DNA from: a virus
Reading direction: 5' to 3' (one strand)
Virus record (IMG/VR): IMGVR_UViG_3300036770_005137
Location: 1-63,273 of that record
Length of the DNA stretch: 63,273 nt
Each line of letters begins with the position of its first letter. Positions within the stretch are counted from its first letter, which is position 1. Below the pieces are notes generated by a model, which was given only the letters and a program-made list of their open reading frames with translations, searched no databases and had not been told where the DNA came from. Both the position numbers and the translations under genes were made by a program. Shown here in pieces: positions 1-63,273 of this stretch.

Positions 1-216
1 GACGCTTCGGACAAGAATGCCAAAGACTGGAACGATCAAGTCAATAACTTTTTTGAGTTTATGATGGCTAATTTTGAAACTGAATTGGTTGTTATGGGCA
101 CTAAACTTGCTCTTACCCAATACCAACTTCCTTTGGATCCGGACGAGATCAAGTGTTTTGATGACTTTCATGCCAAATACGGCAAGTATATTGCGGCTGC
201 TACTGAAAAGCGATAA
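1..216 (+). CDS. C-terminal end of a probable MoxR-type AAA ATPase (partial)
   Basis: An open frame runs from base 1 to the TAA at 214-216 and gives 71 residues, so the gene begins outside the window. The visible part is an acidic helical tail with no Walker motif. It ends just before a gene whose product combines a VWA fold and an HEILH motif. In T4-like marine phages and in bacteria, MoxR-type ATPases often sit directly upstream of VWA-domain proteins and act with them as a chaperone pair. The assignment therefore rests on context and not on a motif seen here. An overlapping frame from 74 to 274 is judged a shadow. Confidence 0.5.
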   Translation, partial: DASDKNAKDWNDQVNNFFEFMMANFETELVVMGTKLALTQYQLPLDPDEIKCFDDFHAKYGKYIAAATEKR

Positions 217-232
217 TTTGGTAAGGCAACAA

Positions 233-261
233 TTGACAGGGTCTCAGGACCCTGTTATACT
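233..261 (+). promoter_or_regulatory. Sigma-70-type promoter of the VWA/metallopeptidase gene
   Basis: TTGACA lies at 233-238 and TATACT at 256-261, separated by exactly 17 bases. The -10 box ends 26 bases before the ATG at 288, leaving room for a start site and an AGGAG ribosome site at 277-281. The spacer is almost entirely filled by a perfect inverted repeat (237-254), which suggests that a regulator acts here. The host sigma-70 holoenzyme would be expected to read this promoter early in infection. Confidence 0.75.
237..254. repeat. Perfect 7-base inverted repeat inside the promoter spacer
   Basis: CAGGGTC (237-243) and GACCCTG (248-254) are exact reverse complements around a TCAG loop. 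The element overlaps the last two bases of the -35 box and fills the spacer up to two bases before the -10. It is GC-rich in an AT-rich setting. No T-run follows on either strand, so an intrinsic terminator is unlikely and an operator is the better guess. A second, imperfect dyad (252-260 against 269-278, CTGTTATAC and GTATAAACAG) covers the -10 and start region. Confidence 0.6.
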
Positions 262-287
262 ATATACTGTATAAACAGGAGCAAATT

Positions 288-1451
288 ATGAGTCAATTAG
301 ATCCTATTGTAGATAAGATTATCGTAGCCCGTGTTGGACTACTGCTACGTCATCCATTTTTTGGAAACATGGCTACTCGCCTTAAGATCAAGGATGCCAC
401 AGATTGGTGTCCTACTGCGGCAACGGATGGACGCCATCTTTACTACAACCGAGACTTCTTTGAGAACCTTACTACCAAACAAGTTGAGTTTGTAGTAGCA
501 CACGAAATCCTACACAATGTCTATGAGCATATGCTACGTGTAGAAGGTCGCAATCGCCACTATTGGAACGCCGCCGCAGACTATAACGTGAATGGCACTT
601 TGGTAAAAGACCGTATTGGTGAGGTTCCTCCCAAGATTAAAATCTTCCATGACCCTCAGCATTATGGTAAGAGCACTGAGCAGATCTATGATGAGATCTA
701 TGAGGAAATGGATGAACAGGCTTTGGAAGCCTTGGGTCAATTGCTTGACGAGCATATTGACTGGGAAAAGGATGGCAACGGTCGCCCCAAGTATTCCAAG
801 GAAGAGCTCAAGCAAATCCGTGACGAAATCAAAGAACAGATGATGCAGGCTGCTCAGGCGGCGGGTGCGGGAAATACCCCCGCTGACATCCAAAGAATGA
901 TCAAGGAACTTACTGAGCCTAAGATGAACTGGCGTGAAATTCTACGCCAACAAATCCAAAGCACCATTAAAAATGACTACACCTTTATGCGTCCAAATCG
1001 CAAAGGCTGGCATATGAACGCTGTTCTTCCTGGCACTAACTATGACGAGACTATTGACATCTGTGTTGGCATTGACATGTCGGGCAGTATTGGTGACGAT
1101 CAAGCCAAAGATTTCATTAGTGAAGTCAAGGGTATTATGGACGAATACAAGGACTTCAAGATTAAGTTATGGTGTTTTGATACTCGTGTCTATAACGAGC
1201 AGGACTTTGACGGATATAATGACGACATCATGAGCTATCAAATCAAAGGTGGAGGTGGAACTGACTTCATGGCTAACTGGGAATATATGAAGGAACATGA
1301 CATTCAGCCCAAAAAGTTTATCATGTTTACAGACGGATATCCTTGTGGTAGCTGGGGGGACGAGAACTACTGCGATACTTTCTTTGTGATACATGGAAAC
1401 GACCACATTGTCCCTCCGTTCGGTGCTCATGCTTATTACGAGTTCAAATAA
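288..1451 (+). CDS. VWA-like protein with putative metallopeptidase domain
   Basis: The 387-residue product has two recognisable parts. The N-terminal half carries HEILH at residues 72-76 inside a helix that follows a substrate-strand-like stretch, as in zincin-type putative metallopeptidase domains. The C-terminal half carries DMSGS at 263-267, the metal-ion-dependent adhesion (MIDAS) motif of VWA folds. A charged helical linker of about 90 residues joins them. Such fusions (DUF2201-like) usually partner a MoxR-type ATPase, and the upstream partial gene fits that role. The pair may remodel or cleave proteins during infection. The start is set by AGGAG 7 bases before the ATG. Base composition here is clearly less AT-rich than from 3.6 to 11 kb. 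Confidence 0.82.
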   Translation: MSQLDPIVDKIIVARVGLLLRHPFFGNMATRLKIKDATDWCPTAATDGRHLYYNRDFFENLTTKQVEFVVAHEILHNVYEHMLRVEGRNRHYWNAAADYNVNGTLVKDRIGEVPPKIKIFHDPQHYGKSTEQIYDEIYEEMDEQALEALGQLLDEHIDWEKDGNGRPKYSKEELKQIRDEIKEQMMQAAQAAGAGNTPADIQRMIKELTEPKMNWREILRQQIQSTIKNDYTFMRPNRKGWHMNAVLPGTNYDETIDICVGIDMSGSIGDDQAKDFISEVKGIMDEYKDFKIKLWCFDTRVYNEQDFDGYNDDIMSYQIKGGGGTDFMANWEYMKEHDIQPKKFIMFTDGYPCGSWGDENYCDTFFVIHGNDHIVPPFGAHAYYEFK

Positions 1452-1730
1452 ATGAGCCTTAGGGCAGGAAAGGTAAATCCCTTGAATGTGCTGGATCTAC
1501 GACGAGTGCGTTTTCCAGCACATCATTTTAGTTACACAATAATACCTAAATTTCATGCTAATCTTGTTAAAGATATAGACCAATGGATCTACTATAATAT
1601 GAATGGACGTTATTATATCGGTAAAGGAATAGATTTAATTTCTAACAATTATATCTATGTTACTAAGATAGGTTTTGAAAATGAGAAAGAACTAAGCTTT
1701 TTCAAACTTGCCTATACAATTTTAAATTGA
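1452..1730 (+). CDS. Hypothetical protein, 92 residues
   Basis: The frame starts at the base after the stop of the VWA gene and ends before the ribosome site of the next gene. The product is basic and aromatic in the middle, with a YYIGKGIDLI-type stretch followed by a helical end (ENEKELSFFKLAY). I do not recognise a family. The compact second half, from about residue 47, looks like a small domain of its own. No clear ribosome site precedes the first ATG, so translation may depend on coupling to the preceding stop codon or begin at the internal ATG near residue 50. Confidence 0.55.
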   Translation: MSLRAGKVNPLNVLDLRRVRFPAHHFSYTIIPKFHANLVKDIDQWIYYNMNGRYYIGKGIDLISNNYIYVTKIGFENEKELSFFKLAYTILN

Positions 1731-1760
1731 AGATAATTATAATATCAGTATATTAAGGAG
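1727..1760 (+). promoter_or_regulatory. Weak promoter-like element and strong ribosome site before the 76-residue gene
   Basis: TTGAAG at 1727-1732 and TATATT at 1749-1754 are 16 bases apart, a poor but possible sigma-70 match. AAGGAG at 1755-1760 sits 5 bases before the ATG at 1766 and is a good ribosome site. The -10 box directly abuts the ribosome site, which would leave almost no leader, so only the ribosome site is well supported. Confidence 0.3.
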
Positions 1761-1765
1761 AAAAA

Positions 1766-1996
1766 ATGACTGACGAAGCAAAAGTTGAAACACCACTACC
1801 CGGTCCAGAAGCGGCTGCTCCACAAGAACCAGCAGATTTAACAATCACAGACCTTAGCAACATTAGGCAAATTATTGATCTAGCTAGCTCAAGAGGTGCT
1901 TTTAGACCAAGTGAAATGGTAGCTGTAGGAACAGTTTATAACAAATTACAAAACTTTTTAAATAGTATTCCTAAAACTCAGCAACCCGGAGCATAA
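1766..1996 (+). CDS. Small conserved phage protein, 76 residues
   Basis: The product has a proline- and alanine-rich, disordered first 25 residues followed by a helical segment (DLSNIRQIIDLASSRGAF to the LNS near the end). This helix-turn-helix-like layout of about 50 residues is the sort of small protein found widely in marine T4-like phages, but its function is not known to me. A strong AAGGAG site fixes the start. The next gene begins 2 bases after this stop codon, so the two are probably co-translated. Confidence 0.7.
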   Translation: MTDEAKVETPLPGPEAAAPQEPADLTITDLSNIRQIIDLASSRGAFRPSEMVAVGTVYNKLQNFLNSIPKTQQPGA

Positions 1997-1997
1997 T

Positions 1998-2612
1998 ATG
2001 GCTAACCTAAAACATATAGGAAGAAACGTTCAAAACGGCCGCAGATGTCTCGTGGCCTACAGAACTATTCCTAACGATGCATACAATTGCCTTATTATTC
2101 CTACAGATAAACTAGAACCCGATCAACACGACTCTCTAATCAACTTAGTTGAATCAAATGCAGGACAATCCTCATACGAATTCGCAGAAGTTCTAGCAAG
2201 AAATTTATTTCCAGACGGGACTAACATGCTAGCGACTTTACATAGAAAAGGACTGTTAGTTAAAACACCGACTGATAAAATTGAAATGGTTCCGAACATG
2301 CAAACCAGCATCAATTTAGCTCAATTGAATCAGGTAATAGCAGAACAAAAAGGGATTAGTGTTCAAGATCTAGCATTACAAGATAGTATTAAAGAAGTAG
2401 CTTCGGCTAAAGAAATTCCATTAGAAACAGTGGAAGACCCTGCTAAGACAACTAGCACGATTGCTAAAACGGTCGATACCAGTTCTTTAAGTCCAGAAGA
2501 ACAAGCTAAACATTATCGAAGTGAAGCTGATAAGCTTAGTAAACAGGCAGCTGAATTACGACGTAAGGCAGAAGAACTTGTTCCTATCAAAAGGCCAGTG
2601 AAATCGAAGTGA
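1998..2612 (+). CDS. Conserved phage protein of unknown function with C-terminal coiled coil
   Basis: The 204-residue product has a folded first half (strands around MANLKHIGRNV and CLVAYRTIPND, followed by helices). The second half is long and polar, ending in a heptad-like coiled coil from about residue 165 (EEQAKHYRSEADKL onward) and a lysine-rich tail. The order of a compact head, linker and coiled coil suggests a scaffold, assembly or adaptor protein, but this is inference. Its stop overlaps the GTG start of the next gene by four bases (GTGA), so the two are translationally coupled. Confidence 0.68.
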   Translation: MANLKHIGRNVQNGRRCLVAYRTIPNDAYNCLIIPTDKLEPDQHDSLINLVESNAGQSSYEFAEVLARNLFPDGTNMLATLHRKGLLVKTPTDKIEMVPNMQTSINLAQLNQVIAEQKGISVQDLALQDSIKEVASAKEIPLETVEDPAKTTSTIAKTVDTSSLSPEEQAKHYRSEADKLSKQAAELRRKAEELVPIKRPVKSK

Positions 2613-2929
2613 AGCATGGGAAAAAGTTTCCCAGAGAAGTTATCAATCACTGGCCAGAAGTTTTTGGCGAAATTACACTAAATGTCATACCTATCAAGTA
2701 TTTAGATAGAATCTCACTTAGATTTAAAAATGGCAAAGTATGGGAAATCAACACACGAAATAAAAAAGAGAATATGGATTGGGCTACTCTTGAAAAAAAC
2801 GTAAAAGAAATTATATCTTCCTACGAAGCTGAAATTGATAACATAGACTTTAAGCTAGACACAGATCAAATAAAACGTGATATGATTAAGGCTTCTAACC
2901 GATTTTTAAAAAAACGAAAACTGCTATGA
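2609..2929 (+). CDS. Conserved phage protein, 106 residues, GTG start
   Basis: The frame opens with GTG at 2609 inside the stop of the previous gene. No ATG is available near the beginning, and the GTGA overlap supports this start. The sequence has a central beta segment (IPIKYLDRISLRF, KVWEIN) followed by a helical, lysine-rich end. Small proteins with this KVWEI-type strand occur in marine T4-like phages next to head or nucleotide genes. I cannot assign a function. It overlaps thyX by ATGA at its end. Confidence 0.68.
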   Translation: MKHGKKFPREVINHWPEVFGEITLNVIPIKYLDRISLRFKNGKVWEINTRNKKENMDWATLEKNVKEIISSYEAEIDNIDFKLDTDQIKRDMIKASNRFLKKRKLL

Positions 2930-3612
2930 ATGTAAAACTTGTCTCTTATAGTCAACCTACTGACGAATTTAAAAATAATAGTATTGAAGATGCACAAGAT
3001 CTCATTGCCTTCTGTGCTCGTGTCAGTAATCCTAGCAATCAATTTAACACAGAAACAAGCGAAAAGCTTATACGATACTTAATTAAAAACAAACACTGGA
3101 GTCCACTAGAGATGGTTTCAGCTTGTTTAGAAATTACTACTACACGAGATATTGCCAGACAAATCTTGCGACACCGGAGCTTCAGTTTCCAAGAGTTCAG
3201 TCAGCGTTATGCTGATCCAACAAAAGATATGAATTTTGTCTACCGTGAAGCAAGGATGCAAGATCCTAAGAATAGACAAAACAGTATCCCTATTGATATC
3301 ACCGATCCTGGTGATAAAGAGCTGGCAAAGTTTTGGCTAGAGAAACAACAGGCAGTGATAAGAGCATCAAGAGATGCCTACGAATGGGCTGTGACAAATG
3401 GTATTGCTAAAGAACAGGCTCGTGCAGTATTACCTGAAGGACTAATAGAAAGCCGCCTCTATATGAATGGAACATTACGCAGCTGGGTGCATTATATTGA
3501 ATTAAGAGAAGCCAATGGAACACAAGAAGAGCATAGATCAATTGCTATAGAATGTGCCAAAGCGATAGCGGCAATTTTTCCTCTTACAAAAGACTTTCTA
3601 ACTGATAGATAG
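2926..3612 (+). CDS. thyX: Flavin-dependent thymidylate synthase ThyX
   Basis: ThyX makes dTMP from dUMP using FAD, NADPH and methylene-tetrahydrofolate. The signature RHR-x7-S is present at residues 82-92 (RHRSFSFQEFS) and runs on into QRY, as in the family. The length of 228 residues is normal. Other family hallmarks are the early ARVSNP segment and the ESRLYMNGTLRSWVHYI stretch, which carries late active-site residues. It starts by ATGA overlap with the gene before. Phages use ThyX to supply thymidine for their own DNA. Its last 29 bases overlap, tail to tail, with the end of the HAD-family gene on the other strand. Confidence 0.95.
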   Translation: MNVKLVSYSQPTDEFKNNSIEDAQDLIAFCARVSNPSNQFNTETSEKLIRYLIKNKHWSPLEMVSACLEITTTRDIARQILRHRSFSFQEFSQRYADPTKDMNFVYREARMQDPKNRQNSIPIDITDPGDKELAKFWLEKQQAVIRASRDAYEWAVTNGIAKEQARAVLPEGLIESRLYMNGTLRSWVHYIELREANGTQEEHRSIAIECAKAIAAIFPLTKDFLTDR

Positions 3613-4066
3613 TTTCTTCTATGCTAGTGTGTAAAATTCCAATTCCACCTACTGATATCCAAGCATCTATGTTTGATTTTCTATCATCAACTAATATGTC
3701 TCCCGGACTACAATGTTTCTGTTTATCAGAACTGTAAGGCCCAAACCATACAGGTATACTAGGAAAATATTTATTAGCCCAATTTAACTTATCGTAAAAC
3801 GCCCATGGAAAATCATTTTTATGAGGAACAGCAGTAAGAAAACATAATTCTTTTTTTTGAATATTTGAGATTTTTTCCGCTGTATATACAATTTTTTTAG
3901 ATCCAATGCAGGGTTCTAAATGTTTATAAATTCTTTGATTTTCTAAAATTATCTTCCATTCGTAATCTGAATAAACATTATCTTGTTTTTTATATCCTAA
4001 TATCTGATATACTTTTTTTGAAAAATCAGCAACAACATCATCCATATCAAGAAAAAGCTTATTCAT
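3584..4066 (-). CDS. HAD-family 5'(3')-deoxyribonucleotidase-like phosphatase
   Basis: The 160-residue protein opens with FLDMDDVVADF, the HAD motif I with the two catalytic aspartates (DMDD). It has LTAVP near the middle as motif II and ILVDDRKSNIDAW near the end as motif IV. This is the layout of small NT5C-type deoxyribonucleotidases and their phage relatives. It could recycle nucleotides beside thyX, or it could remove a phosphate from a sugar intermediate, because it is the last gene of the biosynthetic chain and overlaps the aldolase-like gene by 8 bases. The sequence does not decide between them. Confidence 0.8.
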   Translation of the reverse strand: MNKLFLDMDDVVADFSKKVYQILGYKKQDNVYSDYEWKIILENQRIYKHLEPCIGSKKIVYTAEKISNIQKKELCFLTAVPHKNDFPWAFYDKLNWANKYFPSIPVWFGPYSSDKQKHCSPGDILVDDRKSNIDAWISVGGIGILHTSIEETIYQLESLL

Positions 4067-5063
4067 GAAATTGCCTATATAAGTTTATCATATTAAAAAC
4101 ATGTTTTCTTAAATTATTATAAAATAATTCTTTCTCATTAGAGTCAATAAAAATACTCAAATACTCTTTCGTATTGAAAAAATAATGACCGCTCACTAAT
4201 ACAGCAGCTAATTTATCATTCTTCTTTTCATCTGAAATCCATCGATTAAACTTTTTACCATCGTAAACAATATTAGCAAAATCAATCCAGTTTTTAGTTT
4301 TTCCAAATTGATCAAATAATAGCTTAGTTTGAATTGTTCCTAGCTGCGGAGCAATATTAATAGCATCAATTCCGGCAGTTTTTCTCATCTTTAAATCTAG
4401 GCTGTCTAAATAGTCTCCATTATGTTCTTTAAATAGAAATCCATAATTATGTATTTTATTACTTAAAAATAAATTATAATTTATATCAAAATTTCCGATT
4501 TGCCTATCACGTATCGAACTACCAGTTTGAGTTACAAAAAAACTAATATTTTTAAATTTTTTACAAAACTCTAATTGAGTATCTATTCTTTCTATAGAAT
4601 CAGTAAGATTTAATCCTGTATTTTCTTCACTACCAAACTCTATAAGTATATTAGGATTTAAATTTACAGCATAATCTATTAACTCAGTTGCTAAATCAAA
4701 TGCATTATTCTGAACCCTACTAACATCAACATGAATAAGTTTAAAACCTTGCTGTATATCAGTTAATATTGTTTGCTTACATTTGTTAATTATTTGTGAA
4801 TAATTTAATTCTATATCAGAATCTTTAAAATAAGGACCGCAATGATCCCTACACAACAATATATTATTTGATCTAGAAGCTAATCTAGATAAAGTTTCTG
4901 TAGAACACACATAAGAACTTTCAAAATCAACTTGGTTCCTACTAGCAATTATCATAAACTTGTAATCGTAAACTAGAGAATATTCTACTAATAGATTTAT
5001 AATATCTAAGCTCATAGGCCCGAATCCGAGCTTAAATTTTCCTAAGTTTGGATATTCTTTCAT
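4059..5063 (-). CDS. GatZ/KbaZ-like tagatose-bisphosphate aldolase family protein
   Basis: The 334-residue product resembles the GatZ/KbaZ family of TIM-barrel proteins, subunits that support class II tagatose-1,6-bisphosphate aldolases. Matching positions are LCRDHCGPYFKD (family G-D-H-x-G-P-N), LIHVDVSR (family I-H-L-D-M-S) and IEFGSEENTG (family G-T-E-x-P-x-P-G). No separate catalytic GatY/KbaY partner is seen in the window, so this may be a stand-alone enzyme acting on another sugar. It overlaps the AroE-like gene by 32 bases, the longest overlap in the chain. The assignment rests on motif reading and is moderate. Confidence 0.58.
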   Translation of the reverse strand: MKEYPNLGKFKLGFGPMSLDIINLLVEYSLVYDYKFMIIASRNQVDFESSYVCSTETLSRLASRSNNILLCRDHCGPYFKDSDIELNYSQIINKCKQTILTDIQQGFKLIHVDVSRVQNNAFDLATELIDYAVNLNPNILIEFGSEENTGLNLTDSIERIDTQLEFCKKFKNISFFVTQTGSSIRDRQIGNFDINYNLFLSNKIHNYGFLFKEHNGDYLDSLDLKMRKTAGIDAINIAPQLGTIQTKLLFDQFGKTKNWIDFANIVYDGKKFNRWISDEKKNDKLAAVLVSGHYFFNTKEYLSIFIDSNEKELFYNNLRKHVFNMINLYRQFHE

Positions 5064-5760
5064 AGTCTTCTAAATTAATCTGCAAACCAGTATACAAAAA
5101 AAACTGTTTTAAAAATTGAAATCTGTATAGCTCTTGCCCGCTAATATATTCTACATTATTTTCACTAGCTTGAGACTCTAGATCTCCTGGAGTTATTGCT
5201 AAATCAACTATTAATTTTGTTTTGCTATTAATATTCTTAAGAGGGCTTTCTTTAGATGATGTTCCTAATGATGTGCAATTTATAACTACCTCCGAGTCAT
5301 CATGTCGTTCATTCCAATTACCCAGACTCGGGCTATAATTATTAATATTGTATTCAAATTTTGATAAAAACTTTTTAAACATCTTACCGATAGAACCGTT
5401 TCCTAATATTGTTATCAATGGCGATTTGATTCGTGTTGCAACATATTTAACAAATTCTAAATCAGTATTATATCCAACTAATTTTTTATCTTTACATAAT
5501 ACAGTGTTACATAGATTAAATTCTAATACATCAGAATCAAAGTCATCTAAAAAATCAATAATAGGAAATTTAAAAGGCATTGATACACTTATACCACTTA
5601 CATCTTCATTTTTTAATTCTAAAATTTTTTGACTAAAATTATCTGGCTGAACAGACAAAGGAAAATACTCTGCATCTATATTATAAAGTTTAAAAAAACT
5701 ATTATAAAAATAAAATCCTTGTTTTCCGGGATGTTGACTTAAGCTCACAAACTTTTTCAT
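5032..5760 (-). CDS. Shikimate dehydrogenase-like (AroE-type) oxidoreductase
   Basis: AroE-type enzymes interconvert a keto and a hydroxyl group on a cyclohexene ring with NADP(H). The 242-residue length is close to the family's. Expected residues appear in order: SVSMPFK with Lys64 at the catalytic lysine, CNTVL with Asn85, GYNTD with Asp100 at the catalytic aspartate, a Rossmann glycine motif GNGSIG at 120-125, and NCTSLGTS later. The end retains the YRFQFLKQFFLYTG helix typical of AroE. With the paired catalytic residues present it is likely active. A phage copy beside aldolase-, kinase- and cupin-like genes suggests a cyclitol- or sugar-making role rather than aromatic amino acid synthesis. 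Confidence 0.72.
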   Translation of the reverse strand: MKKFVSLSQHPGKQGFYFYNSFFKLYNIDAEYFPLSVQPDNFSQKILELKNEDVSGISVSMPFKFPIIDFLDDFDSDVLEFNLCNTVLCKDKKLVGYNTDLEFVKYVATRIKSPLITILGNGSIGKMFKKFLSKFEYNINNYSPSLGNWNERHDDSEVVINCTSLGTSSKESPLKNINSKTKLIVDLAITPGDLESQASENNVEYISGQELYRFQFLKQFFLYTGLQINLEDYERISKLRKI

Positions 5761-6404
5761 TTTGATAAATTTATAATTAAATCAACTTTGTCAACCCAAT
5801 ATCCAGTCGTAGGAAATAAAAAGGCTATCTTACATTGTTTATAAGGAGGAACAATAAGAAACTTATTATGCCTCTCGAACATAACTGCTTTGACTATTTC
5901 TAAATTATTAGTATCAAAATCATCAATAATAATAAGATTCTCTTTATTATCCGAAAACTTATCTAATTCAATCTTAACAGATTCATATCTATGATCACCA
6001 TCTAAAAATACTAAATCATAGTCTATTACTGATTCAAAATCAGAACTAGATGCTTGAACCAAATTTATATTCTCGATTATACTACTTCCTAAACATTCTA
6101 TAAATGCAAATTTGAAATCATTAAACTCTTTACTAACCTTATTAAGAACCTCTAACAGATCAGGATCTCCTTCGTAAGTTCCTAAGGGCATAGGAATAGG
6201 ATCTCCCCATAGATCTACCACAGTAAGAGAAACCGATTTGCTTTTTCCAATATATAAAGCATGAGTAGATCTTCCGTATGCAGAGCCTATTTCAAGTATG
6301 TTTCCATTAGATGGAACAAGACTAGCAATATTAGCTAATATTTTAAGCTCTTTTTCAAAAGTCATTCCTGGGATATCAAATCTATAATTAAAACTTTTCA
6401 TCAT
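5757..6404 (-). CDS. Class I SAM-dependent methyltransferase (Methyltransf_24 type)
   Basis: The 215-residue protein has SAM-binding motif I as ILEIGSAYGRST near residue 40 and an acidic motif VVDLWGDP after it. The segment VFLDGDHRYESVKIELD near residue 133 is typical of Methyltransf_24, a group that includes sugar O-methyltransferases and cephalosporin-hydroxylase-like proteins. The DGDH acidic set can bind a metal in some members. The gene overlaps its neighbours by 17 and 4 bases. The likely role is O-methylation of the group built by this cluster. The true start may be the second ATG. Confidence 0.75.
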   Translation of the reverse strand: MMKSFNYRFDIPGMTFEKELKILANIASLVPSNGNILEIGSAYGRSTHALYIGKSKSVSLTVVDLWGDPIPMPLGTYEGDPDLLEVLNKVSKEFNDFKFAFIECLGSSIIENINLVQASSSDFESVIDYDLVFLDGDHRYESVKIELDKFSDNKENLIIIDDFDTNNLEIVKAVMFERHNKFLIVPPYKQCKIAFLFPTTGYWVDKVDLIINLSK

Positions 6405-7923
6405 CTATTTCTTTAAATAATTTAATACCTAGATACCACAAAAACAAATCAAATGGTCTATGATGTAATGGGCTCATATTCCAAAAAATTATAGGAACTA
6501 GTAATTTTACCTTTTTATAATTCCACCCTTTATTTAAAATAAAATTTTTCAATTCTTCAACAAAATTGTCTGCATTTTCAATAGAAGGAACTATTAATCT
6601 AACACTGCCGTTATCTACAGAATATTCAAATTCATTCTCTTTTATTTTACTATAATTTATTATTAATCCACCCATTAACTTAGCAAGATCATAATAAATA
6701 TCTCCACATTCAACAGATCCTCCAAAATCAGGTCTCCAATCTATTAACTTAAATTCTCCATTATCAGAAATTATAGAATTATCAAAATGTAAGTCGCCGT
6801 GAACATGCCCGGGCAGCACTTCATTAACAAGCAAATTCCAATCAATTTTATCAAAATAATAATTCCAATCTTCTACTTCAATGTCATTGATTGTTTTGAC
6901 TAAAGGCAACTGTTGATATTTACTAAGAAACTTGTGAACACGAGATATTGTCTTATCTTTATAAAATTTTTCGGCTGTATGGGTTATATGAAATGATTTT
7001 CTAATCCATAAATTTTCATCAATCCAATTTAAGTATCTTTTAAATATTTCTAAATTATAATTTTTATATATTACAGACCCTGGTAAATAATCGTAAAACA
7101 AATAATTACCACAAATTCTTACATTAGAAGGATAAACTTTCGTGTTATCTATATATCGACTATATTTCTTTTCTGCTATCCCTAATTCTTGCCACCATTT
7201 AATTACAAAATTATTAGTAAAATAAGTTATTTCTTCTTCTTTAGAAAAGACATATTTTTGACTTTTTACATAAGCATCTTTATAAGTTTCGTAATTTCCA
7301 AAATCTATCCATGACTCTAAATTAGCTACTTTTTCACCTAAAGTGATCGGGGATATTATTTCATTGCTACTAGAATTTTTTAAATGCTCTATAAAAACTT
7401 TCCAATCATTTATAAACATTAACCCTGTAAAGGCTACATAAGATTCACTAGTTTGCTGTTTAAATTTTATTTTTTTAATTCTATTATCATCTATATCAAA
7501 CATCGTATACTGATTAGACAATTTAATATCAACTTTTTTAGTAAAATATGTATTTTCATCATATTTTTTGTCTATAAATTCATCTTCAAAATAAGTGTCA
7601 CAAGGAACATACCAAAAAGGTTTATCAATTTTATCTATACATTGTAAGAAAGAATATCCTGGACCAGACTTCTCACTAGTATAATCATCTACATCTACAA
7701 ATTCAATGTTTCGATCTTGATAAACGTGTGAACAAAAAGATCTAACTTGATCACTAAGATGACCTGTTAAAATAATAAATTTGGAATTTTTAGAAAAGCT
7801 TTCAATAATATGCGATATTACAGGTTTATTTTTATAAGGCAGTAATGATTTATTCAGGTTTTCTGTCAACTCTCTCATCCTACTGCCTAATCCAGCAGTA
7901 GAAATTATTACGAGGTCATTCAT
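6388..7923 (-). CDS. Fused sugar-phosphate nucleotidyltransferase and APH/choline-kinase-like kinase
   Basis: The first half of this 511-residue protein is a nucleotidyltransferase: GLGSRM at 11-16, then a conserved lysine in NKSLLPYKNKPVISHI, and an acidic PCDTYFED metal site near residue 108. The second half is an APH/choline-kinase fold with HGDLHFDN around residue 374 (catalytic loop) and LIDWRPDF near 393 (metal-binding Asp). Together they could phosphorylate a small alcohol or sugar and then activate it with CTP or another NTP, as LicA plus LicC do for choline. Overlaps with the cupin gene (8 bases) and the methyltransferase gene place it in one pathway. The substrate is unknown. Confidence 0.78.
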   Translation of the reverse strand: MNDLVIISTAGLGSRMRELTENLNKSLLPYKNKPVISHIIESFSKNSKFIILTGHLSDQVRSFCSHVYQDRNIEFVDVDDYTSEKSGPGYSFLQCIDKIDKPFWYVPCDTYFEDEFIDKKYDENTYFTKKVDIKLSNQYTMFDIDDNRIKKIKFKQQTSESYVAFTGLMFINDWKVFIEHLKNSSSNEIISPITLGEKVANLESWIDFGNYETYKDAYVKSQKYVFSKEEEITYFTNNFVIKWWQELGIAEKKYSRYIDNTKVYPSNVRICGNYLFYDYLPGSVIYKNYNLEIFKRYLNWIDENLWIRKSFHITHTAEKFYKDKTISRVHKFLSKYQQLPLVKTINDIEVEDWNYYFDKIDWNLLVNEVLPGHVHGDLHFDNSIISDNGEFKLIDWRPDFGGSVECGDIYYDLAKLMGGLIINYSKIKENEFEYSVDNGSVRLIVPSIENADNFVEELKNFILNKGWNYKKVKLLVPIIFWNMSPLHHRPFDLFLWYLGIKLFKEIDDEKF

Positions 7924-8359
7924 GTTCTTTAGCTATCTTGCCATGCCCTCTGCCTTGATCATCTTGAATTCTTATAACATCATCTAATTCGGTGGAGCTT
8001 GTTTCTAGAAAAGTAAGATCAGTTAATGCTATAACACGATGAACATACTCAGGTTCAACATCAATATAGACTCCAGGTTTCAAATCAATTTTTTCAAGAG
8101 AATTTTCATAAATTAAGATGTCATGGTCGCTTAACCCATCGTCTAGAAACTTATCAATATCAAACTTTTCTTTACTTTTTAAAAAAAATCCAAGACCGTC
8201 TAAAACATAATTTGTTTCATATTTTTTACGATGAACTTGCAAGCTAGTTCTATTTCCTTTTTTAAAAAAAATTTTTTTAACTGCATACGGAGATTGGACA
8301 CCATCGGCAATCCATATCTCATAGCCCCAAGGTTTATTAACTTTTTTTACATTATACAT
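7916..8359 (-). CDS. Cupin, mannose-6-phosphate isomerase type II-like
   Basis: The 147-residue protein is a single cupin barrel. It shows NKPWGYEIW near the start, SLQVHRKKYET (first metal-binding His set) and PGVYIDVEPEYVHRVIAL (second set), as in the C-terminal domain of bifunctional mannose-1-phosphate guanylyltransferase/isomerases. The end (SSTELDDVIRIQDDQGR) also fits that group. The nucleotidyltransferase domain missing here is encoded by the next gene, so the pair may correspond to a split activation module. Sugar-phosphate isomerase or epimerase activity is likely. Confidence 0.75.
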   Translation of the reverse strand: MYNVKKVNKPWGYEIWIADGVQSPYAVKKIFFKKGNRTSLQVHRKKYETNYVLDGLGFFLKSKEKFDIDKFLDDGLSDHDILIYENSLEKIDLKPGVYIDVEPEYVHRVIALTDLTFLETSSTELDDVIRIQDDQGRGHGKIAKEHE

Positions 8360-8861
8360 AAACTTTTAATCCTATTCTTAACGCATACCATATTGCTATA
8401 TTAAATTCATTACCATTTAACATATACTGATCTCTATCTAATGATGTCTCTAAGGCCGATCTATCAATCTTAAATAAGCTCGACAACCAGTTAATCAAAG
8501 CACTTACATGACCGAAAACCCAACTGTGATCTTTGTCAAGATTATTATGATCAAAAATTAGAAAATCATTAGTATAATCATCATGCAAAAATTTACCTAT
8601 TTTTTCAACACCGTCCGAAGAATAACTACCCCAGACTATCATAGCATGATGAAATTTTTGATCAGCAGAATAATATTCCGACTCTAAAAGATACTTCTCT
8701 AGATTAAACCCTACATTAGAAAATTCTTTAAATAAGGTATCCGGACCATCAATCACTGGATTATCTACTACAATTACTTTCTTATTAATGGTAGATTCTA
8801 TAATACTTACGAAATCATCAAGTTTTTGTATTTGATTATCAACTGGAATTACTAGTATCAT
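8352..8861 (-). CDS. Unknown protein, partner of the glycosyltransferase-like gene (copy A)
   Basis: I do not recognise a family. The 169-residue product resembles the product of 12841-13356: both have a D-x-SW-x-FG segment about two thirds along, then a tryptophan-rich helix, and a WY-x2-RIGL-x-V ending. The first strand (MILVIPVDN) and a hydrophobic second strand suggest an alpha/beta fold. Each copy begins inside the stop of an R-P-D motif protein (ATGA overlap here), so the two proteins probably work as a pair. Confidence 0.65.
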   Translation of the reverse strand: MILVIPVDNQIQKLDDFVSIIESTINKKVIVVDNPVIDGPDTLFKEFSNVGFNLEKYLLESEYYSADQKFHHAMIVWGSYSSDGVEKIGKFLHDDYTNDFLIFDHNNLDKDHSWVFGHVSALINWLSSLFKIDRSALETSLDRDQYMLNGNEFNIAIWYALRIGLKVYV

Positions 8862-9832
8862 TCTGCTTCTCTATATCGTTCTGCCCAAACTGGATCAAAC
8901 AAATAATCTTTAGTATCAATATTTAATTCCCAGCAAGATTTAATTCTATACTTCCAAGCAGTTTCCATATCATTATGCGAAAAATAATGACACTCACCTG
9001 GCCAATGATCCCATGGTTCTTTTAAATCAAACGAATCGAAATTACTAACAAAATTTAAATAATTTGACTTATTATAAACTAAACTTGTTGGCCTAACAAC
9101 ATCAGCTAGGAATCCCATTTTATTTTCATTATGAAACCATCTATCATCTACAGTTATTAAGTGCTTTCTGAAATATAGGCTTAAACCAGAATGCATATCA
9201 GTCCCCAATCTTAAAAGCATTTGATTTAACTTGTCTTTTTTAAAATCAAATTCTAAGTTCCAATTACAAAACACATCAGAAGAAAATAATCCCCCAATCA
9301 AACGTAAGTGATTAGCAGAAGGGCTAGCATAATTATATCTTAATTCGTCATAATCACCTCTCATTTGGAAGGAAAAATTTTTATAATCAGAAAAAGAATT
9401 TTCTATTTCTTTAGTAGAAGAATTATATAAGTAAATACAATCCGGTCTAGCAAAAAATACACGGTGATACCTTACTCCGGTTTTAAACTCGTGAATTCTT
9501 TTTTGAAACCCGGCAAGGTAATTTAAATACATTAACCCTTTAAAATAAGAATTAGTCCATCTAGATCTGTCCCAATGTGCAGAATTATAATCAGGTATAG
9601 TTGAATTCAAAATTTGAGCATTATAGATAATATTCTGATTTTTAGATTTTAAGAATGAGTAAATCTCATCACAAGAAGTGGTCTTACTCTCGTGAATACA
9701 AACAAACCAATCAGCGTCTTCAAAAACATCTTGAATAAATTTGACTATATATTCTTTACAAAAATGCCAAGTTCTCGGAGCACCGGTCAAAATAACTGCT
9801 GTCTTTAAATTATATTGATTAGCTTTTATCAT
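8858..9832 (-). CDS. Glycosyltransferase-like protein with R-P-D motif (copy A)
   Basis: The 324-residue protein starts KTAVILTGAPRTW and carries FFARPD at about 126-131. The product of 13353-14246 has the same two motifs in the same spacing. The R-P-D motif after a run of hydrophobic residues is common in GT-A-like phage and capsule proteins where an aspartate binds the nucleotide-sugar metal. The DWF-x-C-x-HES segment near 41-49 is also shared. Function as a glycosyltransferase is inferred. It overlaps the methyltransferase gene by 4 bases and the unknown partner gene by 4. Confidence 0.65.
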   Translation of the reverse strand: MIKANQYNLKTAVILTGAPRTWHFCKEYIVKFIQDVFEDADWFVCIHESKTTSCDEIYSFLKSKNQNIIYNAQILNSTIPDYNSAHWDRSRWTNSYFKGLMYLNYLAGFQKRIHEFKTGVRYHRVFFARPDCIYLYNSSTKEIENSFSDYKNFSFQMRGDYDELRYNYASPSANHLRLIGGLFSSDVFCNWNLEFDFKKDKLNQMLLRLGTDMHSGLSLYFRKHLITVDDRWFHNENKMGFLADVVRPTSLVYNKSNYLNFVSNFDSFDLKEPWDHWPGECHYFSHNDMETAWKYRIKSCWELNIDTKDYLFDPVWAERYREAE

Positions 9833-10944
9833 ATAAATCTCGTACTAGGATTAATATTTTTTATAATATCTTCTTTGATTTCATTTGTAAAATAACCAGC
9901 ATTAATAATAACTATAGGACTTTCCTTATTACGCAGAATTTCAGGAGATTCGACGTAGAAAGAAGTTCCATATAATCTTTGTTTCTGTTTTTTAACATTA
10001 TTATCAAGCACAAATAATAAATTACCAGTATTTAACCCTAGTTTAATTAAAAATTGCGAAAAAACATGTGCTCCAAAAATATAAAAATCTTGCTCATCTT
10101 GCAATTTGAAATTTAAAACTTTTATATAATCTACTAAATGCTGAAAATATTCTTCGATTAATTGTTTATTTTTATAATAAAGACCTTTATCTAATTCAAG
10201 ATAATGATCACAAACTTGTTTTTTAAAAGCATAAAATATACTATGACATTCTTGATAGTATACACATTCGATTAATTTAAAATTTGATCTATTAAACAAG
10301 TATTCAATATATTCTTCAGTAATTAAAAATGTATGTTCAAAGTTCAGAACATTAGTATAATATTTTTTTATCATTGATTTTAAATTTGGAATTGAGAAAA
10401 TTACTCTTGAACCTATAGCTAACTTTTTATTTAAAATGGACAAAAAACTATTAATATCTAAAACATGCTCTAAAAAATGACTATGAACCACTGTATCTAT
10501 ACTGTAAGATTCGATATCAATTTCCTCATTAAAAAAACTGCTGATGCCTTCACTACTTGAAATATTAGGATCAACCATTAACCATGAAATTTCTTTATTA
10601 AAAAATGATTTTAATAATCCATGCCCAGATCCTAACTCTAAAACTGACTTAGGATTATACTTTTTAATAAAGTCAGAAAAACTAACATGGTGATCGTGCC
10701 ATGCTTTTCCAATTTCCCCAGAATAATGACTGTGTTTATAAACAATTTTAGGCGGAAAGATTGGATCTATTTGCACTAGCCCTGAAGATTTGCTAACAAA
10801 AAAGTTAAGATCATTAGCTAAATCCAACGTTATACTTTCTAAAGTCGTTCCCATAAAGCAAGGAAAATCCTTTATACAATAAAGTAGTTCTAAATCAGAA
10901 TTATTAGTTATTAAATCTCTATTTTTATATATTATATCAATCAT
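9829..10944 (-). CDS. Sugar C-methyltransferase-like SAM methyltransferase
   Basis: The 371-residue product follows the three-part order of TylC3/NovU-type sugar C-methyltransferases. A short N-terminal domain (without a full zinc-cysteine set) is followed by a SAM domain with VLELGSGHGLL around residue 98 and HSHFLEHV near 155, and a C-terminal Rossmann-like domain with FYIFGAHVFSQFLI near 285. Such enzymes add a methyl group to a ring carbon of an NDP-sugar. The loss of the zinc cysteines seen in many members makes the exact reaction uncertain. The 44-base gap upstream (10945-10988) is the largest break in the cluster. Confidence 0.7.
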   Translation of the reverse strand: MIDIIYKNRDLITNNSDLELLYCIKDFPCFMGTTLESITLDLANDLNFFVSKSSGLVQIDPIFPPKIVYKHSHYSGEIGKAWHDHHVSFSDFIKKYNPKSVLELGSGHGLLKSFFNKEISWLMVDPNISSSEGISSFFNEEIDIESYSIDTVVHSHFLEHVLDINSFLSILNKKLAIGSRVIFSIPNLKSMIKKYYTNVLNFEHTFLITEEYIEYLFNRSNFKLIECVYYQECHSIFYAFKKQVCDHYLELDKGLYYKNKQLIEEYFQHLVDYIKVLNFKLQDEQDFYIFGAHVFSQFLIKLGLNTGNLLFVLDNNVKKQKQRLYGTSFYVESPEILRNKESPIVIINAGYFTNEIKEDIIKNINPSTRFI

Positions 10945-10988
10945 GTTTAAAAAAACTTACACATAGTCTAATCATTCTCCATAGCTTA

Positions 10989-12161
10989 TTATGTTAGATT
11001 AAAAGTTTGATCTCCTGGCCATAAAGGCATTTTTGTTCCAGGAAAACGTTTAGGTATCTTGCTATCTGCACTACTTACACAGCTAGGACTCGAGCACACT
11101 TTCGGTCCATCATATAATGTGAAACCTGTTTCTATGTTCCCTATCGGAGGATCATAACAGCTATAACTTCGTTTAATACTACCATCCGGTTCTCTTATAA
11201 TAATGCCCCTATAACCACTACTACATTCCCATCCGTTAAACTTATTAAAATTAAAAGCATTAAACCGTTCTGCTTGATCCATATACCAAATTTTTTTATT
11301 TTTATCTATGAATTCAACTTGAAAATGTTGAGGTATTTTAGAATTTTCTTCTCTAAAGATAGGGTCTGGAGTTTTAAAAAATCTTGGCTCTGGACGTTTT
11401 ACTTGTTTAGCTTTAGCTGCTTTATCTTCAGTAAATGCACGCTGAGGCATGCCATTATGTAAGCGTTCAAGCATTTCTTTTGTGTATCCATCGACTACAC
11501 GACTCGCAGTAGGATCACTCTGAGGTTTCAATGTTACATTAATTCCTTGTTCATGAAAAAACAAAGCGTTATTAAAATCTCTATCAAACCATTCTGGAAC
11601 CATGACCATATTAATAGTAATCTGCACATCATGTTCTTGACATAATATTAATTTGTCGGCAAAATCTTGCATCTTTTCTTTAGTATTAACATGTTCAGTA
11701 TGCAAACTAGCAGTAATACTAGCCCTATGAAACTTGCTAACAGCTGGACAATATTTGTCTTCGAACCATTTAATTGGCCTACTCATATTACTAGTCATAT
11801 GCACACTTGTATAATTTGTATTATCAACATCATCATTAAGATATGCAAGAATATCAGTATAACCTGGATGAAAAGTAGGTTCACCACCACTAAGGCTAAA
11901 ATGAAAACTATTAAAATTTCGTTCTCTAGCTTGACGTTTTATCTCATCAATAGTCTTTAAACATAGTTCTAAAGGTCTATGATCTTTAGAATCACTGCGG
12001 GCATACGGCCAACAATAACTACAGCGATAATTACAATACCGGCCTAATAACCAACTCACTGTAAAAAGATCTTTGTATAACATTGTTCTTTGTCCTACTC
12101 GAACAATTTCATCATACGGAATCTTAGTGAAATCGTATGCACTCCAACTTAAATCATTCAT
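10989..12161 (-). CDS. Radical SAM protein with C-terminal SPASM/twitch-like domain
   Basis: The 390-residue protein binds a [4Fe-4S] cluster through CX3CX2C (Cys43, 47, 50; CNYRCSYC) and SAM through GGEP at 92-95. Its C-terminal third has further cysteines (NGWEC, SYSC, VCSSPSC near 356-361) in the pattern of an auxiliary cluster domain. The 17359-18533 gene pair carries the same parts on two genes. It overlaps the upstream SGNH-like gene by 4 bases. The substrate is unknown; SPASM proteins modify peptides, sugars or small alcohols. Confidence 0.88.
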   Translation of the reverse strand: MNDLSWSAYDFTKIPYDEIVRVGQRTMLYKDLFTVSWLLGRYCNYRCSYCWPYARSDSKDHRPLELCLKTIDEIKRQARERNFNSFHFSLSGGEPTFHPGYTDILAYLNDDVDNTNYTSVHMTSNMSRPIKWFEDKYCPAVSKFHRASITASLHTEHVNTKEKMQDFADKLILCQEHDVQITINMVMVPEWFDRDFNNALFFHEQGINVTLKPQSDPTASRVVDGYTKEMLERLHNGMPQRAFTEDKAAKAKQVKRPEPRFFKTPDPIFREENSKIPQHFQVEFIDKNKKIWYMDQAERFNAFNFNKFNGWECSSGYRGIIIREPDGSIKRSYSCYDPPIGNIETGFTLYDGPKVCSSPSCVSSADSKIPKRFPGTKMPLWPGDQTFNLT

Positions 12162-12844
12162 AATTTATTAATATGCTCTTTAATGTATGTTGCTTCCCAT
12201 TTCGAACCGTTGAGGCTAAAATGGCCTCCTTCGTCGATAACAAATTTGTTCCATTCTTCTGCTGTTAATTTATCTTCTATAGTTAAAATTCCTTCTATAA
12301 AACAATGGTTTTTTCTATGGAAAAACAAAAGATCTACTTTATCTTTAAGCCAATCTAAATAAATCCTATGTTCATATTGAAAAGTTTGTCTAGGATTTAA
12401 ACAAGAATAGATTGCTTCTGCTAAAAAAAACCCAGTATGATCCTTATAACCTAATGTGCCATAGTTAACGGTAATAACTTCATTCATAGTTAAATCTAAA
12501 TAAAAATAGTTATCCTCAAGTTGTTTTATACGAGGCAGAATTACGAAATCAGTATTATTAAGAGGCTCATTATAATATGTAAATCTTCCTTCTGTAGTAG
12601 CTTGAAAAATTATTTTATCAAATAAAATAGGAATATTTTTTTTCACTTGATCTAAAACGTAAATGCTGTGAATAATACTGCTACCAGGAAAAGCAAAATT
12701 ATAAAAATTATGATAAGGCATAATTTTTGACAATTGTCTTACCCAATTATTTTCTCCTGTATCAGCAAATCCATTATTATAAGAATCCTCTATTCTATAA
12801 TGTATTCCCGCAGTCCAACTGCATCCAAAACAAGCTATATTCAT
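12158..12844 (-). CDS. SGNH-hydrolase-like protein
   Basis: The product, counted from the ATG at 12844, opens MNIACFGCSWTAG with the putative nucleophile Ser9, and ends with a D-x-G-x-H motif (DEGGHFS) holding the other catalytic residues. This is the layout of SGNH/GDSL esterases, with GCS in place of the usual GDS. A longer frame to 12886 exists but begins with TTG. The ATG at 12844 gives an ATGA overlap with the gene before and is preferred. It may remove or move acyl groups on a glycan. Two further SGNH-type genes lie at 15344-17374. Confidence 0.68.
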   Translation of the reverse strand: MNIACFGCSWTAGIHYRIEDSYNNGFADTGENNWVRQLSKIMPYHNFYNFAFPGSSIIHSIYVLDQVKKNIPILFDKIIFQATTEGRFTYYNEPLNNTDFVILPRIKQLEDNYFYLDLTMNEVITVNYGTLGYKDHTGFFLAEAIYSCLNPRQTFQYEHRIYLDWLKDKVDLLFFHRKNHCFIEGILTIEDKLTAEEWNKFVIDEGGHFSLNGSKWEATYIKEHINKL

Positions 12845-13356
12845 ATCACTGCCTTTACATCTAACCCAATCCGTTGACAATACCAAACTGGGAGTAAAAG
12901 TTTATTATCAGCATCATTCATAACATCATACAACCAGTTATTTTCAAAATCACTTACTTTAAATCGAAATGCACTTGTTGACCATTTTAACATAGCAATA
13001 ATATTTCCGAAAATCCAAGACTGATCCGGCTCCATTGATCCTTTTTGAAAAACCACTAAATTGCTTACAAAAACATTCTTGTATTGAGCTAGTGCATACG
13101 TATTTTCTATGGAATAATTGTTCCATACATATATAACATTTATATCTTCCTTTTCCGAATTAAGATTATAAAAATTGGTTTTTCTTTCTAAATAACTATC
13201 TAATATAATAGAAGCAATTGTAAATTTTCTATAAAGAGACTCTGGTCGGTCTAATTTTAAATGAACGATTTTCGAGGACATGTCAAATATTTTATCTATA
13301 TTTTTTTTAAAATCTATAGCTTTATCTATATTATTATCTAAATCAATTATAATCAT
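12841..13356 (-). CDS. Unknown protein, partner of the glycosyltransferase-like gene (copy B)
   Basis: This 171-residue protein is the second member of the family seen at 8352-8861. Shared positions include DQSWIFG against DHSWVFG, the tryptophan-rich helix after it, and WYCQRIGLDV against WYALRIGLKV at the end. The first half has diverged strongly. No function can be assigned. It starts by ATGA overlap in the stop of the R-P-D glycosyltransferase-like gene, exactly as copy A does. Confidence 0.65.
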   Translation of the reverse strand: MIIIDLDNNIDKAIDFKKNIDKIFDMSSKIVHLKLDRPESLYRKFTIASIILDSYLERKTNFYNLNSEKEDINVIYVWNNYSIENTYALAQYKNVFVSNLVVFQKGSMEPDQSWIFGNIIAMLKWSTSAFRFKVSDFENNWLYDVMNDADNKLLLPVWYCQRIGLDVKAVI

Positions 13357-14246
13357 ATGTGATAATCTCTTTTATCAATTTTAAACTCTTCTAAAATCTT
13401 TATTTTTTGATCCACATCTGCTTGATTCCAGGCATCATCCTTTCCTGGTATCCAATATTCTCCGTCCCATTTATTACAATTTTCAATCAATCTAGTAATA
13501 TCCATAGTAGGTCTAACAACTTCTTGATGAATTACAGGATTTAGATTTAACCGACTAAAAGGAGCCATTTTAGGATCAATTAACCCTAATCTATGACTTT
13601 CAATAAAATCTAAAACATCAGTATGCGCTTCTCCTCGCCAAACACTCATATTTTTTATATTTTGATAATAATTGTTAAAATCTAAATAATGTAATCCCCA
13701 TAGATCTATAGAAAATTTTCCGAATATAAAAAAAGTATCTGTTACTCCATGTCCATGAAAATACGGATTATAATGTGGTGATCCTCTTAAACTTAAATAA
13801 AAGTGCAAGTCTTTATCAAAATTTAATCTATCTATTTCAAAATTAATTGATTGTTGATTATAAAATAGCAAAAGATCGGGCCTTGTAACGATAGTCCTGT
13901 CATATTCTACCTCATGATTTATCTCATATAATTTTTTATACTTACATAAATAATATGCAAAATAAGCTCTACTAAGTGTTGAATAATATGTAGACACAAA
14001 TCCTTTATCTCTGTATTTTTGGAAAGGTTCACTAATTTCAGACCTTTTTAAAAAAGCAAAAAATTTTAAATTTAAATTATTTTCTTTGAAAAAATTACGT
14101 ATATTTTGTTCTGTATCTGTATTAGATTCCCACACAGCCATAAACCAATCAATATCCCCGTATAAATCTTTATAGACTAACATAGATTTATTTTTAATAT
14201 AGTTCCAAGTCCTCAAATCTCCCCATAAAAACCCTGCTGTTTTCAT
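13353..14246 (-). CDS. Glycosyltransferase-like protein with R-P-D motif (copy B)
   Basis: The 297-residue product begins KTAGFLWGDLRTW, has DWFMAVWES at about 33-41 and VTRPDLLLFYN at 120-130. These match copy A at 8858-9832 (DWFVCIHES and FFARPD-x-IYLYN). The RPD aspartate may bind a metal ion with the sugar donor. A signal peptide or membrane segment is not seen, so it should act in the cytoplasm. It is separated from the radical-SAM gene before it by a single base. Confidence 0.65.
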   Translation of the reverse strand: MKTAGFLWGDLRTWNYIKNKSMLVYKDLYGDIDWFMAVWESNTDTEQNIRNFFKENNLNLKFFAFLKRSEISEPFQKYRDKGFVSTYYSTLSRAYFAYYLCKYKKLYEINHEVEYDRTIVTRPDLLLFYNQQSINFEIDRLNFDKDLHFYLSLRGSPHYNPYFHGHGVTDTFFIFGKFSIDLWGLHYLDFNNYYQNIKNMSVWRGEAHTDVLDFIESHRLGLIDPKMAPFSRLNLNPVIHQEVVRPTMDITRLIENCNKWDGEYWIPGKDDAWNQADVDQKIKILEEFKIDKRDYHI

Positions 14247-14247
14247 A

Positions 14248-15351
14248 TTAATCTTTTAATAAACTATATAGTTCAGTATTTAAATTTCTCCAATCTTCAT
14301 TTCTTACATCGTTCACTTTTTTATCTTTATCTAAAAATAAATCAATGTCACCTTCCTTATCAAATTCAGCTTTGATCATACTTAAACAATGAGAAGATGT
14401 TTTTCCTGTAAGATCTTTTAATATTTTATTCTTTACCTTTTTTGGTAGATTAGATGGCTGCATCCAATTTGGACCATCTACCATTTGCCATTCTACAAAT
14501 AAATTTCCTTTAAATGTTGTTTTGACAAAATCTTCTAGAATATAAAAATTATTAACATTATAGATGCTGATAATTCCATGTATTTTTGCTTTTTTAGGAA
14601 AATGCTCCGAGAACCAATTCATAACTTTTACTACATTATCCCATTTGCTTCCTTTTCTTAAAAAGCTATTTAAATCCCCATAAGCATCTACACTAAGATT
14701 AACCCAAACAACTTCACACTGCTTTAACAGATCATGTAGTTCTTCATTAGGTATTATTGTTGTATTTGTCGTAAGCAAAATCCTCAATTTATCTAATGTG
14801 CATCTTTTAAGTAAATTTATAAACTTATCTTGTTCCATTAATGGTTCGCCGCCTATTAATTTCAGATAACGTAATTTTGTTAAATCATAATTTTCTAATA
14901 TAGGTTTACTATTAATAATTCCAGATAGCTTTATCGGTGGAAAAAACTCATCACCAAGCTTCTTCGCATCACTATACCAATTAGTGCTTAATTCTGGGTT
15001 GCACATTCTACAACGATTATTACAAACATTGCTTAATGCAAGGTCAACATGCGTTAATATTGGGGCAGGAGGAATCTCTGATCCCAAATCTCTTACAAAA
15101 TCCAACCTCATACTGCGTGTTCCGTTGCTAATCTTTTCTTGTTCATAACACATTCCACATCCAGGATGAGGCTTATCCTCAATCATATATTGTCTTAATT
15201 CTTGCATAAATGAATGATTAAAAACATCTTCATTATCAAGATGCAAATCCTTTGGAGTGTGCTCGTGTCTAAATTGACAACAAGGATAAACTTGATTATT
15301 CGGTCGAATAGCTATATGATGAAATGGTAACAGGCAGCGATGTCTATACAT
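14248..15351 (-). CDS. Radical SAM protein with N-terminal twitch/SPASM-like domain
   Basis: The radical-SAM motif CNNRCRMC lies at residues 110-117, unusually far in. Before it is a cysteine set C6, C24-C25, C65 and C68 with the layout of a SPASM or twitch domain (a PFHHIAIRPNN strand pair, then CC, then GCGMC). This order, auxiliary domain first and core second, is shared by three other proteins in the cluster. The length is 367 residues. After the core comes LKLIGGEPL (SAM binding). The reaction is unknown. It overlaps the SGNH gene by 8 bases. Confidence 0.85.
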   Translation of the reverse strand: MYRHRCLLPFHHIAIRPNNQVYPCCQFRHEHTPKDLHLDNEDVFNHSFMQELRQYMIEDKPHPGCGMCYEQEKISNGTRSMRLDFVRDLGSEIPPAPILTHVDLALSNVCNNRCRMCNPELSTNWYSDAKKLGDEFFPPIKLSGIINSKPILENYDLTKLRYLKLIGGEPLMEQDKFINLLKRCTLDKLRILLTTNTTIIPNEELHDLLKQCEVVWVNLSVDAYGDLNSFLRKGSKWDNVVKVMNWFSEHFPKKAKIHGIISIYNVNNFYILEDFVKTTFKGNLFVEWQMVDGPNWMQPSNLPKKVKNKILKDLTGKTSSHCLSMIKAEFDKEGDIDLFLDKDKKVNDVRNEDWRNLNTELYSLLKD

Positions 15352-16081
15352 AAGATTGCTCTCTTAATCTTTTTTCTAAATATTCAGCAACTAAAACTTG
15401 AACTTCCATCGAAGTATGATATGGAGGTGCTTCAGGCTTTTGGTATGAAACTAAATCGAATTGATCGACTGTTATAAGATTTTCTTTACTACAATATTTG
15501 TAAAATGGATGAAATTCATTTTCTCTTACTCGAGTAACTGGAACATCTGGGCACCATAGTAAAAATTTAATTTTTGAGTCAGCTAGCTCGCGGATTGCAT
15601 GAGTAAACGCTATCATATCAATTTTAGACTGTATTTCAAAAGGATAATATTTTACTAAAATATTTCGCAGGTCGTCTAACTCAATATTATGAATTGGAAC
15701 TGTTACAACATGCTCGGTATATTCTTTACCAAGACCTTTATAAGGATGAATACGATGGGGGTAGTAAATATGTCCTAAATTCCAAGAAGCAGTATAATGA
15801 TCAAATTCAACATGACTTCGTTGATAAATTATTCTATTTGCATATGTCTGTCCAACAATAATCAAGTCTGCTTCTAAATCAATAGCTTCTAAAATTTGCA
15901 AAGCTACAACAGATATACTACTACCAGCAGCAGCAAGATTTATTAAATCAAATCCAATCCCATTTGCTAATATTTCACTATAATGTGTTCCCAATAAGCT
16001 AATCTCATTTCCATTTTTTTCCACCATTCTACTACAAATGGAATGAAAACTATCTCCGCAAACAATTAAACGCTTATTCAT
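15344..16081 (-). CDS. SGNH-hydrolase-like protein, possibly lacking the catalytic Asp
   Basis: Counted from the ATG at 16081, the protein starts MNKRLIVCGDSFHS, with the nucleophile motif GDS at 9-11. It parallels the product of 16637-17374, which starts KKLIVCGDSW. The longer frame to 16120 lacks a ribosome site, whereas AAGGGA precedes 16081. Near the end the paralogue has DPGYHT; this one has APPYHT, so the aspartate of the triad appears lost while the histidine remains. It may be a weak enzyme or a binding protein. ILVYQTYANRI-like strands in the middle fit the SGNH fold. Confidence 0.7.
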   Translation of the reverse strand: MNKRLIVCGDSFHSICSRMVEKNGNEISLLGTHYSEILANGIGFDLINLAAAGSSISVVALQILEAIDLEADLIIVGQTYANRIIYQRSHVEFDHYTASWNLGHIYYPHRIHPYKGLGKEYTEHVVTVPIHNIELDDLRNILVKYYPFEIQSKIDMIAFTHAIRELADSKIKFLLWCPDVPVTRVRENEFHPFYKYCSKENLITVDQFDLVSYQKPEAPPYHTSMEVQVLVAEYLEKRLREQSYV

Positions 16082-16643
16082 ACCAAAATTTCCCTTGCAT
16101 AGGATCGATACTAACTTCATTTATACAAATGTCTTTAGGCTGATTTATTATCCACTCTATGTAACTAGCTGCTCTTTCGATTGGCATACATTTTCTATCT
16201 GGATGCTTTTCTTGAACATTACTTAAACTACCAAAACTTATTAAGCTGACCTTTGGTCCATGGCTCCAAACACCGTTTATTCCTAGAGTATTTGTGTAAT
16301 CTCTTAATGCTTTCTTTTCAGCGTTATATAGCCATGCACCGCCTTTTTTCACTCTATCAGTAGTAGAACCAATGCAAATAACATGACACATATGATTCTG
16401 TTCTACACAATATTTGTAAACTTGATCCAACAAAACTACCTGATTAAACTTCCATAACGCACTACAATTTATAAAAATATCGTAATTGAGTATTTCCAAA
16501 GCCAGCTTTTTATGTCCTTCTTGAGAAGTTAGATCGTAGCCTGTTGAACGACTACAAAAAAAAGCTAAAGGGAATAGTTTTTTAATTTCCTTAGCTAGGC
16601 CGTAATTTGAATTTCCAGCGACTATTATTTTTTTATCTAACAT
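16074..16643 (-). CDS. Short-chain dehydrogenase/NAD-epimerase-like protein
   Basis: The 189-residue protein has a Rossmann start (KKIIVAGNSNYGLAKEI), a strand with INCSAL at about 58-63, a CIGSTT strand with Ser93, and Y106-x3-K110 in LYNAEKKALRDY. These are the catalytic Ser, Tyr and Lys of short-chain dehydrogenases. The glycine motif is altered (AGNSNYG) and the protein is short for the family. Oxidation, reduction or epimerisation of a sugar or small molecule is likely. It lies between two SGNH-type genes, overlapping each by 7-8 bases. Confidence 0.7.
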   Translation of the reverse strand: MLDKKIIVAGNSNYGLAKEIKKLFPLAFFCSRSTGYDLTSQEGHKKLALEILNYDIFINCSALWKFNQVVLLDQVYKYCVEQNHMCHVICIGSTTDRVKKGGAWLYNAEKKALRDYTNTLGINGVWSHGPKVSLISFGSLSNVQEKHPDRKCMPIERAASYIEWIINQPKDICINEVSIDPMQGKFWYE

Positions 16644-17374
16644 AAAATATTATTTTCTTTAATAAAATCTAATATTGCATCTTTAACTACATGCTGATAC
16701 TCTGGAGTTGTGTGATATCCTGGATCAACGGCAATAGGAGCCATGTTTTGCCATTCAACCGTGTGATTGAAAGAAGTAAGAATATTCTTAAAACTACAAA
16801 AATCATTAAAATCACTATGTTTAAAGCAAACACCTTCCATCAAAGTCGGATACATTATATAAGGAATCATTGACACTTCTAACTTTCTTAAAGCATATTG
16901 AATACACCAAGTATCTACGTGATAAGCAAAACGGCTAGAGAATGTTTTAAGATATACTTCCTGTATTTTTTCATCTTCTATGTGGGTAATAGGAAGAGAC
17001 CATATAAAGTTCTCAGGTTTATCGTAGGTATTTCCTGTTACAGGATTTATCTTACGATAGAGCATGTCTTTAAGACCTAGTTTATGTGAACAATTACGAT
17101 CGTCGAACTTGTCCCCTATAATTTCTACTCTGTCACTACTTGAACAAGCGCCGATAATTATAAGATCAGGTTTATAACTTATGGCTTCGAGAGTTTGAAG
17201 CACTATAGCTCTATTAGAAGCTCCTTGCTGAGCAAAAGATAATAAATCAAAGTTTAAATCTTTTGCAAGTAATTCACTCCAATGTGTTCCTCCCCATTCT
17301 TCTGTATGGATAGTTGAAATAGCATTCCAACTATCTCCGCAGACTATTAATTTCTTTTTTACTGAGTCATCCAT
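16637..17374 (-). CDS. SGNH-hydrolase-like protein
   Basis: The 245-residue product has GDSW at 13-16, a QQGASNRAI glycine/asparagine block near 50, and D217-x3-H221 (DPGYH) near the end: the block order of SGNH hydrolases. It is a paralogue of 15344-16081 and keeps all expected catalytic residues. There is no signal peptide, so it should act inside the cell. A role as an acyl-esterase or acyltransferase on a cluster intermediate is possible. It overlaps the SPASM-domain gene by 16 bases. Confidence 0.7.
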   Translation of the reverse strand: MDDSVKKKLIVCGDSWNAISTIHTEEWGGTHWSELLAKDLNFDLLSFAQQGASNRAIVLQTLEAISYKPDLIIIGACSSSDRVEIIGDKFDDRNCSHKLGLKDMLYRKINPVTGNTYDKPENFIWSLPITHIEDEKIQEVYLKTFSSRFAYHVDTWCIQYALRKLEVSMIPYIMYPTLMEGVCFKHSDFNDFCSFKNILTSFNHTVEWQNMAPIAVDPGYHTTPEYQHVVKDAILDFIKENNILC

Positions 17375-17832
17375 ATTACTCTATCCTTAGAAGGCTTAGA
17401 TTCTTCTGTTAGGCTATTATTAAAAACACTCATATCTATATGATTTGACAAAACCTTTTTGTAATTATCTTTATATATACTTTTAGGAGCACATAAACCA
17501 CACCCACAAACCTTCTTTGGACAAATAATTGTAGGCATAGTTTCTGACTTTAACCTTGCTTCAAGCTCTTCTAGAATTTTATCTGACTCACTTAACTTTC
17601 CGATAGGCCCTCTTTTGCCTCCGAAATCTGCTTGACAAGTTTGATGATGGTAAACACTGTCGCTATGCTGTTCTATATGCATAAAAAACCAGTTTACGCT
17701 ACAATACCATCCTTCAAATTCACGGAATTCCACAAATTTACTTTTTCTCGACTCTTCGCCCTCACTTAAACACATGGTACGGGAACCACAACAAGGACGT
17801 CCTATTGCCATTCCTAATTTTTTTTCGCTCAT
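17359..17832 (-). CDS. Free-standing SPASM/twitch-like iron-sulfur domain
   Basis: The 157-residue product has many cysteines: RPCCGS near 13-16, then MC, EGWYCSVN, HQTCQAD and a CGCGLC set. The stretch F-x-GW-x-C through HHQTC to PIGK lines up with FNGWECSS through RSYSC to PIGN in the C-terminal part of the 10989-12161 radical-SAM protein. It therefore looks like the auxiliary-cluster half of a radical-SAM protein whose core is the preceding gene (17829-18533). The two overlap by ATGA, which would keep their synthesis coupled. A frameshift origin is possible but the clean overlap argues for stable gene fission. Confidence 0.72.
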   Translation of the reverse strand: MSEKKLGMAIGRPCCGSRTMCLSEGEESRKSKFVEFREFEGWYCSVNWFFMHIEQHSDSVYHHQTCQADFGGKRGPIGKLSESDKILEELEARLKSETMPTIICPKKVCGCGLCAPKSIYKDNYKKVLSNHIDMSVFNNSLTEESKPSKDRVIWMTQ

Positions 17833-18533
17833 ACATTCACCTTCTTTGTATCTTTATTCCAATAATCTTTAAACCATTGTAATTGCTCGTCAGTGTATTG
17901 ATGAGCAAAATTGCTCTTACTATCTGGTTCTTCTCCTATGATTCTTGGAACATATTTAATGCCTTGATCATCTAACCAATAACACAATTCTTTACATTCA
18001 TCAAAATAAGCAGCATGAAACATTACATTAATACTGACATTCATTCCGTGCTCTGGTCCTTCTTTGCTGAATTGAACCATACGGCGTCTTACTTGGTCTT
18101 TAAGACGCTGATCTGCTTCAGCATGATAACTTATAGTAATATGATTAAAGTTATCTAATACAGCATCAGCAATTTTCTTACTCATTGCTCCATTACTAGT
18201 AACAGTAAAGCTACATTCATAAAGATTTGCATATTCTTTATTATATAAATCTCTAATATATTTAGAAAATTCAATAAATTTAGGATGAACCGTAGGCTCT
18301 CCTCCAGTAAAATTAATACTAGCTTTTTTATAAAATCTATATTGCATGTATAATTTTATATACTTAAAAACGAACTCGGCATTCTTTTTTAAATCATCAA
18401 GTGCTGCATGAGGACTCCAATTATCATGCCTATGACTTGGACAATAACTACAGTCATAGTTACACCTACGACCTAAATCCCAAGTAATTTGTAACTGATT
18501 GCCATCAAGTAAATCGACTGTATCAAAACTCAT
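17829..18533 (-). CDS. Radical SAM core protein without its own auxiliary domain
   Basis: This 234-residue protein has the cluster motif CNYDCSYC (Cys24, 28, 31) and GGEP at 77-80. It ends soon after the barrel, at the point where the 10989-12161 homologue continues into its linker (YTDEQLQWFKDYW against YTKEMLERLHNG). The missing part is encoded by the next gene at 17359-17832. It overlaps the upstream radical-SAM gene by 4 bases. It should cleave SAM reductively; the substrate is unknown. Confidence 0.85.
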   Translation of the reverse strand: MSFDTVDLLDGNQLQITWDLGRRCNYDCSYCPSHRHDNWSPHAALDDLKKNAEFVFKYIKLYMQYRFYKKASINFTGGEPTVHPKFIEFSKYIRDLYNKEYANLYECSFTVTSNGAMSKKIADAVLDNFNHITISYHAEADQRLKDQVRRRMVQFSKEGPEHGMNVSINVMFHAAYFDECKELCYWLDDQGIKYVPRIIGEEPDSKSNFAHQYTDEQLQWFKDYWNKDTKKVNV

Positions 18534-19840
18534 AGATATTCTCTAAAAATAGGTTCTACCTCAACTAACTTTTCATTACGAAGCTTGTCTAATCCATTAG
18601 TATATCTTACAAAATGATCCCATTCAGCTTGGTAATAGCTGTCACTATTCATATAGTTTGTAACCCCTTTAACTATAGTCTCAGCTTGCTTGATAATATT
18701 CTTATCATAATTATTATCTTTGACCCATACTAAAAAATCATTAAATTTATTAGTAATGTCTAATTTTAGCTTATCAGGAAGAACCCTTACATTAAGGTGT
18801 TTAGGATGGTGTGCAACATGGTGTGTTACAATAGGTTTAGCTGCACTTGGATTTATTCTTTTAAATCCACTCTCTGATAGTTTCCATTTCATAAAATCCA
18901 CCATATGATTAACATTATAAGCAGTTACCGTAAAGGCTAGCCAACTAAAAATATTATTAGGCAGATTATCTAAAACTTGCAAATTACGTAATACTTTTTC
19001 CCATTTAGCTGGATTACGCTGGTATTCAATAATTGCTCCGTATCCGTCCACACTTGCTCCGACTCTAACCTGCTTGAAATGTTTCCATAAATTAGTAACA
19101 CGAGTAGGTAGTGTGCTCATGTTTGTATTGTATTCAACAATTATATGCCCAGCATGTCCTTTTTCTACACAACGTTCTAGAAAATCATAATGCCTTTCTA
19201 TTAGCATAGGTTCTCCTCCTGCGAAGTAGACATGCTCGATGTTATGTATATTTTCTTCTAATTGTTCCCAGAACGGTTCATACTCTGGCCAGTTAAATGC
19301 TTCTACTTGTAAGCCTTTTTTAGTTTCTACGATCTCCATAGTTCCAGATGTATCTTTAAACTTATTACTTCCAGTAAGAGCAATCCAATCATCATACCAT
19401 GCGCTGCTGTCTGTAGGACCACACATACGACATTTTAAGTTACAAAAATTTCCAAATCTTAAATCATAATAAACTATAGGAAAATCATTAAAATCAATAC
19501 TTCCATCTGACTTTGTTTTAGACTTGGCATCTTCTATAGTCAATTTCCAATTACGCTGTTCGTACTGTCTACGGCTGTTAAGCCCATTTTCTTCCTCACT
19601 TCGACAACGACCACATTCTTCATTCCACACACCTTCTAACATATTAAGGCGCATGGTTTTCATCATAGGTGTGTTACGTGAATCAACTAAAACATCATGC
19701 CCAGCATTATAGGCAGTTCCATCCTCTTTACGAATTACTCCTTGATTTTTAGTTACGTTAGCTTGACAGCAGACTCTTATATCACCGTTAGCCCTAATAG
19801 CTTGAAAATTCCAAGGAATAGGACAAAAAGTATCACTCAT
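18530..19840 (-). CDS. Radical SAM protein with N-terminal twitch/SPASM-like domain
   Basis: The 436-residue protein has C6, C24-C25, C76 and C79 in the first 80 residues, as FCPIPW, RVCC and ECGRC, then the radical-SAM motif CNLKCRMC at 133-140 and YFAGGEPML for SAM binding. The front part looks like a SPASM domain placed before the core. The closest relative in the window is the 22079-23485 protein: both have ILPW/PIPW, DLRFG before the core and a similar C-terminal half with HHPKHLNVRVLP or YHPPHLNVKVLP. It follows the PP-loop gene with an 8-base overlap. Confidence 0.88.
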   Translation of the reverse strand: MSDTFCPIPWNFQAIRANGDIRVCCQANVTKNQGVIRKEDGTAYNAGHDVLVDSRNTPMMKTMRLNMLEGVWNEECGRCRSEEENGLNSRRQYEQRNWKLTIEDAKSKTKSDGSIDFNDFPIVYYDLRFGNFCNLKCRMCGPTDSSAWYDDWIALTGSNKFKDTSGTMEIVETKKGLQVEAFNWPEYEPFWEQLEENIHNIEHVYFAGGEPMLIERHYDFLERCVEKGHAGHIIVEYNTNMSTLPTRVTNLWKHFKQVRVGASVDGYGAIIEYQRNPAKWEKVLRNLQVLDNLPNNIFSWLAFTVTAYNVNHMVDFMKWKLSESGFKRINPSAAKPIVTHHVAHHPKHLNVRVLPDKLKLDITNKFNDFLVWVKDNNYDKNIIKQAETIVKGVTNYMNSDSYYQAEWDHFVRYTNGLDKLRNEKLVEVEPIFREYL

Positions 19841-20681
19841 AATATTGTTTTAATTTTTTCATAGTGTTTGGTAATTGCTCTACTGCCCAATCTCTTTCTA
19901 AACACCAAAAACAAGCTCCACAAACAGGAACATCCATACCCGGAGTATATGCTTCTAAAGACGGTATTACAGGATTTATATGGTTACCATCATTTATATC
20001 ACCTTCACAACCTCTTGTAGTATTGAATAAATCCTCTGCTCCATGTATGAAATATTGTGCAACGATCCAGTCTTTTTGTACAAAACGATATGGGTGTATA
20101 AACCATGTTCCTTTATCTTGATACATAATATCTTTTAGTCTGCCTTGTTCAGCAGTTTTATCTCGTTCTTTCATCCGGTTAGCCCAAAGTTCATCTTGAG
20201 GATTCATACTAGTTGCATTGAAGATAGCGCTGAGTTTTAATTTATAAGCTATATAGCTATTAAAACTAGATCCTTCGATTTGATCTCCGCTACGGCCATT
20301 AATTATAGGCCCTATAACACCATACTCTAATTCAGGAGGAATATAATTTGTATACCTTTTTGAAATAATATCCGGGAACATAGACTTAAGTTTTTCATAG
20401 ACCTCAATTCCTTTTGGTTCTTGCCATGGCCGAGTAGTCCAACACCGTATAAATGTAATGATATTAATTTTACATTTATAATTATTTTCCTTAATAATTT
20501 TACAAAGTAATAAACACAAACTAGAACTATCTGCTCCACCAGAAATATTAATACCAATTTGCTTCCATTTAGGGTTAAATGGAATATCTAATCCGCAAAT
20601 TCTATGCAATATAAAATCATCGGCATCATCTGGAAAATATTTATAAAGCTCTTTATATAAAGAATTTGATACTTCAAACAT
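19833..20681 (-). CDS. N-type (PP-loop) ATP pyrophosphatase, QueC-like
   Basis: The 282-residue product carries SGGADSSS at 47-54, the PP-loop that binds ATP and activates an acid or amide by adenylation. Near the end CGACFWC at 254-260 supplies a CX2CX2C set, followed by LERDWA, resembling the zinc site of QueC (7-cyano-7-deazaguanine synthase). A further cysteine near 226 could be the fourth ligand. Other queuosine-pathway genes are absent, so a different amide- or nitrile-forming or ligating reaction in this cluster is more likely. It lies between two radical-SAM genes with 8-base overlaps on both sides. Confidence 0.8.
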   Translation of the reverse strand: MFEVSNSLYKELYKYFPDDADDFILHRICGLDIPFNPKWKQIGINISGGADSSSLCLLLCKIIKENNYKCKINIITFIRCWTTRPWQEPKGIEVYEKLKSMFPDIISKRYTNYIPPELEYGVIGPIINGRSGDQIEGSSFNSYIAYKLKLSAIFNATSMNPQDELWANRMKERDKTAEQGRLKDIMYQDKGTWFIHPYRFVQKDWIVAQYFIHGAEDLFNTTRGCEGDINDGNHINPVIPSLEAYTPGMDVPVCGACFWCLERDWAVEQLPNTMKKLKQYYE

Positions 20682-22089
20682 TTTTTACCCTTTCAATTTT
20701 TCCGTTAATTAGCTTGTAGTTTACCATATAATCATTAAAATTTTGTTTCCAAATTTCATCTGTTTTTCTAACATATGTTTCAAAACTTTTTACTACTTGC
20801 TCATTTGTAATTATTTCCCAGCCATTAAGCCCTGGCTTTTTTAAATTACGATCCTTTGCCACTTTTCCTAGATCGGTATTTAAAGAGTAAGTCTTAATAT
20901 CATTAAGAGCAGTGCGAGCCTTTTCTATATCTCTAAACACACCTCCGTTATAAGATAATCTTCCAAGTTCATTTGCAAGTATTCGTCTTCTTTGTTCTTG
21001 ATTTATAATAGCCTCGACTTCAAGAAAATCTTGAATCAGATAATCTTTAAAATTGACATTCATTAAGGCAGGATTTAAATATATTGGACTATAAACCATA
21101 GAAGCATCTATGCTCACAAAATCAAGTTGTAAAAGTGAATTAAAAATATTAGGTAAATCCATCATTTGGTAAGCACTTGTTGTAATAACTGCTGTCAAGT
21201 GCATTTTCTTATTAGAAGCAACCGATCTAAATGTGTCTATATTATCTTTTAATTTTTCCCAATCACCTGTTCTAAAATAGGGATAGATATTAGTTCCAGC
21301 ATCAACACTAATATGTATTATGGTCATTGCAAAAGGTTCTAAAAGTTCAGATAATTCTTTTGGATTAAAATTTGCATTAAAATTTGTATGAAAACCTATG
21401 AACAACTTATCGGCATTAGGGTGACTTGCCAATAACTTTAAAAAGTAAAAAAATTGCTTTTGATTTAAAACTTCGCCTCCGGCAAATTCTACTTTTTCTA
21501 AACCAATCGCATATTCACACAGATCGTCAACAATTTCTTTAACTTGATCTAAACTTATTTCTAGCTCACCTTTATCATCTTCACTAGATCGATGTTCTGT
21601 GCGTAGTAATTGTTTTAAATCATAAAATTTAACTTCTTCATCTGGCTGATAAAATTTTAATTTACTAATCCATCCGCTAGAATAAACAGTGCTACAATGC
21701 CTACAAGCCATATTACAACTATTACCAAAACGTATTTCTACATGCTTTAATCCTCTTTGGTATGACTCTCCGGGCAACGACCAAGTTCCATTTGTTTCTC
21801 TGGGATCTCCTATATAAAGAGACATATCAGGCTCGTAATCTTGTCTCATTGAAGTGCTACCAATACTTTCAGGCTCTTTACACAGATGACAACCACTACT
21901 CCATTTACCGCTCATCATCTCTAAACGATGATTTCTAAATCCTTCTGAATTAAAAATTTCGCTTGGCTTAATAGCTTTTTCTATTCGAAACAACTGATCA
22001 GGATTTTGAGGGCAACTTGTGGCAAAGCCATTTTTGTAATTAATACCATGCAGTGTAAAATAACACTTTATTGGTTGTTTAGCTTCCAT
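20674..22089 (-). CDS. Radical SAM protein with N-terminal twitch/SPASM-like domain
   Basis: The 471-residue protein has Cys9, Cys26, Cys67 and Cys70 in the front domain, then CNMACRHC at 125-132 and VEFAGGEVL for SAM. The front set has a single Cys26 where related proteins have CC. EIRFGNSC before the core matches the DLRFG segments of its neighbours. An insertion rich in charged residues follows the core. Its start overlaps the preceding radical-SAM gene by 11 bases. The substrate is unknown. Confidence 0.86.
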   Translation of the reverse strand: MEAKQPIKCYFTLHGINYKNGFATSCPQNPDQLFRIEKAIKPSEIFNSEGFRNHRLEMMSGKWSSGCHLCKEPESIGSTSMRQDYEPDMSLYIGDPRETNGTWSLPGESYQRGLKHVEIRFGNSCNMACRHCSTVYSSGWISKLKFYQPDEEVKFYDLKQLLRTEHRSSEDDKGELEISLDQVKEIVDDLCEYAIGLEKVEFAGGEVLNQKQFFYFLKLLASHPNADKLFIGFHTNFNANFNPKELSELLEPFAMTIIHISVDAGTNIYPYFRTGDWEKLKDNIDTFRSVASNKKMHLTAVITTSAYQMMDLPNIFNSLLQLDFVSIDASMVYSPIYLNPALMNVNFKDYLIQDFLEVEAIINQEQRRRILANELGRLSYNGGVFRDIEKARTALNDIKTYSLNTDLGKVAKDRNLKKPGLNGWEIITNEQVVKSFETYVRKTDEIWKQNFNDYMVNYKLINGKIERVKNV

Positions 22090-23485
22090 TAAAAATATCC
22101 TTCATTTCAGGAAAAGTATTATAAAAACTTATACTTCTATGCTGATCCAATTTTTCTAAATATTCTTTCATTTCTGGTAACCGCATACTCCAGTCTTCAC
22201 TTTCCATAAACTTTAACATACCCTCCAACCTATCTAATCCATACCCTGCTTTTAACCACTTTTCCTTGGTAATTTTTCCCTTGTGCCATTCCGGAACGCC
22301 TAGTTCCCAATTAGCTTCCCACCATGGATAAAATTCTTCAAACTTACGACGACATTCTGCTTTAAACCACTTAGGCAAAACTTTAACATTTAAATGAGGT
22401 GGATGATAAACAAAATGATAATTTATACCACCTGCACCAAAGGGAAACATGTTGACTTTCTTAAATCCTTGAGTTAGTTTCCATTTAAGAAAGTCTGGCA
22501 AATAATAAATGTTTAGTGCTTGAACTGCACAAGCAATAGTAACTTCAACATTATCAGAAGTCTCTCTATCTAATATATGAAAAACTTCCTCAGTCCTACT
22601 CCATTTACTAGGATAACGAATGTATTCATTCATTTCTCCTATACTATCAACACTATAATGAAACCTAACAATTTTAAAATGCTTCCACAGATCAAACAAG
22701 TCATCTCGCCATTCTACACCGTTACTATTATAACGAATTTCTAATTTAGAAGCATGACCTTGTCTAATTACTTCTTCTAGTATAGCATAATGCTCTTCAA
22801 TTATCAAGCTCTCTCCGCCAGCGAAATATAGTTGCTGCATATGAGGAATTTGTTCATAAAACTGCTGCCAAAAAACTGGATTATTTTTATGCCAATTATA
22901 ACTACTGCCGTTTATACTGCCTTTATTATTCCATTGCCAAGTTTCTCTTAAACTCTTATTTTCCAATTGAGGATATACTGCCTGCCATTCTTTGATCCAT
23001 CCACTGCTATCATGAGGACTGCACATTACACAGGCTAATTGACATTTGGTTCCAAAACGTAAATCAATATAGCTAACTTTAGGAGGAATACTACCATCTG
23101 GCGCAGTATCAGCCATTAACTGATCTACACTGACCCTTTCACTCCAATACTTTGTTTCCCATTGTCGTTTGCTATTATGACCTGCACGTTCTTCAACAAA
23201 ACATTTCTTACAACTAGGAGGCTCTTCACCATTTATCATTTGCAATCTTACATTCTTCATGTAGGTGCTGTTCCAGCTGCTTAAAAAGTCTGCTACATTA
23301 AGATTACTAGGACGTCCTTCTTCATCTTTTAAAACACCTATCATACCCCCATGGCTTTTATCATTAGTGGGTCCTACACTGCTTGCATTAGCAGTGCAAC
23401 ATACCCTCATACTACCATCTGGCCTAGTAGATAAATGAATCCAAGGAAGTATACAAAAGGTTTTAGAAGGGTAGTTAGTTGTCAT
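22079..23485 (-). CDS. Radical SAM protein with N-terminal twitch/SPASM-like domain
   Basis: The 468-residue product shows Cys11, Cys29-Cys30, Cys92 and Cys95 first (FCILPW, RVCC, SCKKC), then CQLACVMC at 148-155 and YFAGGESLI. It is closely similar to the 18530-19840 protein through most of its length, including FPFGAGG and the PPHLNVKVLP segment in the last third. The two probably arose by duplication and may act on related substrates. It overlaps the upstream radical-SAM gene by ATGA. Confidence 0.88.
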   Translation of the reverse strand: MTTNYPSKTFCILPWIHLSTRPDGSMRVCCTANASSVGPTNDKSHGGMIGVLKDEEGRPSNLNVADFLSSWNSTYMKNVRLQMINGEEPPSCKKCFVEERAGHNSKRQWETKYWSERVSVDQLMADTAPDGSIPPKVSYIDLRFGTKCQLACVMCSPHDSSGWIKEWQAVYPQLENKSLRETWQWNNKGSINGSSYNWHKNNPVFWQQFYEQIPHMQQLYFAGGESLIIEEHYAILEEVIRQGHASKLEIRYNSNGVEWRDDLFDLWKHFKIVRFHYSVDSIGEMNEYIRYPSKWSRTEEVFHILDRETSDNVEVTIACAVQALNIYYLPDFLKWKLTQGFKKVNMFPFGAGGINYHFVYHPPHLNVKVLPKWFKAECRRKFEEFYPWWEANWELGVPEWHKGKITKEKWLKAGYGLDRLEGMLKFMESEDWSMRLPEMKEYLEKLDQHRSISFYNTFPEMKDIFNGS

Positions 23486-24648
23486 TTAAATTGTTCCGTA
23501 AAAGCATCATATTTAGCCCCACAAGTCTTGGCACAAATAGATAATTTTCCATCTGCACAACTTGGTTTATCCCAACTTTCTGGAATATATTTTTGAAAAA
23601 ACAAACCATTTACAATAGTTTCTAGGTCAACGTTTATAGCATTAAGGTTTTCTTTTCCTGCTTGGTCAATTAAATTCCAAATTTGAGTGGACCTCGGGGT
23701 ATGATACCAAACATACATCTGACCTGCTGTCCAACAACAAGGTTGAACTATGCCTTCTGCACTAATATATAGACTTTTTTCCTCTGCGACTTTACACTTA
23801 ATTGTAGCTTCATCCCAAACTTTTTCAATTGGTTTTTTCTTTGCAGGATCTTTGTGAAAAAACTGCGGATACATTTCAATATCTTTTGCTTTGCTAGGAA
23901 TAATTTTTACAGATTCTTCACCTTTGGCAAATTTGCTTATTTCATCTAATACGCTATTACGGTATTTTGGATTTTTAGGCGCAGATAAAAGAGCAGTAGC
24001 AACACCTTTACGATTTCCTGCCTGATGCATTTCTTTAGTAACACCGCTTACATTACTAAAAAATCGAGCACTTTTTTTATACTGGAATTTCTCAAAACCC
24101 ATTTTCTTACTTAAAGCTTCTGCTGCTTCAACTTGGTGTTCATTATGGGCAAATACTATATAATCCCAACGAGCTCTGCCTCCTGCATCAATAAAAGCTT
24201 GAGCATTTTCCATTATCTTTGGCCATATAGTATTTTGCCTATACAGATGATTTGTATCTTCTAAACCATCTACACTGAAAATAACGTATCCTTTTCTACC
24301 TATAACTCGTGCTAAATTAGCCCACCATTCAGGTTTTTTGGCACTGCCATTTGTATGCATACTTAGATTAATCTGACTATTGTTTTCTCTAAAATATGAA
24401 AATACTTCTAATGTATCTTTGGCAGCTATTGGATCTCCGTAATTGCCGCACATATACAATCTATCCAGTTGTTTAATAAAATCTATAGAAAAAATTCTTT
24501 TCACATCTGTGATTGACAGCTCTGTTTGAGGAAGCTGAGGATTATCTTCTCCCCCATTTATATTACGAGCACACATTGGACAGGCAGCGTTACATTTATC
24601 TGTAATTTCTAAATGAACCGTCTTGATTTCATTGTATTTGTATAACAT
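23482..24648 (-). CDS. Radical SAM/SPASM-like protein
   Basis: The 388-residue protein has CNAACPMC at residues 19-26 near its start, the usual place, and MCGNYGDP in the GGE-like position. Later come IKCKVAE and GIVQPCCW, the pattern of a C-terminal SPASM domain, and CADGKLSICAKTCG at the end. It is thus built in the usual order, unlike its neighbours. Its ATG uses the last base of the stop of the 74-residue gene (TAATG), so the two are coupled. The substrate is unknown. Confidence 0.88.
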   Translation of the reverse strand: MLYKYNEIKTVHLEITDKCNAACPMCARNINGGEDNPQLPQTELSITDVKRIFSIDFIKQLDRLYMCGNYGDPIAAKDTLEVFSYFRENNSQINLSMHTNGSAKKPEWWANLARVIGRKGYVIFSVDGLEDTNHLYRQNTIWPKIMENAQAFIDAGGRARWDYIVFAHNEHQVEAAEALSKKMGFEKFQYKKSARFFSNVSGVTKEMHQAGNRKGVATALLSAPKNPKYRNSVLDEISKFAKGEESVKIIPSKAKDIEMYPQFFHKDPAKKKPIEKVWDEATIKCKVAEEKSLYISAEGIVQPCCWTAGQMYVWYHTPRSTQIWNLIDQAGKENLNAINVDLETIVNGLFFQKYIPESWDKPSCADGKLSICAKTCGAKYDAFTEQFK

Positions 24649-24872
24649 TATTCCATTACTAACTTAATATCTTTTCCTGGGCCAACCTTACTTGGTAAGT
24701 CTCCGTATTTTTCTATATAATCTTTTATAACAACCTTATACCAATTTTGACTATTATGATAGGCTTGTGAATTAAATTTATAGATATTATTATTCGTTGC
24801 TTCTATTGTAGATAATGCACGGGCTGCTTCTTTTTGCAAATCTCTTAATTCTAATTTATCAATGTCAATCAT
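24648..24872 (-). CDS. Small hypothetical protein, 74 residues
   Basis: The product begins with an acidic helix (LELRDLQKEAARALSTIEA), then an asparagine- and tyrosine-rich middle (NNNIYKFNSQAYHNSQNWY) and an end with GDLPSKVGPGK. It lies directly upstream of a radical-SAM/SPASM gene with 1-base overlap and directly after a methyltransferase-fold gene with 4-base overlap. It could be an accessory subunit, or a substrate peptide of the next enzyme; nothing in it proves either. No cysteine is present, so sactipeptide-type thioethers can be excluded. Confidence 0.62.
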   Translation of the reverse strand: MIDIDKLELRDLQKEAARALSTIEATNNNIYKFNSQAYHNSQNWYKVVIKDYIEKYGDLPSKVGPGKDIKLVME

Positions 24873-26632
24873 GGTCTACCAATAAGCATTACACGCTTAT
24901 ATCCTTTAAGCTGAAGCTCGCCCTCAAATAAAATTTCTTTCATAGGAAATTTTTTCTTTAAATGATCAATACTATACACACAGTTTACATGTTCTTCAAT
25001 ATCAAACAGATTATTACTTTGCATAGCAACAATTGGGTTCGATTCTAATTCCTTAAACCTAATCTGATTAAACCATTCTTCAGTCATATGCTCTGCACTT
25101 GTATTAATAATTAAGTCAGGTAAAAATTTTTCGAGATATGCTGTTCCTTCTTTAAAATTTTCAATATTTAACTCATAACCATTTTTATGTAAAGTTAAGC
25201 TATTAATATCTGCACAGACACTCTTGACCTTATACTCTTCTAAGTTACTTAAATTAAAAATATAGTCACTTACATTACAAGAAAAACGATCAATATCCAC
25301 TATACGCATTTTATTGTAAGTTAATAAGTTATTATAAATTGATTTAATTTGCCCGAACCATCCTGCTAATACAAGAACATTTGCAAAATGAGAATTTATT
25401 TTTGTTAGTTCTTCGACTAACCAAATCTTACTTTTTATTTGACTTCTACTAAACGCATCATTTATAAAACTTTGATCATAATTGCTTTTTATATATACAT
25501 TTATTCCTCTAAAAATTTTATCACTTAAAAACTTCCTATCAAGCATGGCAAGATTTGAACTTATAACTTCTTTTTCGAAATCATTAGCTTCTACAGCCCT
25601 ATGAAGTGCCATAGACAAACTAGCCATAGAATCGTGATCTTCTTTAGTAACTTTTCCTAAATAAAGCAATAAAGCTCTAATACTGATTAATCTGTTTTCT
25701 TTTAAACATCCATGTATTAAATCTTTTACCTCTGTCGTTAAATCTTGCTCTACCTTTAAAATCATTTGCAACATTATTTGATACACAGAACTAAAATCTT
25801 TACACTTTTTAATTGCAAAAGCGAACCAAGATAAGTCCGCATTTTTTTCAGACTTACCTATAAATTCTAATATAAATGAATAAAAATCCTTTTCTATTTT
25901 AATGACAGAAAATATTAGATCTTTTTGTTCCTGTGTAATCTTTTCACTACTACCTACATAATGCAATAATGTCTTGTATACTTGAAAAGATCCATCTGAC
26001 TTTACTTGTGCAAATATTAGGTCTTTTTGTTCTTGAGTGATTTTTTCACTTTTTCCAATATACTGTAGCAGTGATTTAAAGAAGCTTTCTTTATCATTGC
26101 CTTTAAGTTGTGAAAATATAAGGTCTTTTTGTTCTTGACTAATAATTCCTTCATGTCCAATAAACTGTAAAACAAACTTAAAAGCATTTTCATTTATTTT
26201 AACCAATTTTGAAAAATGAAAAATCAAATCTTTAAAGTAAGAACTGCCTTCTGTCTCGTCGCTACAAAACTTTAACACTTTGGATTTAAACTGGTTAATA
26301 TCGTCAGCCTTCAACAATGCAAAAATTAAAGTTGTTAAATTTTGATTCTTTACTGATGTTTTTGCTAGATAATGTAGCAATACTGTTCTTAGCTGATCTT
26401 GCGTTTCTGCTCGTATGGAACCATGAGTTAAGTCAGCTAAATTAACATTATTCTCTGCTAATTCAGTAGTGAAATCTTGAAGGAAAGATACAGTTACAGA
26501 TTCTTTGGCATTTTCAGAATCAATTGTTCTGCTAAGAGAATGTATGTTCTCGGCCAATCTGTCAAATTTTAAAAATCTCAAATACTCTTCTATACCTAAG
26601 AAGAATTCAGAACTTGTTGTGCTTTCAGCCAT
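24869..26632 (-). CDS. Helical-repeat protein fused to a methyltransferase-like domain
   Basis: The N-terminal half is a repeat array: three near-identical units of 34, 34 and 32 residues, each opening I-S/T-QEQKDLIF and ending near IGKSEK (about residues 164-264 from the ATG used here), flanked by weaker units. The last 210 residues look like a Rossmann methyltransferase: VLVLAGWFGQIKS, then RIVDIDRFS and an IINTSAEHM segment. ATG 26632 follows GAGGA at good spacing. A longer frame begins with TTG at 26644 and is not preferred. The repeats may hold a partner or substrate while the C-terminal domain acts. Confidence 0.72.
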   Translation of the reverse strand: MAESTTSSEFFLGIEEYLRFLKFDRLAENIHSLSRTIDSENAKESVTVSFLQDFTTELAENNVNLADLTHGSIRAETQDQLRTVLLHYLAKTSVKNQNLTTLIFALLKADDINQFKSKVLKFCSDETEGSSYFKDLIFHFSKLVKINENAFKFVLQFIGHEGIISQEQKDLIFSQLKGNDKESFFKSLLQYIGKSEKITQEQKDLIFAQVKSDGSFQVYKTLLHYVGSSEKITQEQKDLIFSVIKIEKDFYSFILEFIGKSEKNADLSWFAFAIKKCKDFSSVYQIMLQMILKVEQDLTTEVKDLIHGCLKENRLISIRALLLYLGKVTKEDHDSMASLSMALHRAVEANDFEKEVISSNLAMLDRKFLSDKIFRGINVYIKSNYDQSFINDAFSRSQIKSKIWLVEELTKINSHFANVLVLAGWFGQIKSIYNNLLTYNKMRIVDIDRFSCNVSDYIFNLSNLEEYKVKSVCADINSLTLHKNGYELNIENFKEGTAYLEKFLPDLIINTSAEHMTEEWFNQIRFKELESNPIVAMQSNNLFDIEEHVNCVYSIDHLKKKFPMKEILFEGELQLKGYKRVMLIGRP

Positions 26633-27302
26633 ATGTTTCCTCAAACATTTTTTTTAACCATTCAAAATCATTAATTTTCTTTAGATTATCAATATTATTT
26701 CTATTCTTTAATCCGTATTTTTTACCTTCTAATGCACCATTTATACAATACTCTCCATGCAAACGATCTTTTCCTAAATTGCACCATGCATTTAGCCTCT
26801 CATTAGTTTCGTCGTTCTTTTGTCTATCTATTACTTTACTTGCTAATTTACAGCATTCTCTAAAAGAACTTTTCCACGTATTAAACGGATCAGTATTAAA
26901 TGATGTAATATTACTAACTTCAAAAATTGGTTTAAACTTTTGACTTATGCTTGTAGTCATATCGGGTTTAGACAAATCCATGTTTATTGTCATTGATCTT
27001 GGCAGTAACTTCACTCCACCATTTCCATAAACTAAATCATTTACAGGATTTTGACTACGCCATACATATACTGTATCTCGTATAAAAGTTCTATAATCAA
27101 AATTAAATTCCTCAAGAATTTTGGCATCACCGTCTACTACCCAAAACATATCAGTATGGCATAACTTTGCTGCTTGTATGTGTGCTTGATGTATGCCTTT
27201 CACTCCATGAACTCTTATAGCAGTAGGAAATCTATTTTTTAAATCATTCCAATTTTCATCTGCGTTAATTTCTTGATAACTTATGAACACAATATCAAAC
27301 AT
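26625..27302 (-). CDS. Glycosyltransferase-like protein (GT-A, DGD motif)
   Basis: This 225-residue protein is a shorter paralogue of the next gene upstream. Shared parts are the opening D-x-FISY-x-E, the DLK-x2-FP-x-A-x-RV-x-GVKG segment, and a VDGD motif (WVVDGDAKIL, near 53-60) that would bind the metal and nucleotide-sugar. The NDLVYGNGGVKLLP segment is also common to both. I infer transfer of a sugar to a cluster acceptor. It overlaps its neighbours by 8 bases on each side. Confidence 0.7.
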   Translation of the reverse strand: MFDIVFISYQEINADENWNDLKNRFPTAIRVHGVKGIHQAHIQAAKLCHTDMFWVVDGDAKILEEFNFDYRTFIRDTVYVWRSQNPVNDLVYGNGGVKLLPRSMTINMDLSKPDMTTSISQKFKPIFEVSNITSFNTDPFNTWKSSFRECCKLASKVIDRQKNDETNERLNAWCNLGKDRLHGEYCINGALEGKKYGLKNRNNIDNLKKINDFEWLKKMFEETYG

Positions 27303-28224
27303 TTTCTACAACCCAATCATTAGACATTCTAGGAGGATTAGTATATAATGCCTTAAAAAATTTACTTTGGTCCGAGTCCATTATTCCTGGGCCTGTTAGT
27401 ATACCAAGCTTTTGTTTTAACATTTCCCCTAGTCTTTTTATTTCACCTTCGAGACTAAAATTTGTTTCGTTACTAACATTTTCAAAAATTTCATTAAGTG
27501 TATCAAATGTTCTAACATTTAAATAATCCCAATCAGTGAGCATGGTCATATAGCAACCTAATCTTGCACCGTAAATTGCCCATAACCCATTTTCAACATC
27601 ACTGCCTACATTCATCCAAGTAACTAATCTATGATAGTTTTTCCAGTGCACCTGCTTATCAAATGGTTTATCTAATGTTGGTTTAATCCCTTCCATTAGA
27701 CACATTTTAACACCTTCTCTAAAACCAGCCCTCCAAGCTTGTCTAGAGCTGGCGTTATTATGAACCCAACTCATCCATTGCTTCATCTGTAGGTATTTTA
27801 TTTCCCAACAAAAGTCAACTTGAGTTTTTTCATTTTCTGCCTCTGCATTTTCGTGCGTCCTCATATCTAAAACTAATTGTGTAGGCCAATTTTTGATACT
27901 GCCATTTCCGTATATTAAACCATTGATAACATTACAAGCAGGAAAAGATAGAACACAATTTGATAATTCTGCATGATCATGAAATTCTATAACTTGATCC
28001 ATGAGTGCCGAATTAACAATATTATCGCCATCAATAATCGTAACACGTTCTGTTTCAGCTAATCTAGCACAGGCTTTGTGTGCGCTGTCACTACCTTTTA
28101 CACCGTCGACACGTTTAGCCCAAGGAAACTTCTTTTTTAAATCAGCATAGTTACGTTCTTTATTTGGTTCGTCGTAACTTAAAAAAATCAAATCACAATC
28201 TACTAGCTTAATTCTTTGTGTCAT
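27295..28224 (-). CDS. Glycosyltransferase-like protein (GT-A, DGD motif)
   Basis: The 309-residue protein begins with LVDCDLIFLSYDEPN, has FPWAKRVDGVKGSDSAH and TIIDGDNIV near residues 62-70, and NGLIYGNGSIKNWP later. It is a longer version of the 26625-27302 protein with an added C-terminal region of about 80 residues. The DGD triplet is the likely metal site. Relatives are annotated in marine T4-like phages as family-2-like glycosyltransferases, but I could not check this. It starts by a 17-base overlap with the preceding gene. Confidence 0.7.
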   Translation of the reverse strand: MTQRIKLVDCDLIFLSYDEPNKERNYADLKKKFPWAKRVDGVKGSDSAHKACARLAETERVTIIDGDNIVNSALMDQVIEFHDHAELSNCVLSFPACNVINGLIYGNGSIKNWPTQLVLDMRTHENAEAENEKTQVDFCWEIKYLQMKQWMSWVHNNASSRQAWRAGFREGVKMCLMEGIKPTLDKPFDKQVHWKNYHRLVTWMNVGSDVENGLWAIYGARLGCYMTMLTDWDYLNVRTFDTLNEIFENVSNETNFSLEGEIKRLGEMLKQKLGILTGPGIMDSDQSKFFKALYTNPPRMSNDWVVENV

Positions 28225-28765
28225 ATATTATTCCATAGCTATCAAATTCTTTAACAGTAACTATAACATCAGTATTTTTATCAAAATTATACTTTACCTT
28301 TTTTCCAGATTTAAGATTATCTAAAGTTAATTCTATAGACTTTTTTAATATGTTCAGATTAGAACTATCTGTTACAAAAAATTTATAAATTCTCTTATCA
28401 TTAACTATGAAACTAGATTCAAAGTTATTCAACTTAAAAGTTAGTGATCCTTTTGACACCGTGATTAATAAATTTACCGAATCACTGTTAGAAACTTTAT
28501 TAATTACACACAGGTCGTAAAAGTTTTTAACAGTTACAGACTTTTGCTCAAGTTGTATTCTGTCAGATATTTTAACTTTAAAATTCTTAATCTCTTTCTT
28601 ACTTTCAACAAAATCAACTACAAATTTTTCAGAAACTTCAATATAGTTTCCTTCTGATAACTTTTCATTGGTCAATGATAAAATATCACCTTGCTCATTA
28701 TAATAGAGATAAAAATTATTAGGGCGTAAAGTTAATGGTGGTAATTCAATAATTCTATATGCCAT
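28208..28765 (-). CDS. Unknown protein, 185 residues
   Basis: I do not recognise a family. The protein is rich in alternating hydrophobic strands (for example NFYLYYNEQGDILSL, VNLLITVSKGSLTFKL) and poor in helices, so it is probably a beta-sandwich. The front third reads like a small strand-rich cap. It lies between two glycosyltransferase pairs with overlaps of 11 and 17 bases, which suggests that its product is needed with them, perhaps as acceptor or binding module. No catalytic motif is seen. Confidence 0.6.
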   Translation of the reverse strand: MAYRIIELPPLTLRPNNFYLYYNEQGDILSLTNEKLSEGNYIEVSEKFVVDFVESKKEIKNFKVKISDRIQLEQKSVTVKNFYDLCVINKVSNSDSVNLLITVSKGSLTFKLNNFESSFIVNDKRIYKFFVTDSSNLNILKKSIELTLDNLKSGKKVKYNFDKNTDVIVTVKEFDSYGIIYDTKN

Positions 28766-29582
28766 TTGCTTTCTCTAACTTTTTAACTATATCGCTAGTT
28801 AAAAAACTATCTTCTACGTAATGAAATAACCCAGTTTGCTTAAAATTACCCACTATCAATTCTAAATCGTCATTTAAGTAGGGCAATACATATGGTTGCC
28901 AAGTCTCTAAATTGTTAATACCCCATGACTGAATACCTGGTTTCATATGAGTAAAAGATAATATTTGATTATTAGTTAAACCTAGCATTTGTGAAACTAT
29001 CGATGACGATACATCCATGCTACAAAATTTTTGTGTATTCTTAGGTGTATATAGTTCGTAGAAGTCTTTATAATTTTTCATTATTACTTCTAGCCATTTA
29101 AAAAACTCAAACGTATTTTTATTTTTTTTAAAATAAAATAATCCGCAATAAACATCAGGTAATAAATTTGCAGCAAAAACTTTCCTATAAGGATTATTTT
29201 GGCATGTAACTAGATTTCCTTTATAGTCATAGACTCTATTAGTTAATTGTAAATCTTCTTTTTCTAGGTAATACCATAAATGATCATTGCTATCTAACAA
29301 TAACATATCAGAATCATAAACTAAATTTTCTTTAAACGGACTTACATAGACCATTTTCCATCTGTTTTCAATTTTCCATTCCGACTTTTCTGCCATATCT
29401 CCCCATGGAAATTTAACAATATGATCAAATACATTAATATAATCTACAGGAACAGCATCGTTGGTTATTAGGCAAACTTCATTGATTTTATTGAACTTCT
29501 TAATACTTAAGGCCAAGGCATAAGCTTGTCGGATATAATCTATATCGGAATTCTGTGCAAATATCAAATGTCCTTTACTCAC
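28755..29582 (-). CDS. Glycosyltransferase-like protein (GT8-type, DSD motif)
   Basis: The 275-residue protein begins KGHLIFAQNSDIDYI and has LVYDSDMLLL near residue 91, a D-x-D motif of the GT-A type. The later segment DVYCGLFYFKKNK and the C-terminal GLFHYVEDS fit family-8-like transferases. It is a tandem paralogue of the gene upstream (29575-30390), which begins KGVLLFAQNGEFKY. Its likely donor is a nucleotide-sugar; the acceptor is unknown. Confidence 0.7.
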   Translation of the reverse strand: MSKGHLIFAQNSDIDYIRQAYALALSIKKFNKINEVCLITNDAVPVDYINVFDHIVKFPWGDMAEKSEWKIENRWKMVYVSPFKENLVYDSDMLLLDSNDHLWYYLEKEDLQLTNRVYDYKGNLVTCQNNPYRKVFAANLLPDVYCGLFYFKKNKNTFEFFKWLEVIMKNYKDFYELYTPKNTQKFCSMDVSSSIVSQMLGLTNNQILSFTHMKPGIQSWGINNLETWQPYVLPYLNDDLELIVGNFKQTGLFHYVEDSFLTSDIVKKLEKANGI

Positions 29583-30390
29583 TATAACACCTCAAAACAC
29601 TAAACTTATTCATAACATGGACATCAGTATTCTTGACTGAAACCGGTTGTAATGCAGAATCATTGTTATTTGCTACTAAAAAAGTAAATCTCTGTCCACT
29701 ATCTTTAATTAAAAAGTCAGTATCAATTGTAAAAAATTTCTTACCTGGAATAAAACCAAAATGTTTTGAAACTCTATGCTGGAAAAACAAATGTATAGCA
29801 ATACTAAAAGCAAAATCATTCCTGTATTTCATCTCTTTAATTTGATACAAATAACAGTAGTAAAACCAATTGTCTCGAATATACTTAATTAAGGTAAAAA
29901 ACATCTGTGTTGTTTGAGTTTTCTTGAAATAAAAAACAGTTGCCCAATAAAATTTAATAGAGAAAGGATTTATATAGTCAAACTCAGTTAAGTTACGTTT
30001 TGAAGATAAATCAAAATGTTCATTAAATATCAAAAAATCTTTATCTGATTCAAAACAACAATTTAACCAATTGCTATTTAAAATATAATCAACATCTATT
30101 ACTAGTGTTTCATCATAAGGGCTCAAATCATAGGCATCTGCTCTAGTAAAATTAAGCCATTTTACTTTTGTAAAATTATCTTCCCCGTCTTTAAGCATTC
30201 TGTATTGTATTTTTTCATCAGAAACATTGATAATTTGATCGAATAATCCTTTATCGTTTTCATAATACTCATTAACAACTATAGAAACAGGAAGATTTAA
30301 AAAATCCGCTACTTTTTTAGCTGCAATTTCTGCTAAATCAGTATATTTAAACTCGCCATTTTGGGCAAATAACAAAACACCTTTAGTCAT
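29575..30390 (-). CDS. Glycosyltransferase-like protein (GT8-type, DVD motif)
   Basis: This 271-residue protein shares the KG-x-L-x-FAQN start and a D-x-D motif (LVIDVDYIL, near 97) with its downstream neighbour. The YWATVFYFKK segment parallels YCGLFYFKK in that neighbour. It ends HVMNKFSVLRCYSE rather than with the GLFHY sequence, so the acceptor side has diverged. It is the second gene of the chain, overlapping the first by 8 bases. Confidence 0.68.
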   Translation of the reverse strand: MTKGVLLFAQNGEFKYTDLAEIAAKKVADFLNLPVSIVVNEYYENDKGLFDQIINVSDEKIQYRMLKDGEDNFTKVKWLNFTRADAYDLSPYDETLVIDVDYILNSNWLNCCFESDKDFLIFNEHFDLSSKRNLTEFDYINPFSIKFYWATVFYFKKTQTTQMFFTLIKYIRDNWFYYCYLYQIKEMKYRNDFAFSIAIHLFFQHRVSKHFGFIPGKKFFTIDTDFLIKDSGQRFTFLVANNNDSALQPVSVKNTDVHVMNKFSVLRCYSE

Positions 30391-30730
30391 CTAACATGCT
30401 TTCTATTTTTTTATTAGATGTAATCTTTTTATAACCATAGAAAAATAAATTTGTCGCTTCTTTATAATGACTCATTAAACTGTCAAAAAAATCATTTATA
30501 TTTTCTATTAGAACCGGTGTATTATTATCATCTACTAAAACATAAGATTCAATATTATTGGATTTTAAAACATTTACAAAAGACAGACGTTGCTCAGTAG
30601 CAGCAAATGATCCCCCGTTATAGTAATAGATCAACGATTGAGAAAATTCTTCATCTAAAATACGCTTTTGATTATTAAATGTGGCCATCAAACTGGCCAT
30701 TTCGAATGCCTTTTTAACTTTAGGATCCAT
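30383..30730 (-). CDS. Hypothetical protein, first gene of the biosynthetic chain
   Basis: The 115-residue product is mostly helical in its first 35 residues, then has strands (LVDDNNTPVLIEN) and a helical, lysine-rich end. No family is recognised. It is the promoter-proximal gene: a sigma-70-type promoter (30756-30784) and a late CATAAATA box (30791-30798) lie just upstream, and CGGAG precedes the ATG. It overlaps the glycosyltransferase gene by 8 bases. A role as a regulator or adaptor of the cluster is possible but unproven. Confidence 0.62.
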   Translation of the reverse strand: MDPKVKKAFEMASLMATFNNQKRILDEEFSQSLIYYYNGGSFAATEQRLSFVNVLKSNNIESYVLVDDNNTPVLIENINDFFDSLMSHYKEATNLFFYGYKKITSNKKIESMLDD

Positions 30731-30740
30731 GAAAACTCCG

Positions 30741-30767
30741 TAATTATATTACTGTATAATATAATTA
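30741..30767. repeat. 27-base hyphenated palindrome at the head of the cluster
   Basis: TAATTATATT (30741-30750) and AATATAATTA (30758-30767) are exact 10-base reverse complements around ACTGTAT. It covers the -10 box and the expected start site of the minus-strand promoter, so it is well placed as an operator. As RNA it would form a weak AT hairpin in the leader just before the ribosome site. Confidence 0.6.
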
Positions 30768-30784
30768 TGCGAAGCAAAAGTCAA
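30756..30784 (-). promoter_or_regulatory. Sigma-70-type promoter for the 27-kb biosynthetic chain
   Basis: Read on the minus strand, TTGACT (30784-30779) and TATTAT (30761-30756) are separated by 17 bases. The start codon of the first gene is about 26 bases further on. It is the only strong promoter I could see for the 32-gene chain, and its -10 is inside a perfect palindrome. Confidence 0.65.
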
Positions 30785-30790
30785 GAGAAA

Positions 30791-30798
30791 TATTTATG
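30791..30798 (-). promoter_or_regulatory. T4-type late promoter CATAAATA
   Basis: CATAAATA on the minus strand overlaps the stop codon of the 315-residue virion gene and lies 61 bases before the first gene of the cluster. It matches the NATAAATA late box of marine T4-like phages, read by gp55-type sigma. With the sigma-70 promoter next to it, the cluster may be transcribed both early and late. Confidence 0.5.
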
Positions 30799-31741
30799 AC
30801 GTTCCAGCGGTAACTGTAACAGCACTATAAGTCGGTGAATTTATTGTTACATAACTGCCCGAAGGACGGTCTTGACTAAAACTAAAAGTTAAAGTTCCGT
30901 TCACTTCTTCGTCAACAGCATTTGGATAAGGATCTAATGGTGTTGTATCATCGCCAGTGTCTAAATCAAAACATTTGACTGTAAAAATTATATCTGTTTG
31001 GTTAGCATCAGTAAATCTAGCATTTATAGTGAAATAATTTTCTGAATAAACACCACTTCCAACATCTTTTCGAAAAATTTGCTGATTAGTTGTGGTAAGA
31101 TCGAGTCCGCCTATTGAGCTTGTAGTTCCTGTTCCTGTGCAAGTAGTTTGAGTGTAATTCATACTAATTGTGCCTGCATTAGTAAACAGGTCAGACCAAA
31201 TTTGACTTTTCGATCCTGTAAACGTTGCTAAACTTAAACGTATTTTTAACTTACCGCCGGCATTGAAAAAGTAACGAAGTCCTCTTCTTTTTCCATCCCC
31301 GTTCATATCAAAACCACTTACGGTGCATGTAGCAGTAAGAACGTGGTTACTTGCACTTTGCTGCCCCCAAGATGCAGTCCTTGTTCCTGATGCCTTAGCT
31401 TCATCTGGAGTAAACTGCCCAGAGGCTATAGTATATCTATTAGTGATTGCATTATCCGATTCTGTATCTAAGGTGCCTAATAAGGTTTGAGCAGACACCT
31501 GTCCACTCACGGCAAGTGCAGTAGTATCTGCACCTGTTTGATGATACCGAGAATTGTTTACATATGTTCTAAGACTCACATAATCTGCTGCTGTAATAAC
31601 CTTACCACTGCCGCTGGCAGCAGGATTAGCTGCTAATGTCTGTCCATACCCATCATCATTTCTCCCATAGACTCCATCAATTTTATTATAAACTGAAGTG
31701 AAGTCTGTATCTTCTTGAACTGACCCTTTTGTTATAGCCAT
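30794..31741 (-). CDS. Virion-associated protein, tandem copy 2
   Basis: The 315-residue product and the one encoded just upstream (321 residues) share most of their length: TTVYNKI or TSVYNKI starts, VYGRND-x-GYGQ, SGQFTPDEAKAS, WGQQS-x-SNHVLTATCTVSG, GLRYFFNAGGK, and an identical RPSGSYVT near the end. The repetitive beta-rich sequence and position after the fibre genes point to a structural or fibre-tip protein. There is no enzyme motif. No signal peptide is present. The gap between the two genes is 8 bases. Confidence 0.72.
   Translation of the reverse strand: MAITKGSVQEDTDFTSVYNKIDGVYGRNDDGYGQTLAANPAASGSGKVITAADYVSLRTYVNNSRYHQTGADTTALAVSGQVSAQTLLGTLDTESDNAITNRYTIASGQFTPDEAKASGTRTASWGQQSASNHVLTATCTVSGFDMNGDGKRRGLRYFFNAGGKLKIRLSLATFTGSKSQIWSDLFTNAGTISMNYTQTTCTGTGTTSSIGGLDLTTTNQQIFRKDVGSGVYSENYFTINARFTDANQTDIIFTVKCFDLDTGDDTTPLDPYPNAVDEEVNGTLTFSFSQDRPSGSYVTINSPTYSAVTVTAGTS
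31323..31352. repeat. 30-base exact direct repeat, copy 1
   Basis: An identical 30-base stretch occurs here and at 32303-32332, exactly 980 bases away. It codes for the SNHVLTATCT segment of the two tandem virion proteins. Exact identity at wobble positions suggests recent exchange between the copies. Confidence 0.85.
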
Positions 31742-31749
31742 TTGCCAAC

Positions 31750-32715
31750 TTATGATGTTCCAACACTAAAACCAACAGCACCATATACGGGTGAAGCCAC
31801 TGTTACATAACTACCTGAAGGTCTGTCTTGTTTAAAAGATACAGATAAGTTACCATCAACAGCTTCGTCGACTCCTGGACCTAATGGAGGAACTCCCGGT
31901 CTTTGATCTCCTGTATCCAAATCATAACATTTTATAGTAAAAATAATAGCAGTTTCCGAAACATCACTAAATCTTGCCCATACCCTAAAATAATTTTCTG
32001 AATAAACTACACCAGTAGCTGATTTAGTATAAATTTGTTGATCCGAAGTTGTAAGATCCAGGCCGCCAATACCACTTCCAGTTCCTGAACTAGCAGAAGT
32101 TTGAGTATAATCCATAACAATTGTTCCGGCTGAAGAAAACGCTTCTGCCCAACGATCGCCTTTTCCTTGTCCAATCATAGCAGGATCTGTAGCAGCACTG
32201 TATCCACTTAATTCTAAATTAATTTTAATTTTTCCACCTGCATTGAAGAAGTAACGAAGACCTCGTCTTGCACCATCTCCGTTCATATCTCCCCCGCTTA
32301 CAGTGCATGTAGCAGTAAGAACGTGGTTACTTAGACTCTGTTGCCCCCAACTAGAAGTATATGTGTTTGAAGCTTTAGCTTCATCTGGTGTAAACTGTCC
32401 GCTAGCCACTGTATATTTTGCAGATACACAATCATCTGCCATCAAATTGTAGCTGCTTAGGTGGCTATATGAAATAATTGTAGTGTTACCCACATCTGTT
32501 AAACTTGCGCTTCCGGCTTGATGTATTCTAGCATTAACTACATATGTTCGTAAATCATCCCAATGTGAAGCATAAATTAATAACCCATCAGCTACAGGAT
32601 TAGAATTCATCAACTGCCCATAACCGCCGTCATTTCGTCCATAAACAGAAGAAATTTTATTATATACTGTTGTATAATCTACATCTTCTACTAGTTGACC
32701 TACACCAAATGCCAT
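31750..32715 (-). CDS. Virion-associated protein, tandem copy 1
   Basis: This 321-residue protein is the upstream partner of the 315-residue protein. The middle and C-terminal regions are the most conserved; the segment between residues 70 and 100 and an insertion near 170 (ATDPAMIGQGKGDRW) are not. The GGLDLTT-x3-QIY or QIF segment recurs in both. It is beta-rich, glycine- and serine-rich, and lies directly after the fibre genes in the late region. A receptor-binding or fibre-decorating role is possible. It starts 9 bases after the stop of the preceding fibre gene. Confidence 0.72.
   Translation of the reverse strand: MAFGVGQLVEDVDYTTVYNKISSVYGRNDGGYGQLMNSNPVADGLLIYASHWDDLRTYVVNARIHQAGSASLTDVGNTTIISYSHLSSYNLMADDCVSAKYTVASGQFTPDEAKASNTYTSSWGQQSLSNHVLTATCTVSGGDMNGDGARRGLRYFFNAGGKIKINLELSGYSAATDPAMIGQGKGDRWAEAFSSAGTIVMDYTQTSASSGTGSGIGGLDLTTSDQQIYTKSATGVVYSENYFRVWARFSDVSETAIIFTIKCYDLDTGDQRPGVPPLGPGVDEAVDGNLSVSFKQDRPSGSYVTVASPVYGAVGFSVGTS
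32303..32332. repeat. 30-base exact direct repeat, copy 2
   Basis: Partner of the repeat at 31323-31352. The flanking bases differ, so the identical block is bounded. Confidence 0.85.
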
Positions 32716-32724
32716 TTCTTTTCC

Positions 32725-34242
32725 TTAGAGTATTACTGCTTCGATCAATTTTAAAGAATGGTCATCGGAACTTTCTAAAGCTATAGCAAATGTTTCTGCA
32801 TTATTCACCAAGCCTGATATAGCAACTCCGTCGTTAGAGGCTCTTAGCCTATCACCTTTCTTAACTGTGCCCATAACTTTTACTGGAACACGACCTTTCA
32901 ATGCTACTAAGGTTCCTCCTTCTAAACCACTGTTCATTATATATGCCGGATGCGAACTGACTACACCAATTGCTCTGTCACCAATTCGACTAGCAGTTAT
33001 TTCTTTTTCTCCGCCTACTGAAACTACTGTTCCTACCTCATAATCTTGATCTGCAAGGTATTTTTCTGCTAAGTCAGCGTATCTAGCACTGGTAGCAGTT
33101 CCATTAAACACACCTGCATAAACATCGCCGTCGGCATTTCTTGCCACAATAGTATTTGCTGTAGCAGTTGTAGCAGCAGCTCGATAATCCGAGTTAACTA
33201 GTAAAGTATTTGCTCCTTCTGCATTTCCACTAAACGAGTTACCATAAACAATATTAAATTTTCTTGTGCTTGACCCTATATTGTTTACACCTGTAGTTGC
33301 ACTTCCCGAAGGATCATAACCAGGTAAAAGATTTTGTCCGTCAATTTCTAATGGAAAACGATTCCCTCCAGAATATGTTTGAAATCTAATTAATGAGCTT
33401 ACTGCATTACGTATTACAGGAACAGTTCCATTGCTAATAAAAACTTCTAAATCATTATCATTTCCAACAGTAAATCCTGGATCATAAAACCTAACTAAAT
33501 TAGGAAATACAGTGTTTATAGCACTTACAAAATCAATGTCTTTCTTTCCATTTAGTCTTAAACTATTGCTCGCTGTTCCCCAAAAACTGAACTTAGGCTC
33601 AGAGTCGGATAAATTTACATCAGTAACACCATATGTCGCTGAACTAGTATTTGTCTCAGTGGTATAGGCTAAAGTTAATCCTTCTTTTATTTTAACGAAC
33701 CCACCACTTAGTATCTGCCCTGAAGCAATAGTGAATTCAGACTTGCTAATAATGTATACTGTTTCATCATTAATAATACATTCTATTACCGCATGAGTGC
33801 CGCCTGTAGTATCTAAAACTGTTCGACTACGAAATTGAGTAATCCCGAACCCTTCAGCAACATCAGGACCTACTAGAGTATAATCAACTCCATTGTGGAC
33901 ATACAATTGATTTGTTGATGTTTTCAACCATAAATCACCTGTAGTGAGTCCAGTAGGAGGTGTGGACTTAGCAAAGGCTCCGCTAGCTGTTTTCCAATCT
34001 GTTCCACTATAATATGACAGCCTTTTAGTAGAACTATTATACCATAATTGTCCACTTACAGGACGAGACGGACCTTCTGGGCTTGAAAAATTTTCTAAAA
34101 GGTGGACAAAATTCTCATTCTGAACTTCACCATATCCAGCATAATTTTTTCCTATGAGCTTTATATCAAGAGTACTGTCAATGGTACCATCTTCAACTAC
34201 TGTTAGCTGAACTCCATTATATCTATCAATGCTGTATGGCAT
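32725..34242 (-). CDS. Tail fibre protein with shared N-terminal module and C-terminal ADLAEKY domain
   Basis: The 505-residue protein begins with the module shared with two other fibre proteins (LIGKNYAGYGEVQNENFVHLLENF, GQLWYN, then GDLWLKTSTNQLYVHNG and a GP). The middle is beta-rich. The last 120 residues (SARYADLAEKYLADQDYEVGTVV onward, with GDRAIGVVSSHPAYIMN and a V-x-G-x-V-KKGDRLRAS region) form the peptidase-G2/IMC-like end domain seen on phage fibres and spikes, in which self-cleavage occurs in some members. It has its own late promoter box at 34265-34272. Confidence 0.8.
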   Translation of the reverse strand: MPYSIDRYNGVQLTVVEDGTIDSTLDIKLIGKNYAGYGEVQNENFVHLLENFSSPEGPSRPVSGQLWYNSSTKRLSYYSGTDWKTASGAFAKSTPPTGLTTGDLWLKTSTNQLYVHNGVDYTLVGPDVAEGFGITQFRSRTVLDTTGGTHAVIECIINDETVYIISKSEFTIASGQILSGGFVKIKEGLTLAYTTETNTSSATYGVTDVNLSDSEPKFSFWGTASNSLRLNGKKDIDFVSAINTVFPNLVRFYDPGFTVGNDNDLEVFISNGTVPVIRNAVSSLIRFQTYSGGNRFPLEIDGQNLLPGYDPSGSATTGVNNIGSSTRKFNIVYGNSFSGNAEGANTLLVNSDYRAAATTATANTIVARNADGDVYAGVFNGTATSARYADLAEKYLADQDYEVGTVVSVGGEKEITASRIGDRAIGVVSSHPAYIMNSGLEGGTLVALKGRVPVKVMGTVKKGDRLRASNDGVAISGLVNNAETFAIALESSDDHSLKLIEAVIL

Positions 34243-34264
34243 TACTTAAACCCCTTATTCTATA

Positions 34265-34272
34265 TATTTATT
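34265..34272 (-). promoter_or_regulatory. T4-type late promoter AATAAATA
   Basis: AATAAATA on the minus strand lies in the 31-base gap between two fibre genes, 22 bases before the ATG of the 505-residue gene. It matches NATAAATA exactly. The short gap contains nothing else, which supports a real site. Confidence 0.65.
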
Positions 34273-34273
34273 A

Positions 34274-35323
34274 TTAATGCAAATCTACCCAGGCACCGTT
34301 AGCATAAGCTTGTATCTTGTTTAACGTGCTATTGTATATAAGCTCACCATTTTCCTGATCTGTCCTTGCATCTCTATCTAGAGTAGTATAAACTGGTAGT
34401 TTTATTTTAGAACTAGCACGAAGACTTCCTGTGATATCTAAACTATACTGAGGATTATCATTAAAAATGCCCACACGCTTGTTAACAGCACCATTATCTG
34501 CAATAATAAATCCATTATTAGTTACATTAATCTTGACCTGCCCTGCTAGACCTAGATAAAGAGGAGTCTCATTAGCTATTCTAATCGGGCCTACAGCAGA
34601 ATTATCTATATCATTCCTTAAGAAAACTTGAGCGCTTACTGCTGTTCCATTAGCGAGATTAACTGTATCTGCGTTAGAAGCAGTAACATTAAATTTTAAG
34701 CTGTTAGTTCCTGTAGTGGGTATGTTACAAATATTAAAACCGGGCTTGATAGGATTATTAACTACTCCTGAACTAAAAATACCTGAAGGAATAGAAAAAT
34801 TCACGGTGTTCTTACTGAATATACCAAGAACTGCTCCACCTAACCATAGAACTAATATAACACGTTCTAAATTATCAGTGTCTCTTATTGTTTTAACTTC
34901 AAATCCACTAACACCCTGGCTCTGCTTATAGATAGGGCCAGCTAATTTTAATCCTTCTTGCCCATCATAAAAATAAAGTTGATTTTCAGCACTGTCGATC
35001 CAAAAGTCTCCCTGAGTTAAATTAGCAGTTAATGGAGCAGTTCCTGATACAATAGGTCCGCTACTTTGTTTCCATTGCTGTCCATTATAGACTTTTAGCC
35101 TCAATTCATTAGTGTCAAACCATAATTGCCCTGTAATTGGCCTGTTAGGAGAACTTGTAGAGGCAAAATTTTCTAAAAGGTGAACAAAGTTTTCATTTAA
35201 GAATTCACCAAAATTAGAAGTATTTTTTCCAATTAAAGTTAAATCGCTAGCTACTTGATCTATAGTGCTGTCAATTATCTCTGTTAACAGAGACCCATCT
35301 GTTTTGTTTATTTTATAAGTCAT
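34274..35323 (-). CDS. Short tail fibre protein with shared N-terminal module
   Basis: The 349-residue product has LIGKNTSNFGEFLNENFVHLLENF near residues 30-55, GQLWFD and GDFWIDSAENQLYFYDGQ, the same order as its two neighbours. It lacks the C-terminal domain of the 505-residue protein. Instead it ends with a compact region (ENGELIYNSTLNKIQAYANGAWVDL) found at the ends of many marine phage fibres. The gene overlaps the stop of the collar-fibre gene by 1 base. Confidence 0.78.
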   Translation of the reverse strand: MTYKINKTDGSLLTEIIDSTIDQVASDLTLIGKNTSNFGEFLNENFVHLLENFASTSSPNRPITGQLWFDTNELRLKVYNGQQWKQSSGPIVSGTAPLTANLTQGDFWIDSAENQLYFYDGQEGLKLAGPIYKQSQGVSGFEVKTIRDTDNLERVILVLWLGGAVLGIFSKNTVNFSIPSGIFSSGVVNNPIKPGFNICNIPTTGTNSLKFNVTASNADTVNLANGTAVSAQVFLRNDIDNSAVGPIRIANETPLYLGLAGQVKINVTNNGFIIADNGAVNKRVGIFNDNPQYSLDITGSLRASSKIKLPVYTTLDRDARTDQENGELIYNSTLNKIQAYANGAWVDLH

Positions 35324-37668
35324 TAGCTAAAACGTCCAGTAAAAATAATATAGTTTATTGTTAAGTAAGGATTTAAAACATTAAATGGCTGTCCCAACGT
35401 AACTGAATTTACTCCTCCAGTGTCTGTCAACAATGCACCAGTTGATGAAAAAGGTGGCACAGATTGACTATATAACACACCGCTTTGTCCACTTGAAACA
35501 GTTGTAGAAGGATTTATAACTGCGGCAAATTGAGTATTGTTTGGGCTTTGTAAATCATGTGAATGCTCTGGCAAATTAGAAGCTGCTATTGTGGTAGACT
35601 CGGAACCTCCTTCTCCTCCAATAGAATCACCTGTAGCAGAAGTTATTCTGTTAGCAGATGTTCCAACGGTAGCAATATAGGACGACACTGCAATAGCAAT
35701 AAAATTTATACTCCCAACTGTATTTGCAGAAGACGTAGTAATCGTAATCTGTGTTGAAGAATTTATACTGTTAATAATTGCTGTGCCACCAAAAGCGCCA
35801 GATCCAGAAACCTTTTGTAACGTCATTCCTACAACTAGTCCCACGGTAGTATTCATTCCAGTTATAGTTGTAGTGGTTGCTGTAGAAGATATAACTCCAC
35901 TTAAATTTGATACTTGTGTAGAAGATTCGGGCACTTCAATACCATTATTCATAGTATCTCTACCTAAGGCAAATCGTCCTCTAAGATCAGGTAGCTTGAA
36001 TGTTCCTGCACCCTGAAGCGGACCATTCACGTAAGTATTACCTATTATAGAATATAATTCAGGATACTCTGAACGCAATATTTCTGCACCATCACATAAT
36101 AGATATCCATTTGGAGCTGTTGCTCCAGCAAAAGGCATAATTCCTCCTATAGGAACAGTTGCTACTTTTGAAAATAATTGTGTTCTAGTAGTTTTCTTTA
36201 GTGTGTTTGATTGGTAGACTAAAAATAAATCGTCAGGTTGCTGAGTAACACCGGTAATCTCTGACTTGTTATAGATAAATTCAGGATCAATTTCTACAGT
36301 AAAAACCTTTGTAGTGCCTCCTGTTGCTCCATCGAACACGACCGGACTAGATGTGGTCACATCTCCAGCTATACTAAAACTTGTAGGACTAGCTAATTGA
36401 GTAGCCGAACCGCTTATGCTTCCTGTATAAACACCTGTAAAATTGCCTATAAACTGGGTAGTTCCTGCTTGATTTCCAACAACATCTGCATAGACTCTAT
36501 TAAAAGATTTGTTTGTATCACCTAGATTAAAAGTAGAAGTAGTAGTAGGAACTATTGTTTTAACAGTAGCAGTTCCGTTTATAGTTGTATCTGATCCTAC
36601 AAATAGTTTTTTAGCAATACTTACACCACCTGAAGTTTTAAAACTACCAGTTAAGTTTGTAGTGCTTGTGTTAGATGCAATGTCACTGTCTGATACCAAA
36701 GTCAATGTATCTGTTACTTTAACTGTTCCTACTACGTCTAAGGATGCTAATGGAGCAGGATTGTTAACTCCTACGCTGCTACCTTTTAAAGTTAATACAT
36801 CATTGACGTTTGGACTAGTTAATGTTTTAAAAGTTATGCTTGATCCATCGGTGTTATTATATACAACTAAAGCTCCGGTGTTTGTTGCAGTGATCGAAGC
36901 ACTATTATTACTTCCTAAGGTTAGTCCTGCATCATTCCTGATTGATAGTCCAAAATCAGTGTAACTTGCCTGATCGGACCTTAAAAATTTGCTGCTGTCA
37001 ACTGTAACTGATCCTACTACCAAAGCATTAGCTTTTTCAGCAGTTCCCCATAATTTATTTGCGGTGCTTGCAACAAATGTCTTAGAGCTTATATTAGCAC
37101 CTGGATTTATTTCTGAAAATCCTTCAATCGTAAGCTTTGGTATAAATTTATCTTTACTTAAAATTAAAACTGTTTCTCCGCTTACTACTAATCTTATAAT
37201 AGTTCTCGAAACATTTAATGTATCAATTACTTGTTCAATCACAGGACCACTATTAAGCCCTTCGCTAAACTGAGGTCCAACTAAAATCCATGTAGCACCT
37301 GACCAAAAATACAACTGTTTGTTGGTCAAATCAACCCATAGATCACCTATATTTTTATTAATTGGCGCAGTGTAAGATTTTATAACATTACCAGCAGGAA
37401 CATAATTTTGTCCGTCAAAAACTTTTGTTTGATTATTGGCAGTATCATACCACATCTGTCCGACAATAGATTTTCCAGTTGGCGGCTGTGTAGGGCTAGC
37501 AAAGTTTTCTAACAGATGTAGAAAATTTTCTGCAATCGCTGAACCATAACCTGGATAATTTTTACCTAATAGTTTAAGACTTGTGCTATCATTAAAATAT
37601 CCATCAGGAATAGTTAACGAGCTACCTCTTGGGTTTTGCGGGTTAGTAAACGGAATAGTATATGGCAT
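35323..37668 (-). CDS. Tail fibre with phage tail-collar domain (gp12-type)
   Basis: The 781-residue protein starts with the shared module (LLGKNYPGYGSAIAENFLHLLENF, GQMWYDT, GDLWVDLTNKQLYFWSG). A long beta-rich shaft follows, and then a tail-collar domain from about residue 505 (IGGIMPFAGATAPNGYLLCDG, then LPDLRGRFALGRD). It ends with LPEHSHD and an LNPYLTINYIIFTG strand, the usual collar-domain ending. In T4 the matching domain is in the short tail fibre gp12. It should bind the host surface. The shared first 130 residues probably dock it on the same baseplate site as its siblings. Confidence 0.85.
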   Translation of the reverse strand: MPYTIPFTNPQNPRGSSLTIPDGYFNDSTSLKLLGKNYPGYGSAIAENFLHLLENFASPTQPPTGKSIVGQMWYDTANNQTKVFDGQNYVPAGNVIKSYTAPINKNIGDLWVDLTNKQLYFWSGATWILVGPQFSEGLNSGPVIEQVIDTLNVSRTIIRLVVSGETVLILSKDKFIPKLTIEGFSEINPGANISSKTFVASTANKLWGTAEKANALVVGSVTVDSSKFLRSDQASYTDFGLSIRNDAGLTLGSNNSASITATNTGALVVYNNTDGSSITFKTLTSPNVNDVLTLKGSSVGVNNPAPLASLDVVGTVKVTDTLTLVSDSDIASNTSTTNLTGSFKTSGGVSIAKKLFVGSDTTINGTATVKTIVPTTTSTFNLGDTNKSFNRVYADVVGNQAGTTQFIGNFTGVYTGSISGSATQLASPTSFSIAGDVTTSSPVVFDGATGGTTKVFTVEIDPEFIYNKSEITGVTQQPDDLFLVYQSNTLKKTTRTQLFSKVATVPIGGIMPFAGATAPNGYLLCDGAEILRSEYPELYSIIGNTYVNGPLQGAGTFKLPDLRGRFALGRDTMNNGIEVPESSTQVSNLSGVISSTATTTTITGMNTTVGLVVGMTLQKVSGSGAFGGTAIINSINSSTQITITTSSANTVGSINFIAIAVSSYIATVGTSANRITSATGDSIGGEGGSESTTIAASNLPEHSHDLQSPNNTQFAAVINPSTTVSSGQSGVLYSQSVPPFSSTGALLTDTGGVNSVTLGQPFNVLNPYLTINYIIFTGRFS

Positions 37669-37669
37669 C

Positions 37670-38278
37670 TTATACCTCGCTTAACCCTGTAAGACTTTGA
37701 ATTCTTACTGTATAATCTATTTGAATTAAACGATTTAGACTCTTTTGTACGGGATGAAATATAACGTGTGTTAATAATCTACCATCGCCGTCTGGATCGT
37801 AAGATTCTAATCCTAGCTCGTCAAACACATAGGTTCCATTGTTATTCGAAGTATTATCAAATGCTTCTTGATCCGATGGCTCACCATAATCTAACAAACA
37901 GGTAACAAATACATCTGTATAGTTTTTTCCTGTTGTGTGTCTTGTTTCTATCTTATTTCTAATAGGATCATTATTAACTACAGCCCTGTCATCGACCACT
38001 TTAGCATAAGTTTTATTGTATAAACTAGCATTAGTTCCTGTGCTGTTTGGTGTCAAGTATGTAATAATTCCAGTATCATTGACAGTGGTTCCACCATTGC
38101 CAAATGCCAATTTGTATATGAATCCTTGTCCGGCATTAGCAAGGCTTTCTGCAAGAGCGATACTCATATTTTCATAATGAATAGCATTACGTTTATTAAT
38201 AAAAATATCACCAGATTCAGGGTCAAATATCTTGATATGCCCTTCTATGTGTAATCCTGTCAAATCTTTTCCGTTCAT
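37670..38278 (-). CDS. Virion structural protein, likely baseplate-associated
   Basis: The 202-residue protein has an early GHIKIFDPESGDIFINKRNAIH segment and later LDYGEPSD-x-EAFDN, with a final IQIDYTVRIQSLTG strand. Proteins of this size and kind sit between the giant baseplate protein and the fibre genes in marine T4-like phages, but the T4 counterpart is unclear to me (gp8 and gp9 are candidates). A late AATAAATA box at 38297-38304 lies 18 bases before its ATG. Confidence 0.68.
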   Translation of the reverse strand: MNGKDLTGLHIEGHIKIFDPESGDIFINKRNAIHYENMSIALAESLANAGQGFIYKLAFGNGGTTVNDTGIITYLTPNSTGTNASLYNKTYAKVVDDRAVVNNDPIRNKIETRHTTGKNYTDVFVTCLLDYGEPSDQEAFDNTSNNNGTYVFDELGLESYDPDGDGRLLTHVIFHPVQKSLNRLIQIDYTVRIQSLTGLSEV

Positions 38279-38296
38279 AGTTAATTCTCGCTCTAA

Positions 38297-38304
38297 TATT
38301 TATT
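38297..38304 (-). promoter_or_regulatory. T4-type late promoter AATAAATA
   Basis: AATAAATA on the minus strand, 18 bases before the ATG of the 202-residue gene; it overlaps the stop codon of the giant gene by two bases. The spacing from box to start is the same as at gp6. The gene order gives this site control of the fibre genes. Confidence 0.65.
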
Positions 38305-41300
38305 ATTTGGGATATTCTGGGTAAAATGTTGCAACTTGAACTATAAATTTAGCTTGAACCGTGCTAGAATCTTGTAATGCTGTGTCTACAGAATCTTCCC
38401 AGATAGCACCGGTTTTCTTAACTACTAACACTTCTACATTCTCAGGCACGTTGCTAGATAAGCTGATATTATTACCAGATACAGTAAACTCTGAGGAAAT
38501 ATTTACGTCATCGCCTTCTGGGCTGTAAGGATATCCGTTTGAATAATCAAACATATCATAGCTAGATTTCCGTAATCTTAAACCGCCAACAAAAACTTCT
38601 ACGCCATCATTATCAGTCTGAGTTGTGAACTCTTTAGATTCAACAGTAGGGTCAAAACTTACAGAAATAGAACTTGTAGGTTCGCCTATAACACGTTCAA
38701 TTTTTTGAACATCTTGATAAGGAACGGTTTCTGAACTACCTAAATTAATCACTAAGGAATCTGCCCTGTGAATCGTAGGAGCACCTGTGCCTAAGGTCCC
38801 CCTTCTTAATTTAGATAAACTATTGCCTACCTTTTGAAAATATTCTATTCTTTCACCGTTAATTTCAATTATACCTGGAATATTTAAACCTACATCAGGA
38901 ATATCTAAGACAGAACCGTCAAATACTTCAATTGTTAAATCATTCTGTCGTAAATCTTGTGTTAAACGAGTTGTCTTTGATTTGTTAAGTCGTTTATAAT
39001 GGAATCTATTCAGCATATCCTTAAACTGCATAAATCCGTAACCTTCAATGCTCTCTCCAGAACCAAATGTTATAACATCTAATATGTCTGTAGATATTAC
39101 ATTATTAGCTAGAACAACTTGCTGAAAATCATTATCTAGGTAAAAATCTATACTATGAGTTAATAGCTTATTATTTTTTATTATCCAAACATAGTCATCA
39201 ACTTTTACTGGTCTAAACAATTTAAATCTACGACCTTGTAAATTCCTATATCTATAATAGTCAGGAGTATCAATGTCTAGTGCGGCAGAACTAGTAATAG
39301 ATTCTTGTGTTCTTACGATATCTAATATATCGTGATTATAAAAACTAATAACCTCAATATAATCAGTATTTAAAGGAGCAGATGCAAATACAATGCTTGG
39401 GCTTGAACTTGTGCTATCAATCCTATATTGTGAATTTGTTAGATTAGAAACAATTAAGATACCATCTTCTACATAGGTATTAGTATTCAATATAACACTA
39501 AACCCAGTTAGGTCTAATGTATAATCTAAACCAACTTGCAATAAGCTACCATTTAGATAAACTTTAATTTTACTAGCGTCAATAGTTCCTGGGAGCTGTT
39601 CATACTTACTCATAGTATAGATTAACACATTTCCTGACAATGTAAAATACTCATTTAAAGAAGGGTTTAAAATTTCTCCATTCTTAATAACTAAAACATT
39701 GCTAGATAAAGGATCCTTAACTCCAACCATATTAACTAAGGGAAATTCTACTGTGCTTCCATCAGCAGAAATCTGCTCAGATTTAACTATAGATGCTGAA
39801 TAATTTTGATCATCAGTTATCATATAGGTTATTAAACTGTTAGCAGTAGGAGCTAAACCAAATCGAATACCTACTCGGTAGATAGCAGCATACTCGGAGT
39901 CTGTTTCAAAAACTTCGTAGTCCACTGACTGTCCATTTACTAGAACAATATGCCCTAGATTTTCTGTAAACAACGCAGACGTAACAAACTCAACTGTTGA
40001 GCCGTCTGCTACAAAATGATCCAAATCTAGTATCTTTTCCGAAACATAGCCCATACTAATAACACTTACCACACTTCCTGCTGTAGGAGCAGTTGTGAAA
40101 CTAATATTTTTTGTATACCAATCAAAAGTATAATCAACATTTTGTTTCTTAATTTCGTATCCTACTTTAACAATTACTGCACTGGTATTTTGTGGGATTT
40201 GTAGCGCACTGAAATCTTCAGTAGATCCATCTGCTATATAATTTTTGAAAAATATTTTTGCAGAAGTGCTTGTTGGCAACTGAAATACCTTTAATGCTAG
40301 AGCATCAACTACTTGTCCTGGAACCACTTCTTCTGGAGCATAGCTAGTTGTAGGAGTAATTAGTCCATCGCCGTCCACTATTACTTCAGAAGGGTCAACT
40401 CCTGTTGCTGTGGTATAAGCTAGATTGCCGCCTTGCAATTGAGTGTCATAGTCGTCTGGTTTAGGACTCTTACTTCCATCACTGGTGTTTTTCCTAAAAA
40501 TAATCAAATCACCGGGCTCTAAATCTAACGGAGGATTATTTGTAGGATTAGGCAGTATATACGCAGATGTTATACCATCACCAATAATCGTTTGCATTAC
40601 AGCATTTAAATTTGTAACTGGATTGGGTGTTCCAAAATTAGGATCATCTAATCTAATTTCAGTATACTCATTCAGAGCAGAAATAATCGGTCTCTTTAAA
40701 TATACATTAATCTGCTGTCCTGCTTGAGGAACATAGTTAAACTCAAAGGGACCATAGGAACTTGACTGATCAATTTCAAATATTTGATCTTCGAATCCCT
40801 CATCCTCTTCACCCCAGAAGCCATCGCCCCAATTATCACTGTCCCATCCACCGGTTCCAACAAAATTAATAAGTCCTTGTATGTCAACACCACCGTAATC
40901 TATACCTGTCATTAACTGATTAAAATCATTGCCCAACATTCCTACAGTAGGATCATAATAGTGTTTAATTCTGTCTAATGCATTTAGATGTTCAAATCCC
41001 ACAATGTAATTTATAACTATCACATCATTTCTAGCAGGAGCAGTTTCAAATGTTAAAACTCCATAATAACTAGTAAATCCTTTGACACTAGTTGTTTTAA
41101 CAATTAAACTACAGCTATCTTTTAACACATCTATTCCGTTAATAGTTACAGAATAAGAATTGCGTTCTGTTCTAGCAGCATATTTTAAAACAAATTGCAA
41201 CTGACTTCCTGTCCCTTGGAACGTTTCTGTTATAGTTATATCTTGAATAGGATTAGACTTTGTTGTTCTATCAAACTTCATTGATACCTTGTTAGACCTG

Positions 41301-44300
41301 ACAACCTCCGACTCTATTACTGCCACTGCTCGAGCAGCAACTCCTGTTGAACTTAGTCCACCATCAATGATAACTTCTGGCACAGAAAGATACCCTGAAC
41401 CGTAGTTAGTAATTTGAATTCGATTTAGTTTTCCTACACTAACATAGGCCTTGGCCTGTGCTTGTATTTTAGAATCGCCGTTAATTCTCACAACAGGATT
41501 TGAAATATAACCCGAGCCACCGTCAACAATCACTAGGTCAATTATCTTAAAACCAACATTATCTCTCCAATGTTTCCAAGGATACTCACTTAACTTAGGA
41601 TTCAATGAAGAGTCATCTGATATGTTTAAATTAATGTTAGCAACTTGATATAGGTCGTTGACATATGGAGGAATATCAAAATCAGTAACTGACATTCGAC
41701 TTTGTTCAAGTCTATTATATGAACTCACAAATTCTCTAATTTTTGTTCTGTAAGGCTTAACTTCTTTAATATAATCTTCAAAGTTATCTAAACTGTCATT
41801 TTTATAAGTTACCTTTTGCTTTAATTCTCCTAGATTATGCTTACTCTTAACAAAGCTAGTCTTAGTAACCCAATCGACAAATGGTTGTTCATAAAGAACA
41901 TATCTTAAACTATTAAAGAACAAATTAAGATAATCAGGGTATAAATCGTCGACTAATATCTTTGTCTTTAACACATTCAAAATAATCCTTAATTCTTGAA
42001 CTGGAACATTGTCATAATACTGGCTATCATACAAATGATTATCATAACCAACTACGTCTACAGAAAAGTCATAAAGTGATTGTAAAAATTGAATCGTTCC
42101 GGCTTGTCTACCTATGACATTATAATTCTCAGTATAATCAAGTGTAACTTTATCATTATACTTTTCTAGTAGCAACCATCCTCCGGAACCCACGTTTTCT
42201 ACTTTTACAACCTGTCCTATTTCTGCGTATAGTGTATACAATCCGTAAGTGTTCGTTACTAGATGATCTATTTTTGTAAACTGGTTATAACCTGTTTCAT
42301 ACCAATCTATATATTTCCAGTATCTAGTAGTATCATAGCCTTGACTCTTAACCTTTTCATAAGAACTTAGTTGCTGGTTATATGAATACACAGACCAAGA
42401 ACCTGAGACATTCACATCCGATTTAACTAAGACTGCAAAATTTCTAATTGTTAGAGCTGTATCAATTAGGTATCCTTCACCGGAATTTATAACTTGAACA
42501 CCTGTTACTTGTCCTAGGTTGTTGATAGTAGAACGTAACTTTGCACGTTTTCCTATACCTTGAACTTCGATATAAGGGCTATTCTTATAACCATATCCTG
42601 GAGAAACAATACTAATATCTACTATTCTTCCATTGTCTATTACTGGCTCTAAAACAGCTGGAGTAACCAATGATGTATTAATAAATCTTAATTCATCTAC
42701 TGTATCTACAGACTCGTCCCATTCTCCACTAGATGCAGAAGGGGCAATTTCTTTTAAGAACAAATCGGAAATATCATAATCATCAACAATAATATGCTTT
42801 TTCATTACAGAATTAACAGACTCAATTAACTGTTTTAAAGCTTCTAATCTATTAACAAACATACCTTGTCGAGGACGATTCGATATGCCATATCGTTTCT
42901 TCAAATTCAGTTTAAGATTAGGAATTACTCTGTCAAAATCATCTTTTCCTAACAGACTATCTAGCCATTTCTTTTCTATTTCAACAGGTATTATTGTTTT
43001 TTCATGATTGCTAATAAGCTTCCATTGGCTATGTTTGTTTGATTTAGTAAGGTGATCATCGACTGTCCAGTATTCGATATTCAAATTAGTTTTGTCAGCC
43101 TTGACAAATCTTGCAAGATTAACTAATATAAAAGTATTAGATCCTGTAAATGATATACAAGGATAACCCTGTGCTACTGGATCCGAAATTAGCTTAGAAA
43201 CATCACTAGCACTAAGCTTTCTATCTTGCACATTAGGAATGATAGTTGGATTTTTTACCCAATAGTAGTAAACATTCTTAAATGACTGGCTAGTGACATC
43301 GTAAGACTGTCTAATACTATAAACAGTGTTACCATATTTAGAAACACCACTAATGCCTAAACTATCTCCCTTTTCTGTTCCTGATAGTGTATCCCATTCG
43401 CTGGGCTTATACTTAGTTTCTACCCATTCATATATGTCAATACTAGCAGTTTCATATAGTTGATTCCAATTTGACGAACGATAAACAGTGTTACCTAAAT
43501 TATTTTCTATAAATTTAGCTTTAGTAAGATCCCACCAAAGCATACCAACATACTGTTTGTTCCATGCTTGGCCTTCATCAACATTAACTAGCTCAGATCC
43601 TATAGAATAAGTTGCAGGGTCATAAAAAGTTTTAAATCTAATTTCCTGATCAGCTATACCTACTACTTTACCTTGAGCTACATCAACTACGTCTAGATAC
43701 TTGAGTAGTTCATTACTTTCAGTGTCATACAAGTAAACTTTTTTGAAACGTGAACTTATAATTTTATCAGCTTGTTGATACTTTTTAGTCCAACTAAATG
43801 TATTAGGTTGTTTATAATAATTAAAGATTACACCTAAATTTGTAAAGTTATCAACATCTTCTCTTATACTACTTACAAGTATAGAGTTAGACCCTACGCC
43901 TATAGAATACCCGTATCTATCAGTTAAATCAGTCCCAGAATCAGTAGACAAGCTTTCTCCGTAAATATAATTTTCACTATACTTGTCATAAACATCTACT
44001 CTACCAGAATTAAACTTAATATCATTAAATCTTAAAGTATTGTTATCAAAGGTCGTTGCTGCTTGGTCGAAGGTAGAATAATTATTAACATCACCGTTCA
44101 CTGCAAATATTACTAAAGTTTGATCATTGTTCATAAACTTTACATAATATCCAAAGCTTTCAAATGATGTCAGGAAGTTGCTCTTTATAGTCTGAGATTT
44201 AACATACCCACTTTCTGTTAATTTGTAGACATCAACCTTTCCACTATTCACTAAAACTGAATCATCATCAATCGCTCCCGCAGCTATAGTAGCTCCGTCA

Positions 44301-47300
44301 TCAGAGATAGATAAACTAAAACCAAGTTGTGTAGATTGGTTATCAGTAATTACTTGCTCTTTATCGTATCCACCACTAACTCTAGAATAAACAAAAACAG
44401 AATTAATATCAGGAGCACCTACAACTAAAACAGCTCCTTGACCTGATAAATCAATTGATTGTCCATACCTGCAAACACCTATATTCGGCTCTTTTATGTT
44501 CTGAGTAAGGACCCATTGAGCATCACTATCTTCTGTAATATTATAGACAAACACTTCATCGACCGACGGAACAGCAACAGCGCAGACATATTGATCAAGT
44601 TCCTTAGTCAATACTATCACAGATCCAAATTGTTTATTCACCGCTACAGGACTTGTAATAGTTTGAAAATATAAGAATTCTCCGTAAACATCATTCTTTT
44701 TGTAAAAATGTATTACCTCACTTGTAGAAATAAATTTCTCAGAAACAGCTAACCATAACCCATCGTCACTTAATGAAACATTGTTAGCAAATTCTAATGA
44801 AGTTGTATTAAAACTCGTTATTGTATGCTGTTGTCTCCATGAACCATTGCCTACGTTTTTATAAAATATAGTAATTTGATTTTGATCTGCAATGGCAGAT
44901 GTGCTTCCATTTTTTGATACTGCTATAGATTTACCGATTAGTAAATTATCTTCTTGTAAATTAAAATTAGAGACATAACTTCTATCATATACTGCATTAT
45001 ATTGATAAACTGTGTTTTTATTTGAACCGTCATTATCAACCCAAAGCAATTCATTAGTTTTTATATAATCTGGAATATAATTATTAGCATTATCAATATG
45101 ATCTATTCTAGATTCTTTAAATTCATAAATCAGACAGGCACTACTGTCTGCATTGATATCTTTTTCCCATTTGTCAATCGTTTTTGTGATAAAAATACTT
45201 CTTCCTGTGATACTAGTAATCTTATAAAAGCCTTTTATAATATCTACATTATCAATACCAATAATCTGATTAGGCGATAAAGAAGGTATAGACTCTGCTA
45301 TAAGAATAAGACTTCCATTTTTATATTGAACTGATTCTAATTTTAGATTTACCTTGGTAAATCTATAAACACTCCACAGCTTAGGAGGTGATAAAAATGC
45401 TGTCCAAACATAGTCTCCTTCAGTGAATAAATCGATCTCTTTAGTTAATATTTCATCAAGCGTATCTAAGTTTAACTTAACATCGTTATATCTAACATAA
45501 CCCGGAGTGCGTAAAAATTTCTTAACTTCTCCTGTTGGCCATATATTTTCATTGTATCCTATAGGCTTGATATAAACAGAAGAAGATTTTATTCTGTATA
45601 CAAAGTCAGGATCATCGACAATTTCTTCTGTGAGTTCGACCGGTTGAGGATTTAGATTTATCATCGACTCATTTAAATTGAACTCTATTTCATCATAGAC
45701 TGCACTTGCTCCGTAAGTTCCTACTCTTACAGCCCATTCTTCGTTAAATGTTAAACTCTCCTGATTATCAGAACTTAAAACATCAAACAATTTGTTCAAA
45801 ACATTTTGAGTTCCTTTTTCAGCAATCATTCCTTGATAGAACTTATACTGGCTAATATCGTCGTTAATAATATTTTGTAAGTATTGACGCTTCTGATATC
45901 CAATTAAATGTTGTGCTAATTTTTGCTGCTCTACATCAAAATTATCACTGTCTAAATCATAATAATCTGTAAATTGTTCGGCTTTATAATCCCAGTTTGG
46001 TAATAGTTGGCTTACTGGTTTTTGATCTAATATTATCCAATCTTCTTCATTTAACAACTCTGTGCCGGGTAAAAATTTAGAGGCACTGTAGTAAAAATCT
46101 TTATAAAAAACTATATCACCTAGATTATAATCTGTCCATGGTTGCCAATCTACGATCCTAGCTTCGTCATAGATAAATCCTGGAATATTAAATCCGCCAT
46201 TCCAATCAGTAGTTATGTATCCTTGAATTTTTAATTTTTCATGTCTATAACCAGGCTCAAGATCGTAAATAACATCATTGAACAACGTGTTATTATCTAA
46301 TAATATAACATGTTCCTTCTGCACCAATCTTAATACAGCTCCGTATATTCCATGATTTGTAGAACTAGGAGTAAGATTAAACGAGTTATCCTCTCTATAG
46401 CTATTGACAAAATTATCATCTAATAATTCGCCGTCAACTCTAAAAATCTTATAACCATAAAAACTATCTTTGATATTATCAATAACTGAAATATCAGAAG
46501 AAAAATTTAAATTATTTGCAGCAGGACTAATACTCAAAGCACTACCCGCTGCCCAATTCTGAGTAGTCCAAAATGCAAACTCTTTCGCACTTGTTTCCCA
46601 ATTCTCAACTAGTTTCAAATTAGAATTATAATCGTCAAACTTAAATCCTTGAGATTCTAAATAGGCACCATAACCTAAAATAAAATCTACAACATCTTGT
46701 ATAGAATAAAATTTTGTTCCATAACTTACAATATTTTCAATTCTATCAGAAAAGTCTTTTCTAATAAAAATATCACGACCGCCTATTAAAGGTAAACGAT
46801 TTAATTTTGTATACAGCGAGTTATCAAAAAACGTTTCTGTAGTATGCGAAATTTTAACACGATAATAAACATTATTATAATTTACAAGCTGACCAGCGAG
46901 GTATCGTTGTCCCGAATCCCAATTAATATAACTTTCTGAGATTCCTCCAACATTAACTTCGCGTCCTGCTTTAATATAGGAATAATACTTAAAGTATGGC
47001 TGGTCTTTGTTATAACCTCTAACTTCATAACCATCTGCATATTTTGTTATCAATATTCCACTATAAATTAATTCTTTAGTAGGACTGCTTTTATTGAAAA
47101 ATATCTTATAATTTTCATCAGGGACAAATATTCCTGAAGTGCTATTAGGGTTTTTACTTTCTAAAATAATTTTGCATTTTTCTTGACTTGTAAATCCTCC
47201 AAGCCTAATAGCAAGTTTATTTGTAATAGAGTCTAATTGAAACTTAAGTTTTAAAATCGGCTCTTCTAATTCTACACTAATATTATTAACAATATAATTT

Positions 47301-50300
47301 ACTAGCCCAGATGTAAAAATCCTTTGCTCATCTGATACAATGCTAGGTAGAACTAAGTCACTTAACTTTATTCGTAAATTCGTTTCAGAATAAACTAGTT
47401 GTTGATTTAAATTACGAATTATTCTACTACGATCAAGACATAAAGCAATAACGTTCGAAGGCTCCATTAATAAAGCAGCTTGCAGAAGTGAAAAGGCGTA
47501 GTAACTACTACGTCTCCAAGCAGTTTCCACAGGTCCTTGGTCACCGAAGGTATAATACCCTCCTTGTGTAGGATTTATTAATCCTTTAACATATCCTGCT
47601 TGTAAAGGATTAGCAAGATTACCTTGACTGTCTACTGGCTTCCCGTAATTTAAAATAGTCTTTATAAATTTTTTATTAACTTTAACTGCTTTTCCTGGTT
47701 CTCTAATGATGCCGTCTCTGATATCATCCCATAAAACAAAATTATCACTGGTATATGGAGCAATACCATATACATCTTTCCACCAGGTAGGTTCAATACT
47801 AAATCCTAGACATTCCCAAGGATGTGTATGAGGACGATCAGTGTCTAATATCCAGCGATAAATTCCTCTCCAAAATGCAGGTAAGGTTGTATCGTTAGGC
47901 AGACTAAACCCTCTATAGTTATAAGTCCAAGGATTTAGATAGTCCCACAGATCATTATTTTGAGCTGTAAAATCATTTTGTATTAGGCTTGTCCATTGAA
48001 AGAAATACTGACTAAGAATATTCTCATGCTCTGTTTTAGAGTATGCAGTAGGACGATCTAGTCCTGGAACATAATTCCAAATATCAAATATACTAGGATC
48101 ATACTTTATTTTAATATTATTGAATATTCTTTTTTCTAACTCAAGTAAAACTTGATCTCTGTAATCATTAAATCCTATAGTGATACTTCCATCATGGCCT
48201 TGAATAACTGTTGTAGGTTCTAAATAAGTATCGTCAATATAAATCTTAGGCTCATAAGCAGGATACAATCCTAATTTAGTAGGTGTTGGAGGGCAATAGC
48301 TTCCATCCGTATTTTCATATTCATAAACTTCTAACAGGTCTTCTTCTTGTAGGTCTGTTAAAATAGTAAAGAAATCGCTGTTAAATTCATAATCTCTTCC
48401 GTGTAATAACTGCGTATTATTACGATAAATTAACACAGATTTATTTGATAATTCTTCCAAACTAAAAACAGACCCTAATGGATATATTTTAGTCCTTGAA
48501 TCTAATACACGATATTCAAAACGCTTATTAGCCGTATAAGCAAACATGTCACTTAAAAAGTAAGGATCAGTTTTAGGGCGATCCTTATTAAGACTATCTA
48601 ATATAATATCTACCATCTGCTTAGGTTCAGTTTGAACTCCAATCTCAGAAGACGCTACTAGAAAAGCTGTTTTAAACTTGCCATAATCAAATCGAGCTTT
48701 TTCTAAAGCAGATACCACATTAAAATCTTTAGTTCCTAAAAAGTATAGACTAGAATTTAAAGGAGCACTATGTTGAACAAATCTTGTTCCATATTGTGTT
48801 ACCATTCCTATATCACGAAGATTATTGTCTCCTGGAAATATTCCTTTAAAATTATCTAAATTATCAATAATACTATCGACATGATCAATCACTTCGCCTA
48901 ACGTAAAAGTTAAAAGGTCATCATTCAAAGGATTATTTTGCAAATTTATTGGAATTTCATAATGTCCATTTTGGTTCTTTGGTTGCTTCGAATACAATTT
49001 TAATGTTACAATGTCCGATGTTGTTACAGCATTATATAAGAATACCTCTTTTCTTACCGGACCATTGACAACGAAAAATTTATCATTAAGAATTTTTTTA
49101 TGGTTTATATAAACTTTAACTTTTAAATCGCTAAGGTCAAGATTATCATCAAAAGTATCGATAGGAAAACCTTTATTGACACCATCAATATCATGATTTT
49201 TAAAAACTCTTATAACAGGTTGAGTATCAATGATTTCACTTTTTATCCATCCGTTAGTATAACTAAAATCATTTAGAGAGTTTATTTTTCTTAAAAAACC
49301 AACATTTATAATTTTTGATAAAACTGTAGATACATTCTTATAAGTGAAAGTATCATTTAATAAATTATACTCAAATACAATATCTCCGACATTGCTGATA
49401 TTTCTATATGTTAGACTGAATCCTAATTCTGCGTCTGCGCTACCTGTTCCAACTTTATAAGAAAATATTTTAGTTCCTTTAAAACTCGAACCATCATAGT
49501 AGCTAAAATCACTAAAACTATTTCCATCCTGGTCAAACATATCAAATAACGGTGCTTGATTAGCATCAAATTTAATTTGTCCTAGTTTCCAACTAGTTCC
49601 GTTATACCAATACATCAGCCCTTGATTACCTGTGATATTATATTCAATGCCTTGTTGAACAATCTTAACAGGCTCGGACATTCCTTTGTTAACTAAAACA
49701 GTCTCATACTTTTGTGGTTCATTGTCGGGCTCTTGTGTTAAATTAATTTGCCTTCTTATGCCACTGAAAACTTCTAAGCTATGTATACTATCACCGGTAG
49801 CTAAAATGTCAACAACATTTTGTAATAGTATATCTGTGTATAATTGTAAAGTTTGTTCATCAATAACCTTAACATAATAAACTTTTCTATGTATTAATCC
49901 TTGTAGTTGAATATTACCGTTGCTTAGATACACAACTTGATCACCGTTTATCAATCCGTGATCTGTATCACACTTAATAGTGTCTGTGGCTACATTGACA
50001 CTACCGGCTGAATCTGAAGGTGCTAATGCACTAAAGTTCAAACGTCTACCTGGAATTGTAAGGTTAATAAAGTTAACCTTAAAAATTCGACCATTAACTA
50101 ACCTATCTGGATCAGCTGTAAATAGAACTCTCATTCCGTCAGTTAAGTCTACACCATCAATGTTATAACCTAAACTACCTTCAATAGTGCTAAAGACGTC
50201 TGTGGTAAAATTATCAATTAAGTCAACATTCTTTTTATTAACATGTCCAAAGTTATAAAGTTTTAGGTCTGAATCAAATTCGATAATAGGCCTTGATGCT

Positions 50301-51556
50301 CGTAAACTTTGATCAATCTCAAAGTTACTTCCTCTAACTTCTGCTGTTTTTTTCAATACATCTTGGTGGAACCATCTGTTCACACGAGACCAAGGATTCT
50401 TGTCTTTACTAGACCTTTCAACAACAATATAGTCTTTCGACTTTGGATAGGTAGTTTGTGTGCTAAAAGGAACGTTATCAAAAGGATCGTCATCAAATAA
50501 TAAAGATTTTTCTTCTGTATATGTTCCAGTTATTTCTAGATCATTAGCATTAATGAGCCTAATTGCAGTCCCTACTCCTTCAACAAACCAAAAGCCATCT
50601 TTATAAATTTCAGGAGAAGTATTACCAACAAAGCTTAATTTCATTCCGTTGGAGAAACTTAACCCATCAGGTAATGTATAAGTTTTCTTTCCTATAATAT
50701 CTTTTTCAACATCTAAGAATGTGTTTTCTTCTATGTCTTTGATGATGAGTATACCACCGATATTTGGATCAACTTCGCTTAGATAGTAAAGAACATCAGG
50801 AGCGTTCATTGGAACATTAAAAATCATTTCTCCTATAACTATACCATTGGCACTAACGATGCCAGGATTATTTGTATAACGATCCAAATCTCCCACTGTT
50901 CTTAAATTCTTAATACTGAAAGGATGATCACTACTGTTAATACTAAATCTGTATGTTTGACCTCTATATAAGGTTAACGTAGGGTTTCTTGTTAAACCGT
51001 CAGGTGTTAAAAGATAAGCATAACTATCACCTTGATCTTCTAAAACAACAGTATATGTGCTGTCAATCGCAAGTTGTTGTCCTTGAACATCTATAGGATC
51101 TGGACCGTAGGGTAACCAATAATACTGTTGAAAATTAACAAATTTGTCCCAGTTAATATGTGGATTCCAGCTATAAAATTCTTGATGATTTAATCTAGAA
51201 TGATTGTTTGTTAAGCCATTTAATACATCAATATGATTGATATGATCAATATAATCTTTGAAAAAATCTACATTACCAAATCTGTCTTGAACTACAGCAG
51301 CAGGTTCTAGCTGATAATCTTGTCTAATTTTATCTGCTGCTGCTATAAACACATCATCATAATTGACACTTTCAGCATTTTGTCTACCAACAAACCCACT
51401 GAGCTTCTTTACAGTTCCAGGCTGTATTAATTGATCTAACGTAGAGAATAAAAATTTCTTATTAGACTGAGTTCGATAAAATCTCGGTAATAAATCAGAA
51501 CTTTTTCTTTTTCTATTTCCGTTAATCGGTAAAGGTGATTCGTTATCAAAAGACAT
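38303..51556 (-). CDS. Giant virion protein, 4417 residues, probably baseplate (gp7 position)
   Basis: One uninterrupted frame of 13.25 kb follows gp6, where T4 has gp7 (about 1030 residues). Visible parts: a beta-rich region near 190-270 with a cupredoxin-like LYRGQTYRFSINSSDHPF; a conserved WWKDVYGIAPYTS block near 1258; an FG-GAP-like propeller near 2200-2570 (S-x-DG repeats, LVVGAPDINSVFVYS); GYGY and GSGY strand motifs near 2990-3030 and 3350; repeated ADGST beta domains near 3780, 3855 and 3932; and near 4200 a segment IIEINGERIEYF followed by LRRGTLGT. No enzyme motif is visible. It starts by TAATG overlap with gp6. Confidence 0.78.
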   Translation of the reverse strand: MSFDNESPLPINGNRKRKSSDLLPRFYRTQSNKKFLFSTLDQLIQPGTVKKLSGFVGRQNAESVNYDDVFIAAADKIRQDYQLEPAAVVQDRFGNVDFFKDYIDHINHIDVLNGLTNNHSRLNHQEFYSWNPHINWDKFVNFQQYYWLPYGPDPIDVQGQQLAIDSTYTVVLEDQGDSYAYLLTPDGLTRNPTLTLYRGQTYRFSINSSDHPFSIKNLRTVGDLDRYTNNPGIVSANGIVIGEMIFNVPMNAPDVLYYLSEVDPNIGGILIIKDIEENTFLDVEKDIIGKKTYTLPDGLSFSNGMKLSFVGNTSPEIYKDGFWFVEGVGTAIRLINANDLEITGTYTEEKSLLFDDDPFDNVPFSTQTTYPKSKDYIVVERSSKDKNPWSRVNRWFHQDVLKKTAEVRGSNFEIDQSLRASRPIIEFDSDLKLYNFGHVNKKNVDLIDNFTTDVFSTIEGSLGYNIDGVDLTDGMRVLFTADPDRLVNGRIFKVNFINLTIPGRRLNFSALAPSDSAGSVNVATDTIKCDTDHGLINGDQVVYLSNGNIQLQGLIHRKVYYVKVIDEQTLQLYTDILLQNVVDILATGDSIHSLEVFSGIRRQINLTQEPDNEPQKYETVLVNKGMSEPVKIVQQGIEYNITGNQGLMYWYNGTSWKLGQIKFDANQAPLFDMFDQDGNSFSDFSYYDGSSFKGTKIFSYKVGTGSADAELGFSLTYRNISNVGDIVFEYNLLNDTFTYKNVSTVLSKIINVGFLRKINSLNDFSYTNGWIKSEIIDTQPVIRVFKNHDIDGVNKGFPIDTFDDNLDLSDLKVKVYINHKKILNDKFFVVNGPVRKEVFLYNAVTTSDIVTLKLYSKQPKNQNGHYEIPINLQNNPLNDDLLTFTLGEVIDHVDSIIDNLDNFKGIFPGDNNLRDIGMVTQYGTRFVQHSAPLNSSLYFLGTKDFNVVSALEKARFDYGKFKTAFLVASSEIGVQTEPKQMVDIILDSLNKDRPKTDPYFLSDMFAYTANKRFEYRVLDSRTKIYPLGSVFSLEELSNKSVLIYRNNTQLLHGRDYEFNSDFFTILTDLQEEDLLEVYEYENTDGSYCPPTPTKLGLYPAYEPKIYIDDTYLEPTTVIQGHDGSITIGFNDYRDQVLLELEKRIFNNIKIKYDPSIFDIWNYVPGLDRPTAYSKTEHENILSQYFFQWTSLIQNDFTAQNNDLWDYLNPWTYNYRGFSLPNDTTLPAFWRGIYRWILDTDRPHTHPWECLGFSIEPTWWKDVYGIAPYTSDNFVLWDDIRDGIIREPGKAVKVNKKFIKTILNYGKPVDSQGNLANPLQAGYVKGLINPTQGGYYTFGDQGPVETAWRRSSYYAFSLLQAALLMEPSNVIALCLDRSRIIRNLNQQLVYSETNLRIKLSDLVLPSIVSDEQRIFTSGLVNYIVNNISVELEEPILKLKFQLDSITNKLAIRLGGFTSQEKCKIILESKNPNSTSGIFVPDENYKIFFNKSSPTKELIYSGILITKYADGYEVRGYNKDQPYFKYYSYIKAGREVNVGGISESYINWDSGQRYLAGQLVNYNNVYYRVKISHTTETFFDNSLYTKLNRLPLIGGRDIFIRKDFSDRIENIVSYGTKFYSIQDVVDFILGYGAYLESQGFKFDDYNSNLKLVENWETSAKEFAFWTTQNWAAGSALSISPAANNLNFSSDISVIDNIKDSFYGYKIFRVDGELLDDNFVNSYREDNSFNLTPSSTNHGIYGAVLRLVQKEHVILLDNNTLFNDVIYDLEPGYRHEKLKIQGYITTDWNGGFNIPGFIYDEARIVDWQPWTDYNLGDIVFYKDFYYSASKFLPGTELLNEEDWIILDQKPVSQLLPNWDYKAEQFTDYYDLDSDNFDVEQQKLAQHLIGYQKRQYLQNIINDDISQYKFYQGMIAEKGTQNVLNKLFDVLSSDNQESLTFNEEWAVRVGTYGASAVYDEIEFNLNESMINLNPQPVELTEEIVDDPDFVYRIKSSSVYIKPIGYNENIWPTGEVKKFLRTPGYVRYNDVKLNLDTLDEILTKEIDLFTEGDYVWTAFLSPPKLWSVYRFTKVNLKLESVQYKNGSLILIAESIPSLSPNQIIGIDNVDIIKGFYKITSITGRSIFITKTIDKWEKDINADSSACLIYEFKESRIDHIDNANNYIPDYIKTNELLWVDNDGSNKNTVYQYNAVYDRSYVSNFNLQEDNLLIGKSIAVSKNGSTSAIADQNQITIFYKNVGNGSWRQQHTITSFNTTSLEFANNVSLSDDGLWLAVSEKFISTSEVIHFYKKNDVYGEFLYFQTITSPVAVNKQFGSVIVLTKELDQYVCAVAVPSVDEVFVYNITEDSDAQWVLTQNIKEPNIGVCRYGQSIDLSGQGAVLVVGAPDINSVFVYSRVSGGYDKEQVITDNQSTQLGFSLSISDDGATIAAGAIDDDSVLVNSGKVDVYKLTESGYVKSQTIKSNFLTSFESFGYYVKFMNNDQTLVIFAVNGDVNNYSTFDQAATTFDNNTLRFNDIKFNSGRVDVYDKYSENYIYGESLSTDSGTDLTDRYGYSIGVGSNSILVSSIREDVDNFTNLGVIFNYYKQPNTFSWTKKYQQADKIISSRFKKVYLYDTESNELLKYLDVVDVAQGKVVGIADQEIRFKTFYDPATYSIGSELVNVDEGQAWNKQYVGMLWWDLTKAKFIENNLGNTVYRSSNWNQLYETASIDIYEWVETKYKPSEWDTLSGTEKGDSLGISGVSKYGNTVYSIRQSYDVTSQSFKNVYYYWVKNPTIIPNVQDRKLSASDVSKLISDPVAQGYPCISFTGSNTFILVNLARFVKADKTNLNIEYWTVDDHLTKSNKHSQWKLISNHEKTIIPVEIEKKWLDSLLGKDDFDRVIPNLKLNLKKRYGISNRPRQGMFVNRLEALKQLIESVNSVMKKHIIVDDYDISDLFLKEIAPSASSGEWDESVDTVDELRFINTSLVTPAVLEPVIDNGRIVDISIVSPGYGYKNSPYIEVQGIGKRAKLRSTINNLGQVTGVQVINSGEGYLIDTALTIRNFAVLVKSDVNVSGSWSVYSYNQQLSSYEKVKSQGYDTTRYWKYIDWYETGYNQFTKIDHLVTNTYGLYTLYAEIGQVVKVENVGSGGWLLLEKYNDKVTLDYTENYNVIGRQAGTIQFLQSLYDFSVDVVGYDNHLYDSQYYDNVPVQELRIILNVLKTKILVDDLYPDYLNLFFNSLRYVLYEQPFVDWVTKTSFVKSKHNLGELKQKVTYKNDSLDNFEDYIKEVKPYRTKIREFVSSYNRLEQSRMSVTDFDIPPYVNDLYQVANINLNISDDSSLNPKLSEYPWKHWRDNVGFKIIDLVIVDGGSGYISNPVVRINGDSKIQAQAKAYVSVGKLNRIQITNYGSGYLSVPEVIIDGGLSSTGVAARAVAVIESEVVRSNKVSMKFDRTTKSNPIQDITITETFQGTGSQLQFVLKYAARTERNSYSVTINGIDVLKDSCSLIVKTTSVKGFTSYYGVLTFETAPARNDVIVINYIVGFEHLNALDRIKHYYDPTVGMLGNDFNQLMTGIDYGGVDIQGLINFVGTGGWDSDNWGDGFWGEEDEGFEDQIFEIDQSSSYGPFEFNYVPQAGQQINVYLKRPIISALNEYTEIRLDDPNFGTPNPVTNLNAVMQTIIGDGITSAYILPNPTNNPPLDLEPGDLIIFRKNTSDGSKSPKPDDYDTQLQGGNLAYTTATGVDPSEVIVDGDGLITPTTSYAPEEVVPGQVVDALALKVFQLPTSTSAKIFFKNYIADGSTEDFSALQIPQNTSAVIVKVGYEIKKQNVDYTFDWYTKNISFTTAPTAGSVVSVISMGYVSEKILDLDHFVADGSTVEFVTSALFTENLGHIVLVNGQSVDYEVFETDSEYAAIYRVGIRFGLAPTANSLITYMITDDQNYSASIVKSEQISADGSTVEFPLVNMVGVKDPLSSNVLVIKNGEILNPSLNEYFTLSGNVLIYTMSKYEQLPGTIDASKIKVYLNGSLLQVGLDYTLDLTGFSVILNTNTYVEDGILIVSNLTNSQYRIDSTSSSPSIVFASAPLNTDYIEVISFYNHDILDIVRTQESITSSAALDIDTPDYYRYRNLQGRRFKLFRPVKVDDYVWIIKNNKLLTHSIDFYLDNDFQQVVLANNVISTDILDVITFGSGESIEGYGFMQFKDMLNRFHYKRLNKSKTTRLTQDLRQNDLTIEVFDGSVLDIPDVGLNIPGIIEINGERIEYFQKVGNSLSKLRRGTLGTGAPTIHRADSLVINLGSSETVPYQDVQKIERVIGEPTSSISVSFDPTVESKEFTTQTDNDGVEVFVGGLRLRKSSYDMFDYSNGYPYSPEGDDVNISSEFTVSGNNISLSSNVPENVEVLVVKKTGAIWEDSVDTALQDSSTVQAKFIVQVATFYPEYPK

Positions 51557-54500
51557 TATTGATTTCCTGAACTAATAATTGTTTGCTGCACAGTATAATA
51601 AGGTGTGTAAGAAATAGTTCCAGAAGACTTAATTCTACTTGCTGTAACAGAGCTGATAATTTCAACATCATCAATGGTTGCAGAGCTTACAAAAATCTGA
51701 TCTTTTTCTGACTTAATTTCTAATAAACTACCAAATGTTAATCCCTGCTTCTTTGGAACAATTAAAAAATTAACGATGTTAGTGGCTAACTTATTCATTA
51801 CGTAAGTAGACAATTCTGTAAAATAAAAGTTATCCCCAAAGTCCCAATTATCAATCGCGAAAAATTCATTTACAGCACTTATAACCTTGCTTTTAATATC
51901 GTTGTCGCTTATCACTATTTCATTATTTTTAACTACTTTAAATATGGCTTGCAGATCAATACTAGCATTACTACCGAATAATACTTTATATCTAGCAGGA
52001 TGATAGATAATCTCATCACTGATTGTTTTGATCTTATTCAGCTCACCGCCTAACATATTATACAAGGAATCTGTGCTAGGAGGTAAAGGCATAACAGATC
52101 TTGTTCCGTCTAAATATTCTCTAAACTGCTTGTCGTATTGTTTGGTTAAAACAAATACATCAATAAGATTTGTTAATCCTGGATCAATCCTTGACTCGTA
52201 ATCAGCGTTATGAATATATTGAAATTTGATTTTATCTCGACCAATAAAACAACGATAATCCAAACTTACTACAAGTTCTGATGTATCTCGATTTAATTTT
52301 TTAACAACATCTTTATCAACAAAATAAAAATATTGTCCATCATTGAATATGCTTAAATCTGTTAACTCTGACTCGGAATTTTTAATTAACACAATTTCAT
52401 CTAAGTTATCAGTATATCTATAATCTTCTTGCTGGTCTTCAATAGTATATAATTCTTGTATGACATATGCGTTTTGTAATGAATATGTTGATGTAGCAAT
52501 AATGTCTTCAAATATATCTGGGTTGTCAACTACTGCATCATCATCACTATCAGCAAAACTAACTTGAATTTTCTTGGTGTCTACATAGCCGTCAAGACCT
52601 CTAAACTCTTCAACTATTTCCCAATCTTTATCTACAGTAAAATTCTTTAATAAGCTCGAAGAATAATCTATGTTAACATTTAAAACTTTTATTTTATCTT
52701 TTTCTACTGTGTTAGTTCTAGTGTCGTAGATTTTGTCACTACTGTCAAAATAAAATCTTACTTGCTTATCACTTTCAAAAATATACCTTAATAATCTAAA
52801 ACTTACAGTGTAGTATTCTGTATCTGTGGAAAAATTTACTAGCCAACTACTATCTAATTTTTGATTAGTATTGTCTCCGGTTTGCCCTAGGCTAAACTTG
52901 TCTGTAAGATTTAAATTTACTTCATATATAATGTTCCAAGCACTAGAAGCTTGATCGTAACGTAGTCCAAAAGGTTTATGAGCATATACTAAATCAATTA
53001 TTGAACTTATTACATTTTGATTTAGGGTTGTTTTAAAAGGTGCCACTATACTAGTTAATAGAGCACTTGAAGGAACAATATCATTTAGTTTTACTGCGCC
53101 AGTTCCGTCGGTAAGAACTCCGGTTCCTCCGTTAGTTCCATCTCCTGCAACATAGACAACCTTAGAATAGATATACTTTACAGTGCCGAAACCGTTATCA
53201 GTTGTTAAAGCATTATCTTTTAATTTGTTAAAATAATATCCATTAGGTGCTTGAAATTTTAAAATACTTCCTGGCAATACAGATTTTAATAATGTAGTTG
53301 TGTAGGTTCCTAGTTTTAAAGCTACAGAACTAGTTACATTATTTTTTAAGAATCCTGTAGATAAATTAGTCTCTGATGTTATTTCAGTCCAACTTACATT
53401 TAAATCTGAAGTTAAAATTTTAGTAAACTTATTGTAATAGTAGTCTCTTAGAGTAGTTTTACTCATAAAATCATATAACTGATTTAGTATAACAGATTCT
53501 ATATCACTCTTAGTATCAAATTTAAATTGGAAACTATCTATGTATTCTTCTTTATAAACAACACCATCATCAGCAAATAGATTAGTTTTACTATACTTGC
53601 CGGTAGGATCTACTAAATCAAAATATCTGCTGATTCCGCTGCTGCTGCGATTAACTGACTTGACCTTCATCACTTGTTGACTAACACTGAAAGGTGAAAT
53701 GTTATAATCTTCAGCTGTGATCATTCTATTCTGAGTGTAATAAGTCGCAGGTGCTTTCTTTTTAATATCAGCAGAACTCTCTGGCTCTGCACTATTATTC
53801 ACACTGGTAACTAAACTTAAACTTAGAATAACTGTTTCAGGTTTAGAAAAATTACTGATGTAAGGTATTTCAATGCTGATATTACGCATATCACGAGGAT
53901 TAATTGTATAACTTATCCCTTCGCTTGTTCTATAGTATACTCTGAATTTTCCTAAAGGAATATTTCCAAAAACACCATCACTAAATTGTAGTGTCACTCT
54001 ATCATTGGATCTTGTAATTACAGTATAAAAATTTCTTATAGACTTTTCCAAGCTATTGTATATTACATTATTACCTTCAACAGAACTTAACTTTTTCCAA
54101 TATTCTACTTCAGCATTGCCTTGACTTAGTTTGTAAAGCCATACGTCTGTGTCATTAATATTATTAGCATCAATATCTAATGTTTCATTTGGTGCTGGTT
54201 GTGTAAATGTAAAAGTTCCTTGATTCAATTGTCCTTGTTTGAACAACATAAAAAACCCTGTATTAGAACTGGCATTACCTTTTCCATCATTACGATATAA
54301 AAAAGCGAACCTATTTCCCAGGGCAGGCGGTTCTTCATAAATTTCATCAGAATTTTGAAAAGTAGAACTTGTTATTTCAAAACTCATATTTCTACCATCT
54401 ATGTTTTTATCAAAATTAAAAATTGGCACATCTAAGTTGCTACTTTGAAACCTATATTGCTCGGTTGGAATACCATAAATTGTAGCTTTATCTTCAGGAC

Positions 54501-55014
54501 TACCAAACTGTCGTGTTGATGGCAGTGCAGCATTAATTACTTTGATAAACTGATCATACCAATTAGGGTTACTTGGATCGTTCCAAGTTATAACCTGACC
54601 TGTTAAATTTCTATTATTACTATCTAAAATATTTTGGGTTGTTTGAACGCTGGTAATTTTTAATAAACCGCTTCCTGGAATATTTCTTTTAACATTATAG
54701 CTTAGTAGACGTGCCAGTCTTAACACACTTTCTCTACGTTCAGCTAACTCTAAAAAATTATCTCTACTATTTAAATCAACGCGATAGGCAATGCTTTGCC
54801 CTAAAAAAGCAATAAGGTCAATTAGAGCAAGGTATTCGCTGCTTTCAATATAATCATTAAAATCTTCAGGATAATTTTCTCTGATATAACTAATCATTAC
54901 CCTGCGTAGATTTTCAAAATCGTAGCTCTGAAAATCTGCGTTACGAAAACTCTGATATATTCTACGCCAGTCTTCGGCCACTAATAATCTATTTTGTCTA
55001 TCAGTTATTGACAT
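51556..55014 (-). CDS. 6: Baseplate wedge protein gp6
   Basis: The 1152-residue product fits T4 gp6 by size class, order (after gp25, before the gp7-position gene) and sequence. The early NYPEDFNDYIESSEYLALIDLIAFLGQSIAYRVDLNSRDNFLELAERRESVLRLARLL helices and the GTTVPKGT-like beta region of Baseplate_J proteins are present. In the virion it forms the inner iris of the baseplate wedge. The C-terminal third is more divergent. A late promoter box lies at 55033-55040. Confidence 0.85.
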   Translation of the reverse strand: MSITDRQNRLLVAEDWRRIYQSFRNADFQSYDFENLRRVMISYIRENYPEDFNDYIESSEYLALIDLIAFLGQSIAYRVDLNSRDNFLELAERRESVLRLARLLSYNVKRNIPGSGLLKITSVQTTQNILDSNNRNLTGQVITWNDPSNPNWYDQFIKVINAALPSTRQFGSPEDKATIYGIPTEQYRFQSSNLDVPIFNFDKNIDGRNMSFEITSSTFQNSDEIYEEPPALGNRFAFLYRNDGKGNASSNTGFFMLFKQGQLNQGTFTFTQPAPNETLDIDANNINDTDVWLYKLSQGNAEVEYWKKLSSVEGNNVIYNSLEKSIRNFYTVITRSNDRVTLQFSDGVFGNIPLGKFRVYYRTSEGISYTINPRDMRNISIEIPYISNFSKPETVILSLSLVTSVNNSAEPESSADIKKKAPATYYTQNRMITAEDYNISPFSVSQQVMKVKSVNRSSSGISRYFDLVDPTGKYSKTNLFADDGVVYKEEYIDSFQFKFDTKSDIESVILNQLYDFMSKTTLRDYYYNKFTKILTSDLNVSWTEITSETNLSTGFLKNNVTSSVALKLGTYTTTLLKSVLPGSILKFQAPNGYYFNKLKDNALTTDNGFGTVKYIYSKVVYVAGDGTNGGTGVLTDGTGAVKLNDIVPSSALLTSIVAPFKTTLNQNVISSIIDLVYAHKPFGLRYDQASSAWNIIYEVNLNLTDKFSLGQTGDNTNQKLDSSWLVNFSTDTEYYTVSFRLLRYIFESDKQVRFYFDSSDKIYDTRTNTVEKDKIKVLNVNIDYSSSLLKNFTVDKDWEIVEEFRGLDGYVDTKKIQVSFADSDDDAVVDNPDIFEDIIATSTYSLQNAYVIQELYTIEDQQEDYRYTDNLDEIVLIKNSESELTDLSIFNDGQYFYFVDKDVVKKLNRDTSELVVSLDYRCFIGRDKIKFQYIHNADYESRIDPGLTNLIDVFVLTKQYDKQFREYLDGTRSVMPLPPSTDSLYNMLGGELNKIKTISDEIIYHPARYKVLFGSNASIDLQAIFKVVKNNEIVISDNDIKSKVISAVNEFFAIDNWDFGDNFYFTELSTYVMNKLATNIVNFLIVPKKQGLTFGSLLEIKSEKDQIFVSSATIDDVEIISSVTASRIKSSGTISYTPYYTVQQTIISSGNQ

Positions 55015-55032
55015 GTTTATTCCAGTTTTTAA

Positions 55033-55040
55033 TATTTATT
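55033..55040 (-). promoter_or_regulatory. T4-type late promoter AATAAATA
   Basis: AATAAATA on the minus strand in the 45-base gap between gp25 and gp6, 18 bases before the gp6 ATG. Exact match to the marine T4-like late box. Confidence 0.68.
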
Positions 55041-55059
55041 TCACTAATTAACTGCGTTT

Positions 55060-55503
55060 TTAACTCATTACAATACCATTTTCTTGATCGAATCTAAACT
55101 GTAACGCTTCTTGTATGTTGTATGGATAATAAGTTAGCACACATTCAATTTGTAAACCAGTATCATAACTAGTTACTATAACTTGCTCAGCCCGTGTTCT
55201 AGGATCATAATTAATAATTTGTTCAACATTACGGATTATCAATCGTTTTAGATCCTCAGTTAGTGGCTCAAATATAACATCCCATATAATAGTTCCGAAC
55301 TCAGGTTGTTCTAAGCGTTCACCCATTCTGATATGGAAATTATTAATTAAATCTTGTTTGATAAGTTGCAGGTCGTAAAGAGTAAAACTGCTAGCTTCAG
55401 CATTTATCGTACTGAAACCTCTATAAGTTTTAGATCCAGGAATAAACTTAGTTTTTGCGTTTGTTAAAGTAACTTTATCGTATAATTTACTATTTGCTGT
55501 CAT
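55060..55503 (-). CDS. 25: Baseplate wedge protein gp25
   Basis: The 147-residue protein has the gp25 core: a helix ending LINNFHIRMGERLEQPEFGTIIWDVIFEPLTEDLK, then a second helix and a strand pair with ECVLTYYPYN. The EFGT-x-IWD-x-IFEPLT signature is typical of gp25 and of related type VI secretion TssE proteins. It nucleates the sheath in the baseplate. Its start overlaps the gp5-like stop by four bases (ATGA). Confidence 0.92.
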   Translation of the reverse strand: MTANSKLYDKVTLTNAKTKFIPGSKTYRGFSTINAEASSFTLYDLQLIKQDLINNFHIRMGERLEQPEFGTIIWDVIFEPLTEDLKRLIIRNVEQIINYDPRTRAEQVIVTSYDTGLQIECVLTYYPYNIQEALQFRFDQENGIVMS

Positions 55504-57584
55504 ATTCCCCAGCTCCCTTCATCGTCTGTATTTTGTTCTACAGGAGGATTCCTCTTGAATGTATCTATATTTGTAGTGTATTTTCTCCAATGCGAAGCAA
55601 CTTCTTTTTCATCTGTAGCATCATATCTCAGAGGAAATCCTTCTCCCCTTGGACCAATATGTTCTCTTTGTATTGGTTCTGATTTAACTAATTTAGGATC
55701 TAAATTCTCATGATGCGGATATGGTTCAGGAGTAGGCATACGACGCATAATCACATCTTTGGTTGTAAGAGATTGCCAAGCATCTTGACTTGGTATCTCT
55801 GGCATACTGATTACCTTAAGTTCGTGAAACAAAGTAGCCTTGGCTGTTATTCGAGCTTCTTCTGGAGGTGATGCAATCGCCGCAGTAGGGGCTGTTCCTG
55901 CTCCTGGTCCGTTCATATGTATTTGAGGAGCAGTTTCAATTATATTTCCACCTGCTAGTGTTTCGTTACTGCCACCAGAAGTGTTAAAAATATGCCCTCC
56001 TGCCTTTATATCTATATCACCACCTGAACTATGTTTCCAAGTTGAATCGGTATTAATATCCACACTACCATTAACTTTTGTTTTTGAGTAGCCAGTGATA
56101 ATATGATCTAGGTTGTGTCCATTTATATGCCTTATACGCATGTCTTGATTAATAACAACATCTATCCGATCAGGGGTAGGACCGTAAACATCTTTTACCG
56201 GATTTGTTTTACCGCCATCATTGGAGCAAGGATCTCCTGGGTCATCCACCCTGGGGCGGTAAGGGGCAAAATCAGGATCTGCTAGTCCAAGTCCTTGTGA
56301 AAAACTAAATCCTTCAGCTATCCTCCAATCTGATCTACCATCTATATTATGAGTATAATCTGTCTTATAATATTTTTTAACATGATTGTGTACGGTTTGA
56401 CGATATTCTTCGTCGATAGTTTCATCTTTTCTATTTTTAATGTGTATTTTTTGATCACGATCTACTATTAAAACATTATCTTTCATAACATGTGTATGCA
56501 TTTCACCATGAACTTTAACGTTGAAATTTTGAAAAACTTCTAAATTAAAATCTCGATCACATATAAAATTAAAATCTTTCTTTGTCCGTATACTAATACT
56601 ATCATCTGCAAATACGTCGATTTTACCGTCGCTAGTCAATTCTATCCAAGCAGTTCCTCTGCTATTACATATATAGATTAAATCTTCACTATTGTGTAAA
56701 AGTATTTGATGTCCTGTTCTTGTTCTAAATCTCATAAGTTCATTATGAGGTCTGTCTCTTAGACCAAACTCTTTTTCTTCAACATTTTTATAATTCGGAG
56801 GACCATCAGTTGGTAATTTTTCTCTTTCCCATTTATCGTCGCCGTCGTCCATGACAAAACTACTTCCACCAAGACGACTAACAAAATGTGAATTTTCCTC
56901 GCTTTCTGCTTTACCCTGTTTTCCTGTCTTACCTGCCTTATCTGTTGGTCCTGGTGTGCTGATTCCAAATACCATGCTTGGCACTTCCCTACGTGCGCTG
57001 CTGGTTGTGATACCTCTAGTATCATCTTTTAGTAGCCCTTGATCTTCTAAAAACTTAGCAAATGGATGCTCTGGCTTAAGCTTTTTAGTTCCATCTTCAT
57101 TACCTTCATGTATTTTTTTGTTGTATTCAGTTCCTGGAACACGAGTTTTTTCTCTATCAGTTTCTCGACTTTCGTCAGTAATATATTCTGTAGCAGCGAA
57201 ACCCGGAGTGCTGAAATTCATATTCTCTTCAAATATAGGAGCACCTATCCAGTATCCTTTTTTCTCGTCACCATTAAGAAAAATTACTACAACATAACTA
57301 CCTGGGTCTGGAGGAATCATCCAAAAACCATAACTCTTTTGAGTTTCATTATGCGTATCTGGACTATTACCTAAAAAATCGTATTTGGTAACACCATAAA
57401 ACGGGCTGAGATATTTTACAGTTCGTATTTGACCTCCACTTTTTTCGTTACTGCCTACTTCTCTTAGTAATTGAACTTCTAAAACACCGTTGTAGGTCTG
57501 ATCAGCTACACTTACCACTCTTGCCAGGCAAGGTGTCCCATTGGAAGGAATGGAATTAGGTGTGCTGCGATTGTCTTCACTCAT
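55500..57584 (-). CDS. Baseplate central spike protein, gp5-like without lysozyme domain
   Basis: The N-terminal OB-fold (ARVVSVADQTYNGVLEVQLLREVG to WIGAPI, residues about 20-120) and a C-terminal beta-helix with short repeats (HNHVKKYYKTDYTHNIDG, then VNGSVDINTDST and DIDIKAGG) are those of gp5/VgrG spikes. Between them lies a charged linker with a FGISTPGP segment and no lysozyme motif. T4 gp5 carries a lysozyme here, so peptidoglycan cutting must be done by another protein. The length is 694 residues. It overlaps the hub-like gene by ATGA. Confidence 0.85.
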   Translation of the reverse strand: MSEDNRSTPNSIPSNGTPCLARVVSVADQTYNGVLEVQLLREVGSNEKSGGQIRTVKYLSPFYGVTKYDFLGNSPDTHNETQKSYGFWMIPPDPGSYVVVIFLNGDEKKGYWIGAPIFEENMNFSTPGFAATEYITDESRETDREKTRVPGTEYNKKIHEGNEDGTKKLKPEHPFAKFLEDQGLLKDDTRGITTSSARREVPSMVFGISTPGPTDKAGKTGKQGKAESEENSHFVSRLGGSSFVMDDGDDKWEREKLPTDGPPNYKNVEEKEFGLRDRPHNELMRFRTRTGHQILLHNSEDLIYICNSRGTAWIELTSDGKIDVFADDSISIRTKKDFNFICDRDFNLEVFQNFNVKVHGEMHTHVMKDNVLIVDRDQKIHIKNRKDETIDEEYRQTVHNHVKKYYKTDYTHNIDGRSDWRIAEGFSFSQGLGLADPDFAPYRPRVDDPGDPCSNDGGKTNPVKDVYGPTPDRIDVVINQDMRIRHINGHNLDHIITGYSKTKVNGSVDINTDSTWKHSSGGDIDIKAGGHIFNTSGGSNETLAGGNIIETAPQIHMNGPGAGTAPTAAIASPPEEARITAKATLFHELKVISMPEIPSQDAWQSLTTKDVIMRRMPTPEPYPHHENLDPKLVKSEPIQREHIGPRGEGFPLRYDATDEKEVASHWRKYTTNIDTFKRNPPVEQNTDDEGSWGI

Positions 57585-59926
57585 AAGTTTGTATCTCCAA
57601 GTTCATTTGCGTATTCTTCTTGCTCATATGTTGCTTCTAAAGATCCTTGCCATTCAGGTGCTCCGTTAGACAATCCAATTTCTGCATAATCTGCTTCTTC
57701 TAACTCTACAAGTTTTTCAGGACCATGTTGGTCATCACTTGGACTGTCATTCTTAGACTGGTTAAGCTTACCTTCTGGAACTTTTCTATTATCTTGATCC
57801 GGAACACGTATCAATTGCAGTTCTTGGGTAAACTTACCCTTATTAAACTGACTGGTAATATTTAGAACTTTAAAAAGTCCACTAAACTGAAACTGGCTGT
57901 CTTCTGATCCAAAGTCATACATTCCATCCCATTCTGCATTTTTTCTATTACTAGGATTTTGATCTACCGGTGTTCTGAAATAAACTGCTACATAGACTTC
58001 CCCTTGTTCGTAATCCATTTCTCTGTCAGTGTTAACACTTTGTCTTGTGGTATGTCCTGCTCGATAATTTCCCGTTCCACTACTTACAATATAATAAGGA
58101 TCTCCTAAAATAGTTACATTTAGATTAAGCATATCATAGCCTGTGGTTACAAGATCATGAAACTGTCTTGCTGCTAAGGTTATAGGATCATCAGATTGAA
58201 AAGCTCCTCCTCTATTAGCAGTCTTAGTTTCTGTTTTTTGATAATTAACTTGACTAGGTAATTTATGGCTAGCTGGATCAATACCCGGTGGTGTTTGAGC
58301 ATCTTCTTTTCCTATATGCTCCTGATTTGCTCCTCCTGTAGCTTGTCCTACACCCTGTTGACCTTCGGATAATTTACCTTGATCTGCTGTTAGTGCTTTA
58401 TAAAATCCTGTTTTAAATTCTACTCTTAGATCTAATACATCAAGATTTTGTCCTGTATAGATATAGAAATATTGCTTAACTACTTCACGCCATTTATTCT
58501 CTAAGCCTGGATTTTTTGTATTAGGATTTGTAAATTTTTGTGCATCTACTAAGTATTCTTCAACTCTGTAAACAGTTTTTTTAGGACAAATCCCTGTGTT
58601 AGGATCTTCCGTTCCTTTAAAATAATGCTTTATATCAACACGCCACCATCGAATTTGACCTTGCGGAGTCCAGTTTTTAAGAGCAAACTTAGGATAATCA
58701 CTGGTTAAAATAACTTGATTAATAATATCAGTTATTAGTTGTCCTTGGTCAAATGTAAAAGTTCCATTTAAAGGATTAACCTTCATTTTACCTCGTTTGT
58801 AAACTCCATCTTCATAGACAAAATTATCTGGCGCGAACCCTGTTTCACCCTTATTATAATTATTAAATCCTAAATTCGATTTTCCAATTAAATTTAAGCT
58901 TTCATCATTCCTTGATTCGTCAGGAAATACAATATCAATTTCATCATAAAAAGTTGTTGTCTTTTGTTTAACTCGTTCTTTCAAATATTGATTAACACAA
59001 TGCTTTAGACTTTTTTCACTTTTTCTTAACAATTGCTCAACTGTTTTAGGAACATTGTCATCACATATTAATAAAGCATCATGTTTAATTTGCGTAAATG
59101 TATCACTAAATCCCGATTCGTTATAAGGATATGCTTCACAATCATACACACAGCCTTTATTATTAACATTCATTTGTATTTCACGAATTTTCATAGGAAT
59201 ATACTTTTTACTAACAGTAGATTCTATATTAAGCATATCAGGATCTATGTGACCTGTAAACTTAATTGTTAATAAAATAGGAACATCTGCATAATTTCTA
59301 TATCCTTGTTTTAAAGCAGCCACTTGAAGTGCTTGAAAAAACAATCCCATACTATAAGGCTCGATAATTTGGAACGAAAGACCTAGAGCATTGCTATTTC
59401 CTGTATTCTCATTAAGACCAGCTATGCTATTAATTCTTAAATTTTCTAAATGATAATCTAACTTTCCTGATTGAGTCGCAACGAGATCTTCCTCTTTGGC
59501 TGCACCAGCACTTGCTAAAATAATTTGTCCTAAATCGCCACCCATATAAGAAGCACTATTATATTGCCCTTTACTTAAAACACTTAGAGTAAAATGATAG
59601 TTATAAACACTATAATCAAATAACTCGTTTGGCATTATGCCTTTATCGCCTTCTTTTACTTGAGGTAAAGAAAATCCTTGGCTAGGATTCCTAGTAGTTA
59701 TTGACGAAGAATTAAGATTACTAGATAAAGCATTTAATCCTGGAACTAAATTTGTAGGTAGTCCAAGGTTGGTCTGCCCTAATTGTCCTAGTTGTTTAAT
59801 AGAACTAGCTGCATTGTTGGCTACTGCCGTAAAACCAGAAGTCACCTGACTGGCATTAGATAAAACATTACGTGCTGTATTACCTACAGTAGTAGCAGCA
59901 TCAACTAAACTGTTTAAAAAACTCAT
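57581..59926 (-). CDS. Baseplate hub-associated virion protein, 781 residues
   Basis: I do not recognise a named family, but the gene lies between gp53 and the gp5-like gene, where the hub components belong. The front 80 residues are alanine- and serine-rich helices (TVGNTARNVLSNASQV). A central region has a NYHFTLSVLSKGQYN start and repeated beta strands, and the end has a disordered acidic tail (KVPEGKLNQSKNDSPSDDQ onward). It may combine a gp27-like hub role with a linker. Start and stop each overlap neighbours (1 and 4 bases). Confidence 0.68.
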   Translation of the reverse strand: MSFLNSLVDAATTVGNTARNVLSNASQVTSGFTAVANNAASSIKQLGQLGQTNLGLPTNLVPGLNALSSNLNSSSITTRNPSQGFSLPQVKEGDKGIMPNELFDYSVYNYHFTLSVLSKGQYNSASYMGGDLGQIILASAGAAKEEDLVATQSGKLDYHLENLRINSIAGLNENTGNSNALGLSFQIIEPYSMGLFFQALQVAALKQGYRNYADVPILLTIKFTGHIDPDMLNIESTVSKKYIPMKIREIQMNVNNKGCVYDCEAYPYNESGFSDTFTQIKHDALLICDDNVPKTVEQLLRKSEKSLKHCVNQYLKERVKQKTTTFYDEIDIVFPDESRNDESLNLIGKSNLGFNNYNKGETGFAPDNFVYEDGVYKRGKMKVNPLNGTFTFDQGQLITDIINQVILTSDYPKFALKNWTPQGQIRWWRVDIKHYFKGTEDPNTGICPKKTVYRVEEYLVDAQKFTNPNTKNPGLENKWREVVKQYFYIYTGQNLDVLDLRVEFKTGFYKALTADQGKLSEGQQGVGQATGGANQEHIGKEDAQTPPGIDPASHKLPSQVNYQKTETKTANRGGAFQSDDPITLAARQFHDLVTTGYDMLNLNVTILGDPYYIVSSGTGNYRAGHTTRQSVNTDREMDYEQGEVYVAVYFRTPVDQNPSNRKNAEWDGMYDFGSEDSQFQFSGLFKVLNITSQFNKGKFTQELQLIRVPDQDNRKVPEGKLNQSKNDSPSDDQHGPEKLVELEEADYAEIGLSNGAPEWQGSLEATYEQEEYANELGDTNL

Positions 59927-60225
59927 TAAATTCCCAAACTTTCTTTTAAATTAGCTAATTTTGGTAGATAAATCCTTGTTCCTGTAGTGAAATCATAAAC
60001 TGGATCAGACAATACGTCCATGTTACGTTGCATGAATACCCACCACAATTTAGGATCATTGTAGACATCGTAGGCTAATAAATCAGGCCTATAGTTATAC
60101 TGGGGCTCGATTTGATACAAGATGTCATCTGGTTCAGCTTTTACAGCCCTAATCCTAAAATAACTTAGGTAATTATTAGTTATGGCGGTATTATGCCAAG
60201 GACTATTGTCTTTATATTCTGCCAT
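59926..60225 (-). CDS. 53: Baseplate wedge protein gp53
   Basis: The 99-residue protein has the gp53 pattern: YNYRPDLLAYDVYNDPKLWWVFMQRNMDVL-x-DPV-x-DF then G-x-RI-x-LP. The WW near residue 60 and the LysM-like strand-helix end are typical. The size is smaller than T4 gp53 (196 residues), as in marine relatives. It clamps neighbouring wedges to each other around the hub. Both ends overlap neighbouring genes by a single base (TAATG). Confidence 0.85.
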   Translation of the reverse strand: MAEYKDNSPWHNTAITNNYLSYFRIRAVKAEPDDILYQIEPQYNYRPDLLAYDVYNDPKLWWVFMQRNMDVLSDPVYDFTTGTRIYLPKLANLKESLGI

Positions 60226-61274
60226 TATAAGTATCCTGGTTTAGTATCAACATATCCACCTTTAACAAAGGTATCAAGATTAAATGTCCTTGTCTTATTT
60301 CTACTCCATACAGGTTGGCAAACTACTGAAATAGTGCTCTTAACCGGAACATGGGTTTTTCCTCCTGCATTAAACGGAGTCCCACTTCCACCCATAGCAC
60401 CATTTTTCATATTAGCAAGACCATTAACAATACTCATAGCTCCTGCTGCTTTACCTAACGCACTGGCTGCTTTACTAGATCCCATGAACCCTGCAACACC
60501 ACCCATTACACCTAATAGGTTAGCCGTGTTTTCTACTGTTTGATTAGCTCCGCCTGTAGCTGAGCCGAATCCAGATGTAGGACCACTAGCACCAACTGTA
60601 GTAGCAATGTAGGCAACATCTTGAGGCAACTCAACTGTAAAACTTGTTATAATAACCGGTATGTCTTTAAACACATAGTCACCATAACCATTCAAGTAAA
60701 CCATAGGAGGAGGATTGCCAGCATCTTGGCTATCTCCTGTAAACATCTTTGTCACACTACGAAGATAATGAACTGCTGCTATCCAATACTGTGCTTGTAT
60801 AGCATCCTCTACATTGAAAGGTCCCGATATGCTAACACTACTAGCTTGGCTGTTAGTATAACTAAAATAACTGTAATTTTGATGCGTTACAGGAGTATTT
60901 TCATAAGCAGCAGATCCCTGCATCTGAATAGTCGGTGTGTAAGGAAATATAAGTCCTCCAGCATTAATTAATGGAGCTAAAACAGGACTTTGTCTAAAAT
61001 TAGCATTTTGAGGTATACTTAATCTTACTCTCCAATCACTGGATTCTGCATCACCGCCCATGCTGGCTGTGGCCAAAGATTTTTTATAATCTGGGTTGGC
61101 TCCTGGAGAAACATTGATGCTTCGTAAGGCAGAAACCATGGCAGCAGGATTTGATAAATTATTAAGAGCACCGGCTAATTTTCCAGCAGTTCCTAACGCA
61201 CCGGTTATTCCAAGACTATTTGAAACAGAACCTACAGTGTTAAGAACACTACCTACTTTATCGAATAAACCCAT
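60225..61274 (-). CDS. Tail-tube cap/junction protein, gp48/gp54-like
   Basis: The 349-residue product starts with a hydrophobic, glycine/serine-rich helix region of about 50 residues (GLFDKVGSVLNTVGSV) followed by a beta-rich domain (WRVRLSIPQNANF, then LIFPYTPTIQMQ and ISGPFNVEDAIQAQYWIAAVHYLRSVTKMFTG). This order fits gp48- and gp54-like proteins that close the hub and start the tail tube. The order with gp53 next is as in T4-like baseplate blocks. AAGGAG precedes the ATG. It is the first gene of the minus-strand late block and is divergent from gp55. Confidence 0.8.
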   Translation of the reverse strand: MGLFDKVGSVLNTVGSVSNSLGITGALGTAGKLAGALNNLSNPAAMVSALRSINVSPGANPDYKKSLATASMGGDAESSDWRVRLSIPQNANFRQSPVLAPLINAGGLIFPYTPTIQMQGSAAYENTPVTHQNYSYFSYTNSQASSVSISGPFNVEDAIQAQYWIAAVHYLRSVTKMFTGDSQDAGNPPPMVYLNGYGDYVFKDIPVIITSFTVELPQDVAYIATTVGASGPTSGFGSATGGANQTVENTANLLGVMGGVAGFMGSSKAASALGKAAGAMSIVNGLANMKNGAMGGSGTPFNAGGKTHVPVKSTISVVCQPVWSRNKTRTFNLDTFVKGGYVDTKPGYL

Positions 61275-61290
61275 AGTTGACTCCTTAAAT

Positions 61291-61298
61291 TATTTAGT
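61291..61298 (-). promoter_or_regulatory. Possible late promoter box with one mismatch (ACTAAATA)
   Basis: ACTAAATA on the minus strand, 17 bases before the ATG of the tail-tube-cap gene, the same distance as other late boxes, but with C in place of A at the second position. It overlaps the -35 of the divergent gp55 promoter by one base. Confidence 0.35.
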
Positions 61299-61326
61299 TG
61301 ACAAAATTAACTGAGTAGTTTATAAT
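61298..61326 (+). promoter_or_regulatory. Consensus sigma-70 promoter of gp55
   Basis: TTGACA at 61298-61303 and TATAAT at 61321-61326 with a 17-base spacer: a perfect consensus. The ATG is at 61344, so the leader is very short. This would give strong early transcription of the late sigma factor. Confidence 0.88.
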
Positions 61327-61343
61327 ATTTGTAAAGGATTATT

Positions 61344-62168
61344 ATGACTAAAATCAACTACTTGAACAATAAAGACTTACTTGACGAAATACATAAGAGC
61401 AAAAACACTTATTGTTCTTTTCTTAAACCAATTTATCATCAATACGACATAATTTTGCCCAGCGTAGAAAAAATCAACATAAGAACCATAGCAGAAGCCA
61501 AGCGTAATCGTGCTAAAAGGCTAGGACAAGAAGAATTTGAACGACGTAAAGCAACAGGAGAAAAGATTAAACAGGCAGATTGTGAAATTGATTACAAAAA
61601 AATCAATAAACAAGATCTGGTATTTCGCGTAATGACATTCGAACATATACCATTAAATGCAACTAGAAAAAAGAATCCTAAAACAGAAGCAGACGGCAGG
61701 GACAAAGTTAACTTTCCACCTTTTCAACATTGGAAATTTAACGAGGAAGATATCCTAACTTGTGTTGGAAAAAGTCATTGGAAGGGCAGTTTAGAACGAG
61801 GCAAGTTCAATAAAGAACATGGACAGATTACAAACAACTTGGCTCGTATGTATATCAAACTATGCGAACGTTATGCTACACGAGGCAATGTGCGTGGATA
61901 TACCTATAACGATGAAATGAAGGGGCAGGCCATTTTACAACTTACACAAATCGGTCTACAGTTTGATGAGTCAAAGTCTAACAACCCGTTTGCCTATTTT
62001 ACTGCGGCAGTGACCAATAGCTTTGTAAGAATTATCAATATAGAAAAACGTAATCAAATTATTCGTGATGACTTATTAGAAATCAATGGCATGAACCCGA
62101 GCTACAGTAGGACAAGTGAAGGCGAACATGCTGCTGCTTTGAAAAGATACGAATATAATGAGGATTGA
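61344..62168 (+). CDS. 55: Late-transcription sigma factor gp55
   Basis: gp55 replaces host sigma at NATAAATA late promoters together with the sliding clamp. The 274-residue product has the gp55-type sigma region from about 190 to 250 (QLTQIGLQFDESKSNNPFAYFTAAVTNSFVRIINIEKRN), followed by RDDLLEINGMNP. The front 180 residues are longer than in T4 gp55 (185 residues in total) and basic. The presence of late boxes elsewhere in the window matches this role. Reading begins at ATG 61344 after AAAGGA. Confidence 0.88.
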   Translation: MTKINYLNNKDLLDEIHKSKNTYCSFLKPIYHQYDIILPSVEKINIRTIAEAKRNRAKRLGQEEFERRKATGEKIKQADCEIDYKKINKQDLVFRVMTFEHIPLNATRKKNPKTEADGRDKVNFPPFQHWKFNEEDILTCVGKSHWKGSLERGKFNKEHGQITNNLARMYIKLCERYATRGNVRGYTYNDEMKGQAILQLTQIGLQFDESKSNNPFAYFTAAVTNSFVRIINIEKRNQIIRDDLLEINGMNPSYSRTSEGEHAAALKRYEYNED

Positions 62169-62193
62169 CTCTGTAATTTATAGATGTTATAAT
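62165..62193 (+). promoter_or_regulatory. Sigma-70 promoter of gp47
   Basis: TTGACT at 62165-62170 overlaps the stop codon of gp55, and TATAAT lies at 62188-62193 with a 17-base spacer. GGAGG at 62202-62206 precedes the ATG at 62211. gp47 and gp46 can thus be read apart from gp55. Confidence 0.85.
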
Positions 62194-62210
62194 AAGCCAA
62201 CGGAGGCTAG

Positions 62211-63224
62211 ATGAGTAATCTATTCAAAAAAGTAGCACTATTCACAGATATACATTTCGGATTAAAGTCGAACAGTCATACTCATAACCAAGATTGTGAA
62301 GATTTTGTCGATTGGTTTATAGCAACAGCCAAAGAAAACGGTTGTGATACAGGCATGTTTCTTGGAGACTGGCACCATAATCGTAATAGCCTTAATATTA
62401 CTACCATGGACTATAGCCTAAGAGCATTGGAAAAATTGGGTAAGGCATTTGATCAATTTTTCTTTTTCCCTGGTAACCATGATCTGTATTATAAAGACAA
62501 ACGAGACATCCATAGCGTAGAGTTTGGCAAATACATACCCGGAATTAACATTGTCCATAAACCTGTGACTGTGGATAATGTCACAATGTGTCCTTGGTTG
62601 GTCGGAGATGAATGGCGAAACATAGCGAAAAAAGGTGGACAATATATCTTTGGACACTTTGAGCTACCACAATTTATGATGAATGCCATGGTTGCCATGC
62701 CCGATCACGGTGAAATACAATTGGAACACTTTTATCAATACGAACTTGGGTTCAGCGGTCACTTTCATAAACGTCAACAAAAGAAAAACATGATGTATAT
62801 TGGTAATGCTTTTCCTCACAATTATGCTGACACATGGGATGATGAGCGTGGCATGACCATAATGGAGTGGGGCAAGGATCCATATCATATAACATGGCCC
62901 GATCAGCCCACATTCCGTACACTAAAACTAAGTCAACTGTTAGAAGATCCAGATAAAATCATCAAACCTAAACAACATCTACGCATAGGCATTGACATTG
63001 ATATCAGTTATGAAGAAGCAAACTTTGTAAGAGAAAACTTTATGACTAACTATCCTATCAGAGAACTGGCACTAATTCCGGAAAAGAAAGAATTAGACAG
63101 TGCTCCTGACATAGATATACGCCAATTCGAAAGCGTAGACGAGATTGTAGTCAATCAAATCGTTAATATCGACAGCAAAGGCTACGATCCAAAACGATTA
63201 TTAGAAATCTATAACAACTTATGA
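62211..63224 (+). CDS. 47: Recombination endonuclease subunit gp47 (Mre11/SbcD-type)
   Basis: The 337-residue protein has the metallophosphoesterase motifs in order: DIHFG (near 14), GDWHHN (near 47), GNHD (near 86), GHFE, and GHFH. They bind two metal ions for nuclease action. With gp46, it processes DNA ends for recombination-dependent replication. The length matches T4 gp47 (339 residues). A strong GGAGG site fixes the start. It ends with an ATGA overlap into gp46. Confidence 0.95.
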   Translation: MSNLFKKVALFTDIHFGLKSNSHTHNQDCEDFVDWFIATAKENGCDTGMFLGDWHHNRNSLNITTMDYSLRALEKLGKAFDQFFFFPGNHDLYYKDKRDIHSVEFGKYIPGINIVHKPVTVDNVTMCPWLVGDEWRNIAKKGGQYIFGHFELPQFMMNAMVAMPDHGEIQLEHFYQYELGFSGHFHKRQQKKNMMYIGNAFPHNYADTWDDERGMTIMEWGKDPYHITWPDQPTFRTLKLSQLLEDPDKIIKPKQHLRIGIDIDISYEEANFVRENFMTNYPIRELALIPEKKELDSAPDIDIRQFESVDEIVVNQIVNIDSKGYDPKRLLEIYNNL

Positions 63225-63273
63225 TTAGATTAAAAGAACTTACTGTAAAGAATTTTATGAGCGTGGGTAATCA
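63221..63273 (+). CDS. 46: Start of recombination endonuclease subunit gp46 (partial)
   Basis: The first 17 codons (MIRLKELTVKNFMSVGN) open inside the gp47 stop and run off the window. The pattern of a strand followed by K-N-F-MSVG is the beginning of Rad50/SbcC-type ATPases and of T4 gp46, whose Walker A follows shortly after. The family is clear from context; the rest is outside. Confidence 0.85.
   Translation, partial: MIRLKELTVKNFMSVGN

Follow-up and report, generated by a model that had tools for sequence, protein, structure and literature searches.

Gene content and setting of the operon

The window, i.e., the whole 63,273-nucleotide stretch analysed (IMG/VR record IMGVR_UViG_3300036770_005137), has 32 co-directional minus-strand genes between positions 3584 and 30730 (Table 1). 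Gene calls confirm this number, which the first-pass annotation had given and which here includes a 74-aa open reading frame (ORF). They run with overlapping ends as a single operon that follows the tail-fibre genes. The phage is T4-like, and among isolates it is mostly jumbo phages that match it best. The gene order is gp53-gp5-gp25-gp6-giant gene-fibres-cluster, and the operon continues from the fibre genes through overlapping junctions. From position 30794 downward, 29 of 32 junctions overlap, and the three exceptions have spacings of +63, +1, and +44 bp. The paralogue pair directly upstream of the cluster, judged only by its position after the fibre genes, probably encodes virion proteins. 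In a distant relative (G011:C3) the operon is found in the same place although virion genes are just 25-50% identical. In G001, about 110 kb separate the cluster from gp6, and a search detected no upstream fibre homologue; thus the linkage to fibres is not universal.

Hydropathy shows no clear membrane segment in the cluster proteins (maximum 1.82, in one protein), which is what a cytosolic pathway would be expected to show. An Rfam search gave no match. T4 late promoters give no support on timing: TATAAATA is found a single time, against 16 occurrences expected. A cyanophage origin is not supported either, as a psbA-type gene is absent from 15 related records.

Table 1. Features of the cluster and its upstream flank
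Positions	Strand	Feature	Evidence
32725..38278	-	Tail-fibre/virion genes ahead of cluster, same orientation	PHROG matches to tail fibre and virion structural proteins
30794..32715	-	Two tandem paralogues, 55% identical (BLASTP), directly upstream of cluster	
30383..30730	-	115-aa protein, first cluster gene, kept in relatives	
28755..30390	-	GT28755 and GT29575, two GT8 (glycogenin-like) glycosyltransferases	profile A9 vs PDB
28208..28765	-	185-aa protein, variable among relatives	
27295..28224	-	GT27295, GT26625 paralogue (29%)	
26625..27302	-	GT26625, GT-A-fold glycosyltransferase, DGD motif, constant core gene	AF2 and Foldseek
24869..26644	-	MT24869, methyltransferase-like, constant core gene (49/52 dereplicated loci)	
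24648..24872	-	74-aa folded helical protein, constant core gene, overlapping rS7 start	unannotated
23482..24648	-	rS7, radical SAM, C-terminal Cys-rich region, constant core gene	
22079..23485	-	rS6, N-terminal-twitch radical SAM	NF033640 415 bits
20674..22089	-	rS5, N-twitch radical SAM, dispensable cassette, missing in L007-type relatives	NF033640 188 bits
19833..20681	-	PP-loop ATPase-like protein, C-terminal CxxCxxC	motif and weak PDB matches
18530..19840	-	rS4, N-twitch radical SAM; 26 viral loci at 62-83%	NF033640 382 bits
17359..18533	-	rS3 with its SPASM-like half as a second ORF; a single gene in some relatives	
16637..17374	-	'SGNHa', named from a GDS motif alone, private or rare	no profile support
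16074..16643	-	Short SDR-like protein, YxxxK motif, in 20 loci	profile A8
15344..16120	-	'SGNHb', named from a GDS motif alone	no profile support
14248..15351	-	rS2, N-twitch radical SAM, dispensable cassette	NF033640 225 bits
12158..14246	-	'SGNHc', h12841, GT13353, accessory genes	
10989..12161	-	rS1, radical SAM of SPASM type, final gene of the core, adjoins ThyX in most relatives	
3584..10944	-	Accessory block: NT5C, GatZ-like, AroE-like, MT24, nucleotidyltransferase-kinase, cupin, h8352, GT8858, MT23	Pfam

All seven radical-SAM cores named at first pass are real: the CX3CX2C motif is intact in each and none is interrupted by a stop. In a protein scan, six score above the Pfam cut-off of PF04055 and rS6 falls just under it (29.3 vs 29.5 bits). 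A SPASM domain, first listed separately, is indeed a separate ORF in the window (17359-17832); it is, however, the C-terminal half of rS3, and the two exist as one gene of about 380-390 aa in L017, L020, L021, L023, and L025. At the N_Twi_rSAM (NF033640) cut-off, 170 bits for the whole protein, rS2, rS4, rS5, and rS6 are members, while rS1, rS3, and rS7 (40-50 bits) fall outside. Between the window and its nearest relative the radical-SAM genes have dN/dS of 0.04-0.19, indicating purifying selection. Because of these values and a gene order that recurs in many contigs, a chance arrangement is excluded. The best-scoring radical-SAM families by sequence are a mixture of peptide, cofactor, and nucleotide enzymes. 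An antiviral, viperin-like role was considered and rejected, since the similarity is that of a generic radical-SAM core: prokaryotic viperin (NF038283, cut-off 180) is matched best by rS3 with 50 bits, and PADLOC matches are confined to the core.

The names given by eye to the companion genes are backed by profiles in part. The nucleotidyltransferase-kinase, the AroE N-domain, and NT5C have Pfam support, and the SDR-like protein matches a PDB SDR partially (profile A8, E 7e-4). Four of six proposed glycosyltransferases stand, and GT8858 and GT13353 have no profile support. Two of three proposed methyltransferases are recognized by Pfam; the third, MT24869, matches nothing in Pfam or PDB and is 26% identical to a 'putative methyltransferase' of phage Mosig. 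The cupin and GatZ-like names correspond to weak matches below the Pfam cut-offs, and none of the three SGNH names is supported by a profile. In the PP-loop alignment (A3), SGG.DS and C254/C257/C260 are invariant, and there are weak PDB matches but no Pfam or NCBIfam match; a QueC (queuosine) identity is therefore not adopted despite the SGGxDS motif and the CxxCxxC tail.

A constant core and exchangeable cassettes

A GT-A glycosyltransferase, a methyltransferase-like gene, the 74-aa protein, rS7, and rS6 are the constant parts of the operon. They are found together and in the same order (GT26625-MT-74aa-rS7-...-rS6) in many uncultured viral contigs. Among dereplicated loci, GT26625 is upstream of the 74-aa gene in 49 of 52, the methyltransferase-like gene is kept in 49 of 52, rS7 follows the 74-aa gene in 49 of 50, and rS6 is present in 34 of 41. 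rS6 is the most conserved enzyme of the cluster (mean column identity 81%), with at least 594 related stretches in viral contigs.

The AF2 model of GT26625 (pLDDT 92) finds its best Foldseek matches exclusively among GT-A enzymes (RmlT, WrtF, SunS, and ppGalNAcT; E 2e-5 to 1e-3); with low TM-scores (0.29-0.44), the match is confident as a fold class. Its DGD motif is at residues 57-59 and D59 is invariant. GT28755 and GT29575 are GT8 proteins of the glycogenin type (profile A9 vs glycogenin-1 in PDB, E 1.6e-5), and their catalysis is predicted. In MT24869 the C-terminal 240 aa or so are conserved and the N-terminal part is variable.

The 74-aa gene, which was not named separately at first pass, is single-copy, strongly conserved (dN/dS 0.04 against the nearest relative; 12 invariant alignment positions), and often translationally coupled to rS7. 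In L015 and L100 it is found beside rS1. The protein is modelled as all-helical (pLDDT 93), with no PDB fold match. A PqqD/RRE identity is rejected, as the model has no strands. The lone genome-contig match of this protein is a phage contig (L111) with gp6, gp5, gp25, gp53, gp55, and gp47. NF033640 scores above cut-off in only two of 185 gammaproteobacterial genomes, one by way of a phage contig; the second has a lone chromosomal radical-SAM gene without a nearby core. A cellular origin of the core is thus not supported.

The complement of radical-SAM genes beyond rS7 and rS6 is a changing set of cassettes. Just 50 loci, each about 17 kb long, contain 418 radical-SAM genes in 79 sequence clusters, and near-identical phages differ by whole radical-SAM genes. 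For example, L072 and L075 are 96.8% identical, yet their rS7-rS6 spacing is 1.3 kb vs 6.8 kb. Among relatives the mean identity of rS6 is 74% vs 39% for gp6, and the two are independent (Mantel r -0.01, p 0.49). Because the divergence of rS6 is unrelated to that of the phage backbone, horizontal transfer of the module between phages is probable. Another variable part is a carbamoyltransferase, absent from the window and from the records of eight of 20 relatives. The other 12 have it, eight of these at no more than about 11 kb from rS6; in L081 the gene immediately precedes GT26625, and in L096 it is close to GT26625.

The first-pass annotation read all 32 genes as a common pathway, one that scattering in relatives or decay of the radical-SAM genes would make unlikely. 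Neither is seen, because relatives keep the core together and in order, and because GT27295, GT26625, and MT are joined in one ORF in L052 (GT26625-MT fusions also exist in other relatives). A shared pathway is therefore supported for the conserved part. It does not extend to all 32 genes: in the contigs of 11 of 15 relatives rS1 lies within 12 bp of ThyX, the radical-SAM set changes from relative to relative, and the nine-gene block at 3584-10944, which adjoins ThyX in the window, is private. Of its nine genes, eight are missing from all of the first 107 loci and MT24 is in one; no viral relative of the nucleotidyltransferase-kinase was found, and the GC content is 0.278 vs 0.333 in the core. 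Among the other accessory genes, h12841 and GT13353 are found in no relative, and SGNHc weakly in seven loci.

Related phage systems

The early statement that no described phage system has such a set was too strong. It is reported that the distantly T4-like Campylobacter phages CP220 and CPt10 have 11 and 12 radical-SAM genes and an interchangeable module of about 10 kb with five of them and an amidinotransferase (PMC2853527). NDP-sugar-transferase-like genes and a tail fibre gene lie near that module, as glycosyltransferases and fibres do here. Their radical-SAM proteins, however, match those of the window at just 24-28%, N_Twi_rSAM matches none of the three tested at 1e-8, and the 74-aa protein is absent. 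Radical-SAM-rich host-recognition clusters are also known in pelagimyophages (PMC7029224), where a hypervariable island by the fibres holds GT8 genes and radical-SAM cassettes. The cluster described here is likewise hypervariable and lies among tail-fibre genes downstream of baseplate genes. At its borders, a 4417-aa gene without a VrlC match occupies the VrlC/gp7 slot, and ThyX/HNH, not gp14, is on the far side; the pelagimyophage clusters are bounded by VrlC and the neck protein gp14. Pelagibacter phage Mosig has, besides the methyltransferase homologue, MoaA-like radical-SAM genes beside a carbamoyltransferase. Yet INPHARED isolates contain nothing that matches GT26625 or the 74-aa protein, and they match the window radical-SAM proteins tested at only 22-26%. 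The T4-like genome TARA_ERS488813_N000010, compared by its description, has 12 radical-SAM genes that were read as Fe-S metabolism (PMC5332604). Vibrio phages K566 and K567 (255 kb records, from seawater/oysters) have a tandem N_Twi_rSAM array, with two K566 proteins above the NF033640 cut-off, but are 21-25% identical to the window radical-SAM proteins and lack the 74-aa protein. NF033640 itself is a family name (twitch domain-containing radical SAM) without a function. No description of this layout of core, small protein, and cassettes was found in the literature.

What the operon may do

The companion genes (GT8, GT-A, SDR, and, in relatives, carbamoyltransferases) favour a diversifiable glycan-type decoration, and tail fibres are possibly what is decorated. 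Our leading reading, held tentatively and at somewhat less than an even chance, is that the conserved operon is a phage-borne, tail-fibre-linked system that makes a chemically variable glycan-type group and attaches it, most likely to a tail-fibre or other virion protein. The GT8 and GT-A enzymes would build and transfer the group, rS7, rS6, and the 74-aa protein would carry out an obligatory radical step, and the exchangeable radical-SAM, SDR, PP-loop, and carbamoyltransferase cassettes would vary the chemistry of the group. With a virion protein as the likeliest acceptor, swaps of cassettes would alter what the virion shows or binds. Counting against this reading are the mixed enzyme types among the best-scoring radical-SAM families, the frequency of SPASM and twitch domains in peptide-modifying enzymes, the G001 cluster far from gp6, the patchy occurrence of the carbamoyltransferase, and the low TM-scores of the GT-A match.

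The same enzymes might instead change the LPS or surface glycan of infected hosts, which would shut out superinfecting phages or hide receptors. GT8 genes placed in a host-recognition island are the basis of the argument for O-chain modification in pelagimyophages (PMC7029224), and GT8 is present here. This alternative is nevertheless rather doubtful: membrane proteins, a flippase, a polymerase, and a lipid-carrier transferase are not seen among the cluster proteins, and by position the operon lies among virion genes, not early genes.

It is unlikely that the radical-SAM array acts on the 74-aa protein or on a virion protein, in RiPP-like or protein-maturation chemistry for which the 74-aa protein would serve as substrate, carrier, or adaptor. 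SPASM and twitch domains are common among peptide-modifying radical-SAM enzymes; the N-terminal twitch Cys motifs, the conserved 74-aa gene beside rS7 or rS1, and the best PDB profile match of rS6, the peptide maturase SkfB (weak, E 0.004), all fit such a role. The 74-aa protein is, however, predicted to be folded, is conserved along its full length without Cys or a variable core segment, and stays constant while the radical-SAM set changes. No RRE/PqqD-type domain, protease, or exporter in the cluster is matched by Pfam or NCBIfam. The proposal made for CP220/CPt10 (PMC2853527) and TARA_ERS488813_N000010 (PMC5332604), that radical-SAM enzymes boost metabolism of the host or linked to Fe-S, is very unlikely to apply here, for the N-twitch family is phage-enriched rather than a host enzyme, and cassette turnover and linkage to glycosyltransferases suit a housekeeping supplement poorly. 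Hypermodification of phage DNA bases is hardly to be expected: such systems are known to include phage glycosyltransferases and unusual nucleotide enzymes, and ThyX adjoins the cluster, but no base-modification marker enzyme is recognized within the window, a genome fragment in which such an absence counts for little, and the cluster is linked to fibres, not to replication genes.

Under the virion-decoration reading, this gene set, found beside the tail fibres in a large group of aquatic phages of which most are uncultured, looks like a customizable kit for chemical decoration. A bolder and rather speculative form is a phage-owned combinatorial radical-SAM system, in which interchangeable cassettes around a constant rS7/74-aa/rS6 core rewrite the virion decoration and the 74-aa protein is a new carrier or adaptor fold; if true, it would be the biochemical counterpart of sequence-based tail-fibre diversification. 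If the decoration reading is right, a dedicated system of chemical diversification passes horizontally among many uncultured aquatic phages; it is made of oxygen-sensitive radical enzymes and located where the genome sets host range. It would give a function to the large orphan subfamily NF033640 and a new source of enzyme chemistry, and the radical-SAM islands noted repeatedly since 2010 would become testable as one phenomenon.

Gene content of the cluster

The cluster, bounded by the fibre genes and ThyX, consists of 32 minus-strand genes, the 74-aa ORF included, as first annotated. From position 30794 downwards, 29 of the 32 junctions overlap and only three do not. All seven radical SAM (rSAM) proteins, rS1 to rS7, keep the CX3CX2C motif, and none contains a stop. 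The gene listed in the first-pass annotation as a separate SPASM domain is really the C-terminal half of rS3, since fused genes of ~380-390 aa are found in five relatives.

Judged by sequence and predicted structure, support for the functions assigned by eye varies. Pfam backs the AroE N-domain, NT5C, the nucleotidyltransferase-kinase, and two methyltransferases; profile comparison with PDB backs two GT8 proteins and the short SDR. GT26625 is backed as a glycosyltransferase by its predicted fold, and GT27295 is its paralogue. The SGNH proteins, GT8858, GT13353, and the methyltransferase-like MT24869 (MT), in contrast, have no family match in profile searches. GT8858 and GT13353 are paralogous, as are their partners h8352 and h12841 (~25% identity each), which makes the pairs a duplicated two-gene unit.

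Of 15 contigs from relatives, 11 have rS1 within 12 bp of ThyX. In the window this gap is 7.4 kb and holds nine genes, of which eight are missing from all 107 loci compared. At 0.278, the GC content of these genes is below that of the rSAM core (0.333). A later addition is the best reading of the block, which may contribute to the same product as the core.

Coordinates of the features discussed
Feature	Sequence	Position
Cluster	window	3584-30730
Nine-gene block between ThyX and rS1	window	3584-10944
GT8858/h8352	window	8352-9832
GT13353/h12841	window	12841-14246
74-aa ORF	window	24648-24872
MT	window	24869-26644
Tandem gene pair	window	30794-32715
4417-aa ORF	window	38303-51556
Broken c5 gene	L001	6142-7188
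Lone N_Twi rSAM gene (L113)	G030:C49	163379-164581

A conserved core with a 74-aa protein

A search of viral contigs with rS4 gives 26 loci (62-83% identity), and their gene order is that of the window. Most of them have a gene of 73-75 aa between MT and rS7, the counterpart of which is present in the window. Scanning with this 74-aa gene gives 85 related stretches, and 80 loci (56-89% identical) were retained from them; near-identical contigs were merged into 57 groups, in which contigs below the dereplication threshold still count separately. The genes had been assigned to one pathway, and the neighbourhood check in viral contigs bears out a shared core: upstream of the 74-aa gene, GT26625 and MT are each found in 49 of the 52 groups with enough flank, and downstream of it rS7 is found in 49 of 50 groups and rS6 in 34 of 41. 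An rS6 profile scan finds at least 594 related stretches, some of which may be paralogues and not rS6 itself; the best 80 loci match at 71-81% identity along almost the full length of the protein. In each of 11 large records a single match to rS6 scores over 900 bits, accompanied by weaker paralogues. Among the matches listed, 57 of 59 groups have rS7 upstream of rS6, with an interval of 8 to 7,644 bp between the two. All locus counts are lower bounds from a single collection.

Within the gammaproteobacterial MAG MED685, the 108-kb contig L111 (NZGL01000008.1, G011:C3) belongs to a phage of the window's lineage. A second MED685 contig, C12, likewise carries N_Twi rSAM genes (NCBIfam NF033640, twitch domain-containing radical SAM). 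A lone gene of this family (L113, 392 bits) exists among gammaproteobacterial chromosomal genes, with no phage core nearby.

The 74-aa protein has 12 invariant positions and a mean column identity of 72% in an alignment of 46 sequences. Its model is all-helical and confident (pLDDT 93.3) and has no match in PDB. The gene is usually upstream of rS7, often overlapping or a few bases apart, and no locus has a second copy. In loci L015 and L100 it is away from rS7 and adjoins rS1. The 59-kb contig L011 has GT, MT, and rS7, and the 74-aa gene is not found anywhere on it. The islands analysed in Campylobacter, Vibrio, and Pelagibacter phages lack the protein. It is probably not a typical RiPP precursor; adaptor, carrier, and substrate are all possible.

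Comparison of the window with its nearest relative gives dN/dS of 0.04-0.07 for the 74-aa protein, rS7, rS6, PP-loop, rS4, rS3, rS2, and rS1, 0.10 for GT26625, and 0.19 for rS5, values that are approximate because synonymous sites are near saturation.

Exchange of rSAM genes

Near-identical phage pairs differ by entire rSAM genes. Over 12.7 kb, loci L072 and L075 share 96.8% identity, while their rS7-rS6 intervals are 1.3 kb and 6.8 kb. L061 and L068 (97.7% identical) differ by one 1.1-kb rSAM gene, and in L033 and L034 (86.5% identical) the rS7-rS6 interval is 9 bp and 2.7 kb. The 418 rSAM-like genes in 50 loci of ~17 kb form 79 clusters at 35% identity, and in related viral records the number of PF04055 matches per record runs from 5 to 22. 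In the window, no gene occupies the rS7-rS6 slot. In L001, the window's nearest relative, the slot holds the rSAM gene c5, broken into frames of 249 aa and 118 aa. Broken there and gone from the window, c5 is an apparent case of cassette decay. Among nine phages, mean pairwise identity is 74% for rS6 and 39% for gp6, and the two identity matrices show no correlation (Mantel r -0.01, p 0.49). This mismatch fits horizontal movement; very strong constraint could also play a part in it.

rSAM-rich islands were described earlier in CP220/CPt10 (PMC2853527), pelagimyophages (PMC7029224), and a Tara genome (PMC5332604), which makes the first-pass statement that no described phage system with this set is known too strong; rSAM and GT genes are also enriched in Tasman Sea viromes (PMC7150976). 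No description of the rS7/74-aa/rS6 core or of the cassette architecture was found among open-licence papers.

The phage and the possible role of the operon

Judged from its genes, the window covers part of the genome of a T4-like phage with a contractile tail. Recognizable are gp53, gp5, gp25, gp6, further virion genes, tail fibres, and gp55- and gp47-like genes; gp6 is ~35% identical to that of Phosso, Atu_ph07, SCTP-2, and PA5oct, among others. A psbA-type gene is found in none of 15 related records. The 4417-aa ORF comes after gp6, where pelagimyophages have VrlC (PMC7029224), and has distant matches in G011:C3. The tandem genes directly upstream of the cluster encode products 55% identical, probably duplicated virion proteins. 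The T4 late promoter word TATAAATA is strongly depleted in the whole window (1 occurrence versus ~16 expected from shuffles).

GT8, GT-A, SDR, and carbamoyltransferase proteins are the usual parts for glycan building and tailoring. Carbamoyltransferase is found in 12 of 20 relatives' records and adjoins GT26625 in locus L081. Simple hydropathy gives no convincing membrane segment in the cluster proteins. The operon runs on from the fibre genes in the window, and does so too in the distant relative G011:C3; as far as seen, this arrangement is not detected in the related genome G001. This enzyme set, the lack of membrane segments, and the fibre continuity together favour decoration of the virion with a glycan-type group. 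Modification of the host envelope ranks next, with modification of a protein or peptide close behind it; both are less likely. Tentatively, then, the operon may provide these phages with a diversifiable, glycan-type decoration whose acceptor would be the virion.
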